41,887 nucleotides of DNA from a virus. The stretch is taken from the IMG/VR virus record IMGVR_UViG_3300044695_006854, positions 1 through 41,887 of that record; one strand, 5' to 3'. Below the pieces are notes generated by a model that ran no database searches, had not been told where the DNA came from, and saw only the letters and a program-made list of their open reading frames with translations. The translations under genes were made by a program, and so were the position numbers. Positions 1 to 41,887 of this stretch are shown in pieces; the first letter of the stretch is position 1, and every line of letters starts with the position of its first letter.

Positions 1-108
1 GCCGCTGGAGCCACGGGCGCGACCGGTCCTGCCGGAGCCGCTGGAGCCACGGGCGCGACCGGTCCTGCCGGAGCCGCTGGAGCCACGGGCGCGACCGGTC
101 CTGCCGGA
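1..108 (+). repeat. 36-nt tandem repeat, left end
   Basis: Three exact copies of the 36-nt unit, followed to about base 405 by diverged units that include 45-nt and 18-nt variants. Together with the right end this is the 109-bp direct terminal overlap of the contig. Confidence 0.9.
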
Positions 109-903
109 GCTGCCGGAGCGACGGGCGCGACCGGTCCTGCCGGAGCTGCCGGAGCCACGGGGGCGACCGGTCCGGCTGGAGACGCCGGAGCTGCTGGTGC
201 CACGGGCGCGACCGGTCCTGCTGGAGCTGCTGGAGCCACGGGGCCGACCGGCCCGGCTGGAGACGCCGGTCCTGCCGGAGCTGCTGGAGCCACCGGGCCG
301 ACCGGTCCTGCCGGAGGTGCAGGTGCGACGGGTCCGGCTGGTCCGACCGGCCCGGCTGGAGCGACCGGAGCGACGGGCGCAACCGGTGCGACCGGAGCCG
401 GCGGCGGCGGCGCAACCAACCTCTGGATCCCCGCCTCCGCATGGATCCCGCGCACGACCAACGGCTGCGGCATCGACTCGCGCGAGACTGCCACCAACCG
501 AGCGAACTGGGACGAGCTCCTCTTCGACGCGGGCGCGGATGAGTTCGCGCAGGCCGCCGTGGTGATGCCCTCGAACTACAACAACGGGACGATCACCGCG
601 CGCTTTTACTGGACGGCCTCGACCGGATCGGGCGCGGTTGTGTGGGGATGTCAGGGTCGCGCATTCGGCGACGACGATGCGCTCGACCAGGCGAGCGGCA
701 CGGCGCAGACCGTGACCGACACGCTCCTCGCGACCAATGACATGCACGTCAGCGGCGCGACCTCGGCCATCACCATCGCCGGCACTCCGGCGGCGAACAA
801 GCCCATCCTGCTGCAGATCTACCGAGACGCCGACGCGGCCGGCGACACACTCGCCGCCGATGCGCGACTACTCGGCGTCGAGATCACCTTCACCTCCGCA
901 TGA
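1..903 (+). CDS. Collagen-like virion protein, C-terminal part
   Basis: Frame 1 is open from the first base to TGA 901-903. Residues encoded to about 410 are Gly-X-Y repeats, first exact 36-nt units and then diverged ones. After a Gly-rich hinge (GAGGGGAT) comes a globular domain of about 165 residues with the pattern YWTAS...[10 protein letters not shown] and LLQIYRD...[11 protein letters not shown] recognise this pattern from structural proteins of many environmental phages. It probably caps the collagen shaft as a trimerisation or receptor-binding head. The stop overlaps the next start (ATGA 900-903). Confidence 0.75.
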
Positions 904-1622
904 GGGCCCGGCACCGACACCTGAAACCTTCCAGCGTCGGGGCCACGATCGCCTACGACGCCCGCTACCTGACCGATGCGGACGGCACCGGGATCCAGAC
1001 CTGGGCGGACCGATCGGGAAACGGGCGCGACCTAACGCAATCGACCGTGGCCGAGCGGCCCACATTCAAAACGGCAATCCAGGGAGGGCAGCCCGTGCTG
1101 CGATTCGATGGCAGCAACGACAACCTGTTGACGGCATCCTACGCGGTCACGAATGTGACGACCGGCTTCGTGGTGCAGCAGAGCACCCAGAATTCGCAGG
1201 GGGTGATCCTGGAAAGGTCGGCCCTTTTCTCGAACGCGAACTTCCGCTACGCCCTGATGGTCGAGCTGAGCACCACTTTCTCGTGGGCGACGCGGGTGGG
1301 ATCCTCTCAATTTGCCGACGCCGATTTCGCGACGCGCTCCGGAAATTTTTCCGTCGTGTCGTTCCGCTATGGCGGATCCGATGCGACCTTCGGTCTTGCC
1401 GAAAATGGCTCGGACCTGACAAAGACCTACGGTCCGGCCGAAAACCATGGCACCGGCGTCAGCGCATCGACGCCCACCTATGTCGGTGCGCGCGGCGGCG
1501 CGTCGCTGCGCTACGCGGGCGACATCGGCATCCTCTACACGATCCCGGAATCCATCTCGACCGCTCTGCGAAAACGAATCGAGGCGCACTGTGCTCTCGC
1601 CTATAAAATCCCGCTCTCATGA
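900..1622 (+). CDS. LamG/concanavalin-like phage adhesin
   Basis: 240 aa. The N-terminal half has the signature of LamG-type lectin domains in phage tail proteins: [16 protein letters not shown], then [12 protein letters not shown], an internal GFVVQQS strand, and a late IGILYTIPE near the C-terminus. No signal peptide or membrane segment is visible. The start overlaps the collagen-gene stop by ATGA, and the stop overlaps the next start. Probably a carbohydrate-binding virion surface protein working with the collagen-like fibre. The fold assignment is by pattern; the ligand is unknown. Confidence 0.6.
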
Positions 1623-2014
1623 CCCACCTTAATTTCGGCCCCCTCCTCCGCACCGAGACCGACCCGGAGGTCATCGGCAACCTGACCCGCAAGGGATGGA
1701 CGATCGCGCCGCCGCCTCCCGGACCGGAGGCGACATGGGGCAACGGCGAGTGGATCATGCCCCCCGACGATCCTGTTGCAGCCAGCCGGAAAATCTGGCC
1801 TCACGCGGCTGCGTTCCTCGAGGAGTTTACGCTGCCGGAACTGGCGACGATCTCGCTGTCGGAGGATCCGATGGTCGCGGCTCTGCGGCTGCTGCTCGCG
1901 GCGTGGCCTGGGGAGGTGTGGAGCGACGACCTCCGCATCGGCAACGGACTGGCTCACTTGGTCGATTCCGGGATCCTTTCGGAGGCACGGCGTGCCGCGA
2001 TCCTCGCGAAATGA
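1619..2014 (+). CDS. Small tail-fibre-associated protein, unknown function
   Basis: 131 aa, no membrane segment. The N-terminus has a GNGEWIMPPDD motif of the kind found in small proteins encoded after tail-fibre genes. The C-terminus (SGILSEARRAAILAK) is a short helical end. It overlaps both neighbours by ATGA, so it is translationally coupled to the adhesin and the glycosyltransferase. It may be a fibre assembly factor, but this rests on position only. Confidence 0.5.
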   Translation: MTHLNFGPLLRTETDPEVIGNLTRKGWTIAPPPPGPEATWGNGEWIMPPDDPVAASRKIWPHAAAFLEEFTLPELATISLSEDPMVAALRLLLAAWPGEVWSDDLRIGNGLAHLVDSGILSEARRAAILAK

Positions 2015-3003
2015 TCGCCGCCTCGCTCATCGTCCGAAACGAGGCCACCGAGATCCTCGACTGCCTCGACTCGCTCGCCGATCTCGACCTGATCGTCGTG
2101 GTGGACACCGGCAGCGAGGACGAGACCCGCGAGCTGGTCGCCGCATGGACGCGCCGACGACCGGACGGGCCGCGCGTGGTGCAGGGAGGCTTCCGGTGGA
2201 TCGACGATTTCGCCGCCGCCAGAAACTTCGCCGCGAACCTCGCCGCCACCGAGGGCGCGCAGTGGATCCTGACGATGTCCGCCGATGGGCGCATGGCCCC
2301 CGGCTCCATCGCCTGCCTGCGCGAGCATCTCGCGCGGCTCCATGGCGACCCGTGCCGCACCGTCGCAATCACCCAGCGATCGCAGCGCGGCGGATGGGAG
2401 CACCGCCGCGTCCTCGTCCACCGCCCCGGCGTGCGCTGGGTCGGGGCGATCCACGAGAACCTCGCCGAGGACAGCGGCGAGACCGCGGCCGACGTGGTCA
2501 TGGTCTACGGGTGGAGTGTTTCCCACCATCGCGACCCGAACCGGAATCTCCGCATCCTCCTGCGCGAGGCGCAGCAGTCCCCCACCGCCCGAACCTGCTA
2601 CTACCTCGGCGCGGAATACATGGATCAACGCCGACCCGCCGAGGCCGAGCCGTGGTTTCGCCGCTGCATCGAGGCATCCCACTGGCGCGCCGAAAAGGCC
2701 GACGCCTGGCTCTACCTGGCCAAGATCGCCTGGCACGATCAGCGTGGCGACGAGGCGCGCGAGGCCGCTCTGAAGAGCCTGCTCCTCGCACCCGATTGTC
2801 GCGAGACCCTCGAGCTGATGGCCGAGATGAGCTGGCCGGCCGAGGCCGCGATCTGGCATCGCTACGCCGCCGCGGCACGGAACACCGGCGTGATTTTTGC
2901 GCGTCGGCCCGCGGCCTCGATTGACACCACCCCGCCCGCAGATGGCCCGCCTCCCTCTGCGACTGACCGCCTGGTGGCTCCGCTGGCAGGTGGCGCGGCT
3001 TGA
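2011..3003 (+). CDS. GT2-family glycosyltransferase with TPR-like tail
   Basis: 330 aa. The N-terminus is a classic GT-A entry (SLIVRNEATEILDCLDSL, then VVDTGSEDET at about 30-40). The middle has WIDDFAAARNFA and a second acidic site near MSADGRM. Residues about 190-290 are helical, with TPR-like pairs (YYLGAEYMDQRRPAEAEPWF, WLYLAKIAWHDQ). This is the arrangement of SunS-like/GT2 enzymes. The ATG at 2011 overlaps the upstream stop; frame upstream of it is open but has no coupled start. It probably glycosylates a virion or host-surface protein. Confidence 0.75.
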   Translation: MIAASLIVRNEATEILDCLDSLADLDLIVVVDTGSEDETRELVAAWTRRRPDGPRVVQGGFRWIDDFAAARNFAANLAATEGAQWILTMSADGRMAPGSIACLREHLARLHGDPCRTVAITQRSQRGGWEHRRVLVHRPGVRWVGAIHENLAEDSGETAADVVMVYGWSVSHHRDPNRNLRILLREAQQSPTARTCYYLGAEYMDQRRPAEAEPWFRRCIEASHWRAEKADAWLYLAKIAWHDQRGDEAREAALKSLLLAPDCRETLELMAEMSWPAEAAIWHRYAAAARNTGVIFARRPAASIDTTPPADGPPPSATDRLVAPLAGGAA

Positions 3004-3025
3004 ATCCCGAATCAAAAAAGTGCCC

Positions 3026-3217
3026 ATGAACCAGACTGTCTCCGCTCAGACCCTCATCGGACTGCTCGTCCGCCACGGCCTCGGCCTCGCCGCCGGGGCT
3101 CTCCTCGCCGACGGCACCCTGTCCGCCGACCAGGTCAACACCATCGGCGGGGCCATCACCGGCCTCGTCGTCATTGCCTGGTCGGTCTGGCAAAAAAAGC
3201 GAGCCGTGAAAGCCTGA
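3026..3217 (+). CDS. Putative holin
   Basis: 63 aa from ATG 3026. It resembles small phage holins of the Pam3-gp28 type: a hydrophobic segment GLAAGALLADG, a turn (TLSADQVNTIGG), a second hydrophobic segment ITGLVVIAWSVW, and a basic C-terminus KKRAVKA. Frame upstream is open to 2897 and an alternative ATG lies at 2942 inside the preceding gene. I prefer 3026, which follows that gene's stop. It lies directly before the endolysin, as expected for a lysis cassette. Confidence 0.65.
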   Translation: MNQTVSAQTLIGLLVRHGLGLAAGALLADGTLSADQVNTIGGAITGLVVIAWSVWQKKRAVKA

Positions 3218-3233
3218 CGCCCTCACGCCCCCG

Positions 3234-3926
3234 ATGGATCCCGCGCGCGCCCTCGCCTCGATCGACTCGGCTCTGGCCTCGCTGACCGCGGCCCGGGCCG
3301 CCCTCGCGAGTCCGCCGGTGATCCCGCCCGACTTCGTGCCGCCGGTCAAGCCGCCGGCGGCGACCGTGCCGGTGAGCTACCGACTCCCGCGCGAGACGAC
3401 CGCGGCGATGACGGCCGTCTACGGCGCGCCCAGCGCGTCGGCCGACTCGCTGGCGTGGTTCTCGTTCCCGCACCCCGGGACGCGCCTCTACTCGCGCGAC
3501 GGTGCCGCGCTGCGGAGCTACGTCGGCGACAGCCGCCTCGACCACCGCACCCACCGGCTCCTCGCCGATCGCTTGACCAACGCCCTCGCCGAGATCCACG
3601 CGACCCTCGGCGGCGAGCAGTTCGAGCGCGAAGGCTGGCACGTCTACGGTGGCAGCCACAATTTCCGCCCGAAGGTCGGCGGGTCGAGCCTCTCGACCCA
3701 CGCATGGGCCGCGGCCGTGGACATCAACCCGGCCGAAAACGTCTTCGCCCAGCGCACCACAACCTTTTCGGACCGCGCCATCGACATCATGGAGCGGTGG
3801 GGCTTCCTGAGTGGCGGCCGCGCCTGGGGCAAGGACTGGATGCACTTCCAGGCGGTGATTCCGTCGATCACCGCCGGATCGTATTACGACCGCAACGGCC
3901 TGCCGAAACACATCACCCCCGCATGA
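3234..3926 (+). CDS. M15-family peptidase endolysin
   Basis: 230 aa. Residues 1-45 are an Ala/Pro-rich leader or linker. The C-terminal domain carries the D-Ala-D-Ala carboxypeptidase-like metallopeptidase signature: SLSTHAWAAAVDIN gives zinc ligands H156 and D163, and DWMHFQ gives the third ligand H204. Such enzymes cut peptidoglycan stem peptides. It lies between a holin and a membrane coiled-coil protein and overlaps the latter by ATGA. A variant CTGAC with a 15-nt spacer precedes the start. Confidence 0.85.
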   Translation: MDPARALASIDSALASLTAARAALASPPVIPPDFVPPVKPPAATVPVSYRLPRETTAAMTAVYGAPSASADSLAWFSFPHPGTRLYSRDGAALRSYVGDSRLDHRTHRLLADRLTNALAEIHATLGGEQFEREGWHVYGGSHNFRPKVGGSSLSTHAWAAAVDINPAENVFAQRTTTFSDRAIDIMERWGFLSGGRAWGKDWMHFQAVIPSITAGSYYDRNGLPKHITPA

Positions 3927-4189
3927 TCGCCGAAGCCGCCACCTCTGCACACGTCGTGGAAAAGCTCCTCAACATCGGCGGCACCGCCGGGATCCTTTAC
4001 GTCGCGATCTACTTCCTGGTCCGGACTCTGAAGGACCAATACGAAAGCCGGATCAGCGCCCTCGAAGTGCGCAGCGACCACTGCGAGCAGGACCGCCGGT
4101 CGATGCACCAGGAGATCCGCCTGATCCAGCAGGAGCGGATCGGTGCCCTTGAGCGCGTGCTGCGGCACAGGGAGGACGAAGACCCATAA
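3923..4189 (+). CDS. Membrane-anchored coiled-coil lysis protein (holin/i-spanin-like)
   Basis: 88 aa from ATG 3923, overlapping the endolysin stop. One hydrophobic helix at about 17-35 (GTAGILYVAIYFLVRTL) is followed by a charged heptad-rich helix to the end. This resembles XhlA-like haemolysin/holin accessories and the inner-membrane spanin class. No overlapping outer-membrane lipoprotein gene was found, so the spanin label is tentative. It is the last gene before attP. Confidence 0.5.
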   Translation: MIAEAATSAHVVEKLLNIGGTAGILYVAIYFLVRTLKDQYESRISALEVRSDHCEQDRRSMHQEIRLIQQERIGALERVLRHREDEDP

Positions 4190-4200
4190 TTTTGCCAACG

Positions 4201-4215
4201 GGGCACTGAGTGCCC
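4201..4215. repeat. Inverted repeat GGGCACT/AGTGCCC in attP left arm
   Basis: Seven-base arms around one base. The GGGCACT half-site matches the direct repeats on the other side of the core at 4429-4494, so it may be the left-arm copy of the same binding site. Confidence 0.45.
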
Positions 4216-4257
4216 AAGGAAGTCGCCCAGCCACCGCCACAAGGAGGGTTTCCGCAT

Positions 4258-4300
4258 GCTCATAACCTAAAGGTCGTTGGTTCAAATCCAGCTCCCGCAA
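4258..4300 (+). other. attP core: 3' half of initiator tRNA-Met(CAU)
   Basis: The segment starts at the anticodon loop CTCATAA, followed by 3' anticodon arm CCTAA, variable loop AGGTC, T arm GTTGG-TTCAAAT-CCAGC and 3' acceptor strand TCCCGCA with discriminator A. This is the 3' half of a tRNA-fMet. The 5' arm that would pair (TTAGG) is absent, so it is not a functional tRNA. It is the expected attP core of a phage that integrates into tRNA-fMet and restores the gene, and it lies 206 bp before the integrase start. Confidence 0.8.
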
Positions 4301-4307
4301 CTCTCTT

Positions 4308-4346
4308 AAAACCCCGTTTCCCTTGTGGAGACGGGGTTTTTTGTTG
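4308..4346 (+). terminator. Rho-independent terminator after attP
   Basis: AAAACCCCGT (4308-4317) pairs perfectly with ACGGGGTTTT (4331-4340), extended inward by four more pairs to a five-base loop, then TTTTTTG. It may be the host tRNA terminator carried within the att region, or it may insulate the integrase from the lysis genes. Confidence 0.85.
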
Positions 4347-4428
4347 GTTGGGGCGACTTGGTGGTGGGGGGCGGAAAAATCGGGGTGGTTGATTTTGGTC
4401 GTTTTTGGTCGTATTTTTTGACGATTAT

Positions 4429-4494
4429 GGGCACCGGGTGGGCACTGGGTTTGGTCACTGACTGGACACTGGCGGGCACCGGACGGGGCACCGG
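4429..4494 (+). repeat. Six direct repeats GGNCACYGG upstream of the integrase
   Basis: Copies start at 4429, 4440, 4453, 4464, 4474 and 4486, spaced 10-13 bp, about one helical turn. They end 12 bp before the integrase ATG. They could be arm-type integrase sites or an operator array. The stretch 4347-4428 also holds a doubled TTTGGTCGT. Confidence 0.6.
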
Positions 4495-4505
4495 AATCGG
4501 GAGAG

Positions 4506-5729
4506 ATGAAGGTGACGAAGGTGAACGATCCGGGCAGGCGGCTGCCGTGGAAGCTGGACGGCTACTTCGGGGGCCGGCGGGTGAGACTTTTTTTTGCGAC
4601 GAAGGGGGAGGCGGAGGCGGAACGGCTGCGGCTGTCGGGGGAACGGGGCGAGACGGGGACGACGGGGGACCGGCTCTCGCCCCGGGAACGGGTGGTGTTC
4701 GCGGAGCTGCGGGACCGGCTCGCGGAGCGGGGGGCGACAATGGAAGAGGCGGTGGGCTTTTTCCTGGAGCACGGCACGGCACCCATGCGGCCACGACGAC
4801 TCTGGGATCTGCTGGACGAGGCGATCGAGGGGAAGGAGCGGGAGGGAAAGAGCGAACGGTATCTGGTGCAGTTACGGTGCACGGTGGGGTCTCTGCTGAG
4901 ATGCGAGGGATGGGGAGAACGGTGGGCGCACGAGCTGACGCGGGAAGCGGTGGAGGCATGGGTCGATGGCAACGGATGGAGCGACAAGACCCGGCGGAAT
5001 TATTTGATCAATGTCAGGAGCGTGCTGGAGTGGGGCCGAGCCGCGGGCTCGGTGCGCCGGAATGTGACGGAGGGGATCCGGCTGCCGAAGGGGGAGAAGG
5101 AGGGGGAGGTGTCGGTGCTGTCTGTCCGCGACGCGGCCAGACTGGTCGCGCTAGCGCGACCGAGGGCGGTGGGCGGTAGGCGGTTGGCGGTGGCCGGTCA
5201 AGCTGTAAAGGAATCCTCTACAACTGAAGTCGCGGAAAGGGATGGGGGGCTGCTCGTGTATGTGGTGCTGGGGCTGTTCTGCGGGCTGCGACCGGAGCGG
5301 GAGATGGGGCTGATGCGACTGTCGGCGATCAACCTGGAGGAGGGGACGGTGGTGGTGGATGCGGGATTGGCGAAGAGCCGCTCGCGGCGGGTGGTGGATG
5401 TGCCGGTCAATGCGCGCGGATTGTTGAAGATGGGGGTGGAGTGGCTGCGGGCCCGGGGGGAGGACCGGGTGGTGGGACGGAATTTCCGGAAGCGATGGGA
5501 GGGACTGCGGCGACGGGCGGGTCTGGAGGAATGGCCGGCGGATGTGATGCGGCACAGCTATGCGAGCTATCACTTTGCGATGTGGCAGAATGAGAATTTG
5601 TTGAAGGCACAGATGGGGCATTCGCGGGAGTCGGAGGTGCTGTGGCAGCATTACCGGGCGCGGGTGACGAGGCGGGAGGCGGAGCGGTTCTGGCGGATCG
5701 GCATGGGGAGACAAAATGATGGGGGGTAG
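4506..5729 (+). CDS. int: Tyrosine-family site-specific integrase
   Basis: 407 aa. There is an N-terminal arm-binding region, a core-binding SAM-like domain (about 95-195) and a catalytic domain. Catalytic residues visible are R262 (GLFCGLRPE), K290 (AKSRSRR), R349 (DVMRHSYAS), H372 (MGHS) and the nucleophile Y383 (QHYR). The box-II first position, normally His, is D346. Residues about 219-248 are an extra in-frame segment encoded by a GGCGGT word repeat that interrupts the usual link between the DAARLVALA helix and the R motif. The last codons (RQNDGG stop) are supplied by a GACAAAATGATG repeat. It presumably recombines attP with host tRNA-fMet. Confidence 0.9.
   Translation: MKVTKVNDPGRRLPWKLDGYFGGRRVRLFFATKGEAEAERLRLSGERGETGTTGDRLSPRERVVFAELRDRLAERGATMEEAVGFFLEHGTAPMRPRRLWDLLDEAIEGKEREGKSERYLVQLRCTVGSLLRCEGWGERWAHELTREAVEAWVDGNGWSDKTRRNYLINVRSVLEWGRAAGSVRRNVTEGIRLPKGEKEGEVSVLSVRDAARLVALARPRAVGGRRLAVAGQAVKESSTTEVAERDGGLLVYVVLGLFCGLRPEREMGLMRLSAINLEEGTVVVDAGLAKSRSRRVVDVPVNARGLLKMGVEWLRARGEDRVVGRNFRKRWEGLRRRAGLEEWPADVMRHSYASYHFAMWQNENLLKAQMGHSRESEVLWQHYRARVTRREAERFWRIGMGRQNDGG
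5164..5200 (+). repeat. GGCGGT-type word repeat inside the integrase gene
   Basis: Tandem near-copies of a seven-base word (ggcggtg, ggcggta, ggcggtt, ggcggtg). The same family lies at 7140-7177 and, inverted, at 7569-7620. Confidence 0.65.
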
Positions 5730-5741
5730 AATGATGGAGGG
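5706..5741 (+). repeat. GACAAAATCATG element, copy 1
   Basis: Bipartite element in which ACAAAATGATGGGGG is followed by a second GAATGATGGAGGG half. It provides the TAG stop of the integrase. Confidence 0.8.
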
Positions 5742-5798
5742 ATGGTTTGGGGGTGGCAGTTGTTGACGGGATCGGGAGGTGGGTGAATTTTTCGGGGC

Positions 5799-6173
5799 AT
5801 GAATGAGGAGCTGGTTTACGAACGGAGGCCGAGTCACCCGAGGATGGGGGTGTCGATTGCATTGGGACTTGTGGGGGTGGGGATTGGCCTGGTAGGACTT
5901 TACGGATCGCCTTTGTTGCTGGCGGTGGGAATCGTGTTGGTGGTGGCGGGGGCGTCGACGGATCGGGTGCAGTGGATCTGCGGGGCGTGCGGGAACCCGG
6001 TGGAAAAGACGTCGACGATGTGTCCGCACTGCCGCGCCTCGCTGGCGTCGATGGAGGAGCTCTCGCGAATGCGGATCGCGGAGAAGCGCGCGGAACGCCG
6101 GGCGGCGAAGGAGGAACTGGCCCGACGCCGGGCGATCCAGAAATCGCGGGGCCCGAAGCGGGGCGGGCGGTAG
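5799..6173 (+). CDS. Small membrane protein with zinc ribbon
   Basis: 124 aa. There are two hydrophobic helices at about 16-35 and 39-52 (VSIALGLVGVGIGLVGLYG, LLLAVGIVLVVAG), then a zinc-ribbon-like pair of knuckles CGAC and CPHC (about 62-80). A highly charged Arg/Lys/Glu helix runs to the end. It sits between the integrase and the repressor, where lysogenic-conversion or superinfection-exclusion genes are common. No specific function is recognised. Confidence 0.55.
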   Translation: MNEELVYERRPSHPRMGVSIALGLVGVGIGLVGLYGSPLLLAVGIVLVVAGASTDRVQWICGACGNPVEKTSTMCPHCRASLASMEELSRMRIAEKRAERRAAKEELARRRAIQKSRGPKRGGR

Positions 6174-6207
6174 GATCACCGGCGGTCAGGGCCGGGAAAG
6201 GGAATGA

Positions 6208-6588
6208 TCACGCACCGATGTCTTTTTTCGCCCGATAGTCGGCAGGCGGCTCGGCGACTTTGAGCAAAGACCGCGGGTCGATGGCTCGACCTGCGAGGGT
6301 GCCGCGGATGACTTCGAGGAGGCCGGCGGAAAGGTAATCGTGCCGGGACTCGAAGCGGCCCCTGGCGACGGCCTCGTCGAGGATCTGCTCCTCAAGCCGG
6401 GTCAGGGGGATGACGGCGACCTTGCCCTCCATGATTTCGACGAGGCGATCGAGGGCGGCGCCGTGCGGCGCATTGCGGTCGAGTTCCCAGTTGGCGACGG
6501 CGGCATAACTCACGGAAAGGAGCTCGGCAAGTTCCTTCCGGCTGAGGTTTCGCGCCTCGCGCCATTCCCGAATTTCTTTTCCATTCAT
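6208..6588 (-). CDS. XRE-family phage repressor
   Basis: 126 aa and the only minus-strand gene. Residues 1-55 are a Cro/CI-type helix-turn-helix (EIREWREARNLSRKELAELL, recognition helix around SYAAVANWE). The C-terminal half has a helix RFESRHDYLSAGLLEVI that looks like a dimerisation or RHH-like element. There is no Ser-Lys autoprotease domain, so induction is probably not by RecA-type self-cleavage. It reads away from the early operon across a shared operator region, the expected layout for a lysogeny repressor. Its predicted promoter places the transcript start at or next to the ATG (leaderless). Confidence 0.8.
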   Translation of the reverse strand: MNGKEIREWREARNLSRKELAELLSVSYAAVANWELDRNAPHGAALDRLVEIMEGKVAVIPLTRLEEQILDEAVARGRFESRHDYLSAGLLEVIRGTLAGRAIDPRSLLKVAEPPADYRAKKDIGA

Positions 6589-6593
6589 GCCGC

Positions 6594-6622
6594 ACTATCG
6601 CAAAAAAACTTGCGGAACTCAA
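6594..6622 (-). promoter_or_regulatory. Repressor promoter (leftward)
   Basis: On the minus strand, TTGAGT (6622-6617), a 17-nt spacer, then GATAGT (6599-6594). The expected start falls at about 6587-6588, the ATG itself. An inverted repeat CGCAA/TTGCG (6599-6614) lies in the spacer. Confidence 0.5.
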
Positions 6623-6675
6623 GATTTTTCTTGATTCGTTTGCGAGTCGCAAATAAACTCAAGCCGAAGTTTGAG
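6599..6675. promoter_or_regulatory. Repressor operator region with four inverted repeats
   Basis: CGCAA/TTGCG at 6599-6614, TCAAG/CTTGA at 6619-6634, TTTGCG/CGCAAA at 6639-6653 and CTCAAG/TTTGAG at 6658-6675. Two half-site types (CGCAA and CTCAA) alternate, suggesting two regulators, perhaps the XRE repressor and the small protein at 6685. Confidence 0.6.
6631..6659 (+). promoter_or_regulatory. Early rightward promoter
   Basis: TTGATT (6631-6636), 17-nt spacer, TAAACT (6654-6659). The spacer contains the palindrome TTTGCG-agt-CGCAAA, an apparent operator. It drives the early operon starting at 6685. Confidence 0.55.
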
Positions 6676-6684
6676 AAACGCAAA

Positions 6685-6855
6685 ATGAATCTGATTACAT
6701 TCCATCCGGAAAAACATCTGAGCCGTGCCGATCAGGAGCGGCTCTCGGAAATGGCGCGGGAGGCGGGCCTCTCGGTCGCGGATTTCATCGAGACGGTGCT
6801 GAAGAAGGCGCTGTTCGCCATGCCGAAACCCGAACCGGAGGAGGTGACGCAATGA
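6685..6855 (+). CDS. Small RHH-like early regulator (Cro position)
   Basis: 56 aa from ATG 6685; the open frame extends upstream but crosses the operators. A short strand (NLITFHP) is followed by two helices (LSRADQERLSEMAREAGL, VADFIETVLKKAL), the layout of ribbon-helix-helix proteins. It is the first gene of the rightward operon, facing the repressor, so a Cro-like role is likely but unproven. It overlaps the next gene by ATGA. Confidence 0.55.
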   Translation: MNLITFHPEKHLSRADQERLSEMAREAGLSVADFIETVLKKALFAMPKPEPEEVTQ

Positions 6856-7079
6856 ACCGGACCACGTGCATGGGAATGGGGCTTGCCTTGGTGATGGGCT
6901 TGGCGGCGGGATTGACGGCGGGCGGGGCGGCGCTGGTGTCGGAGCGCCGGGAGCGGGAGCGCCTGGAGGAGGAGGTGGAGATGCTGGCGGGCGACCTGAC
7001 GGCTCTGCGGGTGGAGGCGCAGTGGGATCGCTTCGAGCAGGACCGCGGGACCGCGGAATGGCAAGGAGGTGGGCGATGA
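6852..7079 (+). CDS. Membrane-anchored coiled-coil early protein
   Basis: 75 aa. An N-terminal hydrophobic segment of about 25 residues (MGLALVMGLAAGLTAGGAAL) is followed by a charged heptad helix (SERRERERLEEEVEMLAGDL). It overlaps both neighbours by ATGA. The function is unknown. It could anchor an early complex to the inner membrane. Confidence 0.5.
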   Translation: MNRTTCMGMGLALVMGLAAGLTAGGAALVSERRERERLEEEVEMLAGDLTALRVEAQWDRFEQDRGTAEWQGGGR

Positions 7080-7558
7080 GCTTGCCGGGAATGGCGGATG
7101 GGGAGGATCTGGGGGAGTACGCCGACGCGCTGAAGGAGCGGTTGGCGGTGAGCAGTGGGCAGTGGGCGGTCGGCGGTGCGCCGACGGAGACGCTGATCCC
7201 GCTGGAGGCGGTGGAGGAGGAGAGCTTCGACCTGCAGGGGTATCTGGACGGGCGCCGGGATGCCTACCTGAAAGAGGAGCACGGGCGATTCAAGGAGGTG
7301 GCGGCGACGGTGGGCCAGATGACGATCGCGGACGCGATGCGGATGGTGCGGGCAGCGTTCGTGGCGGGGGCCTCGGCGATGGCGGACGGGGTGACGGCCC
7401 GGGACGGCCTGCGGCTGATGCGGGATGAGGAGGCCATGAAGATGGCGGAGCGCCGGATCGCGATGCGGAAGGAGCTGGCCCGACAACGGCGGTCGATTGC
7501 GGATTTTCCGAAGCTGAAGTGGCTGGTGCGCGCGGAAACGAAGGAGGGGGTGCGCTGA
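7076..7558 (+). CDS. Early protein of unknown function
   Basis: 160 aa from ATG 7076, coupled on both sides. Apart from residues about 22-35 (VSSGQWAVGGAP), which are encoded by a cagtgggcagtgggcggt word repeat, it is mostly helical and charged. No motif recognised. The repeat-coded stretch probably arose by insertion of a host-type interspersed repeat in frame. Confidence 0.5.
   Translation: MSLPGMADGEDLGEYADALKERLAVSSGQWAVGGAPTETLIPLEAVEEESFDLQGYLDGRRDAYLKEEHGRFKEVAATVGQMTIADAMRMVRAAFVAGASAMADGVTARDGLRLMRDEEAMKMAERRIAMRKELARQRRSIADFPKLKWLVRAETKEGVR
7140..7177 (+). repeat. GGCGGT/GCAGTGG word repeat inside a gene
   Basis: Near-tandem gcggtgagcagtgggcagt words in coding sequence, same family as 5164-5200. 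Confidence 0.6.
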
Positions 7559-7827
7559 TGGAGGGACGGCCTACATCCGACGGCCTACGGCCGACTGCCT
7601 ACAGCCCACAGCCGACGGCGCTTTGGAGCTACGCGGACCTGGCGAAACGCTGGCGGGTGTCGGCCCGCTCGGCGAAGGCGATGGCGAAGCGGATCGGGCT
7701 GCGGCCGGTGGTGCTGGGGGCGCATTGCATGCGATTCCGGCCGGCGGCGGTGATGAAGGCGGAGGAAGGGGCGGAGCGGGGTGGCGATGACTTTGAACTG
7801 AAGGGCTGGCGTGGGAGGCGTCGGTGA
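7558..7827 (+). CDS. AlpA/excisionase-like HTH protein
   Basis: 89 aa from ATG 7558, overlapping the upstream stop. Residues 1-21 are encoded by a cctacggccgactgc word repeat (inverted form of the family in the integrase). The rest matches the MerR-like HTH_17 pattern: YADLAKRWRVSARSAKAMAK, then GLRPVVLGAHCMRFRPAAVM, i.e. helix-turn-helix plus wing and a final helix. Such proteins serve as excisionases or activators of integrase genes. The role here is inferred from the fold and the presence of an integrase. Confidence 0.6.
   Translation: MEGRPTSDGLRPTAYSPQPTALWSYADLAKRWRVSARSAKAMAKRIGLRPVVLGAHCMRFRPAAVMKAEEGAERGGDDFELKGWRGRRR
7569..7620 (-). repeat. GGCNGT word repeat, inverted copy
   Basis: On the minus strand it reads gtcggctgtgggctgtaggc, the same word family as 5164-5200. 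It encodes the N-terminus of the HTH protein. Confidence 0.55.
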
Positions 7828-7857
7828 GGAGACAAAATCATGGAGGGTAAAATCATG
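7828..7857 (+). repeat. GACAAAATCATG element, copy 2
   Basis: Both half-elements end in ATG (7840 and 7855), so it provides two in-frame candidate starts for the next gene. Confidence 0.8.
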
Positions 7858-8091
7858 AAAACGGAACGATTCGCGAAGAATGGCTCGCCGCTGGCGGGCC
7901 GGGTGGTGCCGCCGGACTGGCGGGATCTGGATCCCCAGGGGAAGCGGGCGCGCTGCGTGGCGCTGGGCTGGGCCGGGGATCTCTACGAGGCGGGCAGGTT
8001 GCTGGCACGCCATGCGGCGGCGGCGGTGCAGGGGAGGAAGCGCAAGGAACGCGAACGCCGGATCTCGCGGACGTGCTGGTGGGAGGCGTGA
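7855..8091 (+). CDS. Small basic early protein, unknown
   Basis: 78 aa from ATG 7855 (an in-frame ATG at 7840 would add five residues). Both starts lie in the interspersed repeat. It has a Trp-containing N-terminal half (VVPPDWRDLDPQGKRARCVAL) and a helical basic C-terminus (GRKRKERERRIS). No family recognised. Confidence 0.5.
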   Translation: MKTERFAKNGSPLAGRVVPPDWRDLDPQGKRARCVALGWAGDLYEAGRLLARHAAAAVQGRKRKERERRISRTCWWEA

Positions 8092-8145
8092 GGATTTTTA
8101 CCGGGCACAGGCCCTGACAAACAAACAACACACAACGATACGAAG

Positions 8146-8775
8146 ATGGCTACAAAAGCAAAAGCAGAGACGGCGGTGCAGATCAGTGCACCGAAAATCG
8201 AGACGGCGGAATTCAAGATCGTGGGGACGGCTCCCTACGTGCAGCTCCGCTTCTCGGAAAAGGCGATGAACACGATGGCCGAGAAGATGATGCTCGGCTC
8301 GCAGGCGGGGAAGAAGCGGGCGAAGGAGGCCCGGGACTTCGACGAGGATTTCCGCCAGGCGATGCACTACAGCGAGGAGGGCTGGAACGGGATCCCCGCG
8401 GGGGCGTTCCGGAACGGCCTGATCTCGGCGTGCCGATTGGTGGGATTCAAGATGACGCTGGCGAAGCTGTCGGTGTTCGTACTGCCGGATGGCTTCGACA
8501 AGGTGGACGGAGTGCCGCTGATCCAGATCGAGGGCAAGCCGGAGCCGGTGACGATGCACGTGCGGAACGCGACGGGGGTCGCGGACCTGCGGGTGCGGGC
8601 GAAGTTCTGGCCGTGGAGCGCGAATCTGCGCATCCAGTATGACGCCGGCCAGTTCTCGACGACGGACGTGGCGAACCTGCTGCTGCGGGTCGGTGCGCAG
8701 GTGGGGATCGGCGAAGGCCGGCCCGATAGCAAATCCTCGGCCGGGATGGGTTGGGGGACTTTCTCGATTGGCTGA
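8146..8775 (+). CDS. Conserved early phage protein with RAMP (Cas7)-like motifs
   Basis: 209 aa. I recognise it as a recurrent uncharacterised early phage protein. Residues 83-97 (IPAGAFRNGLISACR) resemble the IPxSSLKGALR helix of RAMP/Cas7-type RNA-binding proteins. The C-terminal glycine-rich stretch (VGIGEGRP at 186-193, GMGWGTF at 200-206) resembles their G-rich loop. This similarity is from memory of motifs, not a search, so RNA or ssDNA binding is an inference. It ends 10 bp before the GGCNN array, which is itself followed by another conserved early gene. The replicative neighbours suggest a nucleic-acid role; a single-strand annealing or binding protein is the main alternative. Confidence 0.55.
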   Translation: MATKAKAETAVQISAPKIETAEFKIVGTAPYVQLRFSEKAMNTMAEKMMLGSQAGKKRAKEARDFDEDFRQAMHYSEEGWNGIPAGAFRNGLISACRLVGFKMTLAKLSVFVLPDGFDKVDGVPLIQIEGKPEPVTMHVRNATGVADLRVRAKFWPWSANLRIQYDAGQFSTTDVANLLLRVGAQVGIGEGRPDSKSSAGMGWGTFSIG

Positions 8776-8785
8776 CAATGCTGGA

Positions 8786-9266
8786 GGCGCTTCCATCGCA
8801 GGCTGCGCACGGCCGCGCATCGCTAGGTTTGGTCCGGCGAGGCGGGGCTTGGCAGGGCAACGCAGGCAAGGCTAGGCACGGCGTGGCCGGGCACGGCCGG
8901 GCCGGGCTCGGCGAGGCATGGCAGGCAAGGCGCTGCGAGGCGAGCCCTGGCTACGCCAGGCAAGGCACGGCAGGTGTGGCTAGGCATGCAGCGGCGCGGG
9001 ATGGCGGGGCACGGCAGGCTAGGCTCGGTTTGGCTGCGCTTGGATCGGATCGGTTCGGCGAGGCAGGCAAGGCACGGCTGCGCAAGGCAAGGGCAGGCCG
9101 GGCACGGCAGGCCAGGCGTGGCACGGCAAGGACGGGCGTGGCCCGGCTCGGCATGGATTGGCACGGCAGGCAGGGCGTGGCGTGGCGAGGCGTGGCTCGG
9201 CTAGGCCAGGCACGGCAGGCGCGGCCTCGCGAGGCCCGGCGTGGCACGGAGAGGCAAGGCAGGCAC
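8786..9266 (+). repeat. Degenerate GGCNN pentanucleotide array
   Basis: About 95 consecutive five-base units with consensus G-G-C-N-N, in which positions 1-3 are mostly fixed and 4-5 are highly variable (ggcaa, ggcta, ggcac, ggcgt, ggccg...). The register is broken by single four-base units (CGCA at 8861, GGCA at 8920, 8969, 9013, 9062, 9106, 9165, 9214 and 9258), giving blocks of 59, 49, 44, 49, 44, 59, 49 and 44 nt. Most breaks sit in GGCACGGCAGGC. It lies on the transcribed strand of the early operon between two genes. Frames are open only because stops are rare in such sequence. GG every five bases could allow two-tetrad G-quadruplexes. Function unknown. Confidence 0.9.
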
Positions 9267-9333
9267 GACACAAACCGCGACCGGAGAGCGGGGTAAAAAT
9301 GGCCGGAATCAATCCTAACCCACATCAAAAATC

Positions 9334-9768
9334 ATGAGTCTGATGACACTGCAACAATCGCTGGCCGCACTGGCGGAGCGCAACGGGGGCGAACTGACAC
9401 CGGCGGCGGTGGTCGATTACGCGCGGCCGAAAACGTCGCCGATCCACGATCGCTTCACGTGGGACAACAAGGTCGCCGGGGACAAGTATCGACTGCTGGA
9501 GGCGGCGATGCTGATCCGATCGGTGCGGATCTCGTTCGAGGACAACGCGGGAGAGGTGGCGCCGCCGGTGCGGGCCTTCGTCAACATTCGCGAGAATCCG
9601 AAGGAGCCGGGCGCCTACATCCCGATCCAGCGGGCGCTTTCTTGCTCGGAGACCTCGGCGGTGATGCTGGAATCGGCGAAGCGCGAGGCGGATTCGTTCC
9701 GCCGGAAGTATGCCAGCCTGGAACAGGCGCGGCGGGTGGTGGAAGCGATCGGTGAATTCGTGGCCTGA
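9334..9768 (+). CDS. Conserved early phage protein, unknown function
   Basis: 144 aa. It belongs by pattern to a widespread early phage family: GELTPAAVVDYARPKTSP, then IHDRFTWDNKVAGDKYRL, IRSVRI, and a C-terminal helix SFRRKYASLEQARRVVEAI. It follows the GGCNN array by 67 bp, with no Shine-Dalgarno sequence in front of ATG 9334. I know no function for this family. Its regular company with recombination-type early genes suggests DNA replication or recombination. Confidence 0.6.
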   Translation: MSLMTLQQSLAALAERNGGELTPAAVVDYARPKTSPIHDRFTWDNKVAGDKYRLLEAAMLIRSVRISFEDNAGEVAPPVRAFVNIRENPKEPGAYIPIQRALSCSETSAVMLESAKREADSFRRKYASLEQARRVVEAIGEFVA

Positions 9769-9776
9769 AACACACG

Positions 9777-10064
9777 ATGAACGAAGAACCAAGAACAACG
9801 AACCACGAACCGCGCCCCGAGGCGCTCGACCCTCGCGTGCGGGGGGCGGTGGCGCACTTTTTTGATGAGGGGCTTTTCCAGGGGCTGACTTGGTTCGAGT
9901 CGGCGGTGGCCTGGCAGATGATCGGGAATCGCCTGATCGAGGCCAGCGACTTCCCGATCGCGGCGGCGACGACGCTGGCGAATCTGATGAAGGGCTGCGA
10001 GGCCTTTCGGAAATGCGCGGCGAGCGGCGGAATCGACGTGGGGGTGGAAGGAGGGGCGGCATGA
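9777..10064 (+). CDS. Small early protein, unknown, with repeat-coded N-terminus
   Basis: 95 aa from ATG 9777. Residues 1-14 (MNEEPRTTNHEPRP) are encoded by the accaagaacaacgaacca word repeat. The remainder (GAVAHFFDEGLFQGLTWFES...AAATTLANLMKGCEAF) is helical and may be the original protein. An alternative later start is possible but no other ATG is close. The stop overlaps the next ATG. Confidence 0.45.
   Translation: MNEEPRTTNHEPRPEALDPRVRGAVAHFFDEGLFQGLTWFESAVAWQMIGNRLIEASDFPIAAATTLANLMKGCEAFRKCAASGGIDVGVEGGAA
9779..9811 (+). repeat. ACCAAGAACAACGAACC word repeat
   Basis: AT-richer stretch of repeated 'gaacc/gaac' words at the start of a gene; second copy at 12201-12233 and a variant at 14235-14262. 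Confidence 0.6.
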
Positions 10065-10453
10065 GGGGACGCAACGAGGAGCAGGACGTGCTGCTGCAGG
10101 CGGCGGGCCGGGTGCCGGCGGAGACGCTGATGCTCTACGCGATGCTCTCGGACCAGATCCAGACGCTGGGGACGATGCACCGGATGGGGATGTGGCACTA
10201 CTCGCCGGATGAGCTGGGGGACTGGCTGCGCCGGCAAGCGGAAAGCGGACGGGTGAACACGAAGAACACGTTCATGCTGGAGAGCGCGATGCGGGAATGG
10301 CAGCTCTGGGGCCGGGCGACGGATGTGCTGATCCAGACGCTGGAAGAGGAGACGATCGTGCGGATCGACCGGAAACGGATCATCGACCTGGCGATGGAAT
10401 ACAGCCGGGGCACTTGGAGCCGGGGGAACCTGGGGAAGCGGGTGGCGGCGTGA
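10061..10453 (+). CDS. Early protein, unknown
   Basis: 130 aa from ATG 10061, coupled to the gene upstream. Predominantly helical with several Met and Trp residues (MGMWHYSPDELGDWLRRQAE, MREWQLWG) and a basic end. The central DELGDWLRRQ region could be a small helix-turn-helix, but I cannot assign a family. Confidence 0.45.
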   Translation: MRGRNEEQDVLLQAAGRVPAETLMLYAMLSDQIQTLGTMHRMGMWHYSPDELGDWLRRQAESGRVNTKNTFMLESAMREWQLWGRATDVLIQTLEEETIVRIDRKRIIDLAMEYSRGTWSRGNLGKRVAA

Positions 10454-10454
10454 C

Positions 10455-10486
10455 GGGAGACAAAATCATGAGGGGTGAAATCATGG
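10455..10486 (+). repeat. GACAAAATCATG element, copy 3
   Basis: Starts two bases after the upstream TGA and supplies ATGs at 10468 and 10483 for the next gene. Confidence 0.8.
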
Positions 10487-10716
10487 ACATGGAGCGGGAG
10501 CTGGATGGGATCGAGGCATCGATGCTGGCGGTGACGCTGCGGGAGATCGAGCGGATCGATGAGGGCCTGCGGCTGGTGGTGGAGATGCGGGACACGAACG
10601 CGCTGGCGGCGAGGATCTGGGAACCCTTCGCGCGGTGCATGGACCGCCACCTCGAGGACCGGGCGAAGCTGATGGCGGTGCGGGATGCGTTGCGGGGGGA
10701 AGGGAGGGGACGATGA
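10483..10716 (+). CDS. Small helical early protein, unknown
   Basis: 77 aa from ATG 10483; in-frame ATG 10468 and GTG 10450 are alternatives, all within or just before the interspersed repeat. The protein is almost wholly helical and acidic-amphipathic (MERELDGIEASMLAVTLREI). The stop overlaps the next start (ATGA). No family recognised. Confidence 0.4.
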   Translation: MDMERELDGIEASMLAVTLREIERIDEGLRLVVEMRDTNALAARIWEPFARCMDRHLEDRAKLMAVRDALRGEGRGR

Positions 10717-11078
10717 GCACGCGCAAGAAATTCCGGAAGCCGGGGGTGGGCTCGATCGTGACGGGGCTGCACCATCCGGCGGGCCAGCCGGAGGAGAACG
10801 ATGTGTGGCGCCGCCTGGAGCGGGCCTTCGCGGTGGGTCGGTTGAGGGTAGGCCAGTGGGTGACGTACTCGGATCTGATCGCGCTGACGAAGGCGGGGGG
10901 CCAGTGCATGCTGTCTCTGCAACTGACGCTTGCGGAGCACCGTGCGAAACTGCTGCTGGTGGAGGAGGAGAAGGGCTACCGGGTGGAGGCGAGGTTCGGA
11001 GAGGGAGGGACGGGGAGAGGGGGAGAGGGAGAGAGATGGAGACTCTGGAGGGATCGGGCTTGGCGCCACGATCTCTGA
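10713..11078 (+). CDS. Early protein, unknown
   Basis: 121 aa from ATG 10713. A basic N-terminus (STRKKFRKPG) is followed by a mixed domain with LERAFAVGRLRVGQWVTYSD and a Gly/Glu/Arg-rich low-complexity tail encoded by gggagaggg-type repeats near 10990-11040. DNA binding is possible, but no motif is decisive. Confidence 0.4.
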   Translation: MSTRKKFRKPGVGSIVTGLHHPAGQPEENDVWRRLERAFAVGRLRVGQWVTYSDLIALTKAGGQCMLSLQLTLAEHRAKLLLVEEEKGYRVEARFGEGGTGRGGEGERWRLWRDRAWRHDL

Positions 11079-11104
11079 ACACTGAATACGGATCACCGAT
11101 CACG

Positions 11105-12172
11105 ATGCATAGCGACTCTTACGGATGGGTGGATGGCGAGCGGGTGCCGCTGACGCCGGCGGAGGGCTGGGTGTGGCCGGATGAGGCGTCGGAAGCGACG
11201 GAGCGGACGCGGGGATCGGGTCTGTGGTGGCCGTCGGAGGCGGACAGGGCGCTGTGGCTGGGCCTGCTCTCGCGTCCGGAGGCGGGGGAGGTGAGCGAGG
11301 CGGCACGGCGGGAGCTGGTCTACTGGCTGGCGGCGGACGGGCTGCAGCCGATGGCGTGGGCGCGGCGATGGACGGGGCTGCTGTGGCGGTTGGCTCCGGA
11401 GCGGCTGCCGGCGGAGGCGCGGACGCTCTTCGGGGCGGCGGGACATTTCGAGCGGGCGGTGCTGGAGGCGTTTTTCCCGGCGGCGCGGAATGCGCGGCTG
11501 GCCCGGGCGGAGCGGGCGCGGATCGAGTCGGTCTTCCGCGGGCTGGGCGGGAAGCTGGCGCCGGTGCGGCGGGGGACGCCGCTGTCGGTGGAGGATCTGG
11601 CCTCGGGCACGATGGCGTCGGAATGGTGCGGCTGGCCGGCCTGTGACGCGGAGGTGCTGGAGGAGGCGGCGGAGGTGGCGCGGCTGACGATGCGCAACCA
11701 GGTGGCGTGGCTCTCGGAGGATGGAGCCTGGGCGCTGGGGGCCCTGAAGCGGTATTATGTGCTGGTCTTTGTCCGCTACACGGATCTGGCCCCGCGGATG
11801 ACGGGAAACGACTACGGGGAGATCTACGGTCAGACGCGTGCGGCGTTCTGCGAGGACGCGAAACGCTACATCGGCCTGCCGCTGGAGGCGGAGCTGGGCT
11901 ACCGGCCCAAGGTGGCGGGGCAGAAGAGCGCGGCGGCGGCGGATGCCTATGCGCGGAACGCGGCGGAGCATTGTCCTCGGCGGCAACTGGGGGGCGAGGC
12001 CTTCGCGACGGAAAAGAGCGAGCAGGCGCGGAAGGCGGACGCGGAGGCGCGCCTGGCGGAGGCGAGGGCGATGGCGGAGCGGCGGCAGGTGGAGCGCGAG
12101 GCGGAGGAGATGCGCCGGATCGCGGAGAGGAATCGGGAGCGGAGGAGGAGGGGACAGAATCATGGGGGGTGA
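11105..12172 (+). CDS. Large early protein, unknown
   Basis: 355 aa from ATG 11105; the open frame reaches back to 10685 but overlaps the preceding gene. A Trp-rich N-terminal region (YGWVDGERVPLTPAEGWVW) and a long helical middle are followed, from about residue 300, by an Ala/Glu/Arg coiled coil (EARLAEARAMAERRQVEREA). The last five residues (QNHGG) and the stop come from a GACAAAATCATG-family repeat. It precedes the ParB-like gene. No family recognised. Confidence 0.45.
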   Translation: MHSDSYGWVDGERVPLTPAEGWVWPDEASEATERTRGSGLWWPSEADRALWLGLLSRPEAGEVSEAARRELVYWLAADGLQPMAWARRWTGLLWRLAPERLPAEARTLFGAAGHFERAVLEAFFPAARNARLARAERARIESVFRGLGGKLAPVRRGTPLSVEDLASGTMASEWCGWPACDAEVLEEAAEVARLTMRNQVAWLSEDGAWALGALKRYYVLVFVRYTDLAPRMTGNDYGEIYGQTRAAFCEDAKRYIGLPLEAELGYRPKVAGQKSAAAADAYARNAAEHCPRRQLGGEAFATEKSEQARKADAEARLAEARAMAERRQVEREAEEMRRIAERNRERRRRGQNHGG

Positions 12173-12182
12173 ATCATGGGGG
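12151..12182 (+). repeat. GACAAAATCATG element, copy 4
   Basis: Variant gacagaatcatgggggg; provides the TGA stop of the gene before it and a candidate ATG at 12176. Confidence 0.8.
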
Positions 12183-12200
12183 ATTCACTTCCGCAACGGG

Positions 12201-12233
12201 GAACGAGGAACCAAGAACAACGAACCAAGAACG
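12201..12233 (+). repeat. ACCAAGAACAACGAACC word repeat, second copy
   Basis: Sits directly before the ParB-like start, followed by a run of seven T. Confidence 0.6.
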
Positions 12234-12241
12234 ATTTTTTT

Positions 12242-13924
12242 ATGACCGACCTGATCATTCATCAACCCATCGACGGAATCCGCATGTGGAACAACGCGCG
12301 GACGCTTTTTGACCAGAAGGAACTCGAGGAACTGGCGGCTTCGCTGCTGGAGACGAAGGGGGCGCAACAGTATCCGGTGGGCTTCCTGACGGACGGCGCG
12401 GGATCGGAGGTGGCGCTGCTGATGGGCGAGCGCCGGTGGCGGGCCTACCGGATCCTGCGGGACAAGGGGCACGCGGACTACGCGGCCCTGCCGGTGCGGA
12501 TCGTGGCGCAGCCGAGCGAGAAGGATGCCTACAAGTGGTCGCTGATCGAGAACCTGCAGCGCGTGAACCTGCGGCCCTCGGAGACGGCGGAATGGGTGGC
12601 GCGGATGCTGGATTTGGAAGACGAGGAGACGGGCCGGAAGGTGTGGACGATGGAGAGCCTGGGCGAGGATCTCGGCAAGGACAAGGGCTACATCGACGAA
12701 CTGATGCAGATGCGCCGGGCGCCGCTGACGGTGCGCGAGGCGGTGGACGCGGGGGCCTGTGCGGTGCGGATCGGGCGGATGATCGGGTCGCTGCCGCAGG
12801 AGATGCGCGAGGGGGCGGCGGCGGAGATCGTGTTCGGCCCGATGGGGTGCATGACGGTGGCGGCGGCGCAGGACTGGATTTCGACGCATTACCGCCGGGA
12901 TCTGCGCCGGGCGGACTTCGCGACGGACCAGGTGGGCCTCGATGGAAAGCCGGCTTGTGTGCGGTGCGAATGGTGGGGCGGGAACCGGGCGGATGTGGGC
13001 GGGAAGAATGCGGTGCATTCGTGCCTCAATCCGGCGTGTTTCGCGGCGAAGCAGCGGGCGGCGGTGGCGGCCTCGGTGGAGGAGGAACAGGTGATCGAGC
13101 CGGAGGCGGCGGAGGGGATGTGGGAGGTGCACACGGGCCGCCTCGCGCCGTCGAGCGGCTACGTGGATCTGGAGGAAAAACCCTCGCCGCTGATGCTGGC
13201 GGACGGGGGCCGCGGCGGGGCGGTGGTGCCGAGCTGGGGCGAAATTTTGGAGGGCTCGGGCGTGGCCCCGATGGTGACGTGGGATCCGCGCGGGGCGCGT
13301 CGATCACTGGTGGAGACGGGCGAGGCCCTGCGCGCGGCCGGCCAGTCGAAATGGGGGGCACTTTTCCGCGATGGGGTGGTGAATGAATACCTGTCGCCGG
13401 AGGAGCGGGCGGCGGAGCGCAAGGCGCGCGCGGCGGGGGATGCGGAGCATCGGGCGGCGGTGTCGGAGGGGCTCTGCGAACTGGCCCGGGGGCTGCGGGT
13501 GGGCACGCAGGAGCTCGACGAGGTGATCGCGGCCGCGGCGCGGGTGGCGCTGGAGGATCTGTGCAAGGGGGAGGATCTGGCGCTGGTGGCGGAGGTGCTG
13601 GGGGTGAAGATGGGCGAGGGCCGCACGCTGGAGCATTTGGAAAACGCGGTGGGCGCGATGCGCGGCGCGGAGCTGGGGGCGGCGATTGTGACGGTGCTGC
13701 TGGCCCGGCGGGTGCGGTATGAGGGCTTCGCGCCGCTGATCCAGGAGGACGGCGCGCCGCTGGCGGAGCTGTGCCGCATGGCGGGCTTCGACGCGGGGGC
13801 CTGGCATCGTCAGGCGCGGCGCCGCCGGAATGCCGCGGAACGCGCGGGCCGGGACAAGGCGATGGAGGACGCGAAGGGGAAGGCCCAGCGCGCGATCGGG
13901 AATCGCGCGACGAAGCGGGAGTGA
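12242..13924 (+). CDS. ParB/Spo0J-domain protein with cysteine cluster
   Basis: 560 aa from ATG 12242; an in-frame ATG at 12176 lies in repeat sequence and is less likely. The N-terminus is a ParB-type domain: NARTLFDQKELEELAASL, MGERRWRAYRIL (62-71), LPVRIVAQ and the LIENLQRVNL box (101-110). An HTH-like region follows (ETAEWVARMLD, YIDELMQMRRAPLTVREAV). Around 239-262 is a cysteine cluster (CVRCEWWGG...CLNPACF) that may bind metal. The C-terminal half is helical. No ParA is encoded. It could act in partition, transcription control, or as a CTP-dependent clamp; a 26-bp palindrome downstream is a candidate site. Confidence 0.7.
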   Translation: MTDLIIHQPIDGIRMWNNARTLFDQKELEELAASLLETKGAQQYPVGFLTDGAGSEVALLMGERRWRAYRILRDKGHADYAALPVRIVAQPSEKDAYKWSLIENLQRVNLRPSETAEWVARMLDLEDEETGRKVWTMESLGEDLGKDKGYIDELMQMRRAPLTVREAVDAGACAVRIGRMIGSLPQEMREGAAAEIVFGPMGCMTVAAAQDWISTHYRRDLRRADFATDQVGLDGKPACVRCEWWGGNRADVGGKNAVHSCLNPACFAAKQRAAVAASVEEEQVIEPEAAEGMWEVHTGRLAPSSGYVDLEEKPSPLMLADGGRGGAVVPSWGEILEGSGVAPMVTWDPRGARRSLVETGEALRAAGQSKWGALFRDGVVNEYLSPEERAAERKARAAGDAEHRAAVSEGLCELARGLRVGTQELDEVIAAAARVALEDLCKGEDLALVAEVLGVKMGEGRTLEHLENAVGAMRGAELGAAIVTVLLARRVRYEGFAPLIQEDGAPLAELCRMAGFDAGAWHRQARRRRNAAERAGRDKAMEDAKGKAQRAIGNRATKRE

Positions 13925-13949
13925 GGGATTTCAACAACGAAAGGGAGAG

Positions 13950-14222
13950 ATGAGGTACAACAACAACGAAATCGGGCGATGGGTGTCTGTCGCGGAGTCG
14001 ATGCCGGATGACTGCATGGATTGTTTGGTGTGGAGCGCCGAGCTGAATGCCCACACGATCGCCTATCACGATTCGGATTTTCTTCGATGGGAGGGTTGCG
14101 GTTGGCTGGAGATCGGCACGGGTGCGATGATCCAAGGCGTGACCCACTGGTGCCAGGACATCCAGCCGCCGGATTTGTCGGCATGTGCAGACAAATCAAA
14201 CAGGGTGGAGTCGGGGAACTGA
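13950..14222 (+). CDS. DUF551-like small protein
   Basis: 90 aa from ATG 13950, preceded by a good Shine-Dalgarno AAGGGAGAG, one of few here. The pattern RWVSVAESMPDD...LVWSAE...AYHDSDFLRWEG...GVTHWCQDIQPP matches DUF551-type phage proteins, which have a WISV...LP start and a THW-x-P-PP end. The function is unknown. The C-terminal residues (LSACADKSN) are encoded by a palindromic repeat, so the normal end is probably after QPPD. Confidence 0.6.
   Translation: MRYNNNEIGRWVSVAESMPDDCMDCLVWSAELNAHTIAYHDSDFLRWEGCGWLEIGTGAMIQGVTHWCQDIQPPDLSACADKSNRVESGN
14172..14197. repeat. 26-bp palindrome, copy A
   Basis: Perfect outer arms GATTTGTC/GACAAATC around an imperfect centre. A second copy, fully palindromic, lies at 21916-21941. 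Candidate protein-binding site; it overlaps the end of the DUF551-like gene. Confidence 0.7.
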
Positions 14223-14234
14223 CCCTCTTCGACC

Positions 14235-14262
14235 ACCGACAACGGACCAAGGACAACGGACC
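14235..14262 (+). repeat. ACCGACAACGGACC word repeat
   Basis: Variant of the accaagaac word family between the DUF551-like gene and the primase start. Confidence 0.5.
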
Positions 14263-14268
14263 TGCCCG

Positions 14269-15357
14269 ATGCACTACGACCTCGACGCGATCCGCGACCG
14301 CATCGCCCTGCCGGACCTCTACACCGAGGCGGGCTACACGCCCCGGCGGGCGGGATCGGGATTCTCGGGGCTGTGCCCGTTTCATGAGGAACGGACGGGC
14401 TCGTTCTCGATGCGGCTCCACCAGGGGGCATGGCGGGCACGGTGTTTTGGGTGCGGGTGGAAGGGGGATGTGATCGATTTTTACGCGGCGGCTCGGGCAA
14501 CGGATTTCAAGGGGGCGGTGCAGGCGCTCGCGGGCCGATGCGGTCTCGCGCCTCGGGCGGAGGCGGACACGGAGTGGAAACGGCCGGTCCGGAAGGCTCC
14601 GGAGGCGGACGTGGGGAAGAAACCGTGGATGCCGTCGCTGGAGGTGCCGACGACGGCGGAGCTGGAGGCGTTGGCGAAGCTGCGGGGCCTCTCGGTGGGC
14701 GGTCTGGACGCGGCGGCGCGGGCGGGGCATCTGTGGATGACGGACTGGCCTTGGATCTGGGATCGCGAGACGAAACGCCGCACGCGGCGGCCGGATGCGG
14801 TGCGCTCGTGGATGATCACGGACGCGGCGCGATGGGTGGGGCAGTATCGGAGGCTCGATGGAGCGCTCTACCGGATCGGCTCGGACGAGGAGGGATGGCG
14901 GGAATCGAAGAGCTGGTCGACGCGGAATGTGTCCTGGCCAGTCGGGGCCTCGGAGATCGGGGACCGCTGGCGGGTGGTGATCTGTGAGGGATCCCCGGAT
15001 TTCCTGGCATGCTTTTATTTTCTCCACGGGCTGGGGATGCTGGGCGAGGTGGCGGTCTGCGGGGTGCTGGGGGCCTCGAATACGCTGGCCCCGATGGCGA
15101 TGGAGCATTTCCGGGATCGGGAGGTGCGGATCCTGATGCAGGCGGATGCGCCGAAGAATGGCCGGGCCCCGGGGATGGAGGGGGCGCGCCGGTGGCAGGA
15201 ACAACTGCGCAAGGCGGGCGCGGTGGTGACGGTGGGCAGTCTCTACGGGCTGATGATGCCGTCGGGGTCGCGGGTGAAGGATCTGAACGATTTGGCGCTG
15301 TGCACTCGAGGCACGGTGGAGGAGGCGCTGCCGCTCTTCACGGAGTGGGGCTTTTGA
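14269..15357 (+). CDS. DnaG-type primase (CHC2 zinc finger plus Toprim)
   Basis: 362 aa from ATG 14269. The zinc-binding domain has C36-x2-H39 (LCPFHEERTGSFSM) and C59-x2-C62 (ARCFGCGWKGDVIDF), the bacterial primase CHC2 finger. A Toprim-like half follows, with VVICEGSPDFLACF (catalytic Glu around 240) and ILMQADAPKNG near 290, where the usual DxD appears as QAD. It is shorter than cellular DnaG and lacks a helicase-binding domain. Together with the next gene it forms the replication pair of the phage, making RNA primers. Confidence 0.8.
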   Translation: MHYDLDAIRDRIALPDLYTEAGYTPRRAGSGFSGLCPFHEERTGSFSMRLHQGAWRARCFGCGWKGDVIDFYAAARATDFKGAVQALAGRCGLAPRAEADTEWKRPVRKAPEADVGKKPWMPSLEVPTTAELEALAKLRGLSVGGLDAAARAGHLWMTDWPWIWDRETKRRTRRPDAVRSWMITDAARWVGQYRRLDGALYRIGSDEEGWRESKSWSTRNVSWPVGASEIGDRWRVVICEGSPDFLACFYFLHGLGMLGEVAVCGVLGASNTLAPMAMEHFRDREVRILMQADAPKNGRAPGMEGARRWQEQLRKAGAVVTVGSLYGLMMPSGSRVKDLNDLALCTRGTVEEALPLFTEWGF

Positions 15358-15389
15358 CGACGGGTGGAACGAGCAACAACGAACGAGAT

Positions 15390-16958
15390 ATGTCTGAGAG
15401 GAGGACGAAGGAGCCGCGGAAACGCGGAAAAGGCAGCGCGCGCATCGGGCGCCTCGAGGGAGGCCCGGAGGAACCCGCGCGCTTTGTCGAGAACGGGGAA
15501 CCACCGGCGCGGCCGAATTTCGACCCGCAACAGGTGGCGGAGGGGCTGGGGCTGTGGTGGAAATCGGGAAGCGGGGGATCGTTCGTGGTGGGCGGGGTGG
15601 AGGGCCAGGCGTTCGCGGTGTGGCCGGAAGAGGGGATCAAGGATCTGATGCGGGAGAAATACTGCATCGCTCTGAAGGCACACGAGGACGAGCGCCTGAG
15701 CGAATCGAAGCGGGTGTTCCTCTGGACGAGGATGAACCGGTGTCTGGACGAGGTTTTCCCGGCTCTCGCGGGCTACGATGCGGGCGTGCACGTGCTCCAG
15801 AGCGGGGAGCGGGTGCTGGTTAAGACGCAGCCGCGGCGGATCGAGGGGGTGAAGGGGGATTGGACGACGATCCGGGCGATCATCGAGGGCCTGCTCTGCC
15901 AGGGTGGCAGCGGCATCGATCAGACGGATTTTTTCTACTCGTGGTGCAAGGTGGCCTATCTCGCCCTGCGCGATGGCCGGCCGGGACGTCGTCGGCCGGG
16001 CCATGCGCTGATCATCGCGGGCCCGGGGGGCAGCGGGAAGTCGTTCCTGCAGAATCACATCGTCACGCCGATCCTGGGCGGACGGGAGGCCGATCCGCTG
16101 AAGTTTCTTTTCGGCAGCGATGATTTCAACGGCGATGCCTTCGCCGCGGAGCACTTGTGCCTCGCGGAGGTGCCGAGCTCGCAAAAGTCGATCGATCGCT
16201 TCGCCCTGGCGGAGACCATCAAACAGATCGTGGCGAACCCGCTCCAGCGCATGCGCCTGATGCGAACGGAGCCGTGGTCGGTGCATCCGTTTTGGAGGCT
16301 GACGATCACGCTGAACGACGAGCCGGACAAGCTCCGCAGCCTGCCCACGATCACGGAGGACTACGGGGACAAGGTGCTCATTTTCCACGGCAAGCGTTTT
16401 CCCATGCCGATGCCCACGAACACGGACGAGGAGCGCATCGCCTTCGCCGAGCAGGTGGCGAACGAGCTGCCGGCCTTTGTCCACTGGCTGGTGAACGAGT
16501 GGGAGATCCCGGGCCAGCTGCTGCGCTACGATGACGGCCGCGATGCCACCCGGTTCGGATTCCGGGAGTATCACCATCCCATCGTGCGGGATGGTCTCTT
16601 TGACGAAACCCCGCAGGCCGAGCTGCTCATGCTGATCGACACGGCGGAATTCACCGATGAGGGCCGTGGTGGTTTGAAGCTGTGGGATTTGCCCTCCGAT
16701 CGAGGCCACAATGCCGGGATCGAGGGCAAGGTCTGGCACGGCCGGGCCCTGGTCCTCGAGCGCATGCTGAAGGGCGAGGGCGGCTATCAGTGCACCGTCG
16801 ATACCCAGATGCGCGAGCTGTTGCGCCACAATCGCCTGACGACGCTGCTTCAGCGTCTCAACGCCCACCCGGACCTCGGGAAGGGCCAGCGCGTCGACAA
16901 GGCCAAGACGCGGGACTGGCAGGGCTGGCTCATCGGCCGCCCGACCGGCCGCGAGTGA
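15390..16958 (+). CDS. SF3/D5-like replicative helicase (phage P4-type NTPase)
   Basis: 522 aa from ATG 15390. The first ~35 residues are basic and low complexity. The ATPase core has Walker A AGPGGSGKS at about 209-217, a Walker-B-like HLCLAEVPSS near 258, and a sensor-type WRLTITLNDEPDKLRSLP. The C-terminus may be a winged helix (RELLRHNRLTTLLQRL). This is the pattern of D5/P4-type helicases and DUF5906-like phage ATPases. It follows the primase, from which it is separated by a short word repeat (15359-15389). Confidence 0.75.
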   Translation: MSERRTKEPRKRGKGSARIGRLEGGPEEPARFVENGEPPARPNFDPQQVAEGLGLWWKSGSGGSFVVGGVEGQAFAVWPEEGIKDLMREKYCIALKAHEDERLSESKRVFLWTRMNRCLDEVFPALAGYDAGVHVLQSGERVLVKTQPRRIEGVKGDWTTIRAIIEGLLCQGGSGIDQTDFFYSWCKVAYLALRDGRPGRRRPGHALIIAGPGGSGKSFLQNHIVTPILGGREADPLKFLFGSDDFNGDAFAAEHLCLAEVPSSQKSIDRFALAETIKQIVANPLQRMRLMRTEPWSVHPFWRLTITLNDEPDKLRSLPTITEDYGDKVLIFHGKRFPMPMPTNTDEERIAFAEQVANELPAFVHWLVNEWEIPGQLLRYDDGRDATRFGFREYHHPIVRDGLFDETPQAELLMLIDTAEFTDEGRGGLKLWDLPSDRGHNAGIEGKVWHGRALVLERMLKGEGGYQCTVDTQMRELLRHNRLTTLLQRLNAHPDLGKGQRVDKAKTRDWQGWLIGRPTGRE

Positions 16959-17340
16959 CGGAAAGCGCGCTTGTGTGGTGTGCTGTGGCGCGCGCGTGGT
17001 ACCCTACCCGCCACGTTCTTTCCTTACTGCCATCTAGGATGGTGGCGGCGTGGCGCTTTGGCGGCACGTGCGGCCTCGTTCAAGCGGGAAATCCGTCTGC
17101 GTATCGTGGTGAGTCCGGACCAATAGGAAAGAGATCGGAAGGAAGGTAAACAAGCTGCCAGAGTACCACAAGACTCCGGAACCCAGTCCGCAGTAGGGCG
17201 GGCCCGTGGTACCCGGACCCGTCACGGAGGGTCGGCGGCCGTCACGCTCGGCTGCATGTTTCGAGCTGACGGCTGTGGCTGAGGCGCTCAGGTGTGCGGC
17301 TTGAAAAAATCGACTAGGAGACTTCTACCCGGCCGCGGCG
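16959..17340. ncRNA. Gene-free region with many hairpins: candidate structured RNA
   Basis: No credible ORF on either strand. Pairings visible include GTGGCG/CGCCAC (from about 16986), GCCATC/GATGGT near 17030, GTACCAC (about 17161) with GTGGTAC (about 17204), a second copy of CGTGGTACCC near 16996 that could compete for the same partner, GACCC/GGGTC near 17220, and CTGAG/CTCAG near 17285. Composition is less codon-like than its surroundings. It lies between helicase and terminase genes. Whether it is transcribed as an RNA or is DNA-level structure for packaging cannot be decided here. Confidence 0.35.
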
Positions 17341-17377
17341 CGAAGCCTGTTCGGGTTTCCCGGTAGACGCGCAGGGG

Positions 17378-17465
17378 GTCGCGACATGTGGGGATGCGAC
17401 GGGGGCGATGGGGTGGGTGGGTCGTTTTTTTGGGGAACGTGTCGCTTTGACAAATTTTGCGACAT
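17378..17465. promoter_or_regulatory. Possible cos/terminase-binding or operator region
   Basis: Repeated GCGAC/GTCGC words directly before the small terminase gene: GTCGCGAC palindrome at 17378-17385, GCGAC at 17396-17400, TGTCGC near 17440 and GCGACA near 17459, the last two forming an inverted repeat across TTTGACAAATTTT. Position and repeats suit a terminase-binding cosB-like site or a late-gene operator. Confidence 0.4.
17447..17465 (+). promoter_or_regulatory. TTGAC start-proximal element (small terminase)
   Basis: TTGAC followed by 14 nt and ATG 17466. Its position supports this start over an in-frame TTG at 17457. Confidence 0.55.
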
Positions 17466-18119
17466 ATGCCGAAGGATGAATACTCGGATCTGCGACAGGC
17501 CTATGCGGCGGCTTCGGGGGTGACGTTGCGGACGGCGCAGCGGCATCAGCGGTCGAACCATCCGGACTGGCAGCGGTTCATCGGGGTGACGGCGGGGCAG
17601 GCAGTGAAGCGCGGGGCGATCGAGAAAGCGGACGCGGCCGCGTTGGCGGCGGTGTCGCCGCACCGGCCGGAAGAGGAGCCGCGGTTCTATGAGGTGGACG
17701 AGAAGGATCTGGCACCGGCGCAGATCAACGAAAAGCGCGCCTGGGAGATCCACCGGCGGACGTTCGAGGAATGGCGGCGACAGCTCGAGGGAGTGCACGG
17801 GGAGCCGATCATCGCGCTGGCGTTTGCGAAGGAACTGCCGCGGCTGCGGGAGGACTACGAAAAGGCGCGGGCGGCGCGGGAGCGGTGGGAGATCGAGCAG
17901 CGGCGGCTGATCCCGTCGCATGAGTTCGAGCGGTTCGTGGGGCAGTTCCTGATCCCGCTGGCGGAGCTGCTGAAAAATCTGCCGGTGGAGCTGCCGGTGA
18001 TGATGAATCCGGACAATCCGAGCTATGCGCGGGAGCGGGTGCTGGAGTGGTTGAGGGGCAAGGCGGAGCTGCAGATCTCGGAGATGCTGCGGGGGGCGGA
18101 TGAATTCCTGGCGGCATGA
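17466..18119 (+). CDS. Terminase small subunit
   Basis: 217 aa. A short N-terminal HTH-like region (DLRQAYAAASGVTLRTAQRHQR) would bind the packaging site. A long acidic helix (about 65-150) and a C-terminal domain (FVGQFLIPLAELLKNLPVEL) follow, like Nu1-type small subunits paired with GpA-type large subunits. It overlaps the large subunit by ATGA. The non-coding region upstream is the likely recognition site. Confidence 0.7.
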   Translation: MPKDEYSDLRQAYAAASGVTLRTAQRHQRSNHPDWQRFIGVTAGQAVKRGAIEKADAAALAAVSPHRPEEEPRFYEVDEKDLAPAQINEKRAWEIHRRTFEEWRRQLEGVHGEPIIALAFAKELPRLREDYEKARAARERWEIEQRRLIPSHEFERFVGQFLIPLAELLKNLPVELPVMMNPDNPSYARERVLEWLRGKAELQISEMLRGADEFLAA

Positions 18120-19945
18120 ACCGACTGGCTTCGATCGTGGCTCCGCACTTCCGGTTCGACCGGGCGCCTTCGGTGACGGACTGGGCGGAGAAGAATCTGC
18201 GGCTGCCGCCGGAGATGTCGCCCAGGTCACACGGGCCGTTCTCGGTGCGGTCCCGGCCCTGGGCGCGGGAGCTGCTCGAGGTGTGGCATCCGGAGAGCGG
18301 GGTGCGGAAGTGTGATGTGGCGGCCGGCGTCCAGATCGTGAAGACGACCTCGATGGTCGTGGGGATCTGTTACCGCATGTGCTATTCGCCGGTGCCGGTG
18401 ATGATCGTCGGCGGGATGTCGGCCGACTTCGCGAAGCGGGAGATCTCGACGAAGCGGCTGCATCCGCTGATCAATGCGAACGAGGTGCTGCGCCGGTTGA
18501 AGCCATACGATCCGAACCAGTTCGGGAAGGGGGAGATGATGATGGCGTATGCTCCGATTTTGGTGACGGGGGCGGGGTCGGACACGAACCTGGCGGGATC
18601 GACGCAGGGGATCGTCGCGATCGATGAGGCGGCGAAGATCCTCCAGGAGGCGAGCGACGAGGCCCCGGAGGCGCACCCGATCCGGTTGGCGGAGGACCGG
18701 ACGAAGGACTTCCTCGGGAGCGAGTTCGTGTGGAAGAGCTCGACGCCGAATTCGCCGAATCACCTGTTCTGGCAGGACGTGCAGGCGGGGACGTTCACGC
18801 ATCTGTATGTGCCGTGTCCGCACTGCGGGGAGTATTTCCCGTTCGAATTCGAGAGCCGGAAGGGCGGCGAGGTGGCCAGCGCGGTGCAGCTGGGGGAGAC
18901 GATGGACGAAGGGAAGCCGCGGGAGTATCGGTCGGTGGTGTGGAGCCAGGCGGCGCGGAATGAGGACGGCACCTGGGACGAGCAAAAGGTGCGGGAGACG
19001 ACGCGCTACATCTGCCCGCACAACGGCTGCGAAATCCGGGACGAACACAAGCCGCGGATGCTGGAGGCCTACGAGGCGCGGGATCACAATCCGCGCGCGA
19101 GTTCGTCGCACCGGTCGTATCGGATCCCCAGCTTCTATGCTCCGACGCGGCGGTTCTCGGATCTGGCGATGGCGTTCCTCTCGCGGGGGGATTTGTTCTC
19201 CACGGGGCTGCAGGTGTTCTTCAATCACGAGCTGGCCCTGCCCTGGACGGACATCGATCTGAGGTTGAAGGACGAGGATCTGTGGGCGTGCCGGGCGGAG
19301 GGTGACATCGCCTACGTGCGGGGGATGGTGCCGTCGAAGCCGGGGGTGTTGTTCGCGGCGGCGGACATCGGGCAGACGGCCTCGCACTGGTGCGTGGCGA
19401 TGATCGATGCCGAGGAGAATCTGTGGGTGGTGGACTGGGGCACGGTTCTGTCGATCGACGATTTGCTGAAGCAGCCGGGGCAGTGGGTGTATCACCGGGC
19501 GGGGAAACCGGAGGCGAAGATGCGCCCGCACCGGGGACTGGTCGATTCCGGCGACTTCACGAGCGACGTCTACAAGATGTGTCAGCGGAGCGGCCGGTTC
19601 TGGTGGCCGTCGAAGGGATCGAACGCGACGAGCGGGGAGTGGGGCCAGTCGAAGCTGGCGGCGTATCCGGGGCTGATGCTCTACACCTACGTCGACAAGG
19701 TGGCGAAGGATGAGCTCTACGATCTTCGCATCCACCGGAAAAGCGGGCGGCGGGTCTTCCTGCCGGCGGATGTGACGACGGATTTCGTGGACGGGCTGCG
19801 GGGGCAGGAGCGGGTGAACAAGGGGATGAACGCGCGGTGGAAGGATGTGCGCGAGGATCACTACGGGGACGCGCTGAAGCTGATCCAGGTGTTGAGCTGG
19901 ATCTTCTCGGGATCGCGGGCCCCGGGGGATGAGACGGCGCGTTGA
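18116..19945 (+). CDS. Terminase large subunit, GpA family
   Basis: 609 aa, normal length. The opening VTDWAEKNLRLPPEMS is typical of lambda gpA-like terminases. The ATPase has a degenerate Walker A (AAGVQIVKTTSM, about 68-80) and Walker B (QGIVAIDEAAKIL, about 163-175). A zinc-binding knuckle CPHCGEYFPFEFE with a second CPHNGCEI follows. The nuclease domain begins near residue 416 (AAADIGQTASHWCVAMID) with later acidic residues (LVDSGDFTSDV). It packages genomic DNA into proheads; GpA relatives mostly cut at cos sites. Confidence 0.9.
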   Translation: MNRLASIVAPHFRFDRAPSVTDWAEKNLRLPPEMSPRSHGPFSVRSRPWARELLEVWHPESGVRKCDVAAGVQIVKTTSMVVGICYRMCYSPVPVMIVGGMSADFAKREISTKRLHPLINANEVLRRLKPYDPNQFGKGEMMMAYAPILVTGAGSDTNLAGSTQGIVAIDEAAKILQEASDEAPEAHPIRLAEDRTKDFLGSEFVWKSSTPNSPNHLFWQDVQAGTFTHLYVPCPHCGEYFPFEFESRKGGEVASAVQLGETMDEGKPREYRSVVWSQAARNEDGTWDEQKVRETTRYICPHNGCEIRDEHKPRMLEAYEARDHNPRASSSHRSYRIPSFYAPTRRFSDLAMAFLSRGDLFSTGLQVFFNHELALPWTDIDLRLKDEDLWACRAEGDIAYVRGMVPSKPGVLFAAADIGQTASHWCVAMIDAEENLWVVDWGTVLSIDDLLKQPGQWVYHRAGKPEAKMRPHRGLVDSGDFTSDVYKMCQRSGRFWWPSKGSNATSGEWGQSKLAAYPGLMLYTYVDKVAKDELYDLRIHRKSGRRVFLPADVTTDFVDGLRGQERVNKGMNARWKDVREDHYGDALKLIQVLSWIFSGSRAPGDETAR

Positions 19946-19960
19946 CATGCCTTCGGGCGC
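19942..19960 (+). promoter_or_regulatory. TTGAC start-proximal element
   Basis: TTGAC (19942-19946) contains the terminase stop TGA; 14 nt to ATG 19961. Confidence 0.5.
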
Positions 19961-20275
19961 ATGACCTCGCAGCGCGTGCTGGTGAATTCCTATCTGGCGT
20001 CCGCGAGGGCGGCGGCGACGACGCAGGCGGGCCGGTTGGCCTGGCTGGAGGCGCGGCGCGCGGCGCTGTCGGAAGAAGTGGAGGGCGGCGACTGGGAGGT
20101 GGGATCGACGGCCTACGACGGGCACTCGGCGACTTCGCGGCGGATGGCCTCGGCTCAAGCGCGATTGCAGGCGGTGTTCCGAGCGATCGAGGTGCTGACG
20201 GCCAACGAAGACGCGACCTCGGACAGCGGCACCGGGATCCTGATCCCCCGATTCTCGGGACTGCCTCACGCCTAA
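19961..20275 (+). CDS. Small head-tail joining (gpW-position) protein
   Basis: 104 aa. Helical N-terminus (YLASARAAATTQAGRLAWLEARRAAL), then SAYDGHSATSRRMASAQARL-like helix-loop-helix organisation and a short tail. It lies between terminase and portal, the place of lambda gpW. Sequence resemblance to gpW is weak, so the call rests on size, helix content and position. Confidence 0.45.
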   Translation: MTSQRVLVNSYLASARAAATTQAGRLAWLEARRAALSEEVEGGDWEVGSTAYDGHSATSRRMASAQARLQAVFRAIEVLTANEDATSDSGTGILIPRFSGLPHA

Positions 20276-20276
20276 G

Positions 20277-21917
20277 ATGGAAGCACGTTTGCAAAAAGTA
20301 TTCGCGTCGCTGAAGGCGGCGATGGGACGGAAGGCGGCGGCGGCGGATCCGGCGGGCGCGATGCGATCGGGCCGGCCGCAGGCGCATGGCACGCTCTCGA
20401 CCTCGAGCAGCTACAGCGACTCGACGCCGTTCGGGAATGCCACCACGGGATACCGGACGCGGTCGAGCTCCAGTCTGCTGGAGCTGCGCGATGCCCAGCC
20501 GGTGCAGCGGCGCGAGGCGATGCGGAACTCGCGCTTCCTGGCGGCGAAGCTGGGGATCATCAAGGCGCTGCACCAGAACACGACGCGCTACTCGATCGGC
20601 CGCGGGTTGATGCCTTCGAGCGGGTGCCGGGATGAGGAGTGGGCGCAGATGGCGGATGAGCTGTTCTACGAATGGGCGAGCCGGAAGAGCTACGACATTC
20701 GCGCGGAGATGACGCACTTCGAGGCGCAGAAGATCATCCTGCCGGACGTGATCCGGGACGGCGATGCGGGCGCGGTGCCGGTGAGGAACTTTTTCGGCGA
20801 GCCGGCGGTGCAGCACTTTCCCAGCGACATCATCGGCGATTCCGCGGGCGAGTCGATTTTCAAGACGAACCCGGGATGGCGCTGGCGCGAGGGGATCCTG
20901 CGGAATTCGATCGGGGCCCCGGTGGCCTTCCGGGTGCTGCGCGATTGGCGGGACCGGCAAAGCGATCCGCAGGCGCGGGCCTATTGGGATTACCCGGCGC
21001 AGAATTTCTGGCACGTCGGCCGGAACCAAACGATGCACGCGAACCGGCCGCTGCCGTGGATCCACCACGGCGACCAGAGCGCGATCCAGATCCTCGACCT
21101 GAACGTGCTCGAGATGCAGGCGGCGAAGCTGAACAGCTACTTCGCGGCGGCGATCAAGGTGACGGAGAACGGGATGCCGGCGGGGATCGCGGATCTGCTG
21201 ACGAAGGAGACGGAGTCGATCCAGACGGGACGCGATGCCGAGGGGAACGCGGTGACCTCGCAGGTGGAGCGGAGCTATCTGAACCTGATGGGCGGCGCGG
21301 GGATCCCGGTGCTGGAGCCGGGCGAGGAACTGCAATTTTTCAAGAACGAACGGCCGAGCACGACCTTCGCGGGATTCATCGAGTATCTGATCGCGGACAT
21401 CGCGATCGGGTTTGGCGTGCCGGTGCAGTTTGCCTGGGGACTCACGGGATTGGCGGGACCGCACGCGCGGCTGGTGCTGCAGCAGGCGGACTGGTTCTTC
21501 CAGGACGTGGCCGATGTGCTGGTGACGAATTACTGTCAGCCGGTGTGGGAATCGTTCATCGCGGATCAGATGAACCGTGGGATCCTGCGGCCGCCGACGC
21601 CGGGCACGAACTGGCGCTCGGTGCAGTGGCAGGGGCCGGGCTCCATGACGATCGACAAGGGCCGCGACGGGAAGCTGTATCTGGAAATGGTGTCGGCGGG
21701 GATGGGACGCCGCGCGGCCTGGCATGAGATGACCGGCAAGCACGGGAAGACCGAGCTGATGAAGACGGTGAAGGAGGTGCGGTATATCATGGATCTCTGC
21801 GACGAGGCCGGGGTGCCGTATGAGTATGTGTTAGGGAAACAGGCGGCGAATGCGGGGAGCGCGATGGATCCGATGGCAGTGGCGGAGGAGATCGCGAGCC
21901 GGATGGAAAGCGCGTGA
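20277..21917 (+). CDS. Portal protein, lambda gpB family
   Basis: 546 aa from ATG 20277. The family pattern is clear: an N-terminal low-complexity arm, AMRNSRFLAAKLGIIKALHQ, TRYSIGRGLMPSS, the FYEWASRKSYDIRAEMTHFE helix, VIRDGDAGAV, and later LDLNVLEMQAAKLNSYFAAAIKVTENG and FSKN-like stem segments (FFKNERPSTTFAGFIEYL). It forms the dodecameric DNA channel at the capsid vertex. The C-terminus includes MDPMAVAEEIASRMESA, and the stop lies at the edge of the second 26-bp palindrome. Confidence 0.9.
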   Translation: MEARLQKVFASLKAAMGRKAAAADPAGAMRSGRPQAHGTLSTSSSYSDSTPFGNATTGYRTRSSSSLLELRDAQPVQRREAMRNSRFLAAKLGIIKALHQNTTRYSIGRGLMPSSGCRDEEWAQMADELFYEWASRKSYDIRAEMTHFEAQKIILPDVIRDGDAGAVPVRNFFGEPAVQHFPSDIIGDSAGESIFKTNPGWRWREGILRNSIGAPVAFRVLRDWRDRQSDPQARAYWDYPAQNFWHVGRNQTMHANRPLPWIHHGDQSAIQILDLNVLEMQAAKLNSYFAAAIKVTENGMPAGIADLLTKETESIQTGRDAEGNAVTSQVERSYLNLMGGAGIPVLEPGEELQFFKNERPSTTFAGFIEYLIADIAIGFGVPVQFAWGLTGLAGPHARLVLQQADWFFQDVADVLVTNYCQPVWESFIADQMNRGILRPPTPGTNWRSVQWQGPGSMTIDKGRDGKLYLEMVSAGMGRRAAWHEMTGKHGKTELMKTVKEVRYIMDLCDEAGVPYEYVLGKQAANAGSAMDPMAVAEEIASRMESA

Positions 21918-21941
21918 TTTGTCTGCATATGCAGACAAATC
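21916..21941. repeat. 26-bp palindrome, copy B
   Basis: Perfect 13+13 palindrome beginning GATTTGTCTGCAT. It starts at the last base of the portal stop codon and is followed by a GACAAAATCATG element. Second copy of the site at 14172-14197. Confidence 0.75.
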
Positions 21942-21948
21942 CGGAGGA

Positions 21949-21983
21949 GGGAGACAAAATCATGGGGGGTGGAATCATGGGGG
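21949..21983 (+). repeat. GACAAAATCATG element, copy 5
   Basis: Full-length bipartite copy between portal and protease genes, in non-coding sequence. Confidence 0.8.
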
Positions 21984-21988
21984 ATAGG

Positions 21989-22007
21989 TTGACAGGTGGG
22001 CAGGGGC
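21989..22007 (+). promoter_or_regulatory. TTGAC start-proximal element (head protease)
   Basis: TTGAC then 14 nt then ATG 22008, which favours this start over GTG 21996. Confidence 0.55.
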
Positions 22008-23177
22008 ATGCCTGCGAAGACTGTTCCTTTTCCTGTTGGTGATGTGGCCCCGAGCTTTTCGATCCGCGCGGAAGCGGGTGGGAAAGGGGTGATCGATATT
22101 CGGGGGACGATCGGGCTGGAGAAGTTTTTCGGCGAGGAGTATGGCATCGATGCCGGGGGCACGGTCTCGGATTTCGACCGGGAGCTGAAGGCGCTGGGCG
22201 AGGTGCGCGAGATCGAGCTGAACATCTACTCGCTGGGCGGGGATGTGTTCACGGCGCTCGGGATCCAGAGCATCCTGGCGCGGCACTCGGCGCGGGTGGT
22301 GGCAAACGTGGACGGCATCGCGGCCTCGGCGGCGACGATCATCCTGATGGCGGCGGACGAGATCCGCGTGCCCGAGAATGCCTACCTCATGATCCACAAT
22401 GCCTCGACCTACGGGTGGGGCGACTACCGCGCGCTGTCGGCGATGGCGGACGATCTGAAGAAGTGGAGCCGCGACATGGCGAACCTCTACGCGGCGCGCA
22501 TCGAGGACAACACCGGCGGCGATCGCACCGCGATCCTCGCGGAAGTGATCGAGAAAATGGACGCGGAGACCTGGCTGACCGGCGCGGAAGCGAAGGCGCT
22601 CGGCCTGGTCGAAACGGTGACGGGGCGCGCGGAACTCGCGGCCTGCGCGGTGCCGGCTCCGCTGCGGATGGCGATGACGAGCGAGCGGATTCCGGAGGCG
22701 GTGAAGGCGCTGCTCTTTGACAGGCCAACGGCGGAAGTTATGAGCGATCCCATCGAACCCATCGCCCCGGCCGCGGTCGAGCCCGACGTCACTGTCGAGC
22801 CCGAGGCCGAAGTCACCGAGGACACTGCCACGGCCACGGTCGAGGAGACTCCCGCTCCGGTTGCTCCGGTGGTGGAACCTGTGCCCGCTCCGCAGGCGCT
22901 GACTCTCGAGGCCGTGACGGCCGCGATGCAGGGCGTCGTCGAGAACGCGGTGAAGCCGATCGCGGAGCGTCTCGAAAAAGCGGAAGCGGCCCTCGCCACG
23001 GAGCAGGCGCTGCGCGCGAACAAGGTGCCGGTGAATGCCTGGGGAAACCAGCAGCCGGCCGACACCGCGGAATCGTCGGCGGAAGCGCCGCGCGATCCGG
23101 ATTTCGCGACCCTGACCGCGCACCAAAAAATGGAACTCGGGCGCCGCAAGATGTTCCCGGCCGCCTTCAAAAACTGA
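22008..23177 (+). CDS. ClpP-like head maturation protease fused to scaffold
   Basis: 389 aa. Residues 27-215 are a ClpP-type serine protease: IDIRGTIG, LNIYSLGGDVFTALGI, nucleophile S107 in VDGIAASAAT, and H130 in AYLMIHNAST. The oxyanion-type GG (77-78) is intact. From about 240 a Pro/Val/Glu-rich linker leads to a helical C-terminal domain (EAVTAAMQGVVENAVKPIAERLEKAEAALATE), typical of a scaffolding domain. It processes the prohead. The C-terminal part may also be made separately from ATG 22740. Confidence 0.85.
   Translation: MPAKTVPFPVGDVAPSFSIRAEAGGKGVIDIRGTIGLEKFFGEEYGIDAGGTVSDFDRELKALGEVREIELNIYSLGGDVFTALGIQSILARHSARVVANVDGIAASAATIILMAADEIRVPENAYLMIHNASTYGWGDYRALSAMADDLKKWSRDMANLYAARIEDNTGGDRTAILAEVIEKMDAETWLTGAEAKALGLVETVTGRAELAACAVPAPLRMAMTSERIPEAVKALLFDRPTAEVMSDPIEPIAPAAVEPDVTVEPEAEVTEDTATATVEETPAPVAPVVEPVPAPQALTLEAVTAAMQGVVENAVKPIAERLEKAEAALATEQALRANKVPVNAWGNQQPADTAESSAEAPRDPDFATLTAHQKMELGRRKMFPAAFKN
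22717..22739 (+). promoter_or_regulatory. TTGAC element before internal start 22740
   Basis: TTGAC with an 18-nt spacer plus GGAAG six to seven bases upstream of an in-frame ATG inside the protease gene. Confidence 0.45.
22740..23177 (+). CDS. Internal-start scaffolding protein (Nu3-like)
   Basis: 145 aa predicted from the in-frame ATG 22740 in the protease gene. It has its own GGAAG Shine-Dalgarno and a TTGAC element. It would contain exactly the Pro/Glu-rich linker and coiled-coil scaffold region without the protease. Lambda makes its scaffold Nu3 from the 3' part of the protease gene C in the same way. Support is positional and by analogy; the product is not proven. Confidence 0.45.
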   Translation: MSDPIEPIAPAAVEPDVTVEPEAEVTEDTATATVEETPAPVAPVVEPVPAPQALTLEAVTAAMQGVVENAVKPIAERLEKAEAALATEQALRANKVPVNAWGNQQPADTAESSAEAPRDPDFATLTAHQKMELGRRKMFPAAFKN

Positions 23178-23225
23178 CCCGCGTTTGACGCGATCCCCTT
23201 TGCTCAACCATCCCTCCTCACTGAC

Positions 23226-24293
23226 ATGCCCACCCTGCTCGAAATCTGCCAGGCCCGCCAGATCCCCTTTACCGGTGGGATCATCGAGGCGGTCGAAACC
23301 GCCGTGCCCGCCCTGATGGCATTCGACACCCGCACCACGAGCGGGACGAAATTCCAGGCTCTGGCCCGCACCTCGCTGCCCACTGCTTCGGGCTTCAAGG
23401 ATTACAACCAAGGCGCGACGGCGGGTGCCGCCTCGTTCGCCCTGCGCGAGTTCCAGGCCAAGCTGCTCCTCGCCAAGGTGCAGGTGGAGATGGTGACCGC
23501 GGCCCGCTGGGATGCGGAGAAGGCGGTCGATGCGCCGAGCTACTTCGACCTGCAGGTGCAAGCCACGATGCAGTCCGAAATGAAGAACCTCGAGAAGTGT
23601 CTCTTCTACGGCACGAGCCAGGACGCGAAGGCCTTCCCGGGCCTGAAGCAACTGACGCCCTACGTGACCGCGAACGTGCTGACCCTGACCGAAGATCCGG
23701 GCGCGACCGACTACATCAAGACGGTGATCAACGCGGCCGGCACGACCTCCTCGACCGCCTCGTCGGTCTACTCCGTGGTGCACGGGGTGCTCGACTGCCA
23801 GCTCGTGGTCTGCAACGACAACGGCGGCGAACTGCTCGGGATGACCGAGCCCTTCCGCCAGGCTCTCGCGCCTGACTCGAACAGCCCGACGGCCACGCTG
23901 GAATACATGCTGGCGCAGATCTCCGGACACTTCGGCGTCTCGGTGAGCGGCATGAACCAGACCCCGAACAGCGTCGTGCCGACGCAGTATTCGGTGCGCC
24001 GCCTCGCCAACCTGACCGAAGACTCGGGCAAGGGCGTGACCGACGCGAAGCTGGAGCAGCTCGTGCTTTCCCACGGCGACGGCATCGTGCCCAGCCGACT
24101 CTACATGAACGGGCGCAGCGCCCGTCAGTGGGCGGACAGCCGCAGCGCCTCGACCGCGACCCTCTTCCTCGGAATGAGCGGCGACGCCCGGAACAACACC
24201 GGCAGCCTCCGCGCGAAGCGGCCCGACAACTTCGAGGGCATCCCGGTGACCTACACCTCGGCGATCGCGTCGAACGACGCCATCGAAAGCTGA
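23226..24293 (+). CDS. Major capsid protein
   Basis: 355 aa, the most conserved-looking structural gene after the protease/scaffold. N-terminal helix PTLLEICQARQ, then repeated beta segments, MQSEMKNLEKCLFYGTSQD (spine-helix-like), GDGIVPSRLYMNGRSARQW and FEGIPVTYTSAI, consistent with an HK97-fold capsid subunit. No signal of an N-terminal delta domain, in keeping with a separate or fused scaffold. The 48-bp leader after the protease contains TTTGACGCG about 35 bp before the ATG, which could be part of a promoter. Confidence 0.8.
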   Translation: MPTLLEICQARQIPFTGGIIEAVETAVPALMAFDTRTTSGTKFQALARTSLPTASGFKDYNQGATAGAASFALREFQAKLLLAKVQVEMVTAARWDAEKAVDAPSYFDLQVQATMQSEMKNLEKCLFYGTSQDAKAFPGLKQLTPYVTANVLTLTEDPGATDYIKTVINAAGTTSSTASSVYSVVHGVLDCQLVVCNDNGGELLGMTEPFRQALAPDSNSPTATLEYMLAQISGHFGVSVSGMNQTPNSVVPTQYSVRRLANLTEDSGKGVTDAKLEQLVLSHGDGIVPSRLYMNGRSARQWADSRSASTATLFLGMSGDARNNTGSLRAKRPDNFEGIPVTYTSAIASNDAIES

Positions 24294-24341
24294 TCGGCGA
24301 CCTGACCCTGTGACATCCACCACCCGACCCTCCACGATCCC

Positions 24342-24728
24342 ATGAAAGACGCGACGCTCCTCCAAACCGCGGCCAAGCCGAACGCGGCGAACACCGTCAA
24401 CACGAACACCATCGCCCTGCCGCAGCAGGCGGTGCGGCCGTTCACCACGACCTTCCGGGTGCGTCTCTTCGGCGCGGTCTCGGTCGGTGCGAACAGCAAG
24501 AACATCAACTACCGCCTTTTCGCGACCAACGAAGCGAACGGGGCGAACGCGGTCGCGGCCTCGGAGATCTTCACGATCGCCGGGAATGCCGCGAACCATC
24601 CGGCCTTCGAGCGCGAGGTCTACCTGCGCCCGGAGCTGGACCGCAGCCGCATCTTCGCCAGCGCGACCGGCGAGGCCAACGGAGGCGACGCGAGCGCGGC
24701 GACCTTCGGGGTCGAGATCGTCGGTTGA
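24342..24728 (+). CDS. Capsid decoration/cement protein (Bbp16-like)
   Basis: 128 aa directly after the capsid gene. It opens with KDATLLQTAAKPNAANTVNT, continues in alternating beta strands (FRVRLFGAVSV, NYRLFATNEA) and ends EVYLRPELD...FGVEIVG. This resembles small beta-sandwich cement proteins of the Bbp16 type that follow capsid genes in several phages. Assignment is by pattern and position. Confidence 0.6.
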   Translation: MKDATLLQTAAKPNAANTVNTNTIALPQQAVRPFTTTFRVRLFGAVSVGANSKNINYRLFATNEANGANAVAASEIFTIAGNAANHPAFEREVYLRPELDRSRIFASATGEANGGDASAATFGVEIVG

Positions 24729-24774
24729 TCCTGACAAGACCAGACTTTACGGGTTGCGAAACCTGTTTCATCAG

Positions 24775-24815
24775 CGCCCACCGCGGACCTCTCCCCCGCG
24801 GTGGGCGTCTGCTTT
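24775..24815 (+). terminator. Strong hairpin terminator after capsid genes
   Basis: Perfect 12-bp stem CGCCCACCGCGG / CCGCGGTGGGCG with a 9-nt loop, then tctgctttt. It probably reduces read-through from the highly expressed capsid genes. Confidence 0.8.
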
Positions 24816-24830
24816 TCGGCGCAAGGCGCC

Positions 24831-24864
24831 GGTAAAAGGTGGGAAGGGAAAAGGTAAAAGGTGG
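24831..24864 (+). repeat. GGTAAAAGGTGGGAAGG word repeat, copy 1
   Basis: Non-coding. A near-identical copy lies at 26426-26458, also between genes. Confidence 0.7.
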
Positions 24865-24889
24865 GGACGTGGACGCAGGGCGGGAGCGG

Positions 24890-24909
24890 TTGACGCGGGA
24901 CGGAAGGGG
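24890..24909 (+). promoter_or_regulatory. TTGAC start-proximal element (glycosyltransferase)
   Basis: TTGAC with a 15-nt spacer before ATG 24910; the spacer also holds GGAAGGGG, a Shine-Dalgarno-like run. Confidence 0.5.
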
Positions 24910-25596
24910 ATGAAACTGTTTCTCGCGTTGCCGGTGTATGGCGGATACGACCCGCATTTTGTGACTGGATTGCTGGGGCTGGTGGCGAAGCCGCCCTGCG
25001 AGATGGTGGTGCACCCGGTGATCGGGGATAGCCTGGTGGCTCGGGCCCGGAACCGGGCTGCGGCAAAGTTCCTCGCAAGCGATTGCACGCACCTGCTCTT
25101 CCTGGACACGGACCTGATCTTCGACGCGGCGCAGATCGCGCGACTGATTTCGCACGGGGAACCGGTGGTGGCGGGGCTGTATCCGAAGAAACAGGCGGAG
25201 CTGGGCTGGGTGTGCAACCTGCTGCCAGGCGAGGAGATGGACGAGCGCGGCCTGAAGCCGGTGCGGTATGCGGGCACGGGGTGTTTGCTGGTGGCCAGGG
25301 AAGTGCTGGAGGCGATGCGGGAGCGGTGGCCGGAGCTGGAGTATGATCCGGATGACGGGGACGAGCCGGGGGTGAAGTGGGACTTCTTTTCTTGCGGGGT
25401 TTACCGGTGCCCGGAGACGGGGCTGCGGAGGTATCTGTCGGAGGATTGGTGGTTTTGCCAGAGGGTGCTGGATCTGGGTCTGAAGGTGTGGATGGACACG
25501 CAGGTGATCCTGAAACACGTGGGGCAGGCGATCTATCCGCTGCAGGCACTTGACAGCTTCGCGGAGGAAATCGGAGAAGAGGAGACAAAATCATGA
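24910..25596 (+). CDS. GT-A type glycosyltransferase
   Basis: 228 aa. It shows an N-terminal strand KLFLALPVYGG, VARARNRAAAKFL, and the nucleotide-sugar metal site FLDTDLIF (D66-x-D68). It continues with VAGLYPKKQ and GTGCLLVAREVLEAM, and ends with a SEDWWFCQRV segment and the HVG motif, as in small phage-encoded GT-A enzymes. Its place among head genes suggests that it glycosylates the virion or the host. The last residues (ETKS stop) come from a GACAAAATCATG element. Confidence 0.75.
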   Translation: MKLFLALPVYGGYDPHFVTGLLGLVAKPPCEMVVHPVIGDSLVARARNRAAAKFLASDCTHLLFLDTDLIFDAAQIARLISHGEPVVAGLYPKKQAELGWVCNLLPGEEMDERGLKPVRYAGTGCLLVAREVLEAMRERWPELEYDPDDGDEPGVKWDFFSCGVYRCPETGLRRYLSEDWWFCQRVLDLGLKVWMDTQVILKHVGQAIYPLQALDSFAEEIGEEETKS

Positions 25597-25609
25597 GGGG
25601 TGAAATCAT
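25581..25609 (+). repeat. GACAAAATCATG element, copy 6
   Basis: Gives the TGA stop of the glycosyltransferase gene; the second half ends in ATT rather than ATG. The rest of 25610-25725 holds T-tracts but no gene. Confidence 0.75.
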
Positions 25610-25725
25610 TTTTCGGAACGGGGACACGATGAAACTTTTTTGCTGAACTCCTCCTCGTTCCAAGCAAAACACGGGAGCGCCGCGGGCCTGTCCTCACAAC
25701 AGCGGCTCCACTTTTTTTCAAAGCC

Positions 25726-25986
25726 ATGAGTCACTCGATCGCCATTTATCACCGGCCGGATGCGGATCCGAAGGTTCATCCCTGCCGCCCGGGCGCAACG
25801 CCGGGGACGGTGGATCTGCTGGGCGACGATGGGGAACCGATCGTGACGGACTGCCGGGTGATCGAGGATCCGGAGACGGAGGTGACTCTGCCGATCGGTT
25901 ACGCGACGATCGTGGAACCGGTGAAGAAGGCGCCCTCGCCGCGCAGGAGCCGCAAGGATGCGGACGGAGACGGGGAGCCGGATTGA
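25726..25986 (+). CDS. Small acidic protein, unknown (head-tail region)
   Basis: 86 aa. A short beta-type domain (TPGTVDLLGDDGEPIVTDCRVI) is followed by a basic/acidic low-complexity tail (RRSRKDADGDGEPD). Found between a glycosyltransferase and the head-completion genes. No family recognised. Confidence 0.5.
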   Translation: MSHSIAIYHRPDADPKVHPCRPGATPGTVDLLGDDGEPIVTDCRVIEDPETEVTLPIGYATIVEPVKKAPSPRRSRKDADGDGEPD

Positions 25987-26020
25987 GACTTTTTTCGTAC
26001 TGCTCGTGTTGTTGTTGTGG

Positions 26021-26058
26021 CGGCCGCCGGGGAGCGATTCCCGGCGGCCGTTTGCTTT
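26021..26058 (+). terminator. GC-rich hairpin terminator
   Basis: Perfect 11-bp stem CGGCCGCCGGG / CCCGGCGGCCG, 8-nt loop, then TTTGCTTT. The end of this tail merges with the TTGAC element of the next gene. Confidence 0.7.
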
Positions 26059-26075
26059 GACTCGCGGGCGGAATC
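26057..26075 (+). promoter_or_regulatory. TTGAC start-proximal element
   Basis: TTGACTCGCGG, 14-nt spacer, ATG 26076; the first 11 bases recur at 26481. Confidence 0.55.
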
Positions 26076-26408
26076 ATGAACCCGCCCCGCTCCGCCTACG
26101 ATGCCGCACGCCGTCGCACGATGGAGGCGACGAAGTCGCTGCGCTGGGGGATCGTGAGCTACAACGGGGCGGACTACTGCTGCGCGGTGAGCCTGGACAA
26201 TGAGGGCTACGAGATCACGGACCGCGGGCCGAATGTGACGCACCGGATCCGGGCGACGTTCGCGAAGCGGGAACTTCCGACGCGGCCGGTGAAAGGAAAG
26301 AGCGTGACCTACCTGGGGATGGTGTTCGAGATCGAGCTGATCGGCGGCGACATGGAAGGGGATCCGGGATGGGTGGTGTCGGCGTTTCGGACGCCGGGGG
26401 CGGAGTGA
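26076..26408 (+). CDS. Probable head-tail completion protein
   Basis: 110 aa. A helical N-terminus (AYDAARRRTMEATKSLR) is followed by a compact beta-rich domain (WGIVSYNGADYCCAVS, KSVTYLGMVFEIELIGGD). The size and position after capsid genes fit a head-tail adaptor or stopper, but no motif is specific. Confidence 0.45.
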   Translation: MNPPRSAYDAARRRTMEATKSLRWGIVSYNGADYCCAVSLDNEGYEITDRGPNVTHRIRATFAKRELPTRPVKGKSVTYLGMVFEIELIGGDMEGDPGWVVSAFRTPGAE

Positions 26409-26425
26409 GGGCTCGCGCTGCGCGC

Positions 26426-26458
26426 GGTAAAAGGTGGGAAGGTAAAAGGTAAAAGGTG
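26426..26458 (+). repeat. GGTAAAAGGTGGGAAGG word repeat, copy 2
   Basis: Second copy, 17 bp after the preceding stop, in the same orientation as copy 1. Confidence 0.7.
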
Positions 26459-26480
26459 CCGGGCTGGGTAAGGGAGTGCT

Positions 26481-26499
26481 TTGACTCGCGGCGGCCATC
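26481..26499 (+). promoter_or_regulatory. TTGAC start-proximal element
   Basis: TTGACTCGCGG, 14-nt spacer, ATG 26500. Confidence 0.55.
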
Positions 26500-26736
26500 A
26501 TGGCTACGGAATGGCTTTGTGGGAAACGGGCGCATGATGCGCTGAGTCGGGCGCTGGGGGATCGGTGGATCATTCCGGACACGGGCACGCGGATCTCGGA
26601 TTCGGTGATCGAGTTCTCGGTGATCCGCCGGGGAATGGTCTACGATCCGCCGTCGCTCTACCGCATGCGGGTGAGCGAGGACGGGGTGCTGCTGGGGAGC
26701 TTCATCGGAGAGGTGACGGGGGAGGTGCCACGATGA
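26500..26736 (+). CDS. Small head-tail protein, unknown
   Basis: 78 aa, beta-rich (RWIIPDTGTRISDSVIEFSVI, YRMRVSEDGVLLGSF). The stop overlaps the next ATG (ATGA). It may be a head-tail or tail-terminator component; no family recognised. Confidence 0.45.
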   Translation: MATEWLCGKRAHDALSRALGDRWIIPDTGTRISDSVIEFSVIRRGMVYDPPSLYRMRVSEDGVLLGSFIGEVTGEVPR

Positions 26737-27194
26737 TCGCGGGCATGGAATCGGCGGTGGCCTCGGTGATCGAGGACGGTCTGGGCGAGGACGAGACACT
26801 CGAGGGGGTGCTGTGGGTGGTGCGCACGACGACGACGCGCACGGACGTGCCGGGTGACCGGAGCGTGATCGGGGTGCGGGTGTCGTCGATGGAGCGCGGC
26901 CACACGCAACTGGCGGACTGCATCGTCGAGATCGCGGTGATGACGCCGGCCGTGAACGAGAACACGAGCCCGTCGCACCACGCGCTGCTGCAGGCGGCGG
27001 TGGAGCGGATCTTTTCGATCGGGACGACGATCGACGGGGATTCAGTGAAGGAGGTTTTGGCGGCGGCGATCGAGACGACGCTGGACGGCTGGACGGGCGC
27101 GGGCTTTTTCAACCAAGGCTGGACTCCGGGACAGGAGGGCACGGACTGGCTGCCGGTGCTGAATGTGAAGATCGGAGCGAGGAGGGAGGACTGA
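26733..27194 (+). CDS. Tail terminator-like protein
   Basis: 153 aa from ATG 26733. Alternating helix and strand: AVASVIEDGLGEDETLEGVLWVVR at the start, then VIGVRVSSMERG, DCIVEIAVMTPA and DWLPVLNVKIGA at the end. Size and fold pattern are compatible with a minor tail U-like or HK97 gp10-like terminator protein. The assignment is by position and is tentative. Confidence 0.4.
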   Translation: MIAGMESAVASVIEDGLGEDETLEGVLWVVRTTTTRTDVPGDRSVIGVRVSSMERGHTQLADCIVEIAVMTPAVNENTSPSHHALLQAAVERIFSIGTTIDGDSVKEVLAAAIETTLDGWTGAGFFNQGWTPGQEGTDWLPVLNVKIGARRED

Positions 27195-27195
27195 G

Positions 27196-27939
27196 ATGTT
27201 CAACGTCGAGGCCAAGTTCACAAGGCGGGAATTCGAGGAATCGCTGGCGCGCTACGCGGCGGCGACGAAGCAGGATCTGCGCACGGTGCTCGAGAATCAA
27301 GCCCGCCTGTTCGTGACGGATGTGGTCAATGTGACGCCGCCGTTTTCGCAAGGGGTGAACGCAACGAAAGCGCGGCAACGCGGCGAGAAGTCGATCAAGA
27401 ACAACCTCAACCGGCTCTTCGTGGCGCGGCCGCTCCAAGGAAGCAGGAAGGTGACGCATCTCTTCGGGCGCACGGATGTGCCGGGTCTGCCCTACGTGGT
27501 GCGAACGAAGGAGAAGTATCCGGACGTGGAGGGCATCTATCGCGACGAGAAAAAACGCGCAAAGGGTTTCGCGGTGCGAGGGATGCGATTCCGGCAGCAG
27601 GAGTTGCCGGTGTCTCTGGCGAAGGTGCGGAAGATCTACGCACGGGAAAAAAAGATGGTGGGCTTTCTGGCCGGCGGATGGAACCGGGCTGCGACGGTGC
27701 TGGGCTCGAAGGTGCCCGCGTGGGTGAAGCGCCACGCGGGGGCCCCGGGAGCGATCTCAAAACGATTCGGCCGCACGAAGCTGTCGATCCGGATCGAGAA
27801 CCGGGTCGACTATGCGGCAGGGGTCGGCGGGATGCAGAAGCGCATGGCCTTCGCGCTCCGGAAACGCAGCGACGCAATGCGGATCGAGGCGCAGCGGGCG
27901 ATCGACGGGAAGGGCCGTTGGCGGCAGGCGAAACGTTGA
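27196..27939 (+). CDS. Tail protein, unknown, basic
   Basis: 247 aa, strongly basic. N-terminal helix (FTRREFEESLARYAAATKQDLRTVLE) followed by VVNVTPPFSQGVNATKARQRG, a pattern seen in HK97 gp10-like minor tail proteins (a helix then VTPxxTG). A long Arg/Lys-rich second half (RFGRTKLSIRIENRVDY) follows. It sits just before the tape measure gene. Confidence 0.45.
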   Translation: MFNVEAKFTRREFEESLARYAAATKQDLRTVLENQARLFVTDVVNVTPPFSQGVNATKARQRGEKSIKNNLNRLFVARPLQGSRKVTHLFGRTDVPGLPYVVRTKEKYPDVEGIYRDEKKRAKGFAVRGMRFRQQELPVSLAKVRKIYAREKKMVGFLAGGWNRAATVLGSKVPAWVKRHAGAPGAISKRFGRTKLSIRIENRVDYAAGVGGMQKRMAFALRKRSDAMRIEAQRAIDGKGRWRQAKR

Positions 27940-27960
27940 CAGGTCGGCGGAGGCAGTCCC
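27936..27960 (+). promoter_or_regulatory. TTGAC start-proximal element (tape measure)
   Basis: TTGAC contains the preceding stop TGA; the spacer to ATG 27961 is 20 nt, the longest in the set. Confidence 0.4.
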
Positions 27961-29442
27961 ATGATTTCCGAAGAACTGGTCCTGATCACGTCGCGGTTCG
28001 ACGCGGCTCTCGAGCGCATCACCAAGGAGGTGGAACAGAAGAGCCAGCGGATGCGGCGGAGCTTCGAGGGGGCGGGCGGGCGCGCTGGAGCGGGCGGGGG
28101 AGCGGGCGGGGGAATCTTGGGAGCGATCGGCGGCGGGGTCGGTGGCTTTGGAAAAGAACTGCTCGGACTCGCGGGATTTGGCAGTGCGATTGCGACTCTG
28201 ACGACGGTGGGCGCGACGGTGAAAGATTCGCTGGGACGTGCGGACGACATCGCGGACCTGACGCTGAAACTAAACGAATCGGCGGACGCGCTGCAGCGGG
28301 TGGACTTTGCCGGGAAACTAGCGGCGGGGCAAGGGGTGGAGCAGGTCGCCAACGCCATGGTCAAACTGGAGCGCGCCCTCGGGGATCCGGAAAACGAAAA
28401 AGCGGCGCAGGCTCTCCGGAATCTGGGCCTGACGGCAGAGCAACTGGCGGCGGTGCCCCTGGATCAAAAGATGATTCTGTTCGCAGAGGCATTCCAAAAA
28501 GCGCGGGCGTCCGGCACGGGCCTCAACGACATCCAGGCGCTGCTGGGACGAAGTGCGTCGGAGCTGATCCCGCTCTTCGAGCAGGGCGGGGATGCCCTGC
28601 GCGAGATGTTCGCGGAGGCGCCGGTGATGGGCGAAATGGCCACGCAACAACTGGCAAAAATCAACGACGAGCTCGATGCCCTCATTCTGAAAGGCAAGGG
28701 ATTGCTGGGCGAGGCAATCGGTGACGTGGCGATCACCGGCGGATTTTTCAGCGACGTCTTCAATGCGCTGCGCGAGGGCGCGAGTCTGCGGGAAGCCGGC
28801 GAAAGGGCCACGGCCAATTTGTTCAACGAGGAAATCCGGGTCAATCGCGAGGTGAAAGAGCGAGAAGCGAAGCGGCAAGAAACCGCTGCGGCCCAGCAGG
28901 CGGCGGCGCAGCGCGTCGCAGCGGAGGCCGCGGAAAAGGCCAAGCAGGAGGAACAAGCGAAGGAGCGCGAAGATTGGAAAAAGAGTTTCGAAAAAACAAG
29001 GCAGGAAGAACTGCGCCTGCAGGAACAATACCGCGACGCCCGCTTCGACACGATGACGCCGGAGCAGCAGCTGGCCACGCTCCTGAAACGGATGAGCGGA
29101 GCCATGGGCGTGACGACGACCGACGAGGCCGAGATCCTGAAAAAGGCGGACGAGCTGGCGTCGAGCGGGGCGACCCAGGAGGCGATGATCATGCTGCAGA
29201 CGCTGCAGGAGATCCGCACGCTGACGGCGCGGATGGGCGGGCTCGGCGGGATGGGCGCGATGGAGCGCACCCAACCGATGCACCAAGGGAGCTTCGCGGA
29301 TCTGATGGACCAGATCTTCGAGCGGGATCAACGCGCGCTGACGAACATCGCCACGAACACGGGCAACGCGAAGACGGTGCTCGACCGGATCCTCGAGAAC
29401 ATGGAGACGCCGCCGGACGAAGACAGGTTTGACGACCTGTAA
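27961..29442 (+). CDS. Tail tape measure-like protein
   Basis: 493 aa. Residues about 35-85 are Gly/Ala-rich and hydrophobic (GGGAGGGILGAIGGGVGGFG, GLAGFGSAIATL), followed by TapeMeas-type helices: DSLGRADDIADLTLKLNESADALQR, AMVKLERALGD, GLTAEQLAAVPLDQKM and LLGRSASELIPLFEQG. From about 285 to 365 it is a Lys/Glu/Ala coiled coil. This is the usual tape measure sequence style, but short, which would imply a short tail if the family length rule holds. Confidence 0.65.
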   Translation: MISEELVLITSRFDAALERITKEVEQKSQRMRRSFEGAGGRAGAGGGAGGGILGAIGGGVGGFGKELLGLAGFGSAIATLTTVGATVKDSLGRADDIADLTLKLNESADALQRVDFAGKLAAGQGVEQVANAMVKLERALGDPENEKAAQALRNLGLTAEQLAAVPLDQKMILFAEAFQKARASGTGLNDIQALLGRSASELIPLFEQGGDALREMFAEAPVMGEMATQQLAKINDELDALILKGKGLLGEAIGDVAITGGFFSDVFNALREGASLREAGERATANLFNEEIRVNREVKEREAKRQETAAAQQAAAQRVAAEAAEKAKQEEQAKEREDWKKSFEKTRQEELRLQEQYRDARFDTMTPEQQLATLLKRMSGAMGVTTTDEAEILKKADELASSGATQEAMIMLQTLQEIRTLTARMGGLGGMGAMERTQPMHQGSFADLMDQIFERDQRALTNIATNTGNAKTVLDRILENMETPPDEDRFDDL

Positions 29443-29447
29443 GTGGC
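29429..29447 (+). promoter_or_regulatory. TTGAC start-proximal element
   Basis: Lies in the last codons of the tape measure gene, within an ACAGGT/ACCTGT inverted repeat; 14-nt spacer to ATG 29448. Confidence 0.5.
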
Positions 29448-30197
29448 ATGGCGGTGCAGGTGGACAAGGAGCAGTTCGACATCGATCGGAAAGGCATCGT
29501 GAAGTTCACGGTGCGGTGGCGGATGGACACGCGGATCGAGGCGATCCGAAACGTGCCGCGCCAATACGACGGGGTGCCGCTGGACTCGGTGCGCGGCACG
29601 CCGTGGATCGCGAAGAATGGAGACTATCTGGTGGATGCGGTCTACATGGGCGCGCCCACGGAATGGAACGCGGGCTTCGACGAGGACGAGCGGAGCCAGG
29701 ATCAATACGAGCTGGTGACGGAGGAGCGCGAGGTCTCGATCAAGAAATTTCCAGACCGCGATTTTCTCCGCGAAAAGTATGGGATGTATTTCGATTTCCA
29801 AACGGGCGACCTGCTCTTCCCGGAGCAGCTGCCGGCGGAGGCTTCGAGAATCGGCGCGCCGCTGACGCTCGACACGATGAAGAAGAAATCCGGAGCGACG
29901 CGGCCGAATCCGCTCTTCGGGACGACGACGTATCCGGTGCCCTACACGGTGGCGCGCTGGACGCTGGTCCGTCGCCGCGTGCCGCGCCGCCTCGAGGATC
30001 AAGCGATGACGGTGATCGACCAGCTTCCCAAAGGCTTTCAGTGGGATGGGCCGCGGATCCAGTGGTATGTGCGGCCGCTGCAAAAACGCAAGGTCGGCAA
30101 CCTCTGGGAAATCGAGTGGAAGGCGGAGGAACTGTCGGAGTTCAAGGACGCGGAGTTCCTGAACAAGATCAAGGAATTCGGCCGAAAGACGCGGTGA
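29448..30197 (+). CDS. Distal tail protein, unknown
   Basis: 249 aa, no membrane segment, mixed beta content with several Trp/Tyr-rich strands (FTVRWRMDTRIEAIRNVPRQ, PWIAKNGDYLVDAVYMG, IQWYVRPLQKRKVGNLWEIE). It follows the tape measure gene, so a distal tail or hub component is likely. It overlaps the next gene by ATGA. No specific family recognised. Confidence 0.45.
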   Translation: MAVQVDKEQFDIDRKGIVKFTVRWRMDTRIEAIRNVPRQYDGVPLDSVRGTPWIAKNGDYLVDAVYMGAPTEWNAGFDEDERSQDQYELVTEEREVSIKKFPDRDFLREKYGMYFDFQTGDLLFPEQLPAEASRIGAPLTLDTMKKKSGATRPNPLFGTTTYPVPYTVARWTLVRRRVPRRLEDQAMTVIDQLPKGFQWDGPRIQWYVRPLQKRKVGNLWEIEWKAEELSEFKDAEFLNKIKEFGRKTR

Positions 30198-30841
30198 TGA
30201 CGCCGAAGCTGGAAGCGGATCGCGGCGAACGCGTGCGCGTCGTGTTGGCGCGGGTCCGGCGATTCCTGGAAACGGAAGAGCCGCCACGGGTCGATCCGGG
30301 GGCGCGGGTGATCGAACGCGGGGCGGGACAGGAGGTGGTCTACGACAAGAAGCCGAGCCTTCCGCAGGCGGCCTTCCGGGTGTTGCTGGTGGATCGAGAT
30401 CGGATCACGATCGCCCCGGGCCGGGTCAACAACGTGGTGCCGGTGGTCTATGATGAGGTGCGGAAAAAAAAGATCCGGCTCGATGGACTGGACGAGGAAG
30501 GCGAGCCGGTCGAGGGCGGGCCGCCGAGGCTGAAGCTGACGCCGCAGGAGGACTCGCGCAGCTACGTGGTGCTGCGGGCGCTGGAGGCGACGAGGGCGTT
30601 GCCGAATCCGGCGGCGGGATTCGTGGACCTCCACGAATACGATCACAAGGAATTCACGAGGCTGTCGCAACGCACGGAGGACGCGCTGAACGCATTCCGC
30701 CTGCGCGTGGTGGCGGTGATCGATTGGAATCGCGGGCAGGTGGTAAGCATCCGGCAGGCGGTGTGGTTCGACCAAGAGCTGATGGATCTGGACCGGCTGC
30801 GGTTCGTGACGACGAAACGAATCAACGGAGTGCTGGCATGA
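30197..30841 (+). CDS. Tail protein, paralogue A
   Basis: 214 aa from ATG 30197. Its C-terminal part (VVAVIDWNRGQVVSIRQAVW, then FDQELMDLDRLRFV) aligns with that of the next gene (LLAVIDYEEDEISDIHQVLW, FDQEIYEIDGVRRF), so the two are tandem paralogues. The frame upstream is open but overlaps the preceding gene. Translationally coupled on both sides. Function unknown; both may form a heteromeric tail ring. Confidence 0.5.
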   Translation: MTPKLEADRGERVRVVLARVRRFLETEEPPRVDPGARVIERGAGQEVVYDKKPSLPQAAFRVLLVDRDRITIAPGRVNNVVPVVYDEVRKKKIRLDGLDEEGEPVEGGPPRLKLTPQEDSRSYVVLRALEATRALPNPAAGFVDLHEYDHKEFTRLSQRTEDALNAFRLRVVAVIDWNRGQVVSIRQAVWFDQELMDLDRLRFVTTKRINGVLA

Positions 30842-31470
30842 CGATCGCGGAACTGCAACCGAAGACGGGGGAATCGACGCGCTCGATGCTGTCGCGATAC
30901 ATTCGATACCTGCGGCGACTGTCGAACCTGACGATCCGGGGAGACTGCAAGGTGATCGCGCGGACGCTGGGGACGGAGGTGGTCTACGATGCGATCCGCG
31001 AGACGCTGGGCGGATCCTTCGCGGTGACGAAAGTCGGGGCGATCGACGTGGTGATCGGCGACGGACTGATCGACGGATTGGTGCCGGCGGCGATCGATGG
31101 GCGGGACGCGGACGGAAAAGTGGCACAGGACCGGCGCGTCTACCGGGTGGAAAATCTGAACGCGCCCGGGTATAACCAGCGGATGTATCTCTACATCGAA
31201 GAACGCCACACGCCGGAAGCGATCGCCGAGAATCCAGACCTGGCACCGGAACGGTTCCGCATTTCCTCGGCGGTGCAAAAGCCGGGGGAGTGGAATGCAC
31301 TGCGAAAACTCCGCATCGAAACGAAGGATCCGGAGCAGCTCGGGATCGTGCGACTGCTGGCGGTCATCGACTACGAGGAGGACGAGATTTCGGACATCCA
31401 CCAAGTGCTGTGGTTCGACCAGGAGATCTACGAAATCGACGGGGTGAGACGATTCCGGAGCGCGTCATGA
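30838..31470 (+). CDS. Tail protein, paralogue B
   Basis: 210 aa from ATG 30838. The N-terminal half differs from paralogue A and includes STRSMLSRYIRYLRRLSNL and VVYDAIRETLGGSF. The C-terminal half shares the VIDY...WFDQEIYEIDGVRRF module. ATGA overlaps on both ends. Function unknown. Confidence 0.5.
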   Translation: MTIAELQPKTGESTRSMLSRYIRYLRRLSNLTIRGDCKVIARTLGTEVVYDAIRETLGGSFAVTKVGAIDVVIGDGLIDGLVPAAIDGRDADGKVAQDRRVYRVENLNAPGYNQRMYLYIEERHTPEAIAENPDLAPERFRISSAVQKPGEWNALRKLRIETKDPEQLGIVRLLAVIDYEEDEISDIHQVLWFDQEIYEIDGVRRFRSAS

Positions 31471-32483
31471 GACCGAAACGAAAACCGCTGGTGGTGCCGC
31501 GCGAGCCATGGAACCGGTTCGTGGGCGGGTTTTTGCGCAACCGCCTGCGTCGGGTGACGGTGCTGGATCCGATCCCGTGGAGGCATCCGTGGTGGACGTC
31601 GCCGACGTGGTGGCAGGAAGGGGAGCAGTGGGTGGCGGCGGTGGTGCCGGGCTGGTGCGAGTCGGACAACGGAGATCCCGAGGTGATCATCGAGACGCTG
31701 CCGGGCTTGGTGGAACTGGCCGGGGGAACCACCGTTCCGCCGGATTCGGAGTGGCCTTACGGACTGACATCGGGACCACGGATCCGGATCCCGAACACGC
31801 TCTGGCGGGCGCTGGGCACGGATGCGGTTGGCTCCAAGGAGGTGCTGCCGCCGGAACTGATCCGGGCGGGGGTGATGCCGCCGCCGCAACTGGTCGAGAC
31901 GGAGGGGGGACTGGCGACGGCTTTCGAGGGCGTGGTCAGGGATCGGGCGATGGCCCGCCTGGCTCGGGCTGTGGAAGTGGTCCTGAAAAAAGGACGTGAA
32001 GTGGTGGTGCTGAGTCCAGACACGGCCGAGGATGGAGCTCCGGAATTGGCTTTGAATTTCGCGACGTTTTACCGAGACGCAGCGATCGAGCTGCGAAGCG
32101 AATGGCCGGAGGGCGGTCCAGTCTCGGAGGAGTGGATGACATTCGACGACGTCGCGATCCTGGCCGACGAAGGAATCGACGAGCTGCGGCTGGCGACGAT
32201 CTACCTGATCTCGGAACCGGGAGCACCGGAGGGCAGCGAGGTGGATGGATCGTGGTCGCCGCTGGTGCGGCACCACGTAAAACGGAACGTCGCCTATGAG
32301 GTGCTGGGACCAGCGGGGCGGGTGCTGGAGCCGCTGCGCTTTCCGTGGCTGGGGCAGACCCTGGCGGGCGGGGCCGGCGCGGAGCTGATCAACCGGCTCG
32401 CGGGTGAGCTGAGAAACCGCGCGGCGGAACTGGATGCGATCCTGGGCCAGTTCAAAACCCGGGGGCGGTTTGTGGAATTCTAA
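31467..32483 (+). CDS. Tail protein, unknown
   Basis: 338 aa from ATG 31467. Trp-rich N-terminal region (PWRHPWWTSPTWWQEGEQWV), a long mixed middle and a final helix (ELINRLAGELRNRAAELDAIL). Coupled to paralogue B. It is followed by a repeat-rich gap rather than another coupled gene, so it ends this sub-operon. Confidence 0.45.
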   Translation: MRPKRKPLVVPREPWNRFVGGFLRNRLRRVTVLDPIPWRHPWWTSPTWWQEGEQWVAAVVPGWCESDNGDPEVIIETLPGLVELAGGTTVPPDSEWPYGLTSGPRIRIPNTLWRALGTDAVGSKEVLPPELIRAGVMPPPQLVETEGGLATAFEGVVRDRAMARLARAVEVVLKKGREVVVLSPDTAEDGAPELALNFATFYRDAAIELRSEWPEGGPVSEEWMTFDDVAILADEGIDELRLATIYLISEPGAPEGSEVDGSWSPLVRHHVKRNVAYEVLGPAGRVLEPLRFPWLGQTLAGGAGAELINRLAGELRNRAAELDAILGQFKTRGRFVEF

Positions 32484-32484
32484 G

Positions 32485-32518
32485 GGGAGACAAAATCATG
32501 GGGGGTGGAATCATGGGG
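32485..32518 (+). repeat. GACAAAATCATG element, copy 7
   Basis: Plus-orientation copy that can pair with the inverted copy at 32553-32583. Confidence 0.8.
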
Positions 32519-32552
32519 AAAAGGGTGGCGGGGGCTGCGGGTTTTTTCCTGA

Positions 32553-32583
32553 CATGATTTTACCCGCCATGATTCTGTCTCCC
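32553..32583 (-). repeat. GACAAAATCATG element, copy 8 (inverted)
   Basis: Reads gggagacagaatcatgg on the minus strand; 27 of 31 positions match copy 7, giving an imperfect hairpin with a 34-nt loop. Confidence 0.8.
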
Positions 32584-32587
32584 GGTC

Positions 32588-32606
32588 TTGACAAGGGCGG
32601 GCGGAC
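32588..32606 (+). promoter_or_regulatory. TTGAC start-proximal element
   Basis: TTGAC directly after the inverted repeat pair; 14-nt spacer to ATG 32607. Confidence 0.55.
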
Positions 32607-33284
32607 ATGGCGACGCACATCAATGTCCTGACCACCTACGGCGTGACGATTCCCACGGGATCGGAAGCGGAAAGCGCAACGCGCACGAAGACGGTGGAGA
32701 TCAACGAACTGCTTTCGGACGGATCGGGCGAGGTGGTGAAGGCGGCACCCGTGAACATGCAGAACCACGAGATCCAGGTGGACGGCGATGGGCCGTTTTC
32801 CCTGGCGCTGACGGCGGCGACGATCGCGACGGTCTCGACGGTGACGATCACGTCCGTGGAAATTTCGGAGGCGCCGAATCAACGGTGCCGCTTCTCGGTG
32901 CGGGCCGCGGCGGTGGCTTCGTTCTCGGATCCGGGCACGGCGGAGGCGAGCGTGGGTGCGGAGCCGACGGTGACGGATCTGGAGATCACGAGCGTGACCT
33001 ACTCGGTCGCGGAATCGGTGCGCCGGACGGCGACGCTGGAAGACAAGGTGCTGGTGGGCACGGACGGGACGCCGGCCTTCCGCGCGACGTGCACGGAGCG
33101 GCTGACCTTCGACATCGCGGGCCGCGGGGATCTGCCGGCCGGGCCTGCGCTGGGCACGGGAGGGGCGGAGTTTTTCGGCGCGGCCACGGGCGTGACGGTG
33201 GTCGGCACGCTGCGCGAAAGCGAGCGGCGCGCGGACTGGAATGGGTGGGGCGTGGCGGGGACGAACTATCCGCACGCATCTTGA
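32607..33284 (+). CDS. Tail tube-like structural protein
   Basis: 225 aa, almost entirely beta in pattern, with regular Thr/Val strands (TAATIATVSTVTITSVEISE, DLEITSVTYSVAES). Its size suits a tail tube or major tail subunit, and it is a stand-alone transcription/translation unit with its own TTGAC element. The call is by composition and place; no diagnostic motif was found. The last codons form one arm of a hairpin. Confidence 0.45.
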   Translation: MATHINVLTTYGVTIPTGSEAESATRTKTVEINELLSDGSGEVVKAAPVNMQNHEIQVDGDGPFSLALTAATIATVSTVTITSVEISEAPNQRCRFSVRAAAVASFSDPGTAEASVGAEPTVTDLEITSVTYSVAESVRRTATLEDKVLVGTDGTPAFRATCTERLTFDIAGRGDLPAGPALGTGGAEFFGAATGVTVVGTLRESERRADWNGWGVAGTNYPHAS

Positions 33285-33293
33285 TGCGTGCGG
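33270..33293 (+). terminator. Hairpin at the end of the tail-tube-like gene
   Basis: CCGCACGCATC pairs perfectly with GATGCGTGCGG across two bases, spanning the stop codon; only a weak T-run follows. Confidence 0.5.
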
Positions 33294-33301
33294 GAGCGGT
33301 T

Positions 33302-33366
33302 TAGCGGGTAGCCGTTTGGCTGTTTAGCCAGAAGCTAAAAAGCCAAATAGCTAAAAGCTAAAAAGC
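33302..33366 (+). repeat. AGCTAAAAAGC word repeat
   Basis: AT-rich run of 'tagc/agctaaa' words (about 33302-33366) in a GC-rich genome, between genes. No ORF. Confidence 0.6.
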
Positions 33367-33421
33367 TGATGAAATGACGTGGACGGGATGAGGGGGTGAG
33401 GTGATTTTTTCGCAAGGGGAG

Positions 33422-33904
33422 ATGATTGGGACGGGGATCCAAAGTCTGGTTTTCGAGGAGCCGCTCGGGGTGGTGGTGCCGACGTGTTTGGACACGGTGG
33501 CGTCGGCCTGCTGGGTGGGCTTTCGATTGCTCCGCCGGCCGACACCGAATCTGGAGAACGTGGTGATCGGGTGCCGGCGGCTGCCGCAGTTCAAGGACGC
33601 GAAACGCGGGAACCTGCGCCGGGAGATCCGGTGGCATTTCCACCATCGGGAGGTCGAGGCCTTCGGGGCGCGGATGAATGTGCTGGCGTGGCGGATTCGA
33701 TGGGAGGAAGACTCGGCTCTGCGCCGGACGGTGATGGATCACCCGGCGTTTGCGAAATGGCACACGGGGCTGCTGGAGAGTTTTCGCGCGCAGCCTCTGG
33801 TGGCGCTGGCACAGGAAGGGCCGCGGCAGTGCTACGGGGCCTTCCGCGGGGATGCGGACACGCTGAAGGCGATGCACGGGTTTATGGAAGAGGGGGGCAT
33901 TTGA
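33422..33904 (+). CDS. Tail-region protein, unknown
   Basis: 160 aa from ATG 33422, which has AAGGGGAG just upstream; GTG 33401 is an in-frame alternative adding seven residues. Mixed alpha/beta with a His-rich patch (IRWHFHHREVEAFGARMNV). It is in the place of tail-assembly chaperone genes but shows no slippery sequence. Confidence 0.45.
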   Translation: MIGTGIQSLVFEEPLGVVVPTCLDTVASACWVGFRLLRRPTPNLENVVIGCRRLPQFKDAKRGNLRREIRWHFHHREVEAFGARMNVLAWRIRWEEDSALRRTVMDHPAFAKWHTGLLESFRAQPLVALAQEGPRQCYGAFRGDADTLKAMHGFMEEGGI

Positions 33905-33912
33905 GACAAAAA

Positions 33913-34281
33913 ATGAGCTTTGAAATCACAACGGACGAGCGCGGCATTGCTCCACTTTTGATGTGCTGGGAGTGCAATTCTCCGATCATGGATCTCAAAA
34001 TGGGAACTGTGATGTGGTTGCCGATTCAAGTGATCGGCACTGATGAAGACAGTGGCGATGATTTGGGATGCACTTCTCCGATCGCCACGTTTCTCCATAA
34101 AGGGAAGTGCTCCCAAAAGCATGATGCGATTCATCGGTCGGTAGGTAACTACCTTCATTGCATGGAAATCGGTCAGTTTTTTGAGGCGTGGTTTCAGGGA
34201 TCTCAATTTCCGACGTATGATCGCGATCAAGCCAGGCGGACTTTGCAAATGTTGCGGGACTTGGAGGATCTCGAAGAGTAA
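33913..34281 (+). CDS. Low-GC accessory (moron) protein, unknown
   Basis: 122 aa from ATG 33913. It has a possible metal site (MCWECNSPI, later CSQKHDAIH and NYLHCME). Base composition is visibly lower in GC than that of every neighbour, with A/T-ending codons, which suggests recent acquisition. It sits between two tail genes with short gaps. Function unknown; a lysogenic-conversion or defence role is possible. Confidence 0.5.
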   Translation: MSFEITTDERGIAPLLMCWECNSPIMDLKMGTVMWLPIQVIGTDEDSGDDLGCTSPIATFLHKGKCSQKHDAIHRSVGNYLHCMEIGQFFEAWFQGSQFPTYDRDQARRTLQMLRDLEDLEE

Positions 34282-34284
34282 CAG

Positions 34285-34989
34285 ATGAACGAGGACAGGA
34301 ACGAGATGATGGCGGCGGCTTGGGAGGCCGTGAAGCAATTTCACCTGGCGATGTCTTGGTTCGACGAGGCGCGCGAGATTCTGGGGAAGGCGGCGCGGCC
34401 GCTGTCGCTGGGGTCGCGGCATGCGATGGACCTGATGGGGCTGCGACTGCTGCAGCGGGATCCGGAGTATGGGAGCGAGACGGAAGAGCTGGGGGAGCTC
34501 TACGCCTACGCGTGGCTGCACACGGCGCCGCTGGCGGATGTGTGCCACGGTCTGCGCGATGGGGCGTGGCGGGCGGCGCTGAATGTGCCGGAGCTGACGG
34601 AGGCGGATCGGCGCGAGATCCTGGGCCCGTGGCGCGAGACGAGGCTGGAGCTGGCGGCGACTGTGGCGGCGGTGGAATACACGGTGATGCGAAAACCGCG
34701 GACCACCTCGGCGAAAGAGTCGGCTCCGAAGACGCCGGACTGGGTCATCGATCCGCTGGTGATCGCCTACCGCCTGCGGCTGCTGATGCGGGACACGGGG
34801 GCGTCACGGATGGAGGCCCTGTGGGAATGGCCCTACGCGCAGGCCATGCAGATCTGCCTGGCCGCGCAACGGTGGGAGGACCAGTGGACGGTGCCGAAGG
34901 GGGAACGGGCGAAGGAGGAGAGCTTCGAGGGGTTTGAGATGGGGGAGGGGGAGGATATCATAGAGGGCACGGAAGGACACGAGATGTGA
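34285..34989 (+). CDS. Tail-region helical protein, unknown
   Basis: 234 aa, mostly helical (EMMAAAWEAVKQFHLAMSWF, LGSRHAMDLMGLRLLQRD, VIDPLVIAYRLRLLMRDTG), with an acidic C-terminal tail (GEGEDIIEGTEGHEM). This style fits a tail chaperone or assembly factor before the large tail proteins; no family confirmed. Confidence 0.4.
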   Translation: MNEDRNEMMAAAWEAVKQFHLAMSWFDEAREILGKAARPLSLGSRHAMDLMGLRLLQRDPEYGSETEELGELYAYAWLHTAPLADVCHGLRDGAWRAALNVPELTEADRREILGPWRETRLELAATVAAVEYTVMRKPRTTSAKESAPKTPDWVIDPLVIAYRLRLLMRDTGASRMEALWEWPYAQAMQICLAAQRWEDQWTVPKGERAKEESFEGFEMGEGEDIIEGTEGHEM

Positions 34990-34999
34990 CCCCTGACCC

Positions 35000-35018
35000 T
35001 TGACACGCGCGCGAGCGC
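35000..35018 (+). promoter_or_regulatory. TTGAC start-proximal element (large tail protein)
   Basis: TTGACACGCGC followed by 14 nt and the GTG start at 35019. Confidence 0.5.
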
Positions 35019-37685
35019 GTGAACGCCCGCGTCTACCTCAACACCTCGTCCTACGCCTGGAGCGAACGAATCGACGGGGGGAATTTCACCCCGCCGTCGA
35101 TCCGGGCGTATTCGGATCTGATCCTGCGATTCCGCCTGGCGAAGGAGATCGAGGGCACGCAGGTGCCGGACCCGCGCGAGGTGACGGCGGTGTCGGCCCG
35201 GATCGGATTCCAAGAGGACGCGCCGACGGAGGGCACCTACACGCTGACGCTGACGGTGGGCGCGAACTCGCGCACGACGGCGGCGATCGCCTACAACGCG
35301 ACGGCGGCGGAGCTGAAGGCGGCGCTCGACCTGGCGACGGACGGCACGACGCTGGACGCGCTGGCGCCGTGCACGGTGTCGCTGACGAATGGCGATTACC
35401 GGATCCGCTTCGCCGATGCGACTGCGGTGGTGGACATCGAGGCGGCGTCGAATCTGCTGTGGCCGCTCTCGTTCGTCGATGCGGACCGCTTCGCCTACAA
35501 CGGCGGATGGGCGACGACGCTGACGCTGCGCCAGGCGCCGGTGGCGGAGACGGTGGTGGTGGAGGAGACGGTGGCTCCGGAGCCGACGATCGAGCTGATC
35601 CAGGCGGGGAGCACGACGGACGGCGTGATGATCAACGAGGTGCAGAAGATCCTGCTCTCGCCGAGCTACGCGGGCGGCACCTTCAAGGTGGTGCGCAGCG
35701 GCAACAAGTCGGACGTGCTGGCGGGCTTCCCGGCGGAGGACGATCTGCAGGAGGCGCTCGACGGCCTGATGGAGGAGGGGGAGGAAATCTTCCTGGTGCC
35801 GGTGGAGGACGGCTACCTGATCGAATTCCGCGGCGAGGCGGCGGGCACGGCGCAGGATCTGATGACGGTGGAGGAATTCACTCCGCCGCCGGTGGAGTAT
35901 CTCGTCTTTCTCACCACGAAGACGGCGGCAATGCGGGCGCTGATGCGCGGCGCGGACAACACGAGCGACGACATCGAGGTGCCGCTGGATCTGGTGGTGA
36001 CGGTGACGGACGCGGACGCCCCGGGGGGATCGCAGGATCTGAACTTCCCGCTGCCGCTGACGTTCACCCGGCCGGTCTCGGATGACGAGCGGAACGTGTC
36101 GGCGGCGCTGGACTACACCCAGCCGCTCGGGCGGACCTCGAACATCAAGTTTTCGACGAACTCGCTGCTGGTGGGGAACCGGGCAATGCGCTTCACGATC
36201 GGCGACGGATCGGCGACGTCCTTCGTCCTGAACCACAACCTGGGCAGCCTGTCGGCGGCCTTCACGGTGAATGCCTCGACGGATGTCTGCACCTCGGCAG
36301 GACACAACCTGCACAACGGCGACCCGGTGACGCTCTCCTCGACGACGACGCTGCCGGCGGGCCTGAGCACGGGCACGACCTACTACGTGATCAACGCGGC
36401 GACGGACACCTTCAAGCTGTCCGCGACGCCGAACGGATCGGCCGTGAACATCACGGGCACGGGGACGGGGACGCATTCCTTCCTGGTGGCGGATGGGACG
36501 ACGGACGCGGTCTTCGTGGAGGTGTGGGAAAAGGCGGGCGGCGCGACGCGGATCTCGCCGGAGGACTACACGGTGACGCGGACGAGCGCGAAAGCGGTGA
36601 CGGTGTCGGGATTCGCGAGCACACCGACCTCGAATCAATACGAGGTGATCGTGCAGACGGCGGGACGCCCGGCCACCTATCAAAGCCACACGCATCCGAT
36701 CGCGGAGGTGCTGCTGCTGCAGGACGAGCTGGACGCGATCAAGGCGCGCCTCGCTGCGCTCGAGGCCAACACGCCCTCGAATCCGCCGGTCGGATCGGTC
36801 TCGTCGGGGGCGTCGATCTCGCGACCGCTGGGCAATGTCTGGCGCGTGCCGCGCGCGCGGCAGATCACCGAGAAGCCGGGCTCGCTGCTGGAGTGGCGGG
36901 TCGCGGGCGAGGAGCTGGGCGAGGAGCCGCGGCGGCCGATCCGCCTGCTGCCGGCCGTCCACGACGCGAGCACGGAGAGCCTGCCGAGTCCGTTGCCGGC
37001 CCCGGGCGACACCTACAAGGGGCGGGTCTTTTCAGTCTCGACGACGCGGACGGACTTCCCGGGCGGCGGTCTCAAGAGCGGCGACTTCGCAGCCTGCGAC
37101 GGTCGCGAGTGGTATCAGGTGACGCGGCAAGGGACGACCTCGAGCTATCACCCGACGCCTTTCGAGATGGTGCTGTTCCGCACGGCGATCAACGAAGGCG
37201 AATTCCCGAACGCATCGAAGCTGGAGCTGATGCTGGGATTCGAGGCGGTCGTTTTCATGTTGGAAAAAAAGGTGCGCGAAAGGCTCTCGGCTTGCCACTG
37301 GACGCTGCTGATCGAGAGCGGCACGCTGACGGCGGAGACCACGCCGGGCACGCCGGGCGCGAACCTGGGCGCGGCCTTCGGCTCGCCGGTGGTGCTCGCC
37401 GAGCAGCGCATCACCCTGACGGAGATCCCGAGCGCGCACCGCTTCGGGGTCGTGATCAATCGCGCGGCGAACGGCACACTGAGCGCGGACAAGGTGCTCT
37501 ACACGAAACAGTCCGCGACGACGGCACCGAGCGCGGTGCCGATGGCCTTGCGCGCACGGCTGGTGCGCTTCGACACGGAAAACGATCCGACGGACGCCCG
37601 CGGCGTGGTCGCGGTGCGGGGCCTCGACGTGGGCCTCGACGGGCAACCGGACTCTACCCTGGGAATGGTCAAGATCCTCAACTGA
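35019..37685 (+). CDS. Large tail/tip protein
   Basis: 888 aa from GTG 35019, the largest gene. The first ~350 residues are repetitive beta modules rich in Thr/Ala/Glu. Near 425-490 is a phage-type domain AGHNLHNGDPVTLSS, TYYVINAATDTFKLS and TGTGTHSF. At about 565-585 is a short coiled coil (EVLLLQDELDAIKARLAAL). The C-terminal third is mixed and Gly-rich. The modular beta architecture and location before the Ig-like fibre genes suggest a tail tip or fibre base. Confidence 0.6.
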   Translation: MNARVYLNTSSYAWSERIDGGNFTPPSIRAYSDLILRFRLAKEIEGTQVPDPREVTAVSARIGFQEDAPTEGTYTLTLTVGANSRTTAAIAYNATAAELKAALDLATDGTTLDALAPCTVSLTNGDYRIRFADATAVVDIEAASNLLWPLSFVDADRFAYNGGWATTLTLRQAPVAETVVVEETVAPEPTIELIQAGSTTDGVMINEVQKILLSPSYAGGTFKVVRSGNKSDVLAGFPAEDDLQEALDGLMEEGEEIFLVPVEDGYLIEFRGEAAGTAQDLMTVEEFTPPPVEYLVFLTTKTAAMRALMRGADNTSDDIEVPLDLVVTVTDADAPGGSQDLNFPLPLTFTRPVSDDERNVSAALDYTQPLGRTSNIKFSTNSLLVGNRAMRFTIGDGSATSFVLNHNLGSLSAAFTVNASTDVCTSAGHNLHNGDPVTLSSTTTLPAGLSTGTTYYVINAATDTFKLSATPNGSAVNITGTGTGTHSFLVADGTTDAVFVEVWEKAGGATRISPEDYTVTRTSAKAVTVSGFASTPTSNQYEVIVQTAGRPATYQSHTHPIAEVLLLQDELDAIKARLAALEANTPSNPPVGSVSSGASISRPLGNVWRVPRARQITEKPGSLLEWRVAGEELGEEPRRPIRLLPAVHDASTESLPSPLPAPGDTYKGRVFSVSTTRTDFPGGGLKSGDFAACDGREWYQVTRQGTTSSYHPTPFEMVLFRTAINEGEFPNASKLELMLGFEAVVFMLEKKVRERLSACHWTLLIESGTLTAETTPGTPGANLGAAFGSPVVLAEQRITLTEIPSAHRFGVVINRAANGTLSADKVLYTKQSATTAPSAVPMALRARLVRFDTENDPTDARGVVAVRGLDVGLDGQPDSTLGMVKILN

Positions 37686-37688
37686 GCC

Positions 37689-38417
37689 ATGGCCGTGCCC
37701 GTCATCTCTCCGCCTGGCTCGCCGCGGTCGATCGCGGTCGGGGTCGCGATCGCTCCACTGGTCCTTTCGGCGACGGGATCCCCGGGAGTCTGGACGGCCT
37801 CGCCGCTGCCGGCCGGGCTGACGCTGGACGCGGCCACGGGCACGATCACCGGCACGCCGACGACGGCGGGGGTGACGACCACGTCGATCACCGCGAGCAA
37901 CAATGACGGCACGAGCGCGGCCGTCTCGGTGACCTGGACGACCTCGACGGCCCCGGCGGGCGCGGGTCTCTGGAGCGACCTCGAGATCGACGTAGAGCAC
38001 GGCACCCGCATCGTGACGGTGCCGGGCCTGCCACCGCTGCCGGCGGGGGAGATTTTTTCCATCTCGCGCGGGGACGTGATCGACCTGCTCATCGGCCTGC
38101 GGAAGTATGGCGTGCTGCAGGATCTGGGATCGAGCGTCGGGGTGCGGATCGCGGTGAAGGAGTTTGAGAGCGAGGCGGTGATCGAGCTGGCCGGAGGCAC
38201 GGCGACGCGCGTGCAGACTGGCAGCCTTGCGGACACGACCCGCTACCGCATCCGCCTCGTGATTACGCCCGCCAAGTGGGCCCTGCTCGCGGATTACGAG
38301 GGCGATGCCATGACGGCGGCGAGCCTGCCGACGCAGATCGAGCTGTATGTGGGATCGACGCGGATTTGCTCGGACACGTTTCTCGTCGAGGTGATCCAGG
38401 ATGCGGTGCCGGATTGA
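37689..38417 (+). CDS. Ig-like (He_PIG) tail fibre protein, paralogue 1
   Basis: 242 aa. Residues about 1-85 are a putative Ig domain of the He_PIG type: LPAGLTLDAATGTITGTPT, TAGVTTTSITASNNDGTSAA. A C-terminal domain follows (DLEIDVEHGTRIVT, VIDLLIGLRKYGVLQDLGSS, LLADYEGDAM). The next gene starts with the same two domains. Likely a fibre or adhesin subunit; Ig-like domains in phages often bind surface carbohydrates. Confidence 0.65.
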   Translation: MAVPVISPPGSPRSIAVGVAIAPLVLSATGSPGVWTASPLPAGLTLDAATGTITGTPTTAGVTTTSITASNNDGTSAAVSVTWTTSTAPAGAGLWSDLEIDVEHGTRIVTVPGLPPLPAGEIFSISRGDVIDLLIGLRKYGVLQDLGSSVGVRIAVKEFESEAVIELAGGTATRVQTGSLADTTRYRIRLVITPAKWALLADYEGDAMTAASLPTQIELYVGSTRICSDTFLVEVIQDAVPD

Positions 38418-38456
38418 GCCTCACACAAAGCCACGAAGCCACAAAGGTAAACCAGC
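38418..38456 (+). repeat. CACAAAGCCACGAAGCCAC word repeat
   Basis: Short run of 'aaagccac' words between the two Ig-like genes; non-coding. Confidence 0.5.
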
Positions 38457-39923
38457 ATGCCCATCCCGGTCCTGACCGCCCCGACGACGCCGCGCATCCT
38501 CGCGCAGGGCGTCGCGATCCCGACGCTGACGCTGTCGGCGAGCAACACGCCGACGAGCTTCGCGGCGTCGCCTCTGCCGGATGGGCTGTCGATCAACACC
38601 TCGACGGGGGCGATCACCGGCACGCCGACGACGGCGGGGCTGACGACCAGCTCGCTGACGGCGACCAACGGCGACGGCACCAGTGCGGCGGTGCCGCTGG
38701 TGTGGGACATCCAGGCCTCGGCGACCGGGCAGGGACTCTGGAGTGACCTGGAGCTGGACCTCGACCTGGTGACGCGCGAGGTGTCGCGGCCGCTCGTGGC
38801 GACGCCGGACACGCGCGTGGTCGCGCGGATGCTCAGGAAGGACAACATGAGCCTGCTGGTCGGGGCGAAAAAGTGGGGCGTGCTCCGCGACCTAAAGCCT
38901 GGATCGGAGACGGTCTCGGTGAAAATGGCGCTCAAGGAATTCTCGCCGGAGATCAACCTGCTCGTGGCCGGCGGCACGCCGACGAAGGTGGGCAGCGGAG
39001 CGTCGACGCGCTTCCGGATCCCGATCCAGATAACGGAGGCGCAGTGGACGGTGCTGAGCGACTACGAAGGCGACGCGCGGACGATGGTGTCGGCGGTCGC
39101 CGAGATCGAGATCGAGGTGGGCGTGCTGCGGGTGTCGTCGAGGCCGTTCCGGATCGAGATCGTGCGGGATCATTTCCCGCCGCTGCCGAGTCCGAGCGCA
39201 AGCGCAAGCGCGAGTCCGAGTCCGAGCCCGTCGGGGTCGGGGCCGTATTTCTTCGCTCTGGCCTACGGTAGTTTTGGGAATCCCGCGTGCGAAAGTCAGA
39301 ATGGCTTAACCGCCTACGCTTACGTTCCGGTGTTGGATGTGGGCGTGGCGCTTTTTTCCGACCAGGATCTTTTGTATCCTCTCCTCGGTTACGCCGATTA
39401 TGGACTGAGCGATGGGGTGTATTTTTATGCCGTCGATGGCAGCGGCGGCATCACCGCAAAGAGCGCGTGCGCCCCGTCCTCGTCCTCGGCCCCGCCATCG
39501 TCCTCGGCCCCGCCATCGTCTTCGGCCCCGCCGTCGACCTTGCCCCCGCCATCGTCTTCGGCCCCGCCGTCGTCCTCGGCCCCGCCGTCGTCCTCGGCTC
39601 CGCCGTCGTCCTCGGCACCGCCGTCGTCCTCGGCACCGCCGTCGTCCTCGGCCCCGCCATCGTCTTCGGCCCCGCCGTCGTCATCGGCACCCAGCTACTA
39701 CAGTTACTCCCTGTCCTTCGATGCGACCGGATACGCCGGCGCATGCTCCGCGTGGCCGACGGCCTCGACCTATTATTCGGCGAGCAGCCCGCTGGGTTTC
39801 GGTTCGTATCTCTACACCGATTCCAATCTGGGGACACCCGCCAACGACGGGCACTACTCGACCGGCACGACCTACTACACGGTCTACGGGAGCGGTTACA
39901 TCTCGGCGACAGGATCGTGCTGA
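38457..39923 (+). CDS. Ig-like fibre with Ser-Pro linkers and duplicated tip domain, paralogue 2
   Basis: 488 aa. Residues 1-245 repeat the Ig plus C-terminal domain of the preceding gene. Then come an Ala-Ser-Pro linker (PSASASASPSPSPSG) and two related 80-residue domains: YFFALAYGSFGNPACES... and YYSYSLSFDATGYAGACSA.... Each is rich in Tyr, ends in GSGxI(T/S)A...C and has paired cysteines. The two are joined by about 12 SSSAPP repeats. This looks like an extended adhesin with two receptor-binding heads on a flexible stalk. Confidence 0.65.
   Translation: MPIPVLTAPTTPRILAQGVAIPTLTLSASNTPTSFAASPLPDGLSINTSTGAITGTPTTAGLTTSSLTATNGDGTSAAVPLVWDIQASATGQGLWSDLELDLDLVTREVSRPLVATPDTRVVARMLRKDNMSLLVGAKKWGVLRDLKPGSETVSVKMALKEFSPEINLLVAGGTPTKVGSGASTRFRIPIQITEAQWTVLSDYEGDARTMVSAVAEIEIEVGVLRVSSRPFRIEIVRDHFPPLPSPSASASASPSPSPSGSGPYFFALAYGSFGNPACESQNGLTAYAYVPVLDVGVALFSDQDLLYPLLGYADYGLSDGVYFYAVDGSGGITAKSACAPSSSSAPPSSSAPPSSSAPPSTLPPPSSSAPPSSSAPPSSSAPPSSSAPPSSSAPPSSSAPPSSSAPPSSSAPSYYSYSLSFDATGYAGACSAWPTASTYYSASSPLGFGSYLYTDSNLGTPANDGHYSTGTTYYTVYGSGYISATGSC
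39475..39690 (+). repeat. 18-nt tandem repeat coding SSSAPP
   Basis: About 12 copies of an 18-nt unit (tcctcggccccgccatcg and variants) forming the stalk of the fibre gene. Prone to length change. Confidence 0.85.
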
Positions 39924-39926
39924 CGC

Positions 39927-41030
39927 ATGCCCGAGCTCGAAAAATACCTCGGCATCTACGGCGACCAGACGGGCCGCTACCGAACCTACGGGCACAGCAA
40001 CCACGGGGCCGCGGCGATGCCGATGATCGAGGCGATGCGGCCGACGTCGATCCTCGACATCGGCTGCGGGTGGAACGAATTCGCGCATGAGTGGCAAGCC
40101 CGCGGCCTGCGCGCCATCGGCGTCGATTTTGCCTGCCCGGGCGCGGACCTGATCGGCGACCTGGTCGCGGGCCTGCCCTATGCGGCGCGCGAGTGGGATC
40201 TGCTGACGGCCTTCGACCTGCTCGAGCACCTCCGCCCGGAGCAGGTCGATGTCGCGCTCGCGGAGATGGCAAGGATCTCGACCCGATTCGTCCTCTCGAT
40301 CTGCTACACGGACAGCCGCAACCGATGGGATGGCGAGACGCTGCACCCGACGGTGCGGCCGCAGGCGTGGTGGATGGAGCGGCTGCGCGCGGCCGGGGCG
40401 GTGCAGCTGCGCGTCGAGGGCCGCTACCTGACCGGACGCTGGAATGCGCCGATGGGCCTGCCGGCGACCGCGAGCGTGGTGGTGGTCGGCAACGGTCCCT
40501 CGCTGCTGGCGGCCACCGATGGCGGGCGCATCGACGGGCATGACCTGGTGATCCGCTGCAACAACTACAAGGTCGCCGGATGGGAGCGGCACGTGGGCAC
40601 GCGCACCGATGTGTGGGCGGTCTGCGGGGCGACGCCGACCAATGAGCAGGCTTGCCCGCGCGCCCTGCTCATCCACGAGGGGCGACCGGTGCCGGAGGGG
40701 ATCACGATGCCGCACGTGGTCGCGCGCGCGGACTACGACCGCTATCGGCGCATGCTGCAGGATCGCGCCTGGATCCGGAGCGGGTGCCGGATCGATCCCG
40801 CGCCCCTGCTGGCGAGCACGGGACTGATGACGACGCTGTGGCTGCTGGAGCGGGGCGGGGTGGAGGTGGTGACTTTGGCAGGGTTCGACCATTTCCAAAA
40901 GGCCAAGAGCGGCCTGCACCACTACTGGATCCCGCGGAATTTCGCGCGGCCGAAGGAGCACGACGGGGATGCGGAGGCGGAGATCTTCGCGGAGCTGGCG
41001 CGGGCGGGGCGGGTGCGGTATCTGCGGTAG
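39927..41030 (+). CDS. Methyltransferase-GT29-like glycosyltransferase fusion
   Basis: 367 aa. Residues about 20-165 are a class I SAM methyltransferase: motif [13 protein letters not shown] (41-52), [11 protein letters not shown], then [13 protein letters not shown]. From about 180 a second enzyme begins with [34 protein letters not shown] and [10 protein letters not shown], the large sialylmotif pattern of GT29. [12 protein letters not shown] near 295 resembles the small sialylmotif, and GLHHYW follows. GT29 relatives transfer sialic-acid-type sugars. The pairing suggests modification of a methylated sugar on virion or host glycans. Both assignments are by motif. Confidence 0.7.
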
Positions 41031-41047
41031 CAGTGACCGCCGACCGA

Positions 41048-41067
41048 TTGACACCCCGGCTCCCGAC
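41048..41067 (+). promoter_or_regulatory. TTGAC start-proximal element (collagen-like gene)
   Basis: TTGAC (41048-41052) with a 15-nt spacer to GTG 41068. Confidence 0.5.
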
Positions 41068-41887
41068 GTGAGCGCGCCGATCCGTCTACGTCATGCCGTG
41101 GTGCCTCTGCTGGCAATGCCGGCGGGGGGTAAATTCAAGCTGGGGTTTTCGGTCGCGGCGGGCTACGATCCCGGCACGGTGCCCGGATGGCGGGTCGAGC
41201 TGGCGGCCCGATACGGGGCCAATCGGACGCCATGGGTCGGCTCGACGGTGACCGTGGTCGGCCAGGATTTTTCGTTCGAGTTCGACCCGGACGCGGCCAG
41301 CGACGACGACGAGGACGTGAGCCTCGCCGATGTGGCCGAGGCGGGCAATTGTGCCTGGTCAGTGACCGCCCTCGACGCCGAGGATCTGCCGATGTGGCGG
41401 GTCCAGGGCGACGTGGACTGGGTCGAGGGTCTCGGCGATCCCGACACGGGCGTCGGCGGATCGGGGGCAAATCCCATCATCGTCCACCTCGACGACGCGG
41501 AGACGATCAGCCTGTCGATCGCGACGGGCGCGGATGGTGCGCCGGCCTACGTCTACGTGGGATACGCGGAGGACGACGAGGGCACGGGCTTTGCGACGAC
41601 GGCCGGGGTGGGCCGGGATTATGTGGCGTTCCTTTCAACCGTCGAGGAGATCGAGACGCCGACGGCGGAGGATTTCGAGGGGCTCTGGCACCAATACAAA
41701 GGCGCGGCCCCGGGACCGACGGGTGCGACCGGTCCTGCCGGAGCCGCTGGAGCCACGGGCGCGACCGGTCCTGCCGGAGCCGCTGGAGCCACGGGCGCGA
41801 CCGGTCCTGCCGGAGCCGCTGGAGCCACGGGCGCGACCGGTCCTGCCGGAGCCGCTGGAGCCACGGGCGCGACCGGTCCTGCCGGAG
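41068..41887 (+). CDS. Collagen-like virion protein, N-terminal part (continues at base 1)
   Basis: Open frame from GTG 41068 to the window end, where it continues in frame at base 1 if the 109-bp terminal overlap is collapsed, giving a protein of about 537 aa. The first ~214 residues form a non-repetitive domain with an acidic stretch (DDDEDV). From about 41710 they give way to Gly-X-Y collagen-like repeats ([12 protein letters not shown] pattern) encoded by a 36-nt tandem unit. The GTG start is chosen because TTGAC lies 15 nt upstream, as at other late genes. Such proteins usually form trimeric tail-fibre or fibril shafts. The position after the tail genes supports a virion surface role; the exact function is inferred. 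Confidence 0.75.
41743..41887 (+). repeat. 36-nt tandem repeat, right end
   Basis: Four exact 36-nt units plus one base, encoding collagen-like [12 protein letters not shown]. Bases 41779-41887 are identical to bases 1-109. Confidence 0.9.

What the first reader, a model, noticed from the sequence alone, without database searches (positions are those of the whole stretch)
8146..9768. RAMP-motif protein, GGCNN array and conserved gene as a possible module
The gene ending 10 bp before the array has two stretches reminiscent of RAMP/Cas7 proteins: an IPAGAFRNGLISACR helix and a C-terminal glycine-rich loop. RAMP proteins coat RNA at regular spacing (six-base steps for Cas7), which makes a five-base periodic, G-rich transcript next to such a gene striking. 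The gene after the array (9334) is also a recurrent phage early family of unknown function. A ribonucleoprotein made of array RNA plus this protein is one hypothesis; an annealing protein with a recombination-hotspot DNA is another. The six- versus five-base difference counts against a direct Cas7 analogy.
Basis: inference. Interest (0 to 1): 0.75.

Follow-up and report, generated by a model that had tools for sequence, protein, structure and literature searches.

The report
Phage RNA-guided VIPR locus
This stretch of a phage genome most likely encodes a small relative of CRISPR proteins plus a repeat-built guide RNA, which the phage probably uses to find and silence genes of rival phages.

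Summary
The 209-aa protein is a Vipr. A profile of 83 relatives matches the solved SUSP1 Vipr (PDB 36pp) over its full length at E=1.7e-41, and its AlphaFold model (pLDDT 93) finds Csm3/Cas7-type RAMPs first in the PDB. The GGCNN array has the form of a vrRNA array of the VIPR system (preprint PMC13142463): constant GGY, variable NN, and a 3' tail. I parsed nine guide blocks separated by a 4-nt register shift, then one covarying H-type pseudoknot (17 tail variants, 0 of 100,000 permutations).

The association is general. 85 of 120 viral contigs picked only for GGCNN arrays carry a Vipr, against 3 of 82 decoy contigs. The gene at 9334 is the likely accessory (vap) gene, with weak winged-helix resemblance.

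Reading the NN with the published 1-nt skip gives candidate targets. Block 1 matches 22/22 in one phage contig and 19-21/22 in six others, always in the same phrog_862-like gene with the skipped base at the wobble position. Guides from two related loci hit that gene, and a third hits a PIF1-like helicase two genes downstream. Transcription, processing and target binding are untested here. The system is already described; this is a new member.

The parts
8146..8775 (+). vipr gene: 209-aa single-domain RAMP (Cas7-like) protein, phrog_4652
   Evidence: PHROGs E 1.3e-15; profile vs PDB 36pp SUSP1 Vipr E 1.7e-41; AF2 pLDDT 93, Foldseek to Csm3
8801..8864 (+). guide block 1: 11 variable units, then GGCAA and CGCA; degenerate GGC; best candidate target found
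   Evidence: parse; 22/22 match to L325 under 1-nt skip
8865..8923 (+). guide block 2 (10 variable units + GGCAT GGCA)
   Evidence: parse; scan of viral contigs gave 2 chance-level hits
8924..8972 (+). guide block 3
   Evidence: parse; scan gave 30 core hits, no clear target
8973..9016 (+). guide block 4
   Evidence: parse
9017..9065 (+). guide block 5 (ends GGCGA GGCA)
   Evidence: parse
9066..9109 (+). guide block 6
   Evidence: parse
9110..9168 (+). guide block 7 (10 variable units)
   Evidence: parse; one suggestive match in L164
9169..9217 (+). guide block 8
   Evidence: parse; scan gave 8 core hits, no clear target
9218..9261 (+). guide block 9
   Evidence: parse
9262..9306 (+). 3' tail of the array RNA: H-type pseudoknot; stem 1 CCGC 9275-9278 with GCGG 9288-9291; stem 2 CCGG 9281-9284 with CCGG 9303-9306
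   Evidence: conserved in relatives; stem 2 covaries, 0 of 100,000 permutations; stem 1 also in the MFE fold
9334..9768 (+). likely vipr-accessory (vap) gene, 144 aa, phrog_15946
   Evidence: PHROGs E 2.3e-25; in the same 33 phage records as gene A; AF2 pLDDT 92.7 with only weak winged-helix matches

Best explanation
A VIPR locus of a temperate tailed phage. The array is transcribed with the operon (inferred). Vipr subunits coat it, one per 5-nt GGC-NN unit (inferred from the solved homologue and from RAMP logic). The NN of each unit are presented for pairing with double-stranded DNA, with one target base skipped between pairs (shown by others for SUSP1; supported here by sequence matches only). 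Each block between two register shifts is one guide, and the terminal pseudoknot caps the RNA like a crRNA handle (inferred). The complex blocks transcription of genes of competing phages (shown by others for SUSP1 guides; inferred here). The gene at 9334 is the accessory protein (inferred). Shown here: homology, fold, array grammar, tail covariation, co-occurrence, and candidate targets in a replication module.
For: Full-length profile match to SUSP1 Vipr, E 1.7e-41. Model pLDDT 93 with Csm3/Cas7 hits first. 85 of 120 contigs chosen only for the array carry Vipr, 83 of those 85 with the array on the same strand; 3 of 82 decoys do, and those 3 also carry GGYNN arrays. Of 30 close Vipr loci, 19 have strict arrays and the other 11 have degenerate 5-periodic arrays after gene B. 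Tail pseudoknot covariation, 0 of 100,000. Block-1 guide 22/22 in L325, 21/22 in L298, 20/22 in L316, L317, L321 and L333, 19/22 in L323, all in one homologous gene with the skip at codon position 3. Guides of L028 and L020 hit that same gene, and a guide of L009 hits a PIF1-like helicase 16/16. Skip rules 0, 2 and 3 gave nothing comparable in aggregate.
Against: No expression or binding data. The all-against-all target test on the first loci (410 guides) was at chance level for every skip rule. The codon-phase test gave no coherence in this clade (z 0.04), though z 2.66 over all guides. Only block 1 of 5 scanned guides gave a good target. Most of its 48 core hits (about 35) are one repetitive phage gene without flank match. 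Rate excess of foreign guides on the target contigs is modest: 2 hits in 0.17 Mb against 3 in 2.9 Mb. Under skip 3 one 7-unit window guide matched 14/14 in L298. The tail's MFE is not lower than shuffles (z -0.39, pseudoknot not modelled). No promoter was found.
Confidence: 0.9

Rival explanations
1. The array is a DNA element (recombination hotspot, replication origin or parS-like site) bound by an annealing or partition protein, not a guide RNA.
For: The phage also encodes a ParB-like protein at 12176; in cyanophage Cy-LDV1, Bet, exonuclease and SSB genes lie downstream.
Against: Strict strand bias with the operon (83 of 85); the array ends in a covarying RNA pseudoknot; the protein is a RAMP, with no match to SSAP families; NN variability and matches to other phages are not expected of a site.
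Confidence: 0.04
2. A VIPR RNP whose array RNA is one long multi-site transcript used for self-regulation or packaging rather than for attack on other phages.
For: Only one tail for nine blocks; no clear target was found for four of the five scanned guides.
Against: Block 1 matches foreign phages at 22/22; no homologue of the target gene in the window or in the VIPR loci; independent guides converge on the same replication module.
Confidence: 0.06
3. Low-complexity slippage product that happens to sit beside the gene.
For: Pentamer repeats are prone to slippage (general knowledge); some arrays have internal duplications (L016, L127).
Against: Recurs with Vipr in 85 of 120 array contigs and in all 30 close Vipr loci; conserved junctions and tail.
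Confidence: 0.005

Closest known systems
VIPR of Escherichia phage SUSP1/SUSP2 (type II; PMC13142463, PDB 36pp)
   Same: Homologous Vipr over full length; GGY/NN repeats; a downstream small gene; pseudoknot-like tails after the repeats (SUSP2 locus read by eye); 1-nt skip reading fits the candidate targets
   Different: SUSP1 has four separate ~100-nt vrRNAs (preprint); here nine blocks are fused with a 4-nt register shift and share one tail. Repeats are GGC rather than mostly GGT. Gene B shows no detectable homology to the gene next to Vipr in SUSP2
VIPR types with staggered arrays of overlapping vrRNAs (preprint fig. S18, mentioned in text; figure not seen)
   Same: May be the same architecture as this window
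   Different: Cannot be compared: figure and supplement were not available
Csm3/Cas7 backbone RAMPs of type III CRISPR
   Same: Fold, Gly-rich loop, expected one subunit per guide unit
   Different: No CRISPR repeats or cas genes in the part examined; 5-nt instead of 6-nt unit; guide information in dinucleotides

Membership tests
VIPR | Vipr protein: single-domain RAMP with G-loop | tested here: met
   E 1.7e-41 to SUSP1 Vipr over profile positions 5-193 of 193; Cas7-type fold
VIPR | Array of GGY units alternating with variable NN (9-16 in the preprint) | tested here: met
   Nine blocks of 8-12 five-nt units, GGC with substitutions; some blocks slightly shorter than in the preprint
VIPR | Structured 3' tail | tested here: met
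   Pseudoknot, 17 distinct variants, 13 stem-2 types, 0 of 100,000 permutations
VIPR | Accessory vap gene | tested here: inconclusive
   Gene B in the same 33 phage records and 29 of 30 loci, but only 24 of 120 array contigs; not detectably homologous to the SUSP2 neighbour; weak winged-helix hits only
VIPR | Target recognition with 1-nt skip | tested here: inconclusive
   In-silico matches support it; no binding assay; some tests negative
VIPR | Array expressed as small RNA bound to Vipr | not testable with these tools
   needs RNA sequencing and pull-down
CRISPR-Cas type III | Other cas genes and repeat-spacer arrays | tested here: not met
   0 PADLOC hits for 10 neighbouring proteins; no CRISPR-like array among the tandem repeats
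Single-strand annealing protein (Bet/RecT/Erf) | Family match | tested here: not met
   83 of 83 relatives match only phrog_4652; Pfam gave no SSAP

The most novel reading that the evidence does not exclude
The array is one polycistronic guide RNA: nine guides punctuated by a 4-nt register shift (GGCAN-[C/G]GCA) with a single terminal pseudoknot. Its guides are written against codons of conserved protein motifs in replication genes (KPSGKYIR; STGVAAL of PIF1-like helicases), so that skipping the wobble base lets one guide cover phages whose target proteins share only about 43% identity. The system would in effect read protein motifs through DNA.
Probability: 0.4. Interest if true: 0.8.

Novelty: new member of a known kind. 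Interest (0 to 1): 0.58.

Why it matters
VIPR is a months-old class of RNA-guided DNA recognition, described in a preprint chiefly for the SUSP1 and P. fulva clades. This locus extends it to a temperate phage in a different clade. It shows a compact multi-guide layout whose processing is unexplained, and it gives decodable candidate targets: a conserved phage gene of unknown function and a helicase.

Tried and rejected
Pfam found nothing significant for A or B; PADLOC nothing for ten neighbours; Rfam nothing in window 7000-12000, and only a tRNA in 15 relatives, so no hammerhead ribozyme of the kind the preprint mentions. A protein-coding reading of the array is rejected: GGCTAGGC units put TAG stops in frame (sequence). 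All-against-all target search with 410 guides over 2.8 Mb (both strands) of loci: chance for all skip rules. Window guide scans of blocks 7, 2, 8 and 3 gave 4, 2, 8 and 30 core hits, no convincing target. L164 matches block 7 at 21/22 if the constant last unit is counted and 19/20 if not; I treat it as chance-compatible. The codon-phase coherence test supports 1-nt skip over all guides (1 of 200 within-locus shuffles reach it) but not within this clade (95 of 200); the earlier z of 6.1 was inflated by differences between loci and is not relied on. The genome-contig scan found one relative only, in an Acidobacteria MAG, so the host stays unknown.

Rows dropped: one search used 410 of 504 guides (duplicates and guides under 8 units left out); searches used 406; searches used 75 of 116 parsed blocks (at least 7 variable units); one search used 45 (at least 8 units, window left out). 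One search examined 80 of the 82 decoys, another the other two. One search used 17 distinct of 21 tails found by a regular expression that presupposes the ACCG..GGT core (stem 1), not stem 2. Papers: the main text of PMC13142463 was read in four parts; its figures and supplement were not seen. All other papers were seen as search listings only.

Full report
What is there. Gene A (8146-8775), a GGCNN array on the + strand, and gene B (9334-9768) are confirmed. Parsing the array by unit length gives nine blocks between 8801 and 9261. Each is a run of 5-nt units closed by GGCAN (GGCGA in block 5) and a 4-nt [C/G]GCA unit, so block lengths are 5n+4. Over 116 blocks of this clade the commonest lengths are 39, 44, 49, 54 and 59, and the last unit is AA, AT or AC in 99 of 116. 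The first block of the window is degenerate; units such as CGC or GGT replace GGC.

The protein. Gene A matches phrog_4652 (unknown function). An iterated profile reached 120 relatives in fetched loci. The profile of 83 of them matches PDB 36pp, SUSP1 Vipr, at E=1.7e-41 along the whole length; the next hit is at 0.025. The AlphaFold model from that alignment has pLDDT 93 and pTM 0.86. All 37 Foldseek matches with E<=0.001 are CRISPR Cas7-type subunits, mostly Csm3; TM-scores are modest (0.32-0.52), as expected for a simpler RAMP.

Known system. The preprint PMC13142463 names the system VIPR. A RAMP protein binds vrRNAs made of GGY/NN repeats and a tail; the NN pair with double-stranded DNA with one target base skipped between pairs; guides aim at competing phages; seven types exist, some with staggered arrays. 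That paper is the only relevant one found by searches for 'vipr' with RNA-guided and phage, 'vrRNA', and the full name.

Association. 85 of 120 carry Vipr, all within 1.5 kb of an array and 83 on the same strand; the exceptions are L073 and L127. Of 82 contigs with the reversed pattern 3 carry Vipr (Fisher p 4e-24), and those three also have GGYNN arrays. Several of the 35 array contigs without Vipr are single-repeat runs, arrays inside long reading frames, or arrays at contig ends. From the protein side, 19 of 30 close relatives have strict arrays. The remaining 11 have degenerate 5-periodic arrays after gene B (0-2 of 200 shuffles reach the count). Gene B occurs in the same 33 phage records as gene A (several are duplicate GenBank/RefSeq entries) and in 29 of 30 loci (L012 ends before it), but only in 24 of 120 array contigs. 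Gene B is therefore this clade's accessory, not a universal part.

RNA, not just DNA. After the last block the relatives share CACAAACCG[C/G]...GGGGTA. The loop between the arms of stem 1 pairs with a segment just downstream. This second stem exists in 13 sequence versions over 17 distinct tails. Own loops pair with own downstream segments far better than with swapped ones (14.2 versus 10.4, 0 of 100,000 permutations). Stem 1 switches together as well (ACCGC/GCGG to ACCGG/CCGG). This is an H-type pseudoknot, the kind of tail the preprint reports for SUSP1; the SUSP2 locus read here shows the same general layout by eye.

Targets. Five window guides were scanned in the viral collection with 8-unit cores under the 1-nt skip. 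Block 1 gave 48 core hits, about 35 of them one repetitive phage gene with no match beyond the core. Seven others are homologous genes (phrog_862 matched by two of the four tested), and these match the variable part: 22/22 (L325), 21/22 (L298), 20/22 (L316, L317, L321, L333), 19/22 (L323), always antisense with the skipped base at codon position 3. A rough chance estimate for the 22/22 match, from core-hit counts, is between 0.005 and 0.03 after five guides; codon composition makes it imprecise (inference). The stronger point is independent. Among 75 clade guides tested on these seven contigs, a guide of L009 matches 16/16 in the PIF1-like helicase of L323, a guide of L028 matches 15/16 in the phrog_862-like gene of L323 and 14/16 in that of L316, and a guide of L020 matches 13/14 in that gene of L323 and 13/14 at another site in L321. 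All have the skip at codon position 3, and other skip rules gave only background in aggregate, apart from one 14/14 under skip 3. At a strict threshold foreign guides hit these contigs 2 times in 0.17 Mb against 3 in 2.9 Mb of other viral contigs, which is suggestive, not overwhelming. A tblastn of the target proteins found no homologue in the window or the VIPR loci. By their public names, L333 and VIPR locus L028 come from one metagenome, as do L298, L316 and L023. Extra sequence of two target contigs gave no further convincing site.

Reading. Shown here: Vipr identity, array grammar, tail covariation, strand-specific association. Supported here: 1-nt skip and foreign phage replication genes as targets. 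Inferred from the preprint: transcription, RNP assembly and repression. Open: how one tail serves nine blocks. Either the RNA is cut at the [C/G]GCA junctions, or the guides overlap (the preprint mentions staggered arrays), or one long RNP searches with nine guides.

Noticed in passing
window 4506-5729: Integrase (phrog_1, E 3.8e-23) upstream of the VIPR locus: the phage is probably temperate.
   Followed up: no
window 1-398 and 41719-41887: The same 36-base collagen-like repeat lies at both ends of the record, which suggests a circular or terminally redundant genome.
   Followed up: no
window 12176-13924: ParB-like protein (Pfam E 1.2e-6) downstream of the VIPR genes.
   Followed up: no
L127, L046: Other Vipr-linked arrays use other constant linkers between guide blocks (GGCTACCTCA in L127, GGCGTTCA in L046) in place of GGCAN-[C/G]GCA.
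   Followed up: partly
L009 block at 2726: This guide matches the STGVAAL helicase motif in L323 and also hits L239 with one mismatch; it may cover many PIF1-like helicases.
   Followed up: no
L015:4072-4149, L036 after gene B: A terminator-like hairpin with a T run follows the tail or the array, consistent with the array ending a transcript.
   Followed up: no

Follow-up and report, generated by a model that had tools for sequence, protein, structure and literature searches.

A probable VIPR locus in a 41.9-kb virus record: a Cas7-like protein gene beside a GGCA-punctuated array of candidate guide RNAs

We describe a locus in a 41,887-bp virus record from IMG/VR, the whole of which we call the window, that we take with a probability of about 0.93 to be a VIPR system, in which a vipr gene is followed by about nine vrRNA guides in one array and by a likely accessory gene, and whose Cas7-like subunits would read DNA as NNxNNx and repress rival phages. 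VIPR (Viral Interference Programmable Repeat) is presented in a 2026 preprint (PMC13142463), whose text describes Vipr as an ancestral RAMP that uses vrRNAs of alternating GGY and NN. According to the same text, double-stranded DNA is recognised through the NN pairs, each unit passing over one base, binding represses transcription, chiefly in competing phages, and the architecture varies among seven types. An earlier note on this DNA, made from the sequence alone, knew of no named feature like the array; the vrRNA arrays of that preprint supply the name. Among its suggestions, a protein reading every fifth position came close to the truth, as the Vipr/RAMP family, a member of which is encoded next to the array, binds such RNAs (PMC13142463). 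The locus comprises:

8146..8775, + strand: vipr, phrog_4652, a RAMP/Cas7-like Vipr protein of 209 aa with a C-terminal G-rich loop GIGEGRPDSKSSAGMGWGTF, directly upstream of the array
8801..9261, + strand: probable vrRNA array of nine guides, each a run of GGY-NN units, with a 4-nt GGCA (once CGCA) between neighbouring guides; relatives share this architecture
9334..9768, + strand: candidate vap (VIPR accessory protein), phrog_15946 (E=2e-25), 144 aa, motif LHxxFxWDxxxAxxxYR

Results

The protein genes

Profile comparison, hhalign and predicted fold agree that 8146-8775 encodes a Vipr protein. Its family, phrog_4652, is without assigned function in its annotation. When a profile of 39 homologues was compared with the PDB, the single relevant chain was 36pp, the 'SUSP1 Vipr protein' (E=3e-23), and hhalign to SUSP1 agp039, the Vipr gene of that phage, gave a probability of 99.3% (E=2.6e-20). 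The AlphaFold2 model (pLDDT 91) had Cmr, Csm and type VII Cas7-type subunits as its top Foldseek matches (best E 8e-6), and the C-terminal GIGEGRPDSKSSAGMGWGTF resembles the glycine-rich loop of CRISPR RAMP proteins. The window protein is a minimal RAMP with an RRM core and a G-loop, the combination that defines VIPR proteins.

The product of 9334-9768 is likely the VIPR accessory protein. Genes of its family were found in 94 of 108 Vipr loci, usually in the order vipr-array-vap. Its AlphaFold2 model also reached a pLDDT of 91 and had no significant fold match in the PDB, winged-helix-like matches being weak at best; homology to the SUSP1 accessory protein was not detectable.

A periodic array on a GGY scaffold

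The earlier note had placed a 480-nt array at 8786-9266, and this is confirmed, though the limits narrow a little, to 8801-9261 (+ strand) with a trailing GGCAC. The array holds 74 GGC triplets, and 47 steps from one GGC to the next are of exactly 5 nt, compared with 3.6 ± 1.9 (maximum 11) when the stretch was simulated 2000 times under a first-order Markov model; nothing close to a comparable array was found elsewhere in the 41.9-kb record on either strand. The periodic fixed triplet of the GGCNN unit proposed in the earlier note stands, but it is better written GGY, mostly GGC and sometimes GGT; a minority of units depart from it by one base (CGC, GGA, TGC), roughly a quarter of those in the window deviating at a scaffold base. 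The array lies between two conserved phage genes (phrog_4652 and phrog_15946), on the sense strand of the operon, and is non-coding, as had been claimed. An Rfam search of the window returned no family, a literature search on the GGCNN pattern returned unrelated papers only, and identical repeats with unique spacers, as in a CRISPR array, are absent from the region.

Two other readings of this periodicity were weighed. Stacked two-tetrad G-quadruplexes in RNA or DNA, serving as a structural or regulatory signal, would suit GG runs every 5 nt with 3-nt loops; nothing specific speaks for them, however, the whole transcript folds only slightly better than shuffles (z=-1.9), and they would leave unexplained the invariant C/Y, the GGCA every 5k-1 nt, the confinement of variability to NN and the strict link to a RAMP gene. 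A relative (L152) has a GTC scaffold, from which no GG quadruplex can form, and we consider this reading highly improbable. The probability that the stretch is a protein-coding gene with GXAXX-type pentapeptide repeats is close to nil: a 181-aa frame (8751-9296) is indeed open over most of the array, and proteins have been annotated on arrays in Gordonia phages (UmaThurman gp40, Pipp gp43), but GGCA steps shift the reading frame about every 50 nt, also between close relatives, the frames of many relatives contain stops, a conserved protein is lacking, and base changes recur with a periodicity of 5 rather than 3.

Nine guides punctuated by GGCA

The phase breaks to which the earlier note had pointed exist, and they prove to be regular: they are 4-nt units (GGCA, once CGCA) spaced 5k-1 nt apart. 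Eight such steps are internal to the window array (seven GGCA, one CGCA) and a final GGCA closes it. If GGCA steps are guide boundaries, as we infer, 8-12 units lie between them, and the array, all on the + strand, divides as follows:

Guide 1, 8801..8860, +: 12 units, NN pairs TG AC CG AT TA TT CC GA GG TT AG AA, then CGCA 8861-8864; the least certain start
Guide 2, 8865..8919, +: 11 units, NN pairs AA TA AC GT CG AC CG CG TC GA AT, then GGCA 8920-8923
Guide 3, 8924..8968, +: 9 units, NN pairs AA GC GA GA CT TA CA AA AC, then GGCA 8969-8972
Guide 4, 8973..9012, +: 8 units, NN pairs GT TA AT GC GC AT GG AC, then GGCA 9013-9016
Guide 5, 9017..9061, +: 9 units, NN pairs TA TC TT TG TT TC TC TC GA, then GGCA 9062-9065
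Guide 6, 9066..9105, +: 8 units, NN pairs AA AC TG AA AA CA CG AC, then GGCA 9106-9109
Guide 7, 9110..9164, +: 11 units, NN pairs CA GT AC AA CG GT CC TC AT TT AC, then GGCA 9165-9168
Guide 8, 9169..9213, +: 9 units, NN pairs AG GT GT GA GT TC TA CA AC, then GGCA 9214-9217
Guide 9, 9218..9257, +: 8 units, NN pairs GC CT GA CC GT AC GA AA, then terminal GGCA 9258-9261

The same punctuation runs through the related loci. In strict contexts 98 of 101 4-nt steps are GGCA, from mycobacteriophage to cyanophage, and a looser parser gave 665 GGCA and 82 CGCA among roughly 800; successive GGCA steps are again 5k-1 nt apart, with mostly 7-12 units in between. The unit preceding GGCA tends to GGCAN (A at N1 in 65%), and interior NN are near maximal entropy. 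No conserved 3' tail was found after each guide, GGCA alone standing between guides; the invariable 3' tail of SUSP1 and P. fulva belongs to the type II clades characterised in the preprint and, as architecture varies among the seven types (PMC13142463), does not define VIPR as a whole.

A contiguous array punctuated by GGCA is not spelled out in the main text of the preprint, which names 'staggered arrays with overlapping vrRNAs' (PMC13142463), an expression that may denote this very architecture. Guides that overlap in a staggered array, rather than ending at GGCA, are a possibility that we hold to be the lesser one: besides being named in the preprint, such an arrangement would suit the lack of a separate 3' tail per segment, in that the following units might act as a tail. 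Against it, close relatives exchange GGCA-bounded segments whole, as modules, and the bias of the unit before GGCA is what an end would have.

Association of protein and array across loci

Loci were chosen by the Vipr protein alone, using a profile of a closer subset of Vipr proteins, as a 35-protein profile was too diverse. A GGYNN array was present in 89 of 102 such loci (17 of 22 cellular, 72 of 80 viral), always on the sense strand of vipr; the antisense strand and shuffled sequence each gave none. In at least some of the exceptions (for example L160, L214 and L226) hardly any sequence, or none, remains past the gene. From the other direction, a scan of IMG/VR by the array pattern alone yielded at least 120 stretches, about 39 of which encode Vipr by plain tblastn.

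Among known phages, a GGCNN array adjoins a vipr homologue in Cyanophage Cy-LDV1, the Gordonia phages UmaThurman, ODay and Pipp, and Mycobacterium phage Quico. Like the window, these combine a vipr homologue (32-65% identity) with a GGCNN/GGCA array and a phrog_15946 gene. They differ in that the array of Quico lies upstream of vipr, that a second array follows vap in Cy-LDV1, and that the NN content is different from that of the window throughout. The earlier note had named the lack of the pattern in related phages as a sign against its array; homologous regions in related phages have it. The second Cy-LDV1 array (L129, 3921-4077) is likewise of the GGCNN/GGCA kind and sits just ahead of the excisionase gene. 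UmaThurman gp40 (L130, 3137-3460) and Pipp gp43 (L132, 3123-3392), annotated as hypothetical proteins, coincide with the vrRNA arrays and are likely misannotations.

Two further loci depart from the usual scaffold. Gemmatales KatS3mg105 (L152) carries on the + strand, at about 3720-5600, a GTCNN array of ~1.9 kb whose 4-nt step is GTCA. A Vipr homologue (49% identity) is encoded upstream of it; the scaffold change is coherent, and is probably one of the 'related consensus' forms mentioned in the preprint (PMC13142463). In a Dehalococcoidia MAG (L155, 4299-4938) the guides are built on GGT while the 4-nt separators are still GGCA, and the separator thus appears more conserved than the scaffold.

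Guide turnover and variability of NN

Between close relatives, whole guides have been swapped (L161, L170 and L176), duplicated (L182 against L186) and lost (L168 against L171) at GGCA. Comparison of 18 pairs of nearly identical guides counted 43 base changes, 36 of them at NN, which accounts for two fifths of the positions. This bears out the fixed scaffold with variable content of the earlier note, and the comparison of homologous arrays that it proposed shows, as it expected, GGC kept while NN changes.

Target search

None of the four guides scanned, of the nine in the window, gave a credible target. Exact 18-base scans of IMG/VR under the skip rule gave no matches for guides 8, 7 and 2; guide 3 matched 7 contigs from three unrelated families, an outcome expected by chance; by our own estimate, chance at this database size yields about one family per scan. 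A guide of L182 matched three families, also chance-like, and Bradyrhizobium prophage guides, run as a control against 272 genomes of the genus, stayed at chance level. The last guide of L194 (GA AA GA AT TT GA AC CG AT) matched 19 phage contigs (L245-L263), all in the T4-like gp41 helicase gene, in frame and skipping the wobble base. The match is suggestive only: the helicase gene may be a natural target of that guide, but chance could give such a match as well, and we do not claim it.

An all-against-all search of 681 guides against the loci gave only a marginal excess for a 1-nt skip. Pooled NN composition is closest to that of codon positions 1-2 in the sense direction (KL 0.12, compared with 0.20-0.39 for other readings), the resemblance that skipping of the wobble base would lead one to expect. 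As an argument from composition, short of proof, it is a sign independent of the preprint that the wobble base is skipped.

These results bear on whether the array is degenerate or unused and the system inactive in the window phage. The scaffold deviations in roughly a quarter of the units (CGC, GGA, TGC) and the failure to find a target for the scanned guides fit such decay. The Vipr protein, however, is intact, the deviations are mostly of a single base, and similar ones occur in relatives and in the experimentally active SUSP1, which makes inactivity unlikely.

Elsewhere in the record

The ends of the record (1-266 and 41719-41887) share the same collagen-like repeat with a 36-nt unit; this may point to a circular or terminally redundant record, or to ends that break off within a long repeat. 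At 39471-39688, twelve copies of the 18-nt repeat GCCCCGCCGTCGTCCTCG lie within a coding frame. In the early region, downstream of the VIPR genes, 12176-13924 encodes a 582-aa protein with a ParB N-terminal domain.

Discussion

We observed here the protein family, the array, the strict association of the two on one strand, punctuation by GGCA and variable NN, while transcription, binding, the skip rule and repression are carried over to this locus by analogy with the preprint. By that analogy, a single + strand operon transcript would carry guides of 8-12 GGY-NN units, to which Vipr subunits would bind, probably one per 5-nt unit. The GGY bases would hold the RNA in the protein and leave the NN pairs exposed for pairing with double-stranded DNA as NNxNNx, usually skipping the codon wobble base, and DNA binding would then repress transcription of rival phages or prophages.

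The closest characterised counterpart is the type II VIPR of Escherichia phage SUSP1 (PMC13142463, PDB 36pp), which is likewise phage-borne and has a homologous Vipr/RAMP protein, GGY/NN repeats beside the gene on the same strand and an adjacent accessory gene; in the SUSP1 locus sequence, the repeats lie on both sides of the vipr-vap gene pair. The window differs in having one contiguous nine-guide array with GGCA separators, where SUSP1 has a structured tail after the guide, in a scaffold that is mostly GGC instead of GGT, in the order vipr-array-vap, and in a different, not detectably related accessory gene. Several window guides, with 8 units, fall just below the 9-16 repeat units reported for vrRNAs (PMC13142463).

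Class 1 CRISPR-Cas effectors (Csm3, Cmr4 and type VII Cas7) share with the window protein a Cas7-like fold, as judged by fold matching, and a guide RNA thought to be held with periodic interruption. In contrast to those systems, the window array has no identical repeats and spacers, its period is 5 where that of CRISPR is 6, and its guide information is non-contiguous. Mycobacteriophage repeat genes of the Tweety gp54 type were also considered and rejected, being in-frame protein repeats with a 12-bp period (PMC2884959); they have in common with the window a GC-rich phage repeat of fixed and variable positions and are otherwise unrelated.

VIPR is programmable, needs no PAM, is tiny, and has been proposed to predate CRISPR; most of what has been worked out concerns SUSP1 and P. 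fulva, both with type II systems. The window locus and its relatives make up a large clade in which several guides are packed into one compact array punctuated by GGCA. Their modular turnover raises the question of how new non-contiguous guides arise, since a guide whose every NN pair is interleaved with GGY can never be a copied piece of its target. That guides are gained as whole GGCA-bounded modules, by a phage machinery of unknown kind that writes a non-contiguous code from the target, strikes us as very unlikely; should guides really be acquired, however, and not arise by selection among random variants, phages would have to possess such a writing machinery. The clade includes culturable Mycobacterium smegmatis and Gordonia phages, in which processing, guide turnover and targets are directly testable.

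What the first reader, a model, noticed from the sequence alone, without database searches (positions are those of the whole stretch)
17447..41067. TTGAC at a fixed 14-nt distance from uncoupled late start codons
TTGAC precedes the starts at 17466, 19961, 22008, 26076, 26500, 29448, 32607 and 35019 with 14 nt between, at 24910 and 41068 with 15, and at 22740 and 27961 with 18 and 20. Genes coupled to their neighbour by ATGA lack it. This is too close to the start to be a -35 box for that gene (a -10 would fall inside the gene), and most sites lack a Shine-Dalgarno sequence. It looks like a translation-initiation or mRNA-processing signal for genes that need independent initiation.
Basis: seen in the sequence. 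Interest (0 to 1): 0.8.

Follow-up and report, generated by a model that had tools for sequence, protein, structure and literature searches.

The report
Phage start signal TTGACA replacing Shine-Dalgarno
A group of uncultivated phages, probably infecting Verrucomicrobiota, puts the word TTGAC(A) a set 14-18 letters before many late genes that are not overlapped by the gene before them, where a ribosome-binding site would be expected but is missing; it looks like a new kind of 'start translating here' signal, though a promoter role is not excluded.

Summary
All 12 listed TTGAC sites exist: eight are exactly 14 nt before ATG/GTG, and 14 is the strongest pentamer-distance association in the window. 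The signal is not private to this window. In relative L011 (TerL 64% identical) three orthologous starts keep TTGAC at 14 nt while the spacers diverged. In a large environmental phage clade the full hexamer (TTGACA, less often CTGACA) lies 13-17 nt before late-gene starts; 115 of 132 TTGACA in nine genomes are in this position. In all 52 non-redundant protease-scaffold ORFs of these relatives it also marks an internal in-frame start; the window's 22740 site is the same arrangement. There is no -10 box, fixed start-site base, Shine-Dalgarno excess or covarying hairpin. The signal is scarce where genes overlap or abut and enriched in the late module. I favour a Shine-Dalgarno-independent translation-initiation element for late genes (about 0.55). 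The main rival is a promoter for very short-leader transcripts: TTGACA is the -35 consensus and is scarce on both strands. Two isolated verrucomicrobial phages lack this geometry, and host genomes could not be reached, so partner molecule and host usage remain open.

The parts
17447..17468 (+). TTGACA, 14 nt from TTGAC to the ATG of the first late gene (17466-18119, by position the small terminase subunit); conserved in L011
19942..19963 (+). TTGACA + ATG 19961 (104-aa ORF between terminase and portal); overlaps the TGA of the terminase gene; conserved at 14 nt in L011 11848
21989..22010 (+). TTGACA + ATG 22008 (head maturation protease); conserved at 14 nt in L011 13794
22717..22742 (+). TTGACA, 18 nt to internal ATG 22740, in frame inside protease ORF 22008-23177: probable nested scaffold start
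24890..24912 (+). TTGACG, 15 nt to ATG 24910
26057..26078 (+). TTGACT, 14 nt to ATG 26076
26481..26502 (+). TTGACT, 14 nt to ATG 26500
27936..27963 (+). TTGACA, 20 nt to ATG 27961 (tape measure); overlaps the upstream stop codon
29429..29450 (+). TTGACG, 14 nt to ATG 29448; motif lies inside the upstream gene's coding sequence
32588..32609 (+). TTGACA, 14 nt to ATG 32607
35000..35021 (+). TTGACA, 14 nt to GTG 35019 (888-aa tail-related protein)
41048..41070 (+). TTGACA, 15 nt to GTG 41068; ORF open to the window end
22008..23177 (+). Head maturation protease ORF with nested C-terminal (scaffold-like) start
18116..19945 (+). Terminase large subunit, ATGA-coupled, no TTGAC
23185..23228 (+). TTGAC 36 nt before the major head protein start (23226): outside the class geometry

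Best explanation
TTGAC(A) is a cis-acting start signal of late genes in a broad set of related phages. It most likely acts in the mRNA: UUGACA, 13-17 nt upstream of the start codon, marks where a ribosome should initiate without a Shine-Dalgarno sequence. It is used at late genes that cannot rely on termination-reinitiation from an overlapping neighbour, and at internal in-frame starts such as the protease/scaffold pair. Shown: position locked to starts, conservation across divergent phages while the spacer changes, use at nested starts, late-module bias, absence of -10, SD and conserved hairpin. The binding partner is unknown.
For: (1) Distance-to-start histogram in the freshwater clade 14:7, 15:9, 16:6, 17:28, 18:8 and near zero elsewhere between 0 and 40 nt. 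(2) Unbiased 6-mer search upstream of 235 non-redundant starts: TTGACA 41 versus 2.0, CTGACA 13 versus 1.0. (3) 115/132 TTGACA on both strands of nine genomes are in start geometry. (4) Orthologous starts in L011 keep 14 nt with diverged spacers; a sister-clade gene keeps exactly 13 nt after TTGACA in 17/17 sequences whose spacer is not conserved. (5) 52/52 non-redundant protease ORFs carry TTGACA plus an in-frame internal ATG or GTG; all 68 motifs sit in the same codon phase as TTT/GTT-GAC-A, and 16 ORFs have two. (6) Rare where genes overlap or abut: 10/70 and 2/31, against 32/99 at gaps of 11-100 nt (sum of the two clades). (7) No -10, no AT-rich melting region. (8) In CDS, sense TTGACA outside start geometry is 1 versus up to 32 expected for all positions; 27 control loci show no avoidance.
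Against: TTGACA is exactly the sigma-70 -35 consensus. The reverse complement is also depleted (6 versus 19.4; 0 versus 8.0 in late genes), which an RNA-only signal does not predict; the strand asymmetry is only suggestive (about P 0.01, own calculation). Late-module bias (34/97 versus 6/83) would also fit late promoters. The gap pattern is not significant in the freshwater clade alone (P 0.17), and 9/31 overlapping genes there carry the signal. No complementary rRNA site could be shown. Motif accessibility is no higher than with shuffled flanks (0.503 versus 0.500). No expression data.
Confidence: 0.55

Rival explanations
1. Late promoter element: an unusual RNA polymerase or sigma/activator combination recognises TTGACA and starts transcription a few nt downstream, giving leaderless or very short-leader mRNAs for each late gene, as the -10 motif next to ORFs does in Deinococcus.
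For: TTGACA equals the -35 consensus; late-module bias; depletion on both strands; in verrucomicrobial phage P8625 five genes have TTGACA about 30 nt before ATG, which fits -35/-10/leaderless spacing; leaderless -10 precedent PMC12340547.
Against: No -10, no AT-rich region and no fixed purine start in logos aligned on TTGACA; spacer GC-rich; 10-14 promoters in a 35-kb genome, including two inside one ORF, would be needed; gene-gap pattern; no phage RNA polymerase or sigma gene seen in the window proteins scanned.
Confidence: 0.25
2. mRNA processing site: a late endonuclease cuts at or near UUGACA and leaves 5' ends about 14-18 nt before each start codon.
For: Same positional evidence; fits polycistronic late mRNAs and nested starts.
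Against: Shared nuclease not identified; antisense depletion not explained; a cut inside the protease ORF would destroy the upstream message.
Confidence: 0.1
3. Binding site of a phage regulator (DNA operator or RNA-binding protein) placed at gene starts.
For: An inverted repeat surrounds TTGAC at the first late gene in the window and L011 and, read from the sequences, in L047 and L048; sister-clade sites often show GACAC...GTGTC around the start codon.
Against: The repeats are absent at most sites; consensus folds show no covariation.
Confidence: 0.07
4. Chance or a by-product of amino-acid or codon bias.
For: Window alone has only 8 exact hits; some other pentamers reach similar window-level significance.
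Against: Conserved in many genomes with the same geometry and largely excluded elsewhere.
Confidence: 0.01

Closest known systems
Shine-Dalgarno ribosome-binding site
   Same: Short motif at a limited range of distances upstream of starts, tolerant by a few nt, often absent where genes overlap
   Different: Sequence UUGACA is not complementary to CCUCC and lies about 13-17 nt from the start, further than the usual SD spacing; SD-like words are not above control in late genes
SD-scarce translation initiation (Bacteroidota; Akkermansia and Verrucomicrobia bacterium IMCC26134 listed in PMC10783764)
   Same: Starts without SD in bacteria that keep CCUCC
   Different: No specific hexamer at a set distance was mentioned in the passages read or found in the literature searches; Flavobacterium relies on Kozak-like single positions and low structure (abstract of PMC6847099)
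Leaderless -10 motif next to ORFs (Deinococcus-Thermus, PMC12340547)
   Same: A motif at a constrained distance from the start codon of many genes
   Different: There TANNNT a few bp from the start, a true -10; here TTGACA with no -10
Lambda C/Nu3 nested protease/scaffold genes
   Same: Scaffold-like product predicted from an internal in-frame start of the protease gene (lambda comparison from general knowledge)
   Different: Here the internal start carries the same TTGACA signal as the ordinary genes; two nested signals in many relatives
Sigma-70 -35 hexamer
   Same: Identical sequence TTGACA
   Different: Start codon lies where the -10 would be; -10 absent

Membership tests
Shine-Dalgarno RBS | Complementarity to CCUCC of 16S 3' end | tested here: not met
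   Motif TTGACA; SD-like words at or below control in late genes
Shine-Dalgarno RBS | Spacing of about 5-10 nt to the start | tested here: not met
   13-17 nt after the hexamer
Sigma-70 promoter | TTGACA-like -35 | tested here: met
   Consensus TTGACA
Sigma-70 promoter | TANNNT -10 about 17 nt downstream, TSS upstream of the start codon | tested here: not met
   No TANNNT-like signal at that position; it falls in the gene
Leaderless -10 promoter | TANNNT a few nt before the start codon | tested here: not met
   Logo aligned on the start shows none
Leaderless -10 promoter | Transcript 5' end at or next to the start codon | not testable with these tools
   No RNA data
Extended anti-SD pairing with 16S rRNA | UGUCAA/UGUCAG near the host 16S 3' end | not testable with these tools
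   No host genome reached; genome collection scans exhausted
Lambda C/Nu3-type nested scaffold | In-frame internal start in the protease ORF | tested here: met
   52/52 relatives and the window; protein product not shown
Structured RNA element at starts | Conserved base pairing with covariation | tested here: not met
   No pair with both sides changed; energy excess over shuffled spacers exists and is unexplained
General host (Verrucomicrobiota) start signal | Same enrichment in host genes and in all phages of that phylum | tested here: inconclusive

The most novel reading that the evidence does not exclude
A sequence-specific, Shine-Dalgarno-independent ribosome landing signal (UUGACA about 14-18 nt before the start) used for late phage genes and nested starts, read by a host ribosomal feature or late factor not yet described.
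Probability: 0.4. Interest if true: 0.85.

Novelty: new variant of a known kind. Interest (0 to 1): 0.7.

Why it matters
How bacteria without Shine-Dalgarno sequences choose start codons is an open question. A short, strongly conserved, almost exclusively start-associated hexamer gives a directly testable handle. It would also improve gene calling in these phages: it reveals nested genes, and most of its 13-17 nt spacer range lies at or beyond the spacers in Prodigal's SD table (up to 15 bp).

Tried and rejected
Hairpin presenting TTGAC in a loop: clear at the first late gene in four phages, not at other sites; consensus folds show no covariation. Extra accessibility of the motif: none. Synonymous-site suppression scan of the protease ORF: alignment too poor in the linker; replaced by direct codon-phase counts. 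Claim that early genes use SD instead: early SD 15 versus 10 in control, not kept. Strand asymmetry of TTGACA avoidance as proof of RNA action: both strands are depleted, so kept only as suggestive. UGA in TTGAC as a reinitiation stop: only some sites overlap an upstream stop codon. Literature searches found no description of such a signal.

Full report
Observation. The window is a virus record of 41,887 bases with an early module, a late module starting at 17466 and recognisable terminase, portal, head protease, major head and tape-measure genes. TTGAC occurs 34 times on both strands, fewer than the 53 expected by shuffling. On the plus strand 8 of 23 are followed after exactly 14 nt by the ATG or GTG of an ORF, where about 0.5 is expected; no other distance comes near. 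Two qualifications: 22740 is an in-frame start inside the protease ORF 22008-23177, and several late genes that do not overlap their neighbour lack the motif.

Relatives. The closest phage, L011 (terminase 64% identical), has the motif before the orthologues of 17466, 19961 and 22008, always 14 nt from the start, while the spacers have diverged. A wider terminase search and a protease search brought in a large clade, called 'freshwater' here for convenience (no habitat record was checked). Gene calling on nine of its genomes plus two partial ones (294 starts) gives distances of 14:7, 15:9, 16:6, 17:28 and 18:8 with almost nothing elsewhere up to 40 nt. A word search that did not assume the motif finds TTGACA as the top 6-mer 12-20 nt upstream (41 versus 2.0 expected), with CTGACA as its main variant (13 versus 1.0). 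In the nine genomes 115 of 132 TTGACA on both strands are in start geometry; in one genome all 13 are. These genomes are related, so the counts are not independent events; the non-redundant sets allow for that. Weaker but similar peaks occur in phages of 45-61% GC (G013/G020, G017/G018). A set of 27 control loci shows no avoidance of TTGACA, and most other loci scanned show no peak.

Nested starts. In all 52 non-redundant protease ORFs of these relatives, TTGACA lies inside the ORF with an in-frame ATG or GTG 14, 17, 20 or 23 nt after the hexamer; 16 ORFs have two such signals. All 68 motifs have the same codon phase and read TTT-GAC-A or GTT-GAC-A. The window has the same arrangement at 22717/22740. 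This matches the known idea of a scaffold translated from an internal start of the protease gene (lambda C/Nu3, general knowledge), and it is hard to explain unless the word has to do with starting a protein.

Context. The signal is late-biased: 34 of 97 late and 6 of 83 early starts in the clade (P 5e-6); SD-like words are not clearly above control in either module. It is rare where the start overlaps or closely follows the upstream stop (10/70 and 2/31) and commoner at gaps of 11-100 nt (32/99) or more (37/98); these are sums of two clades, and the contrast is not significant in the freshwater clade alone. Major head genes lack the close signal and in a sister clade start after a nearly G-free CA-rich leader, sometimes with TTGACA about 50 nt away.

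Mechanism. A promoter would need a -10, or at least a region that melts easily, and a consistent start base; logos aligned on TTGACA show none. A conserved RNA structure would show covariation; there is none, although spacers fold slightly better than shuffled ones, which I cannot explain. Inside coding sequences, sense TTGACA outside start geometry is almost eliminated (1 left, against 32 TTGACA expected), but the antisense word is depleted too (6 versus 19; 0 versus 8 in late genes). That leaves room for a DNA-level role. In verrucomicrobial phage P8625, TTGACA stands about 30 nt before five starts, as expected for a -35 of leaderless transcripts, not at 14-18 nt. I therefore favour a translation-initiation element at about 0.55 and give a short-leader promoter 0.25.

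Host. Window proteins resemble those of Akkermansia phage Moulinsart (terminase 33%, integrase, endolysin), and the clade resembles P8625 (protease 52% over the aligned part, portal 30%). Some Verrucomicrobia are SD-scarce (PMC10783764). Yet neither isolate carries the 14-18 nt geometry, and no host genome could be reached, so whether the signal belongs to a host lineage or to the phages is open. No regulatory gene shared by the window and the clade was found, which weakly favours a host reader.

Noticed in passing
L047/L048/L123-L189 and sister clade, protease ORFs: Protease ORFs contain one or two nested in-frame start signals; the second product looks coiled-coil rich (scaffold-like).
   Followed up: partly
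L218 (P8625) 5448, 10772, 15594, 17541, 22442: TTGACA or TTGAC about 30 nt before ATG at several genes, some with a dyad like GTATCCA-N4-TTGGATAC: probable regulated leaderless promoters.
   Followed up: partly
39927-41030: Protein with a methyltransferase-like part and a short match to sialyltransferase family GT29 (PF00777).
   Followed up: no
L247-L289, upstream of the major head gene: Nearly G-free, CA-rich leaders of about 30-55 nt before the major head gene, in several phages with TTGACA overlapping the protease stop codon.
   Followed up: partly
17447 region; L011 9323; L047 6846; L048 4336: Inverted repeat around TTGAC only at the first late gene, stems differ between phages.
   Followed up: partly
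L011 8880-8925: tRNA 3'-end-like sequence next to the integrase gene, a likely attachment site that could identify the host.
   Followed up: no
41068-41887 and 1-4000: The ORF at 41068 runs off the window end, and an endolysin-like gene (3234-3926) lies at the other end, so the record may be circularly permuted or cut.
   Followed up: no
150 non-redundant start sites in relatives: Spacer plus flanks fold more stably than with shuffled spacers (mean 1.7 kcal/mol) without conserved pairs.
   Followed up: partly
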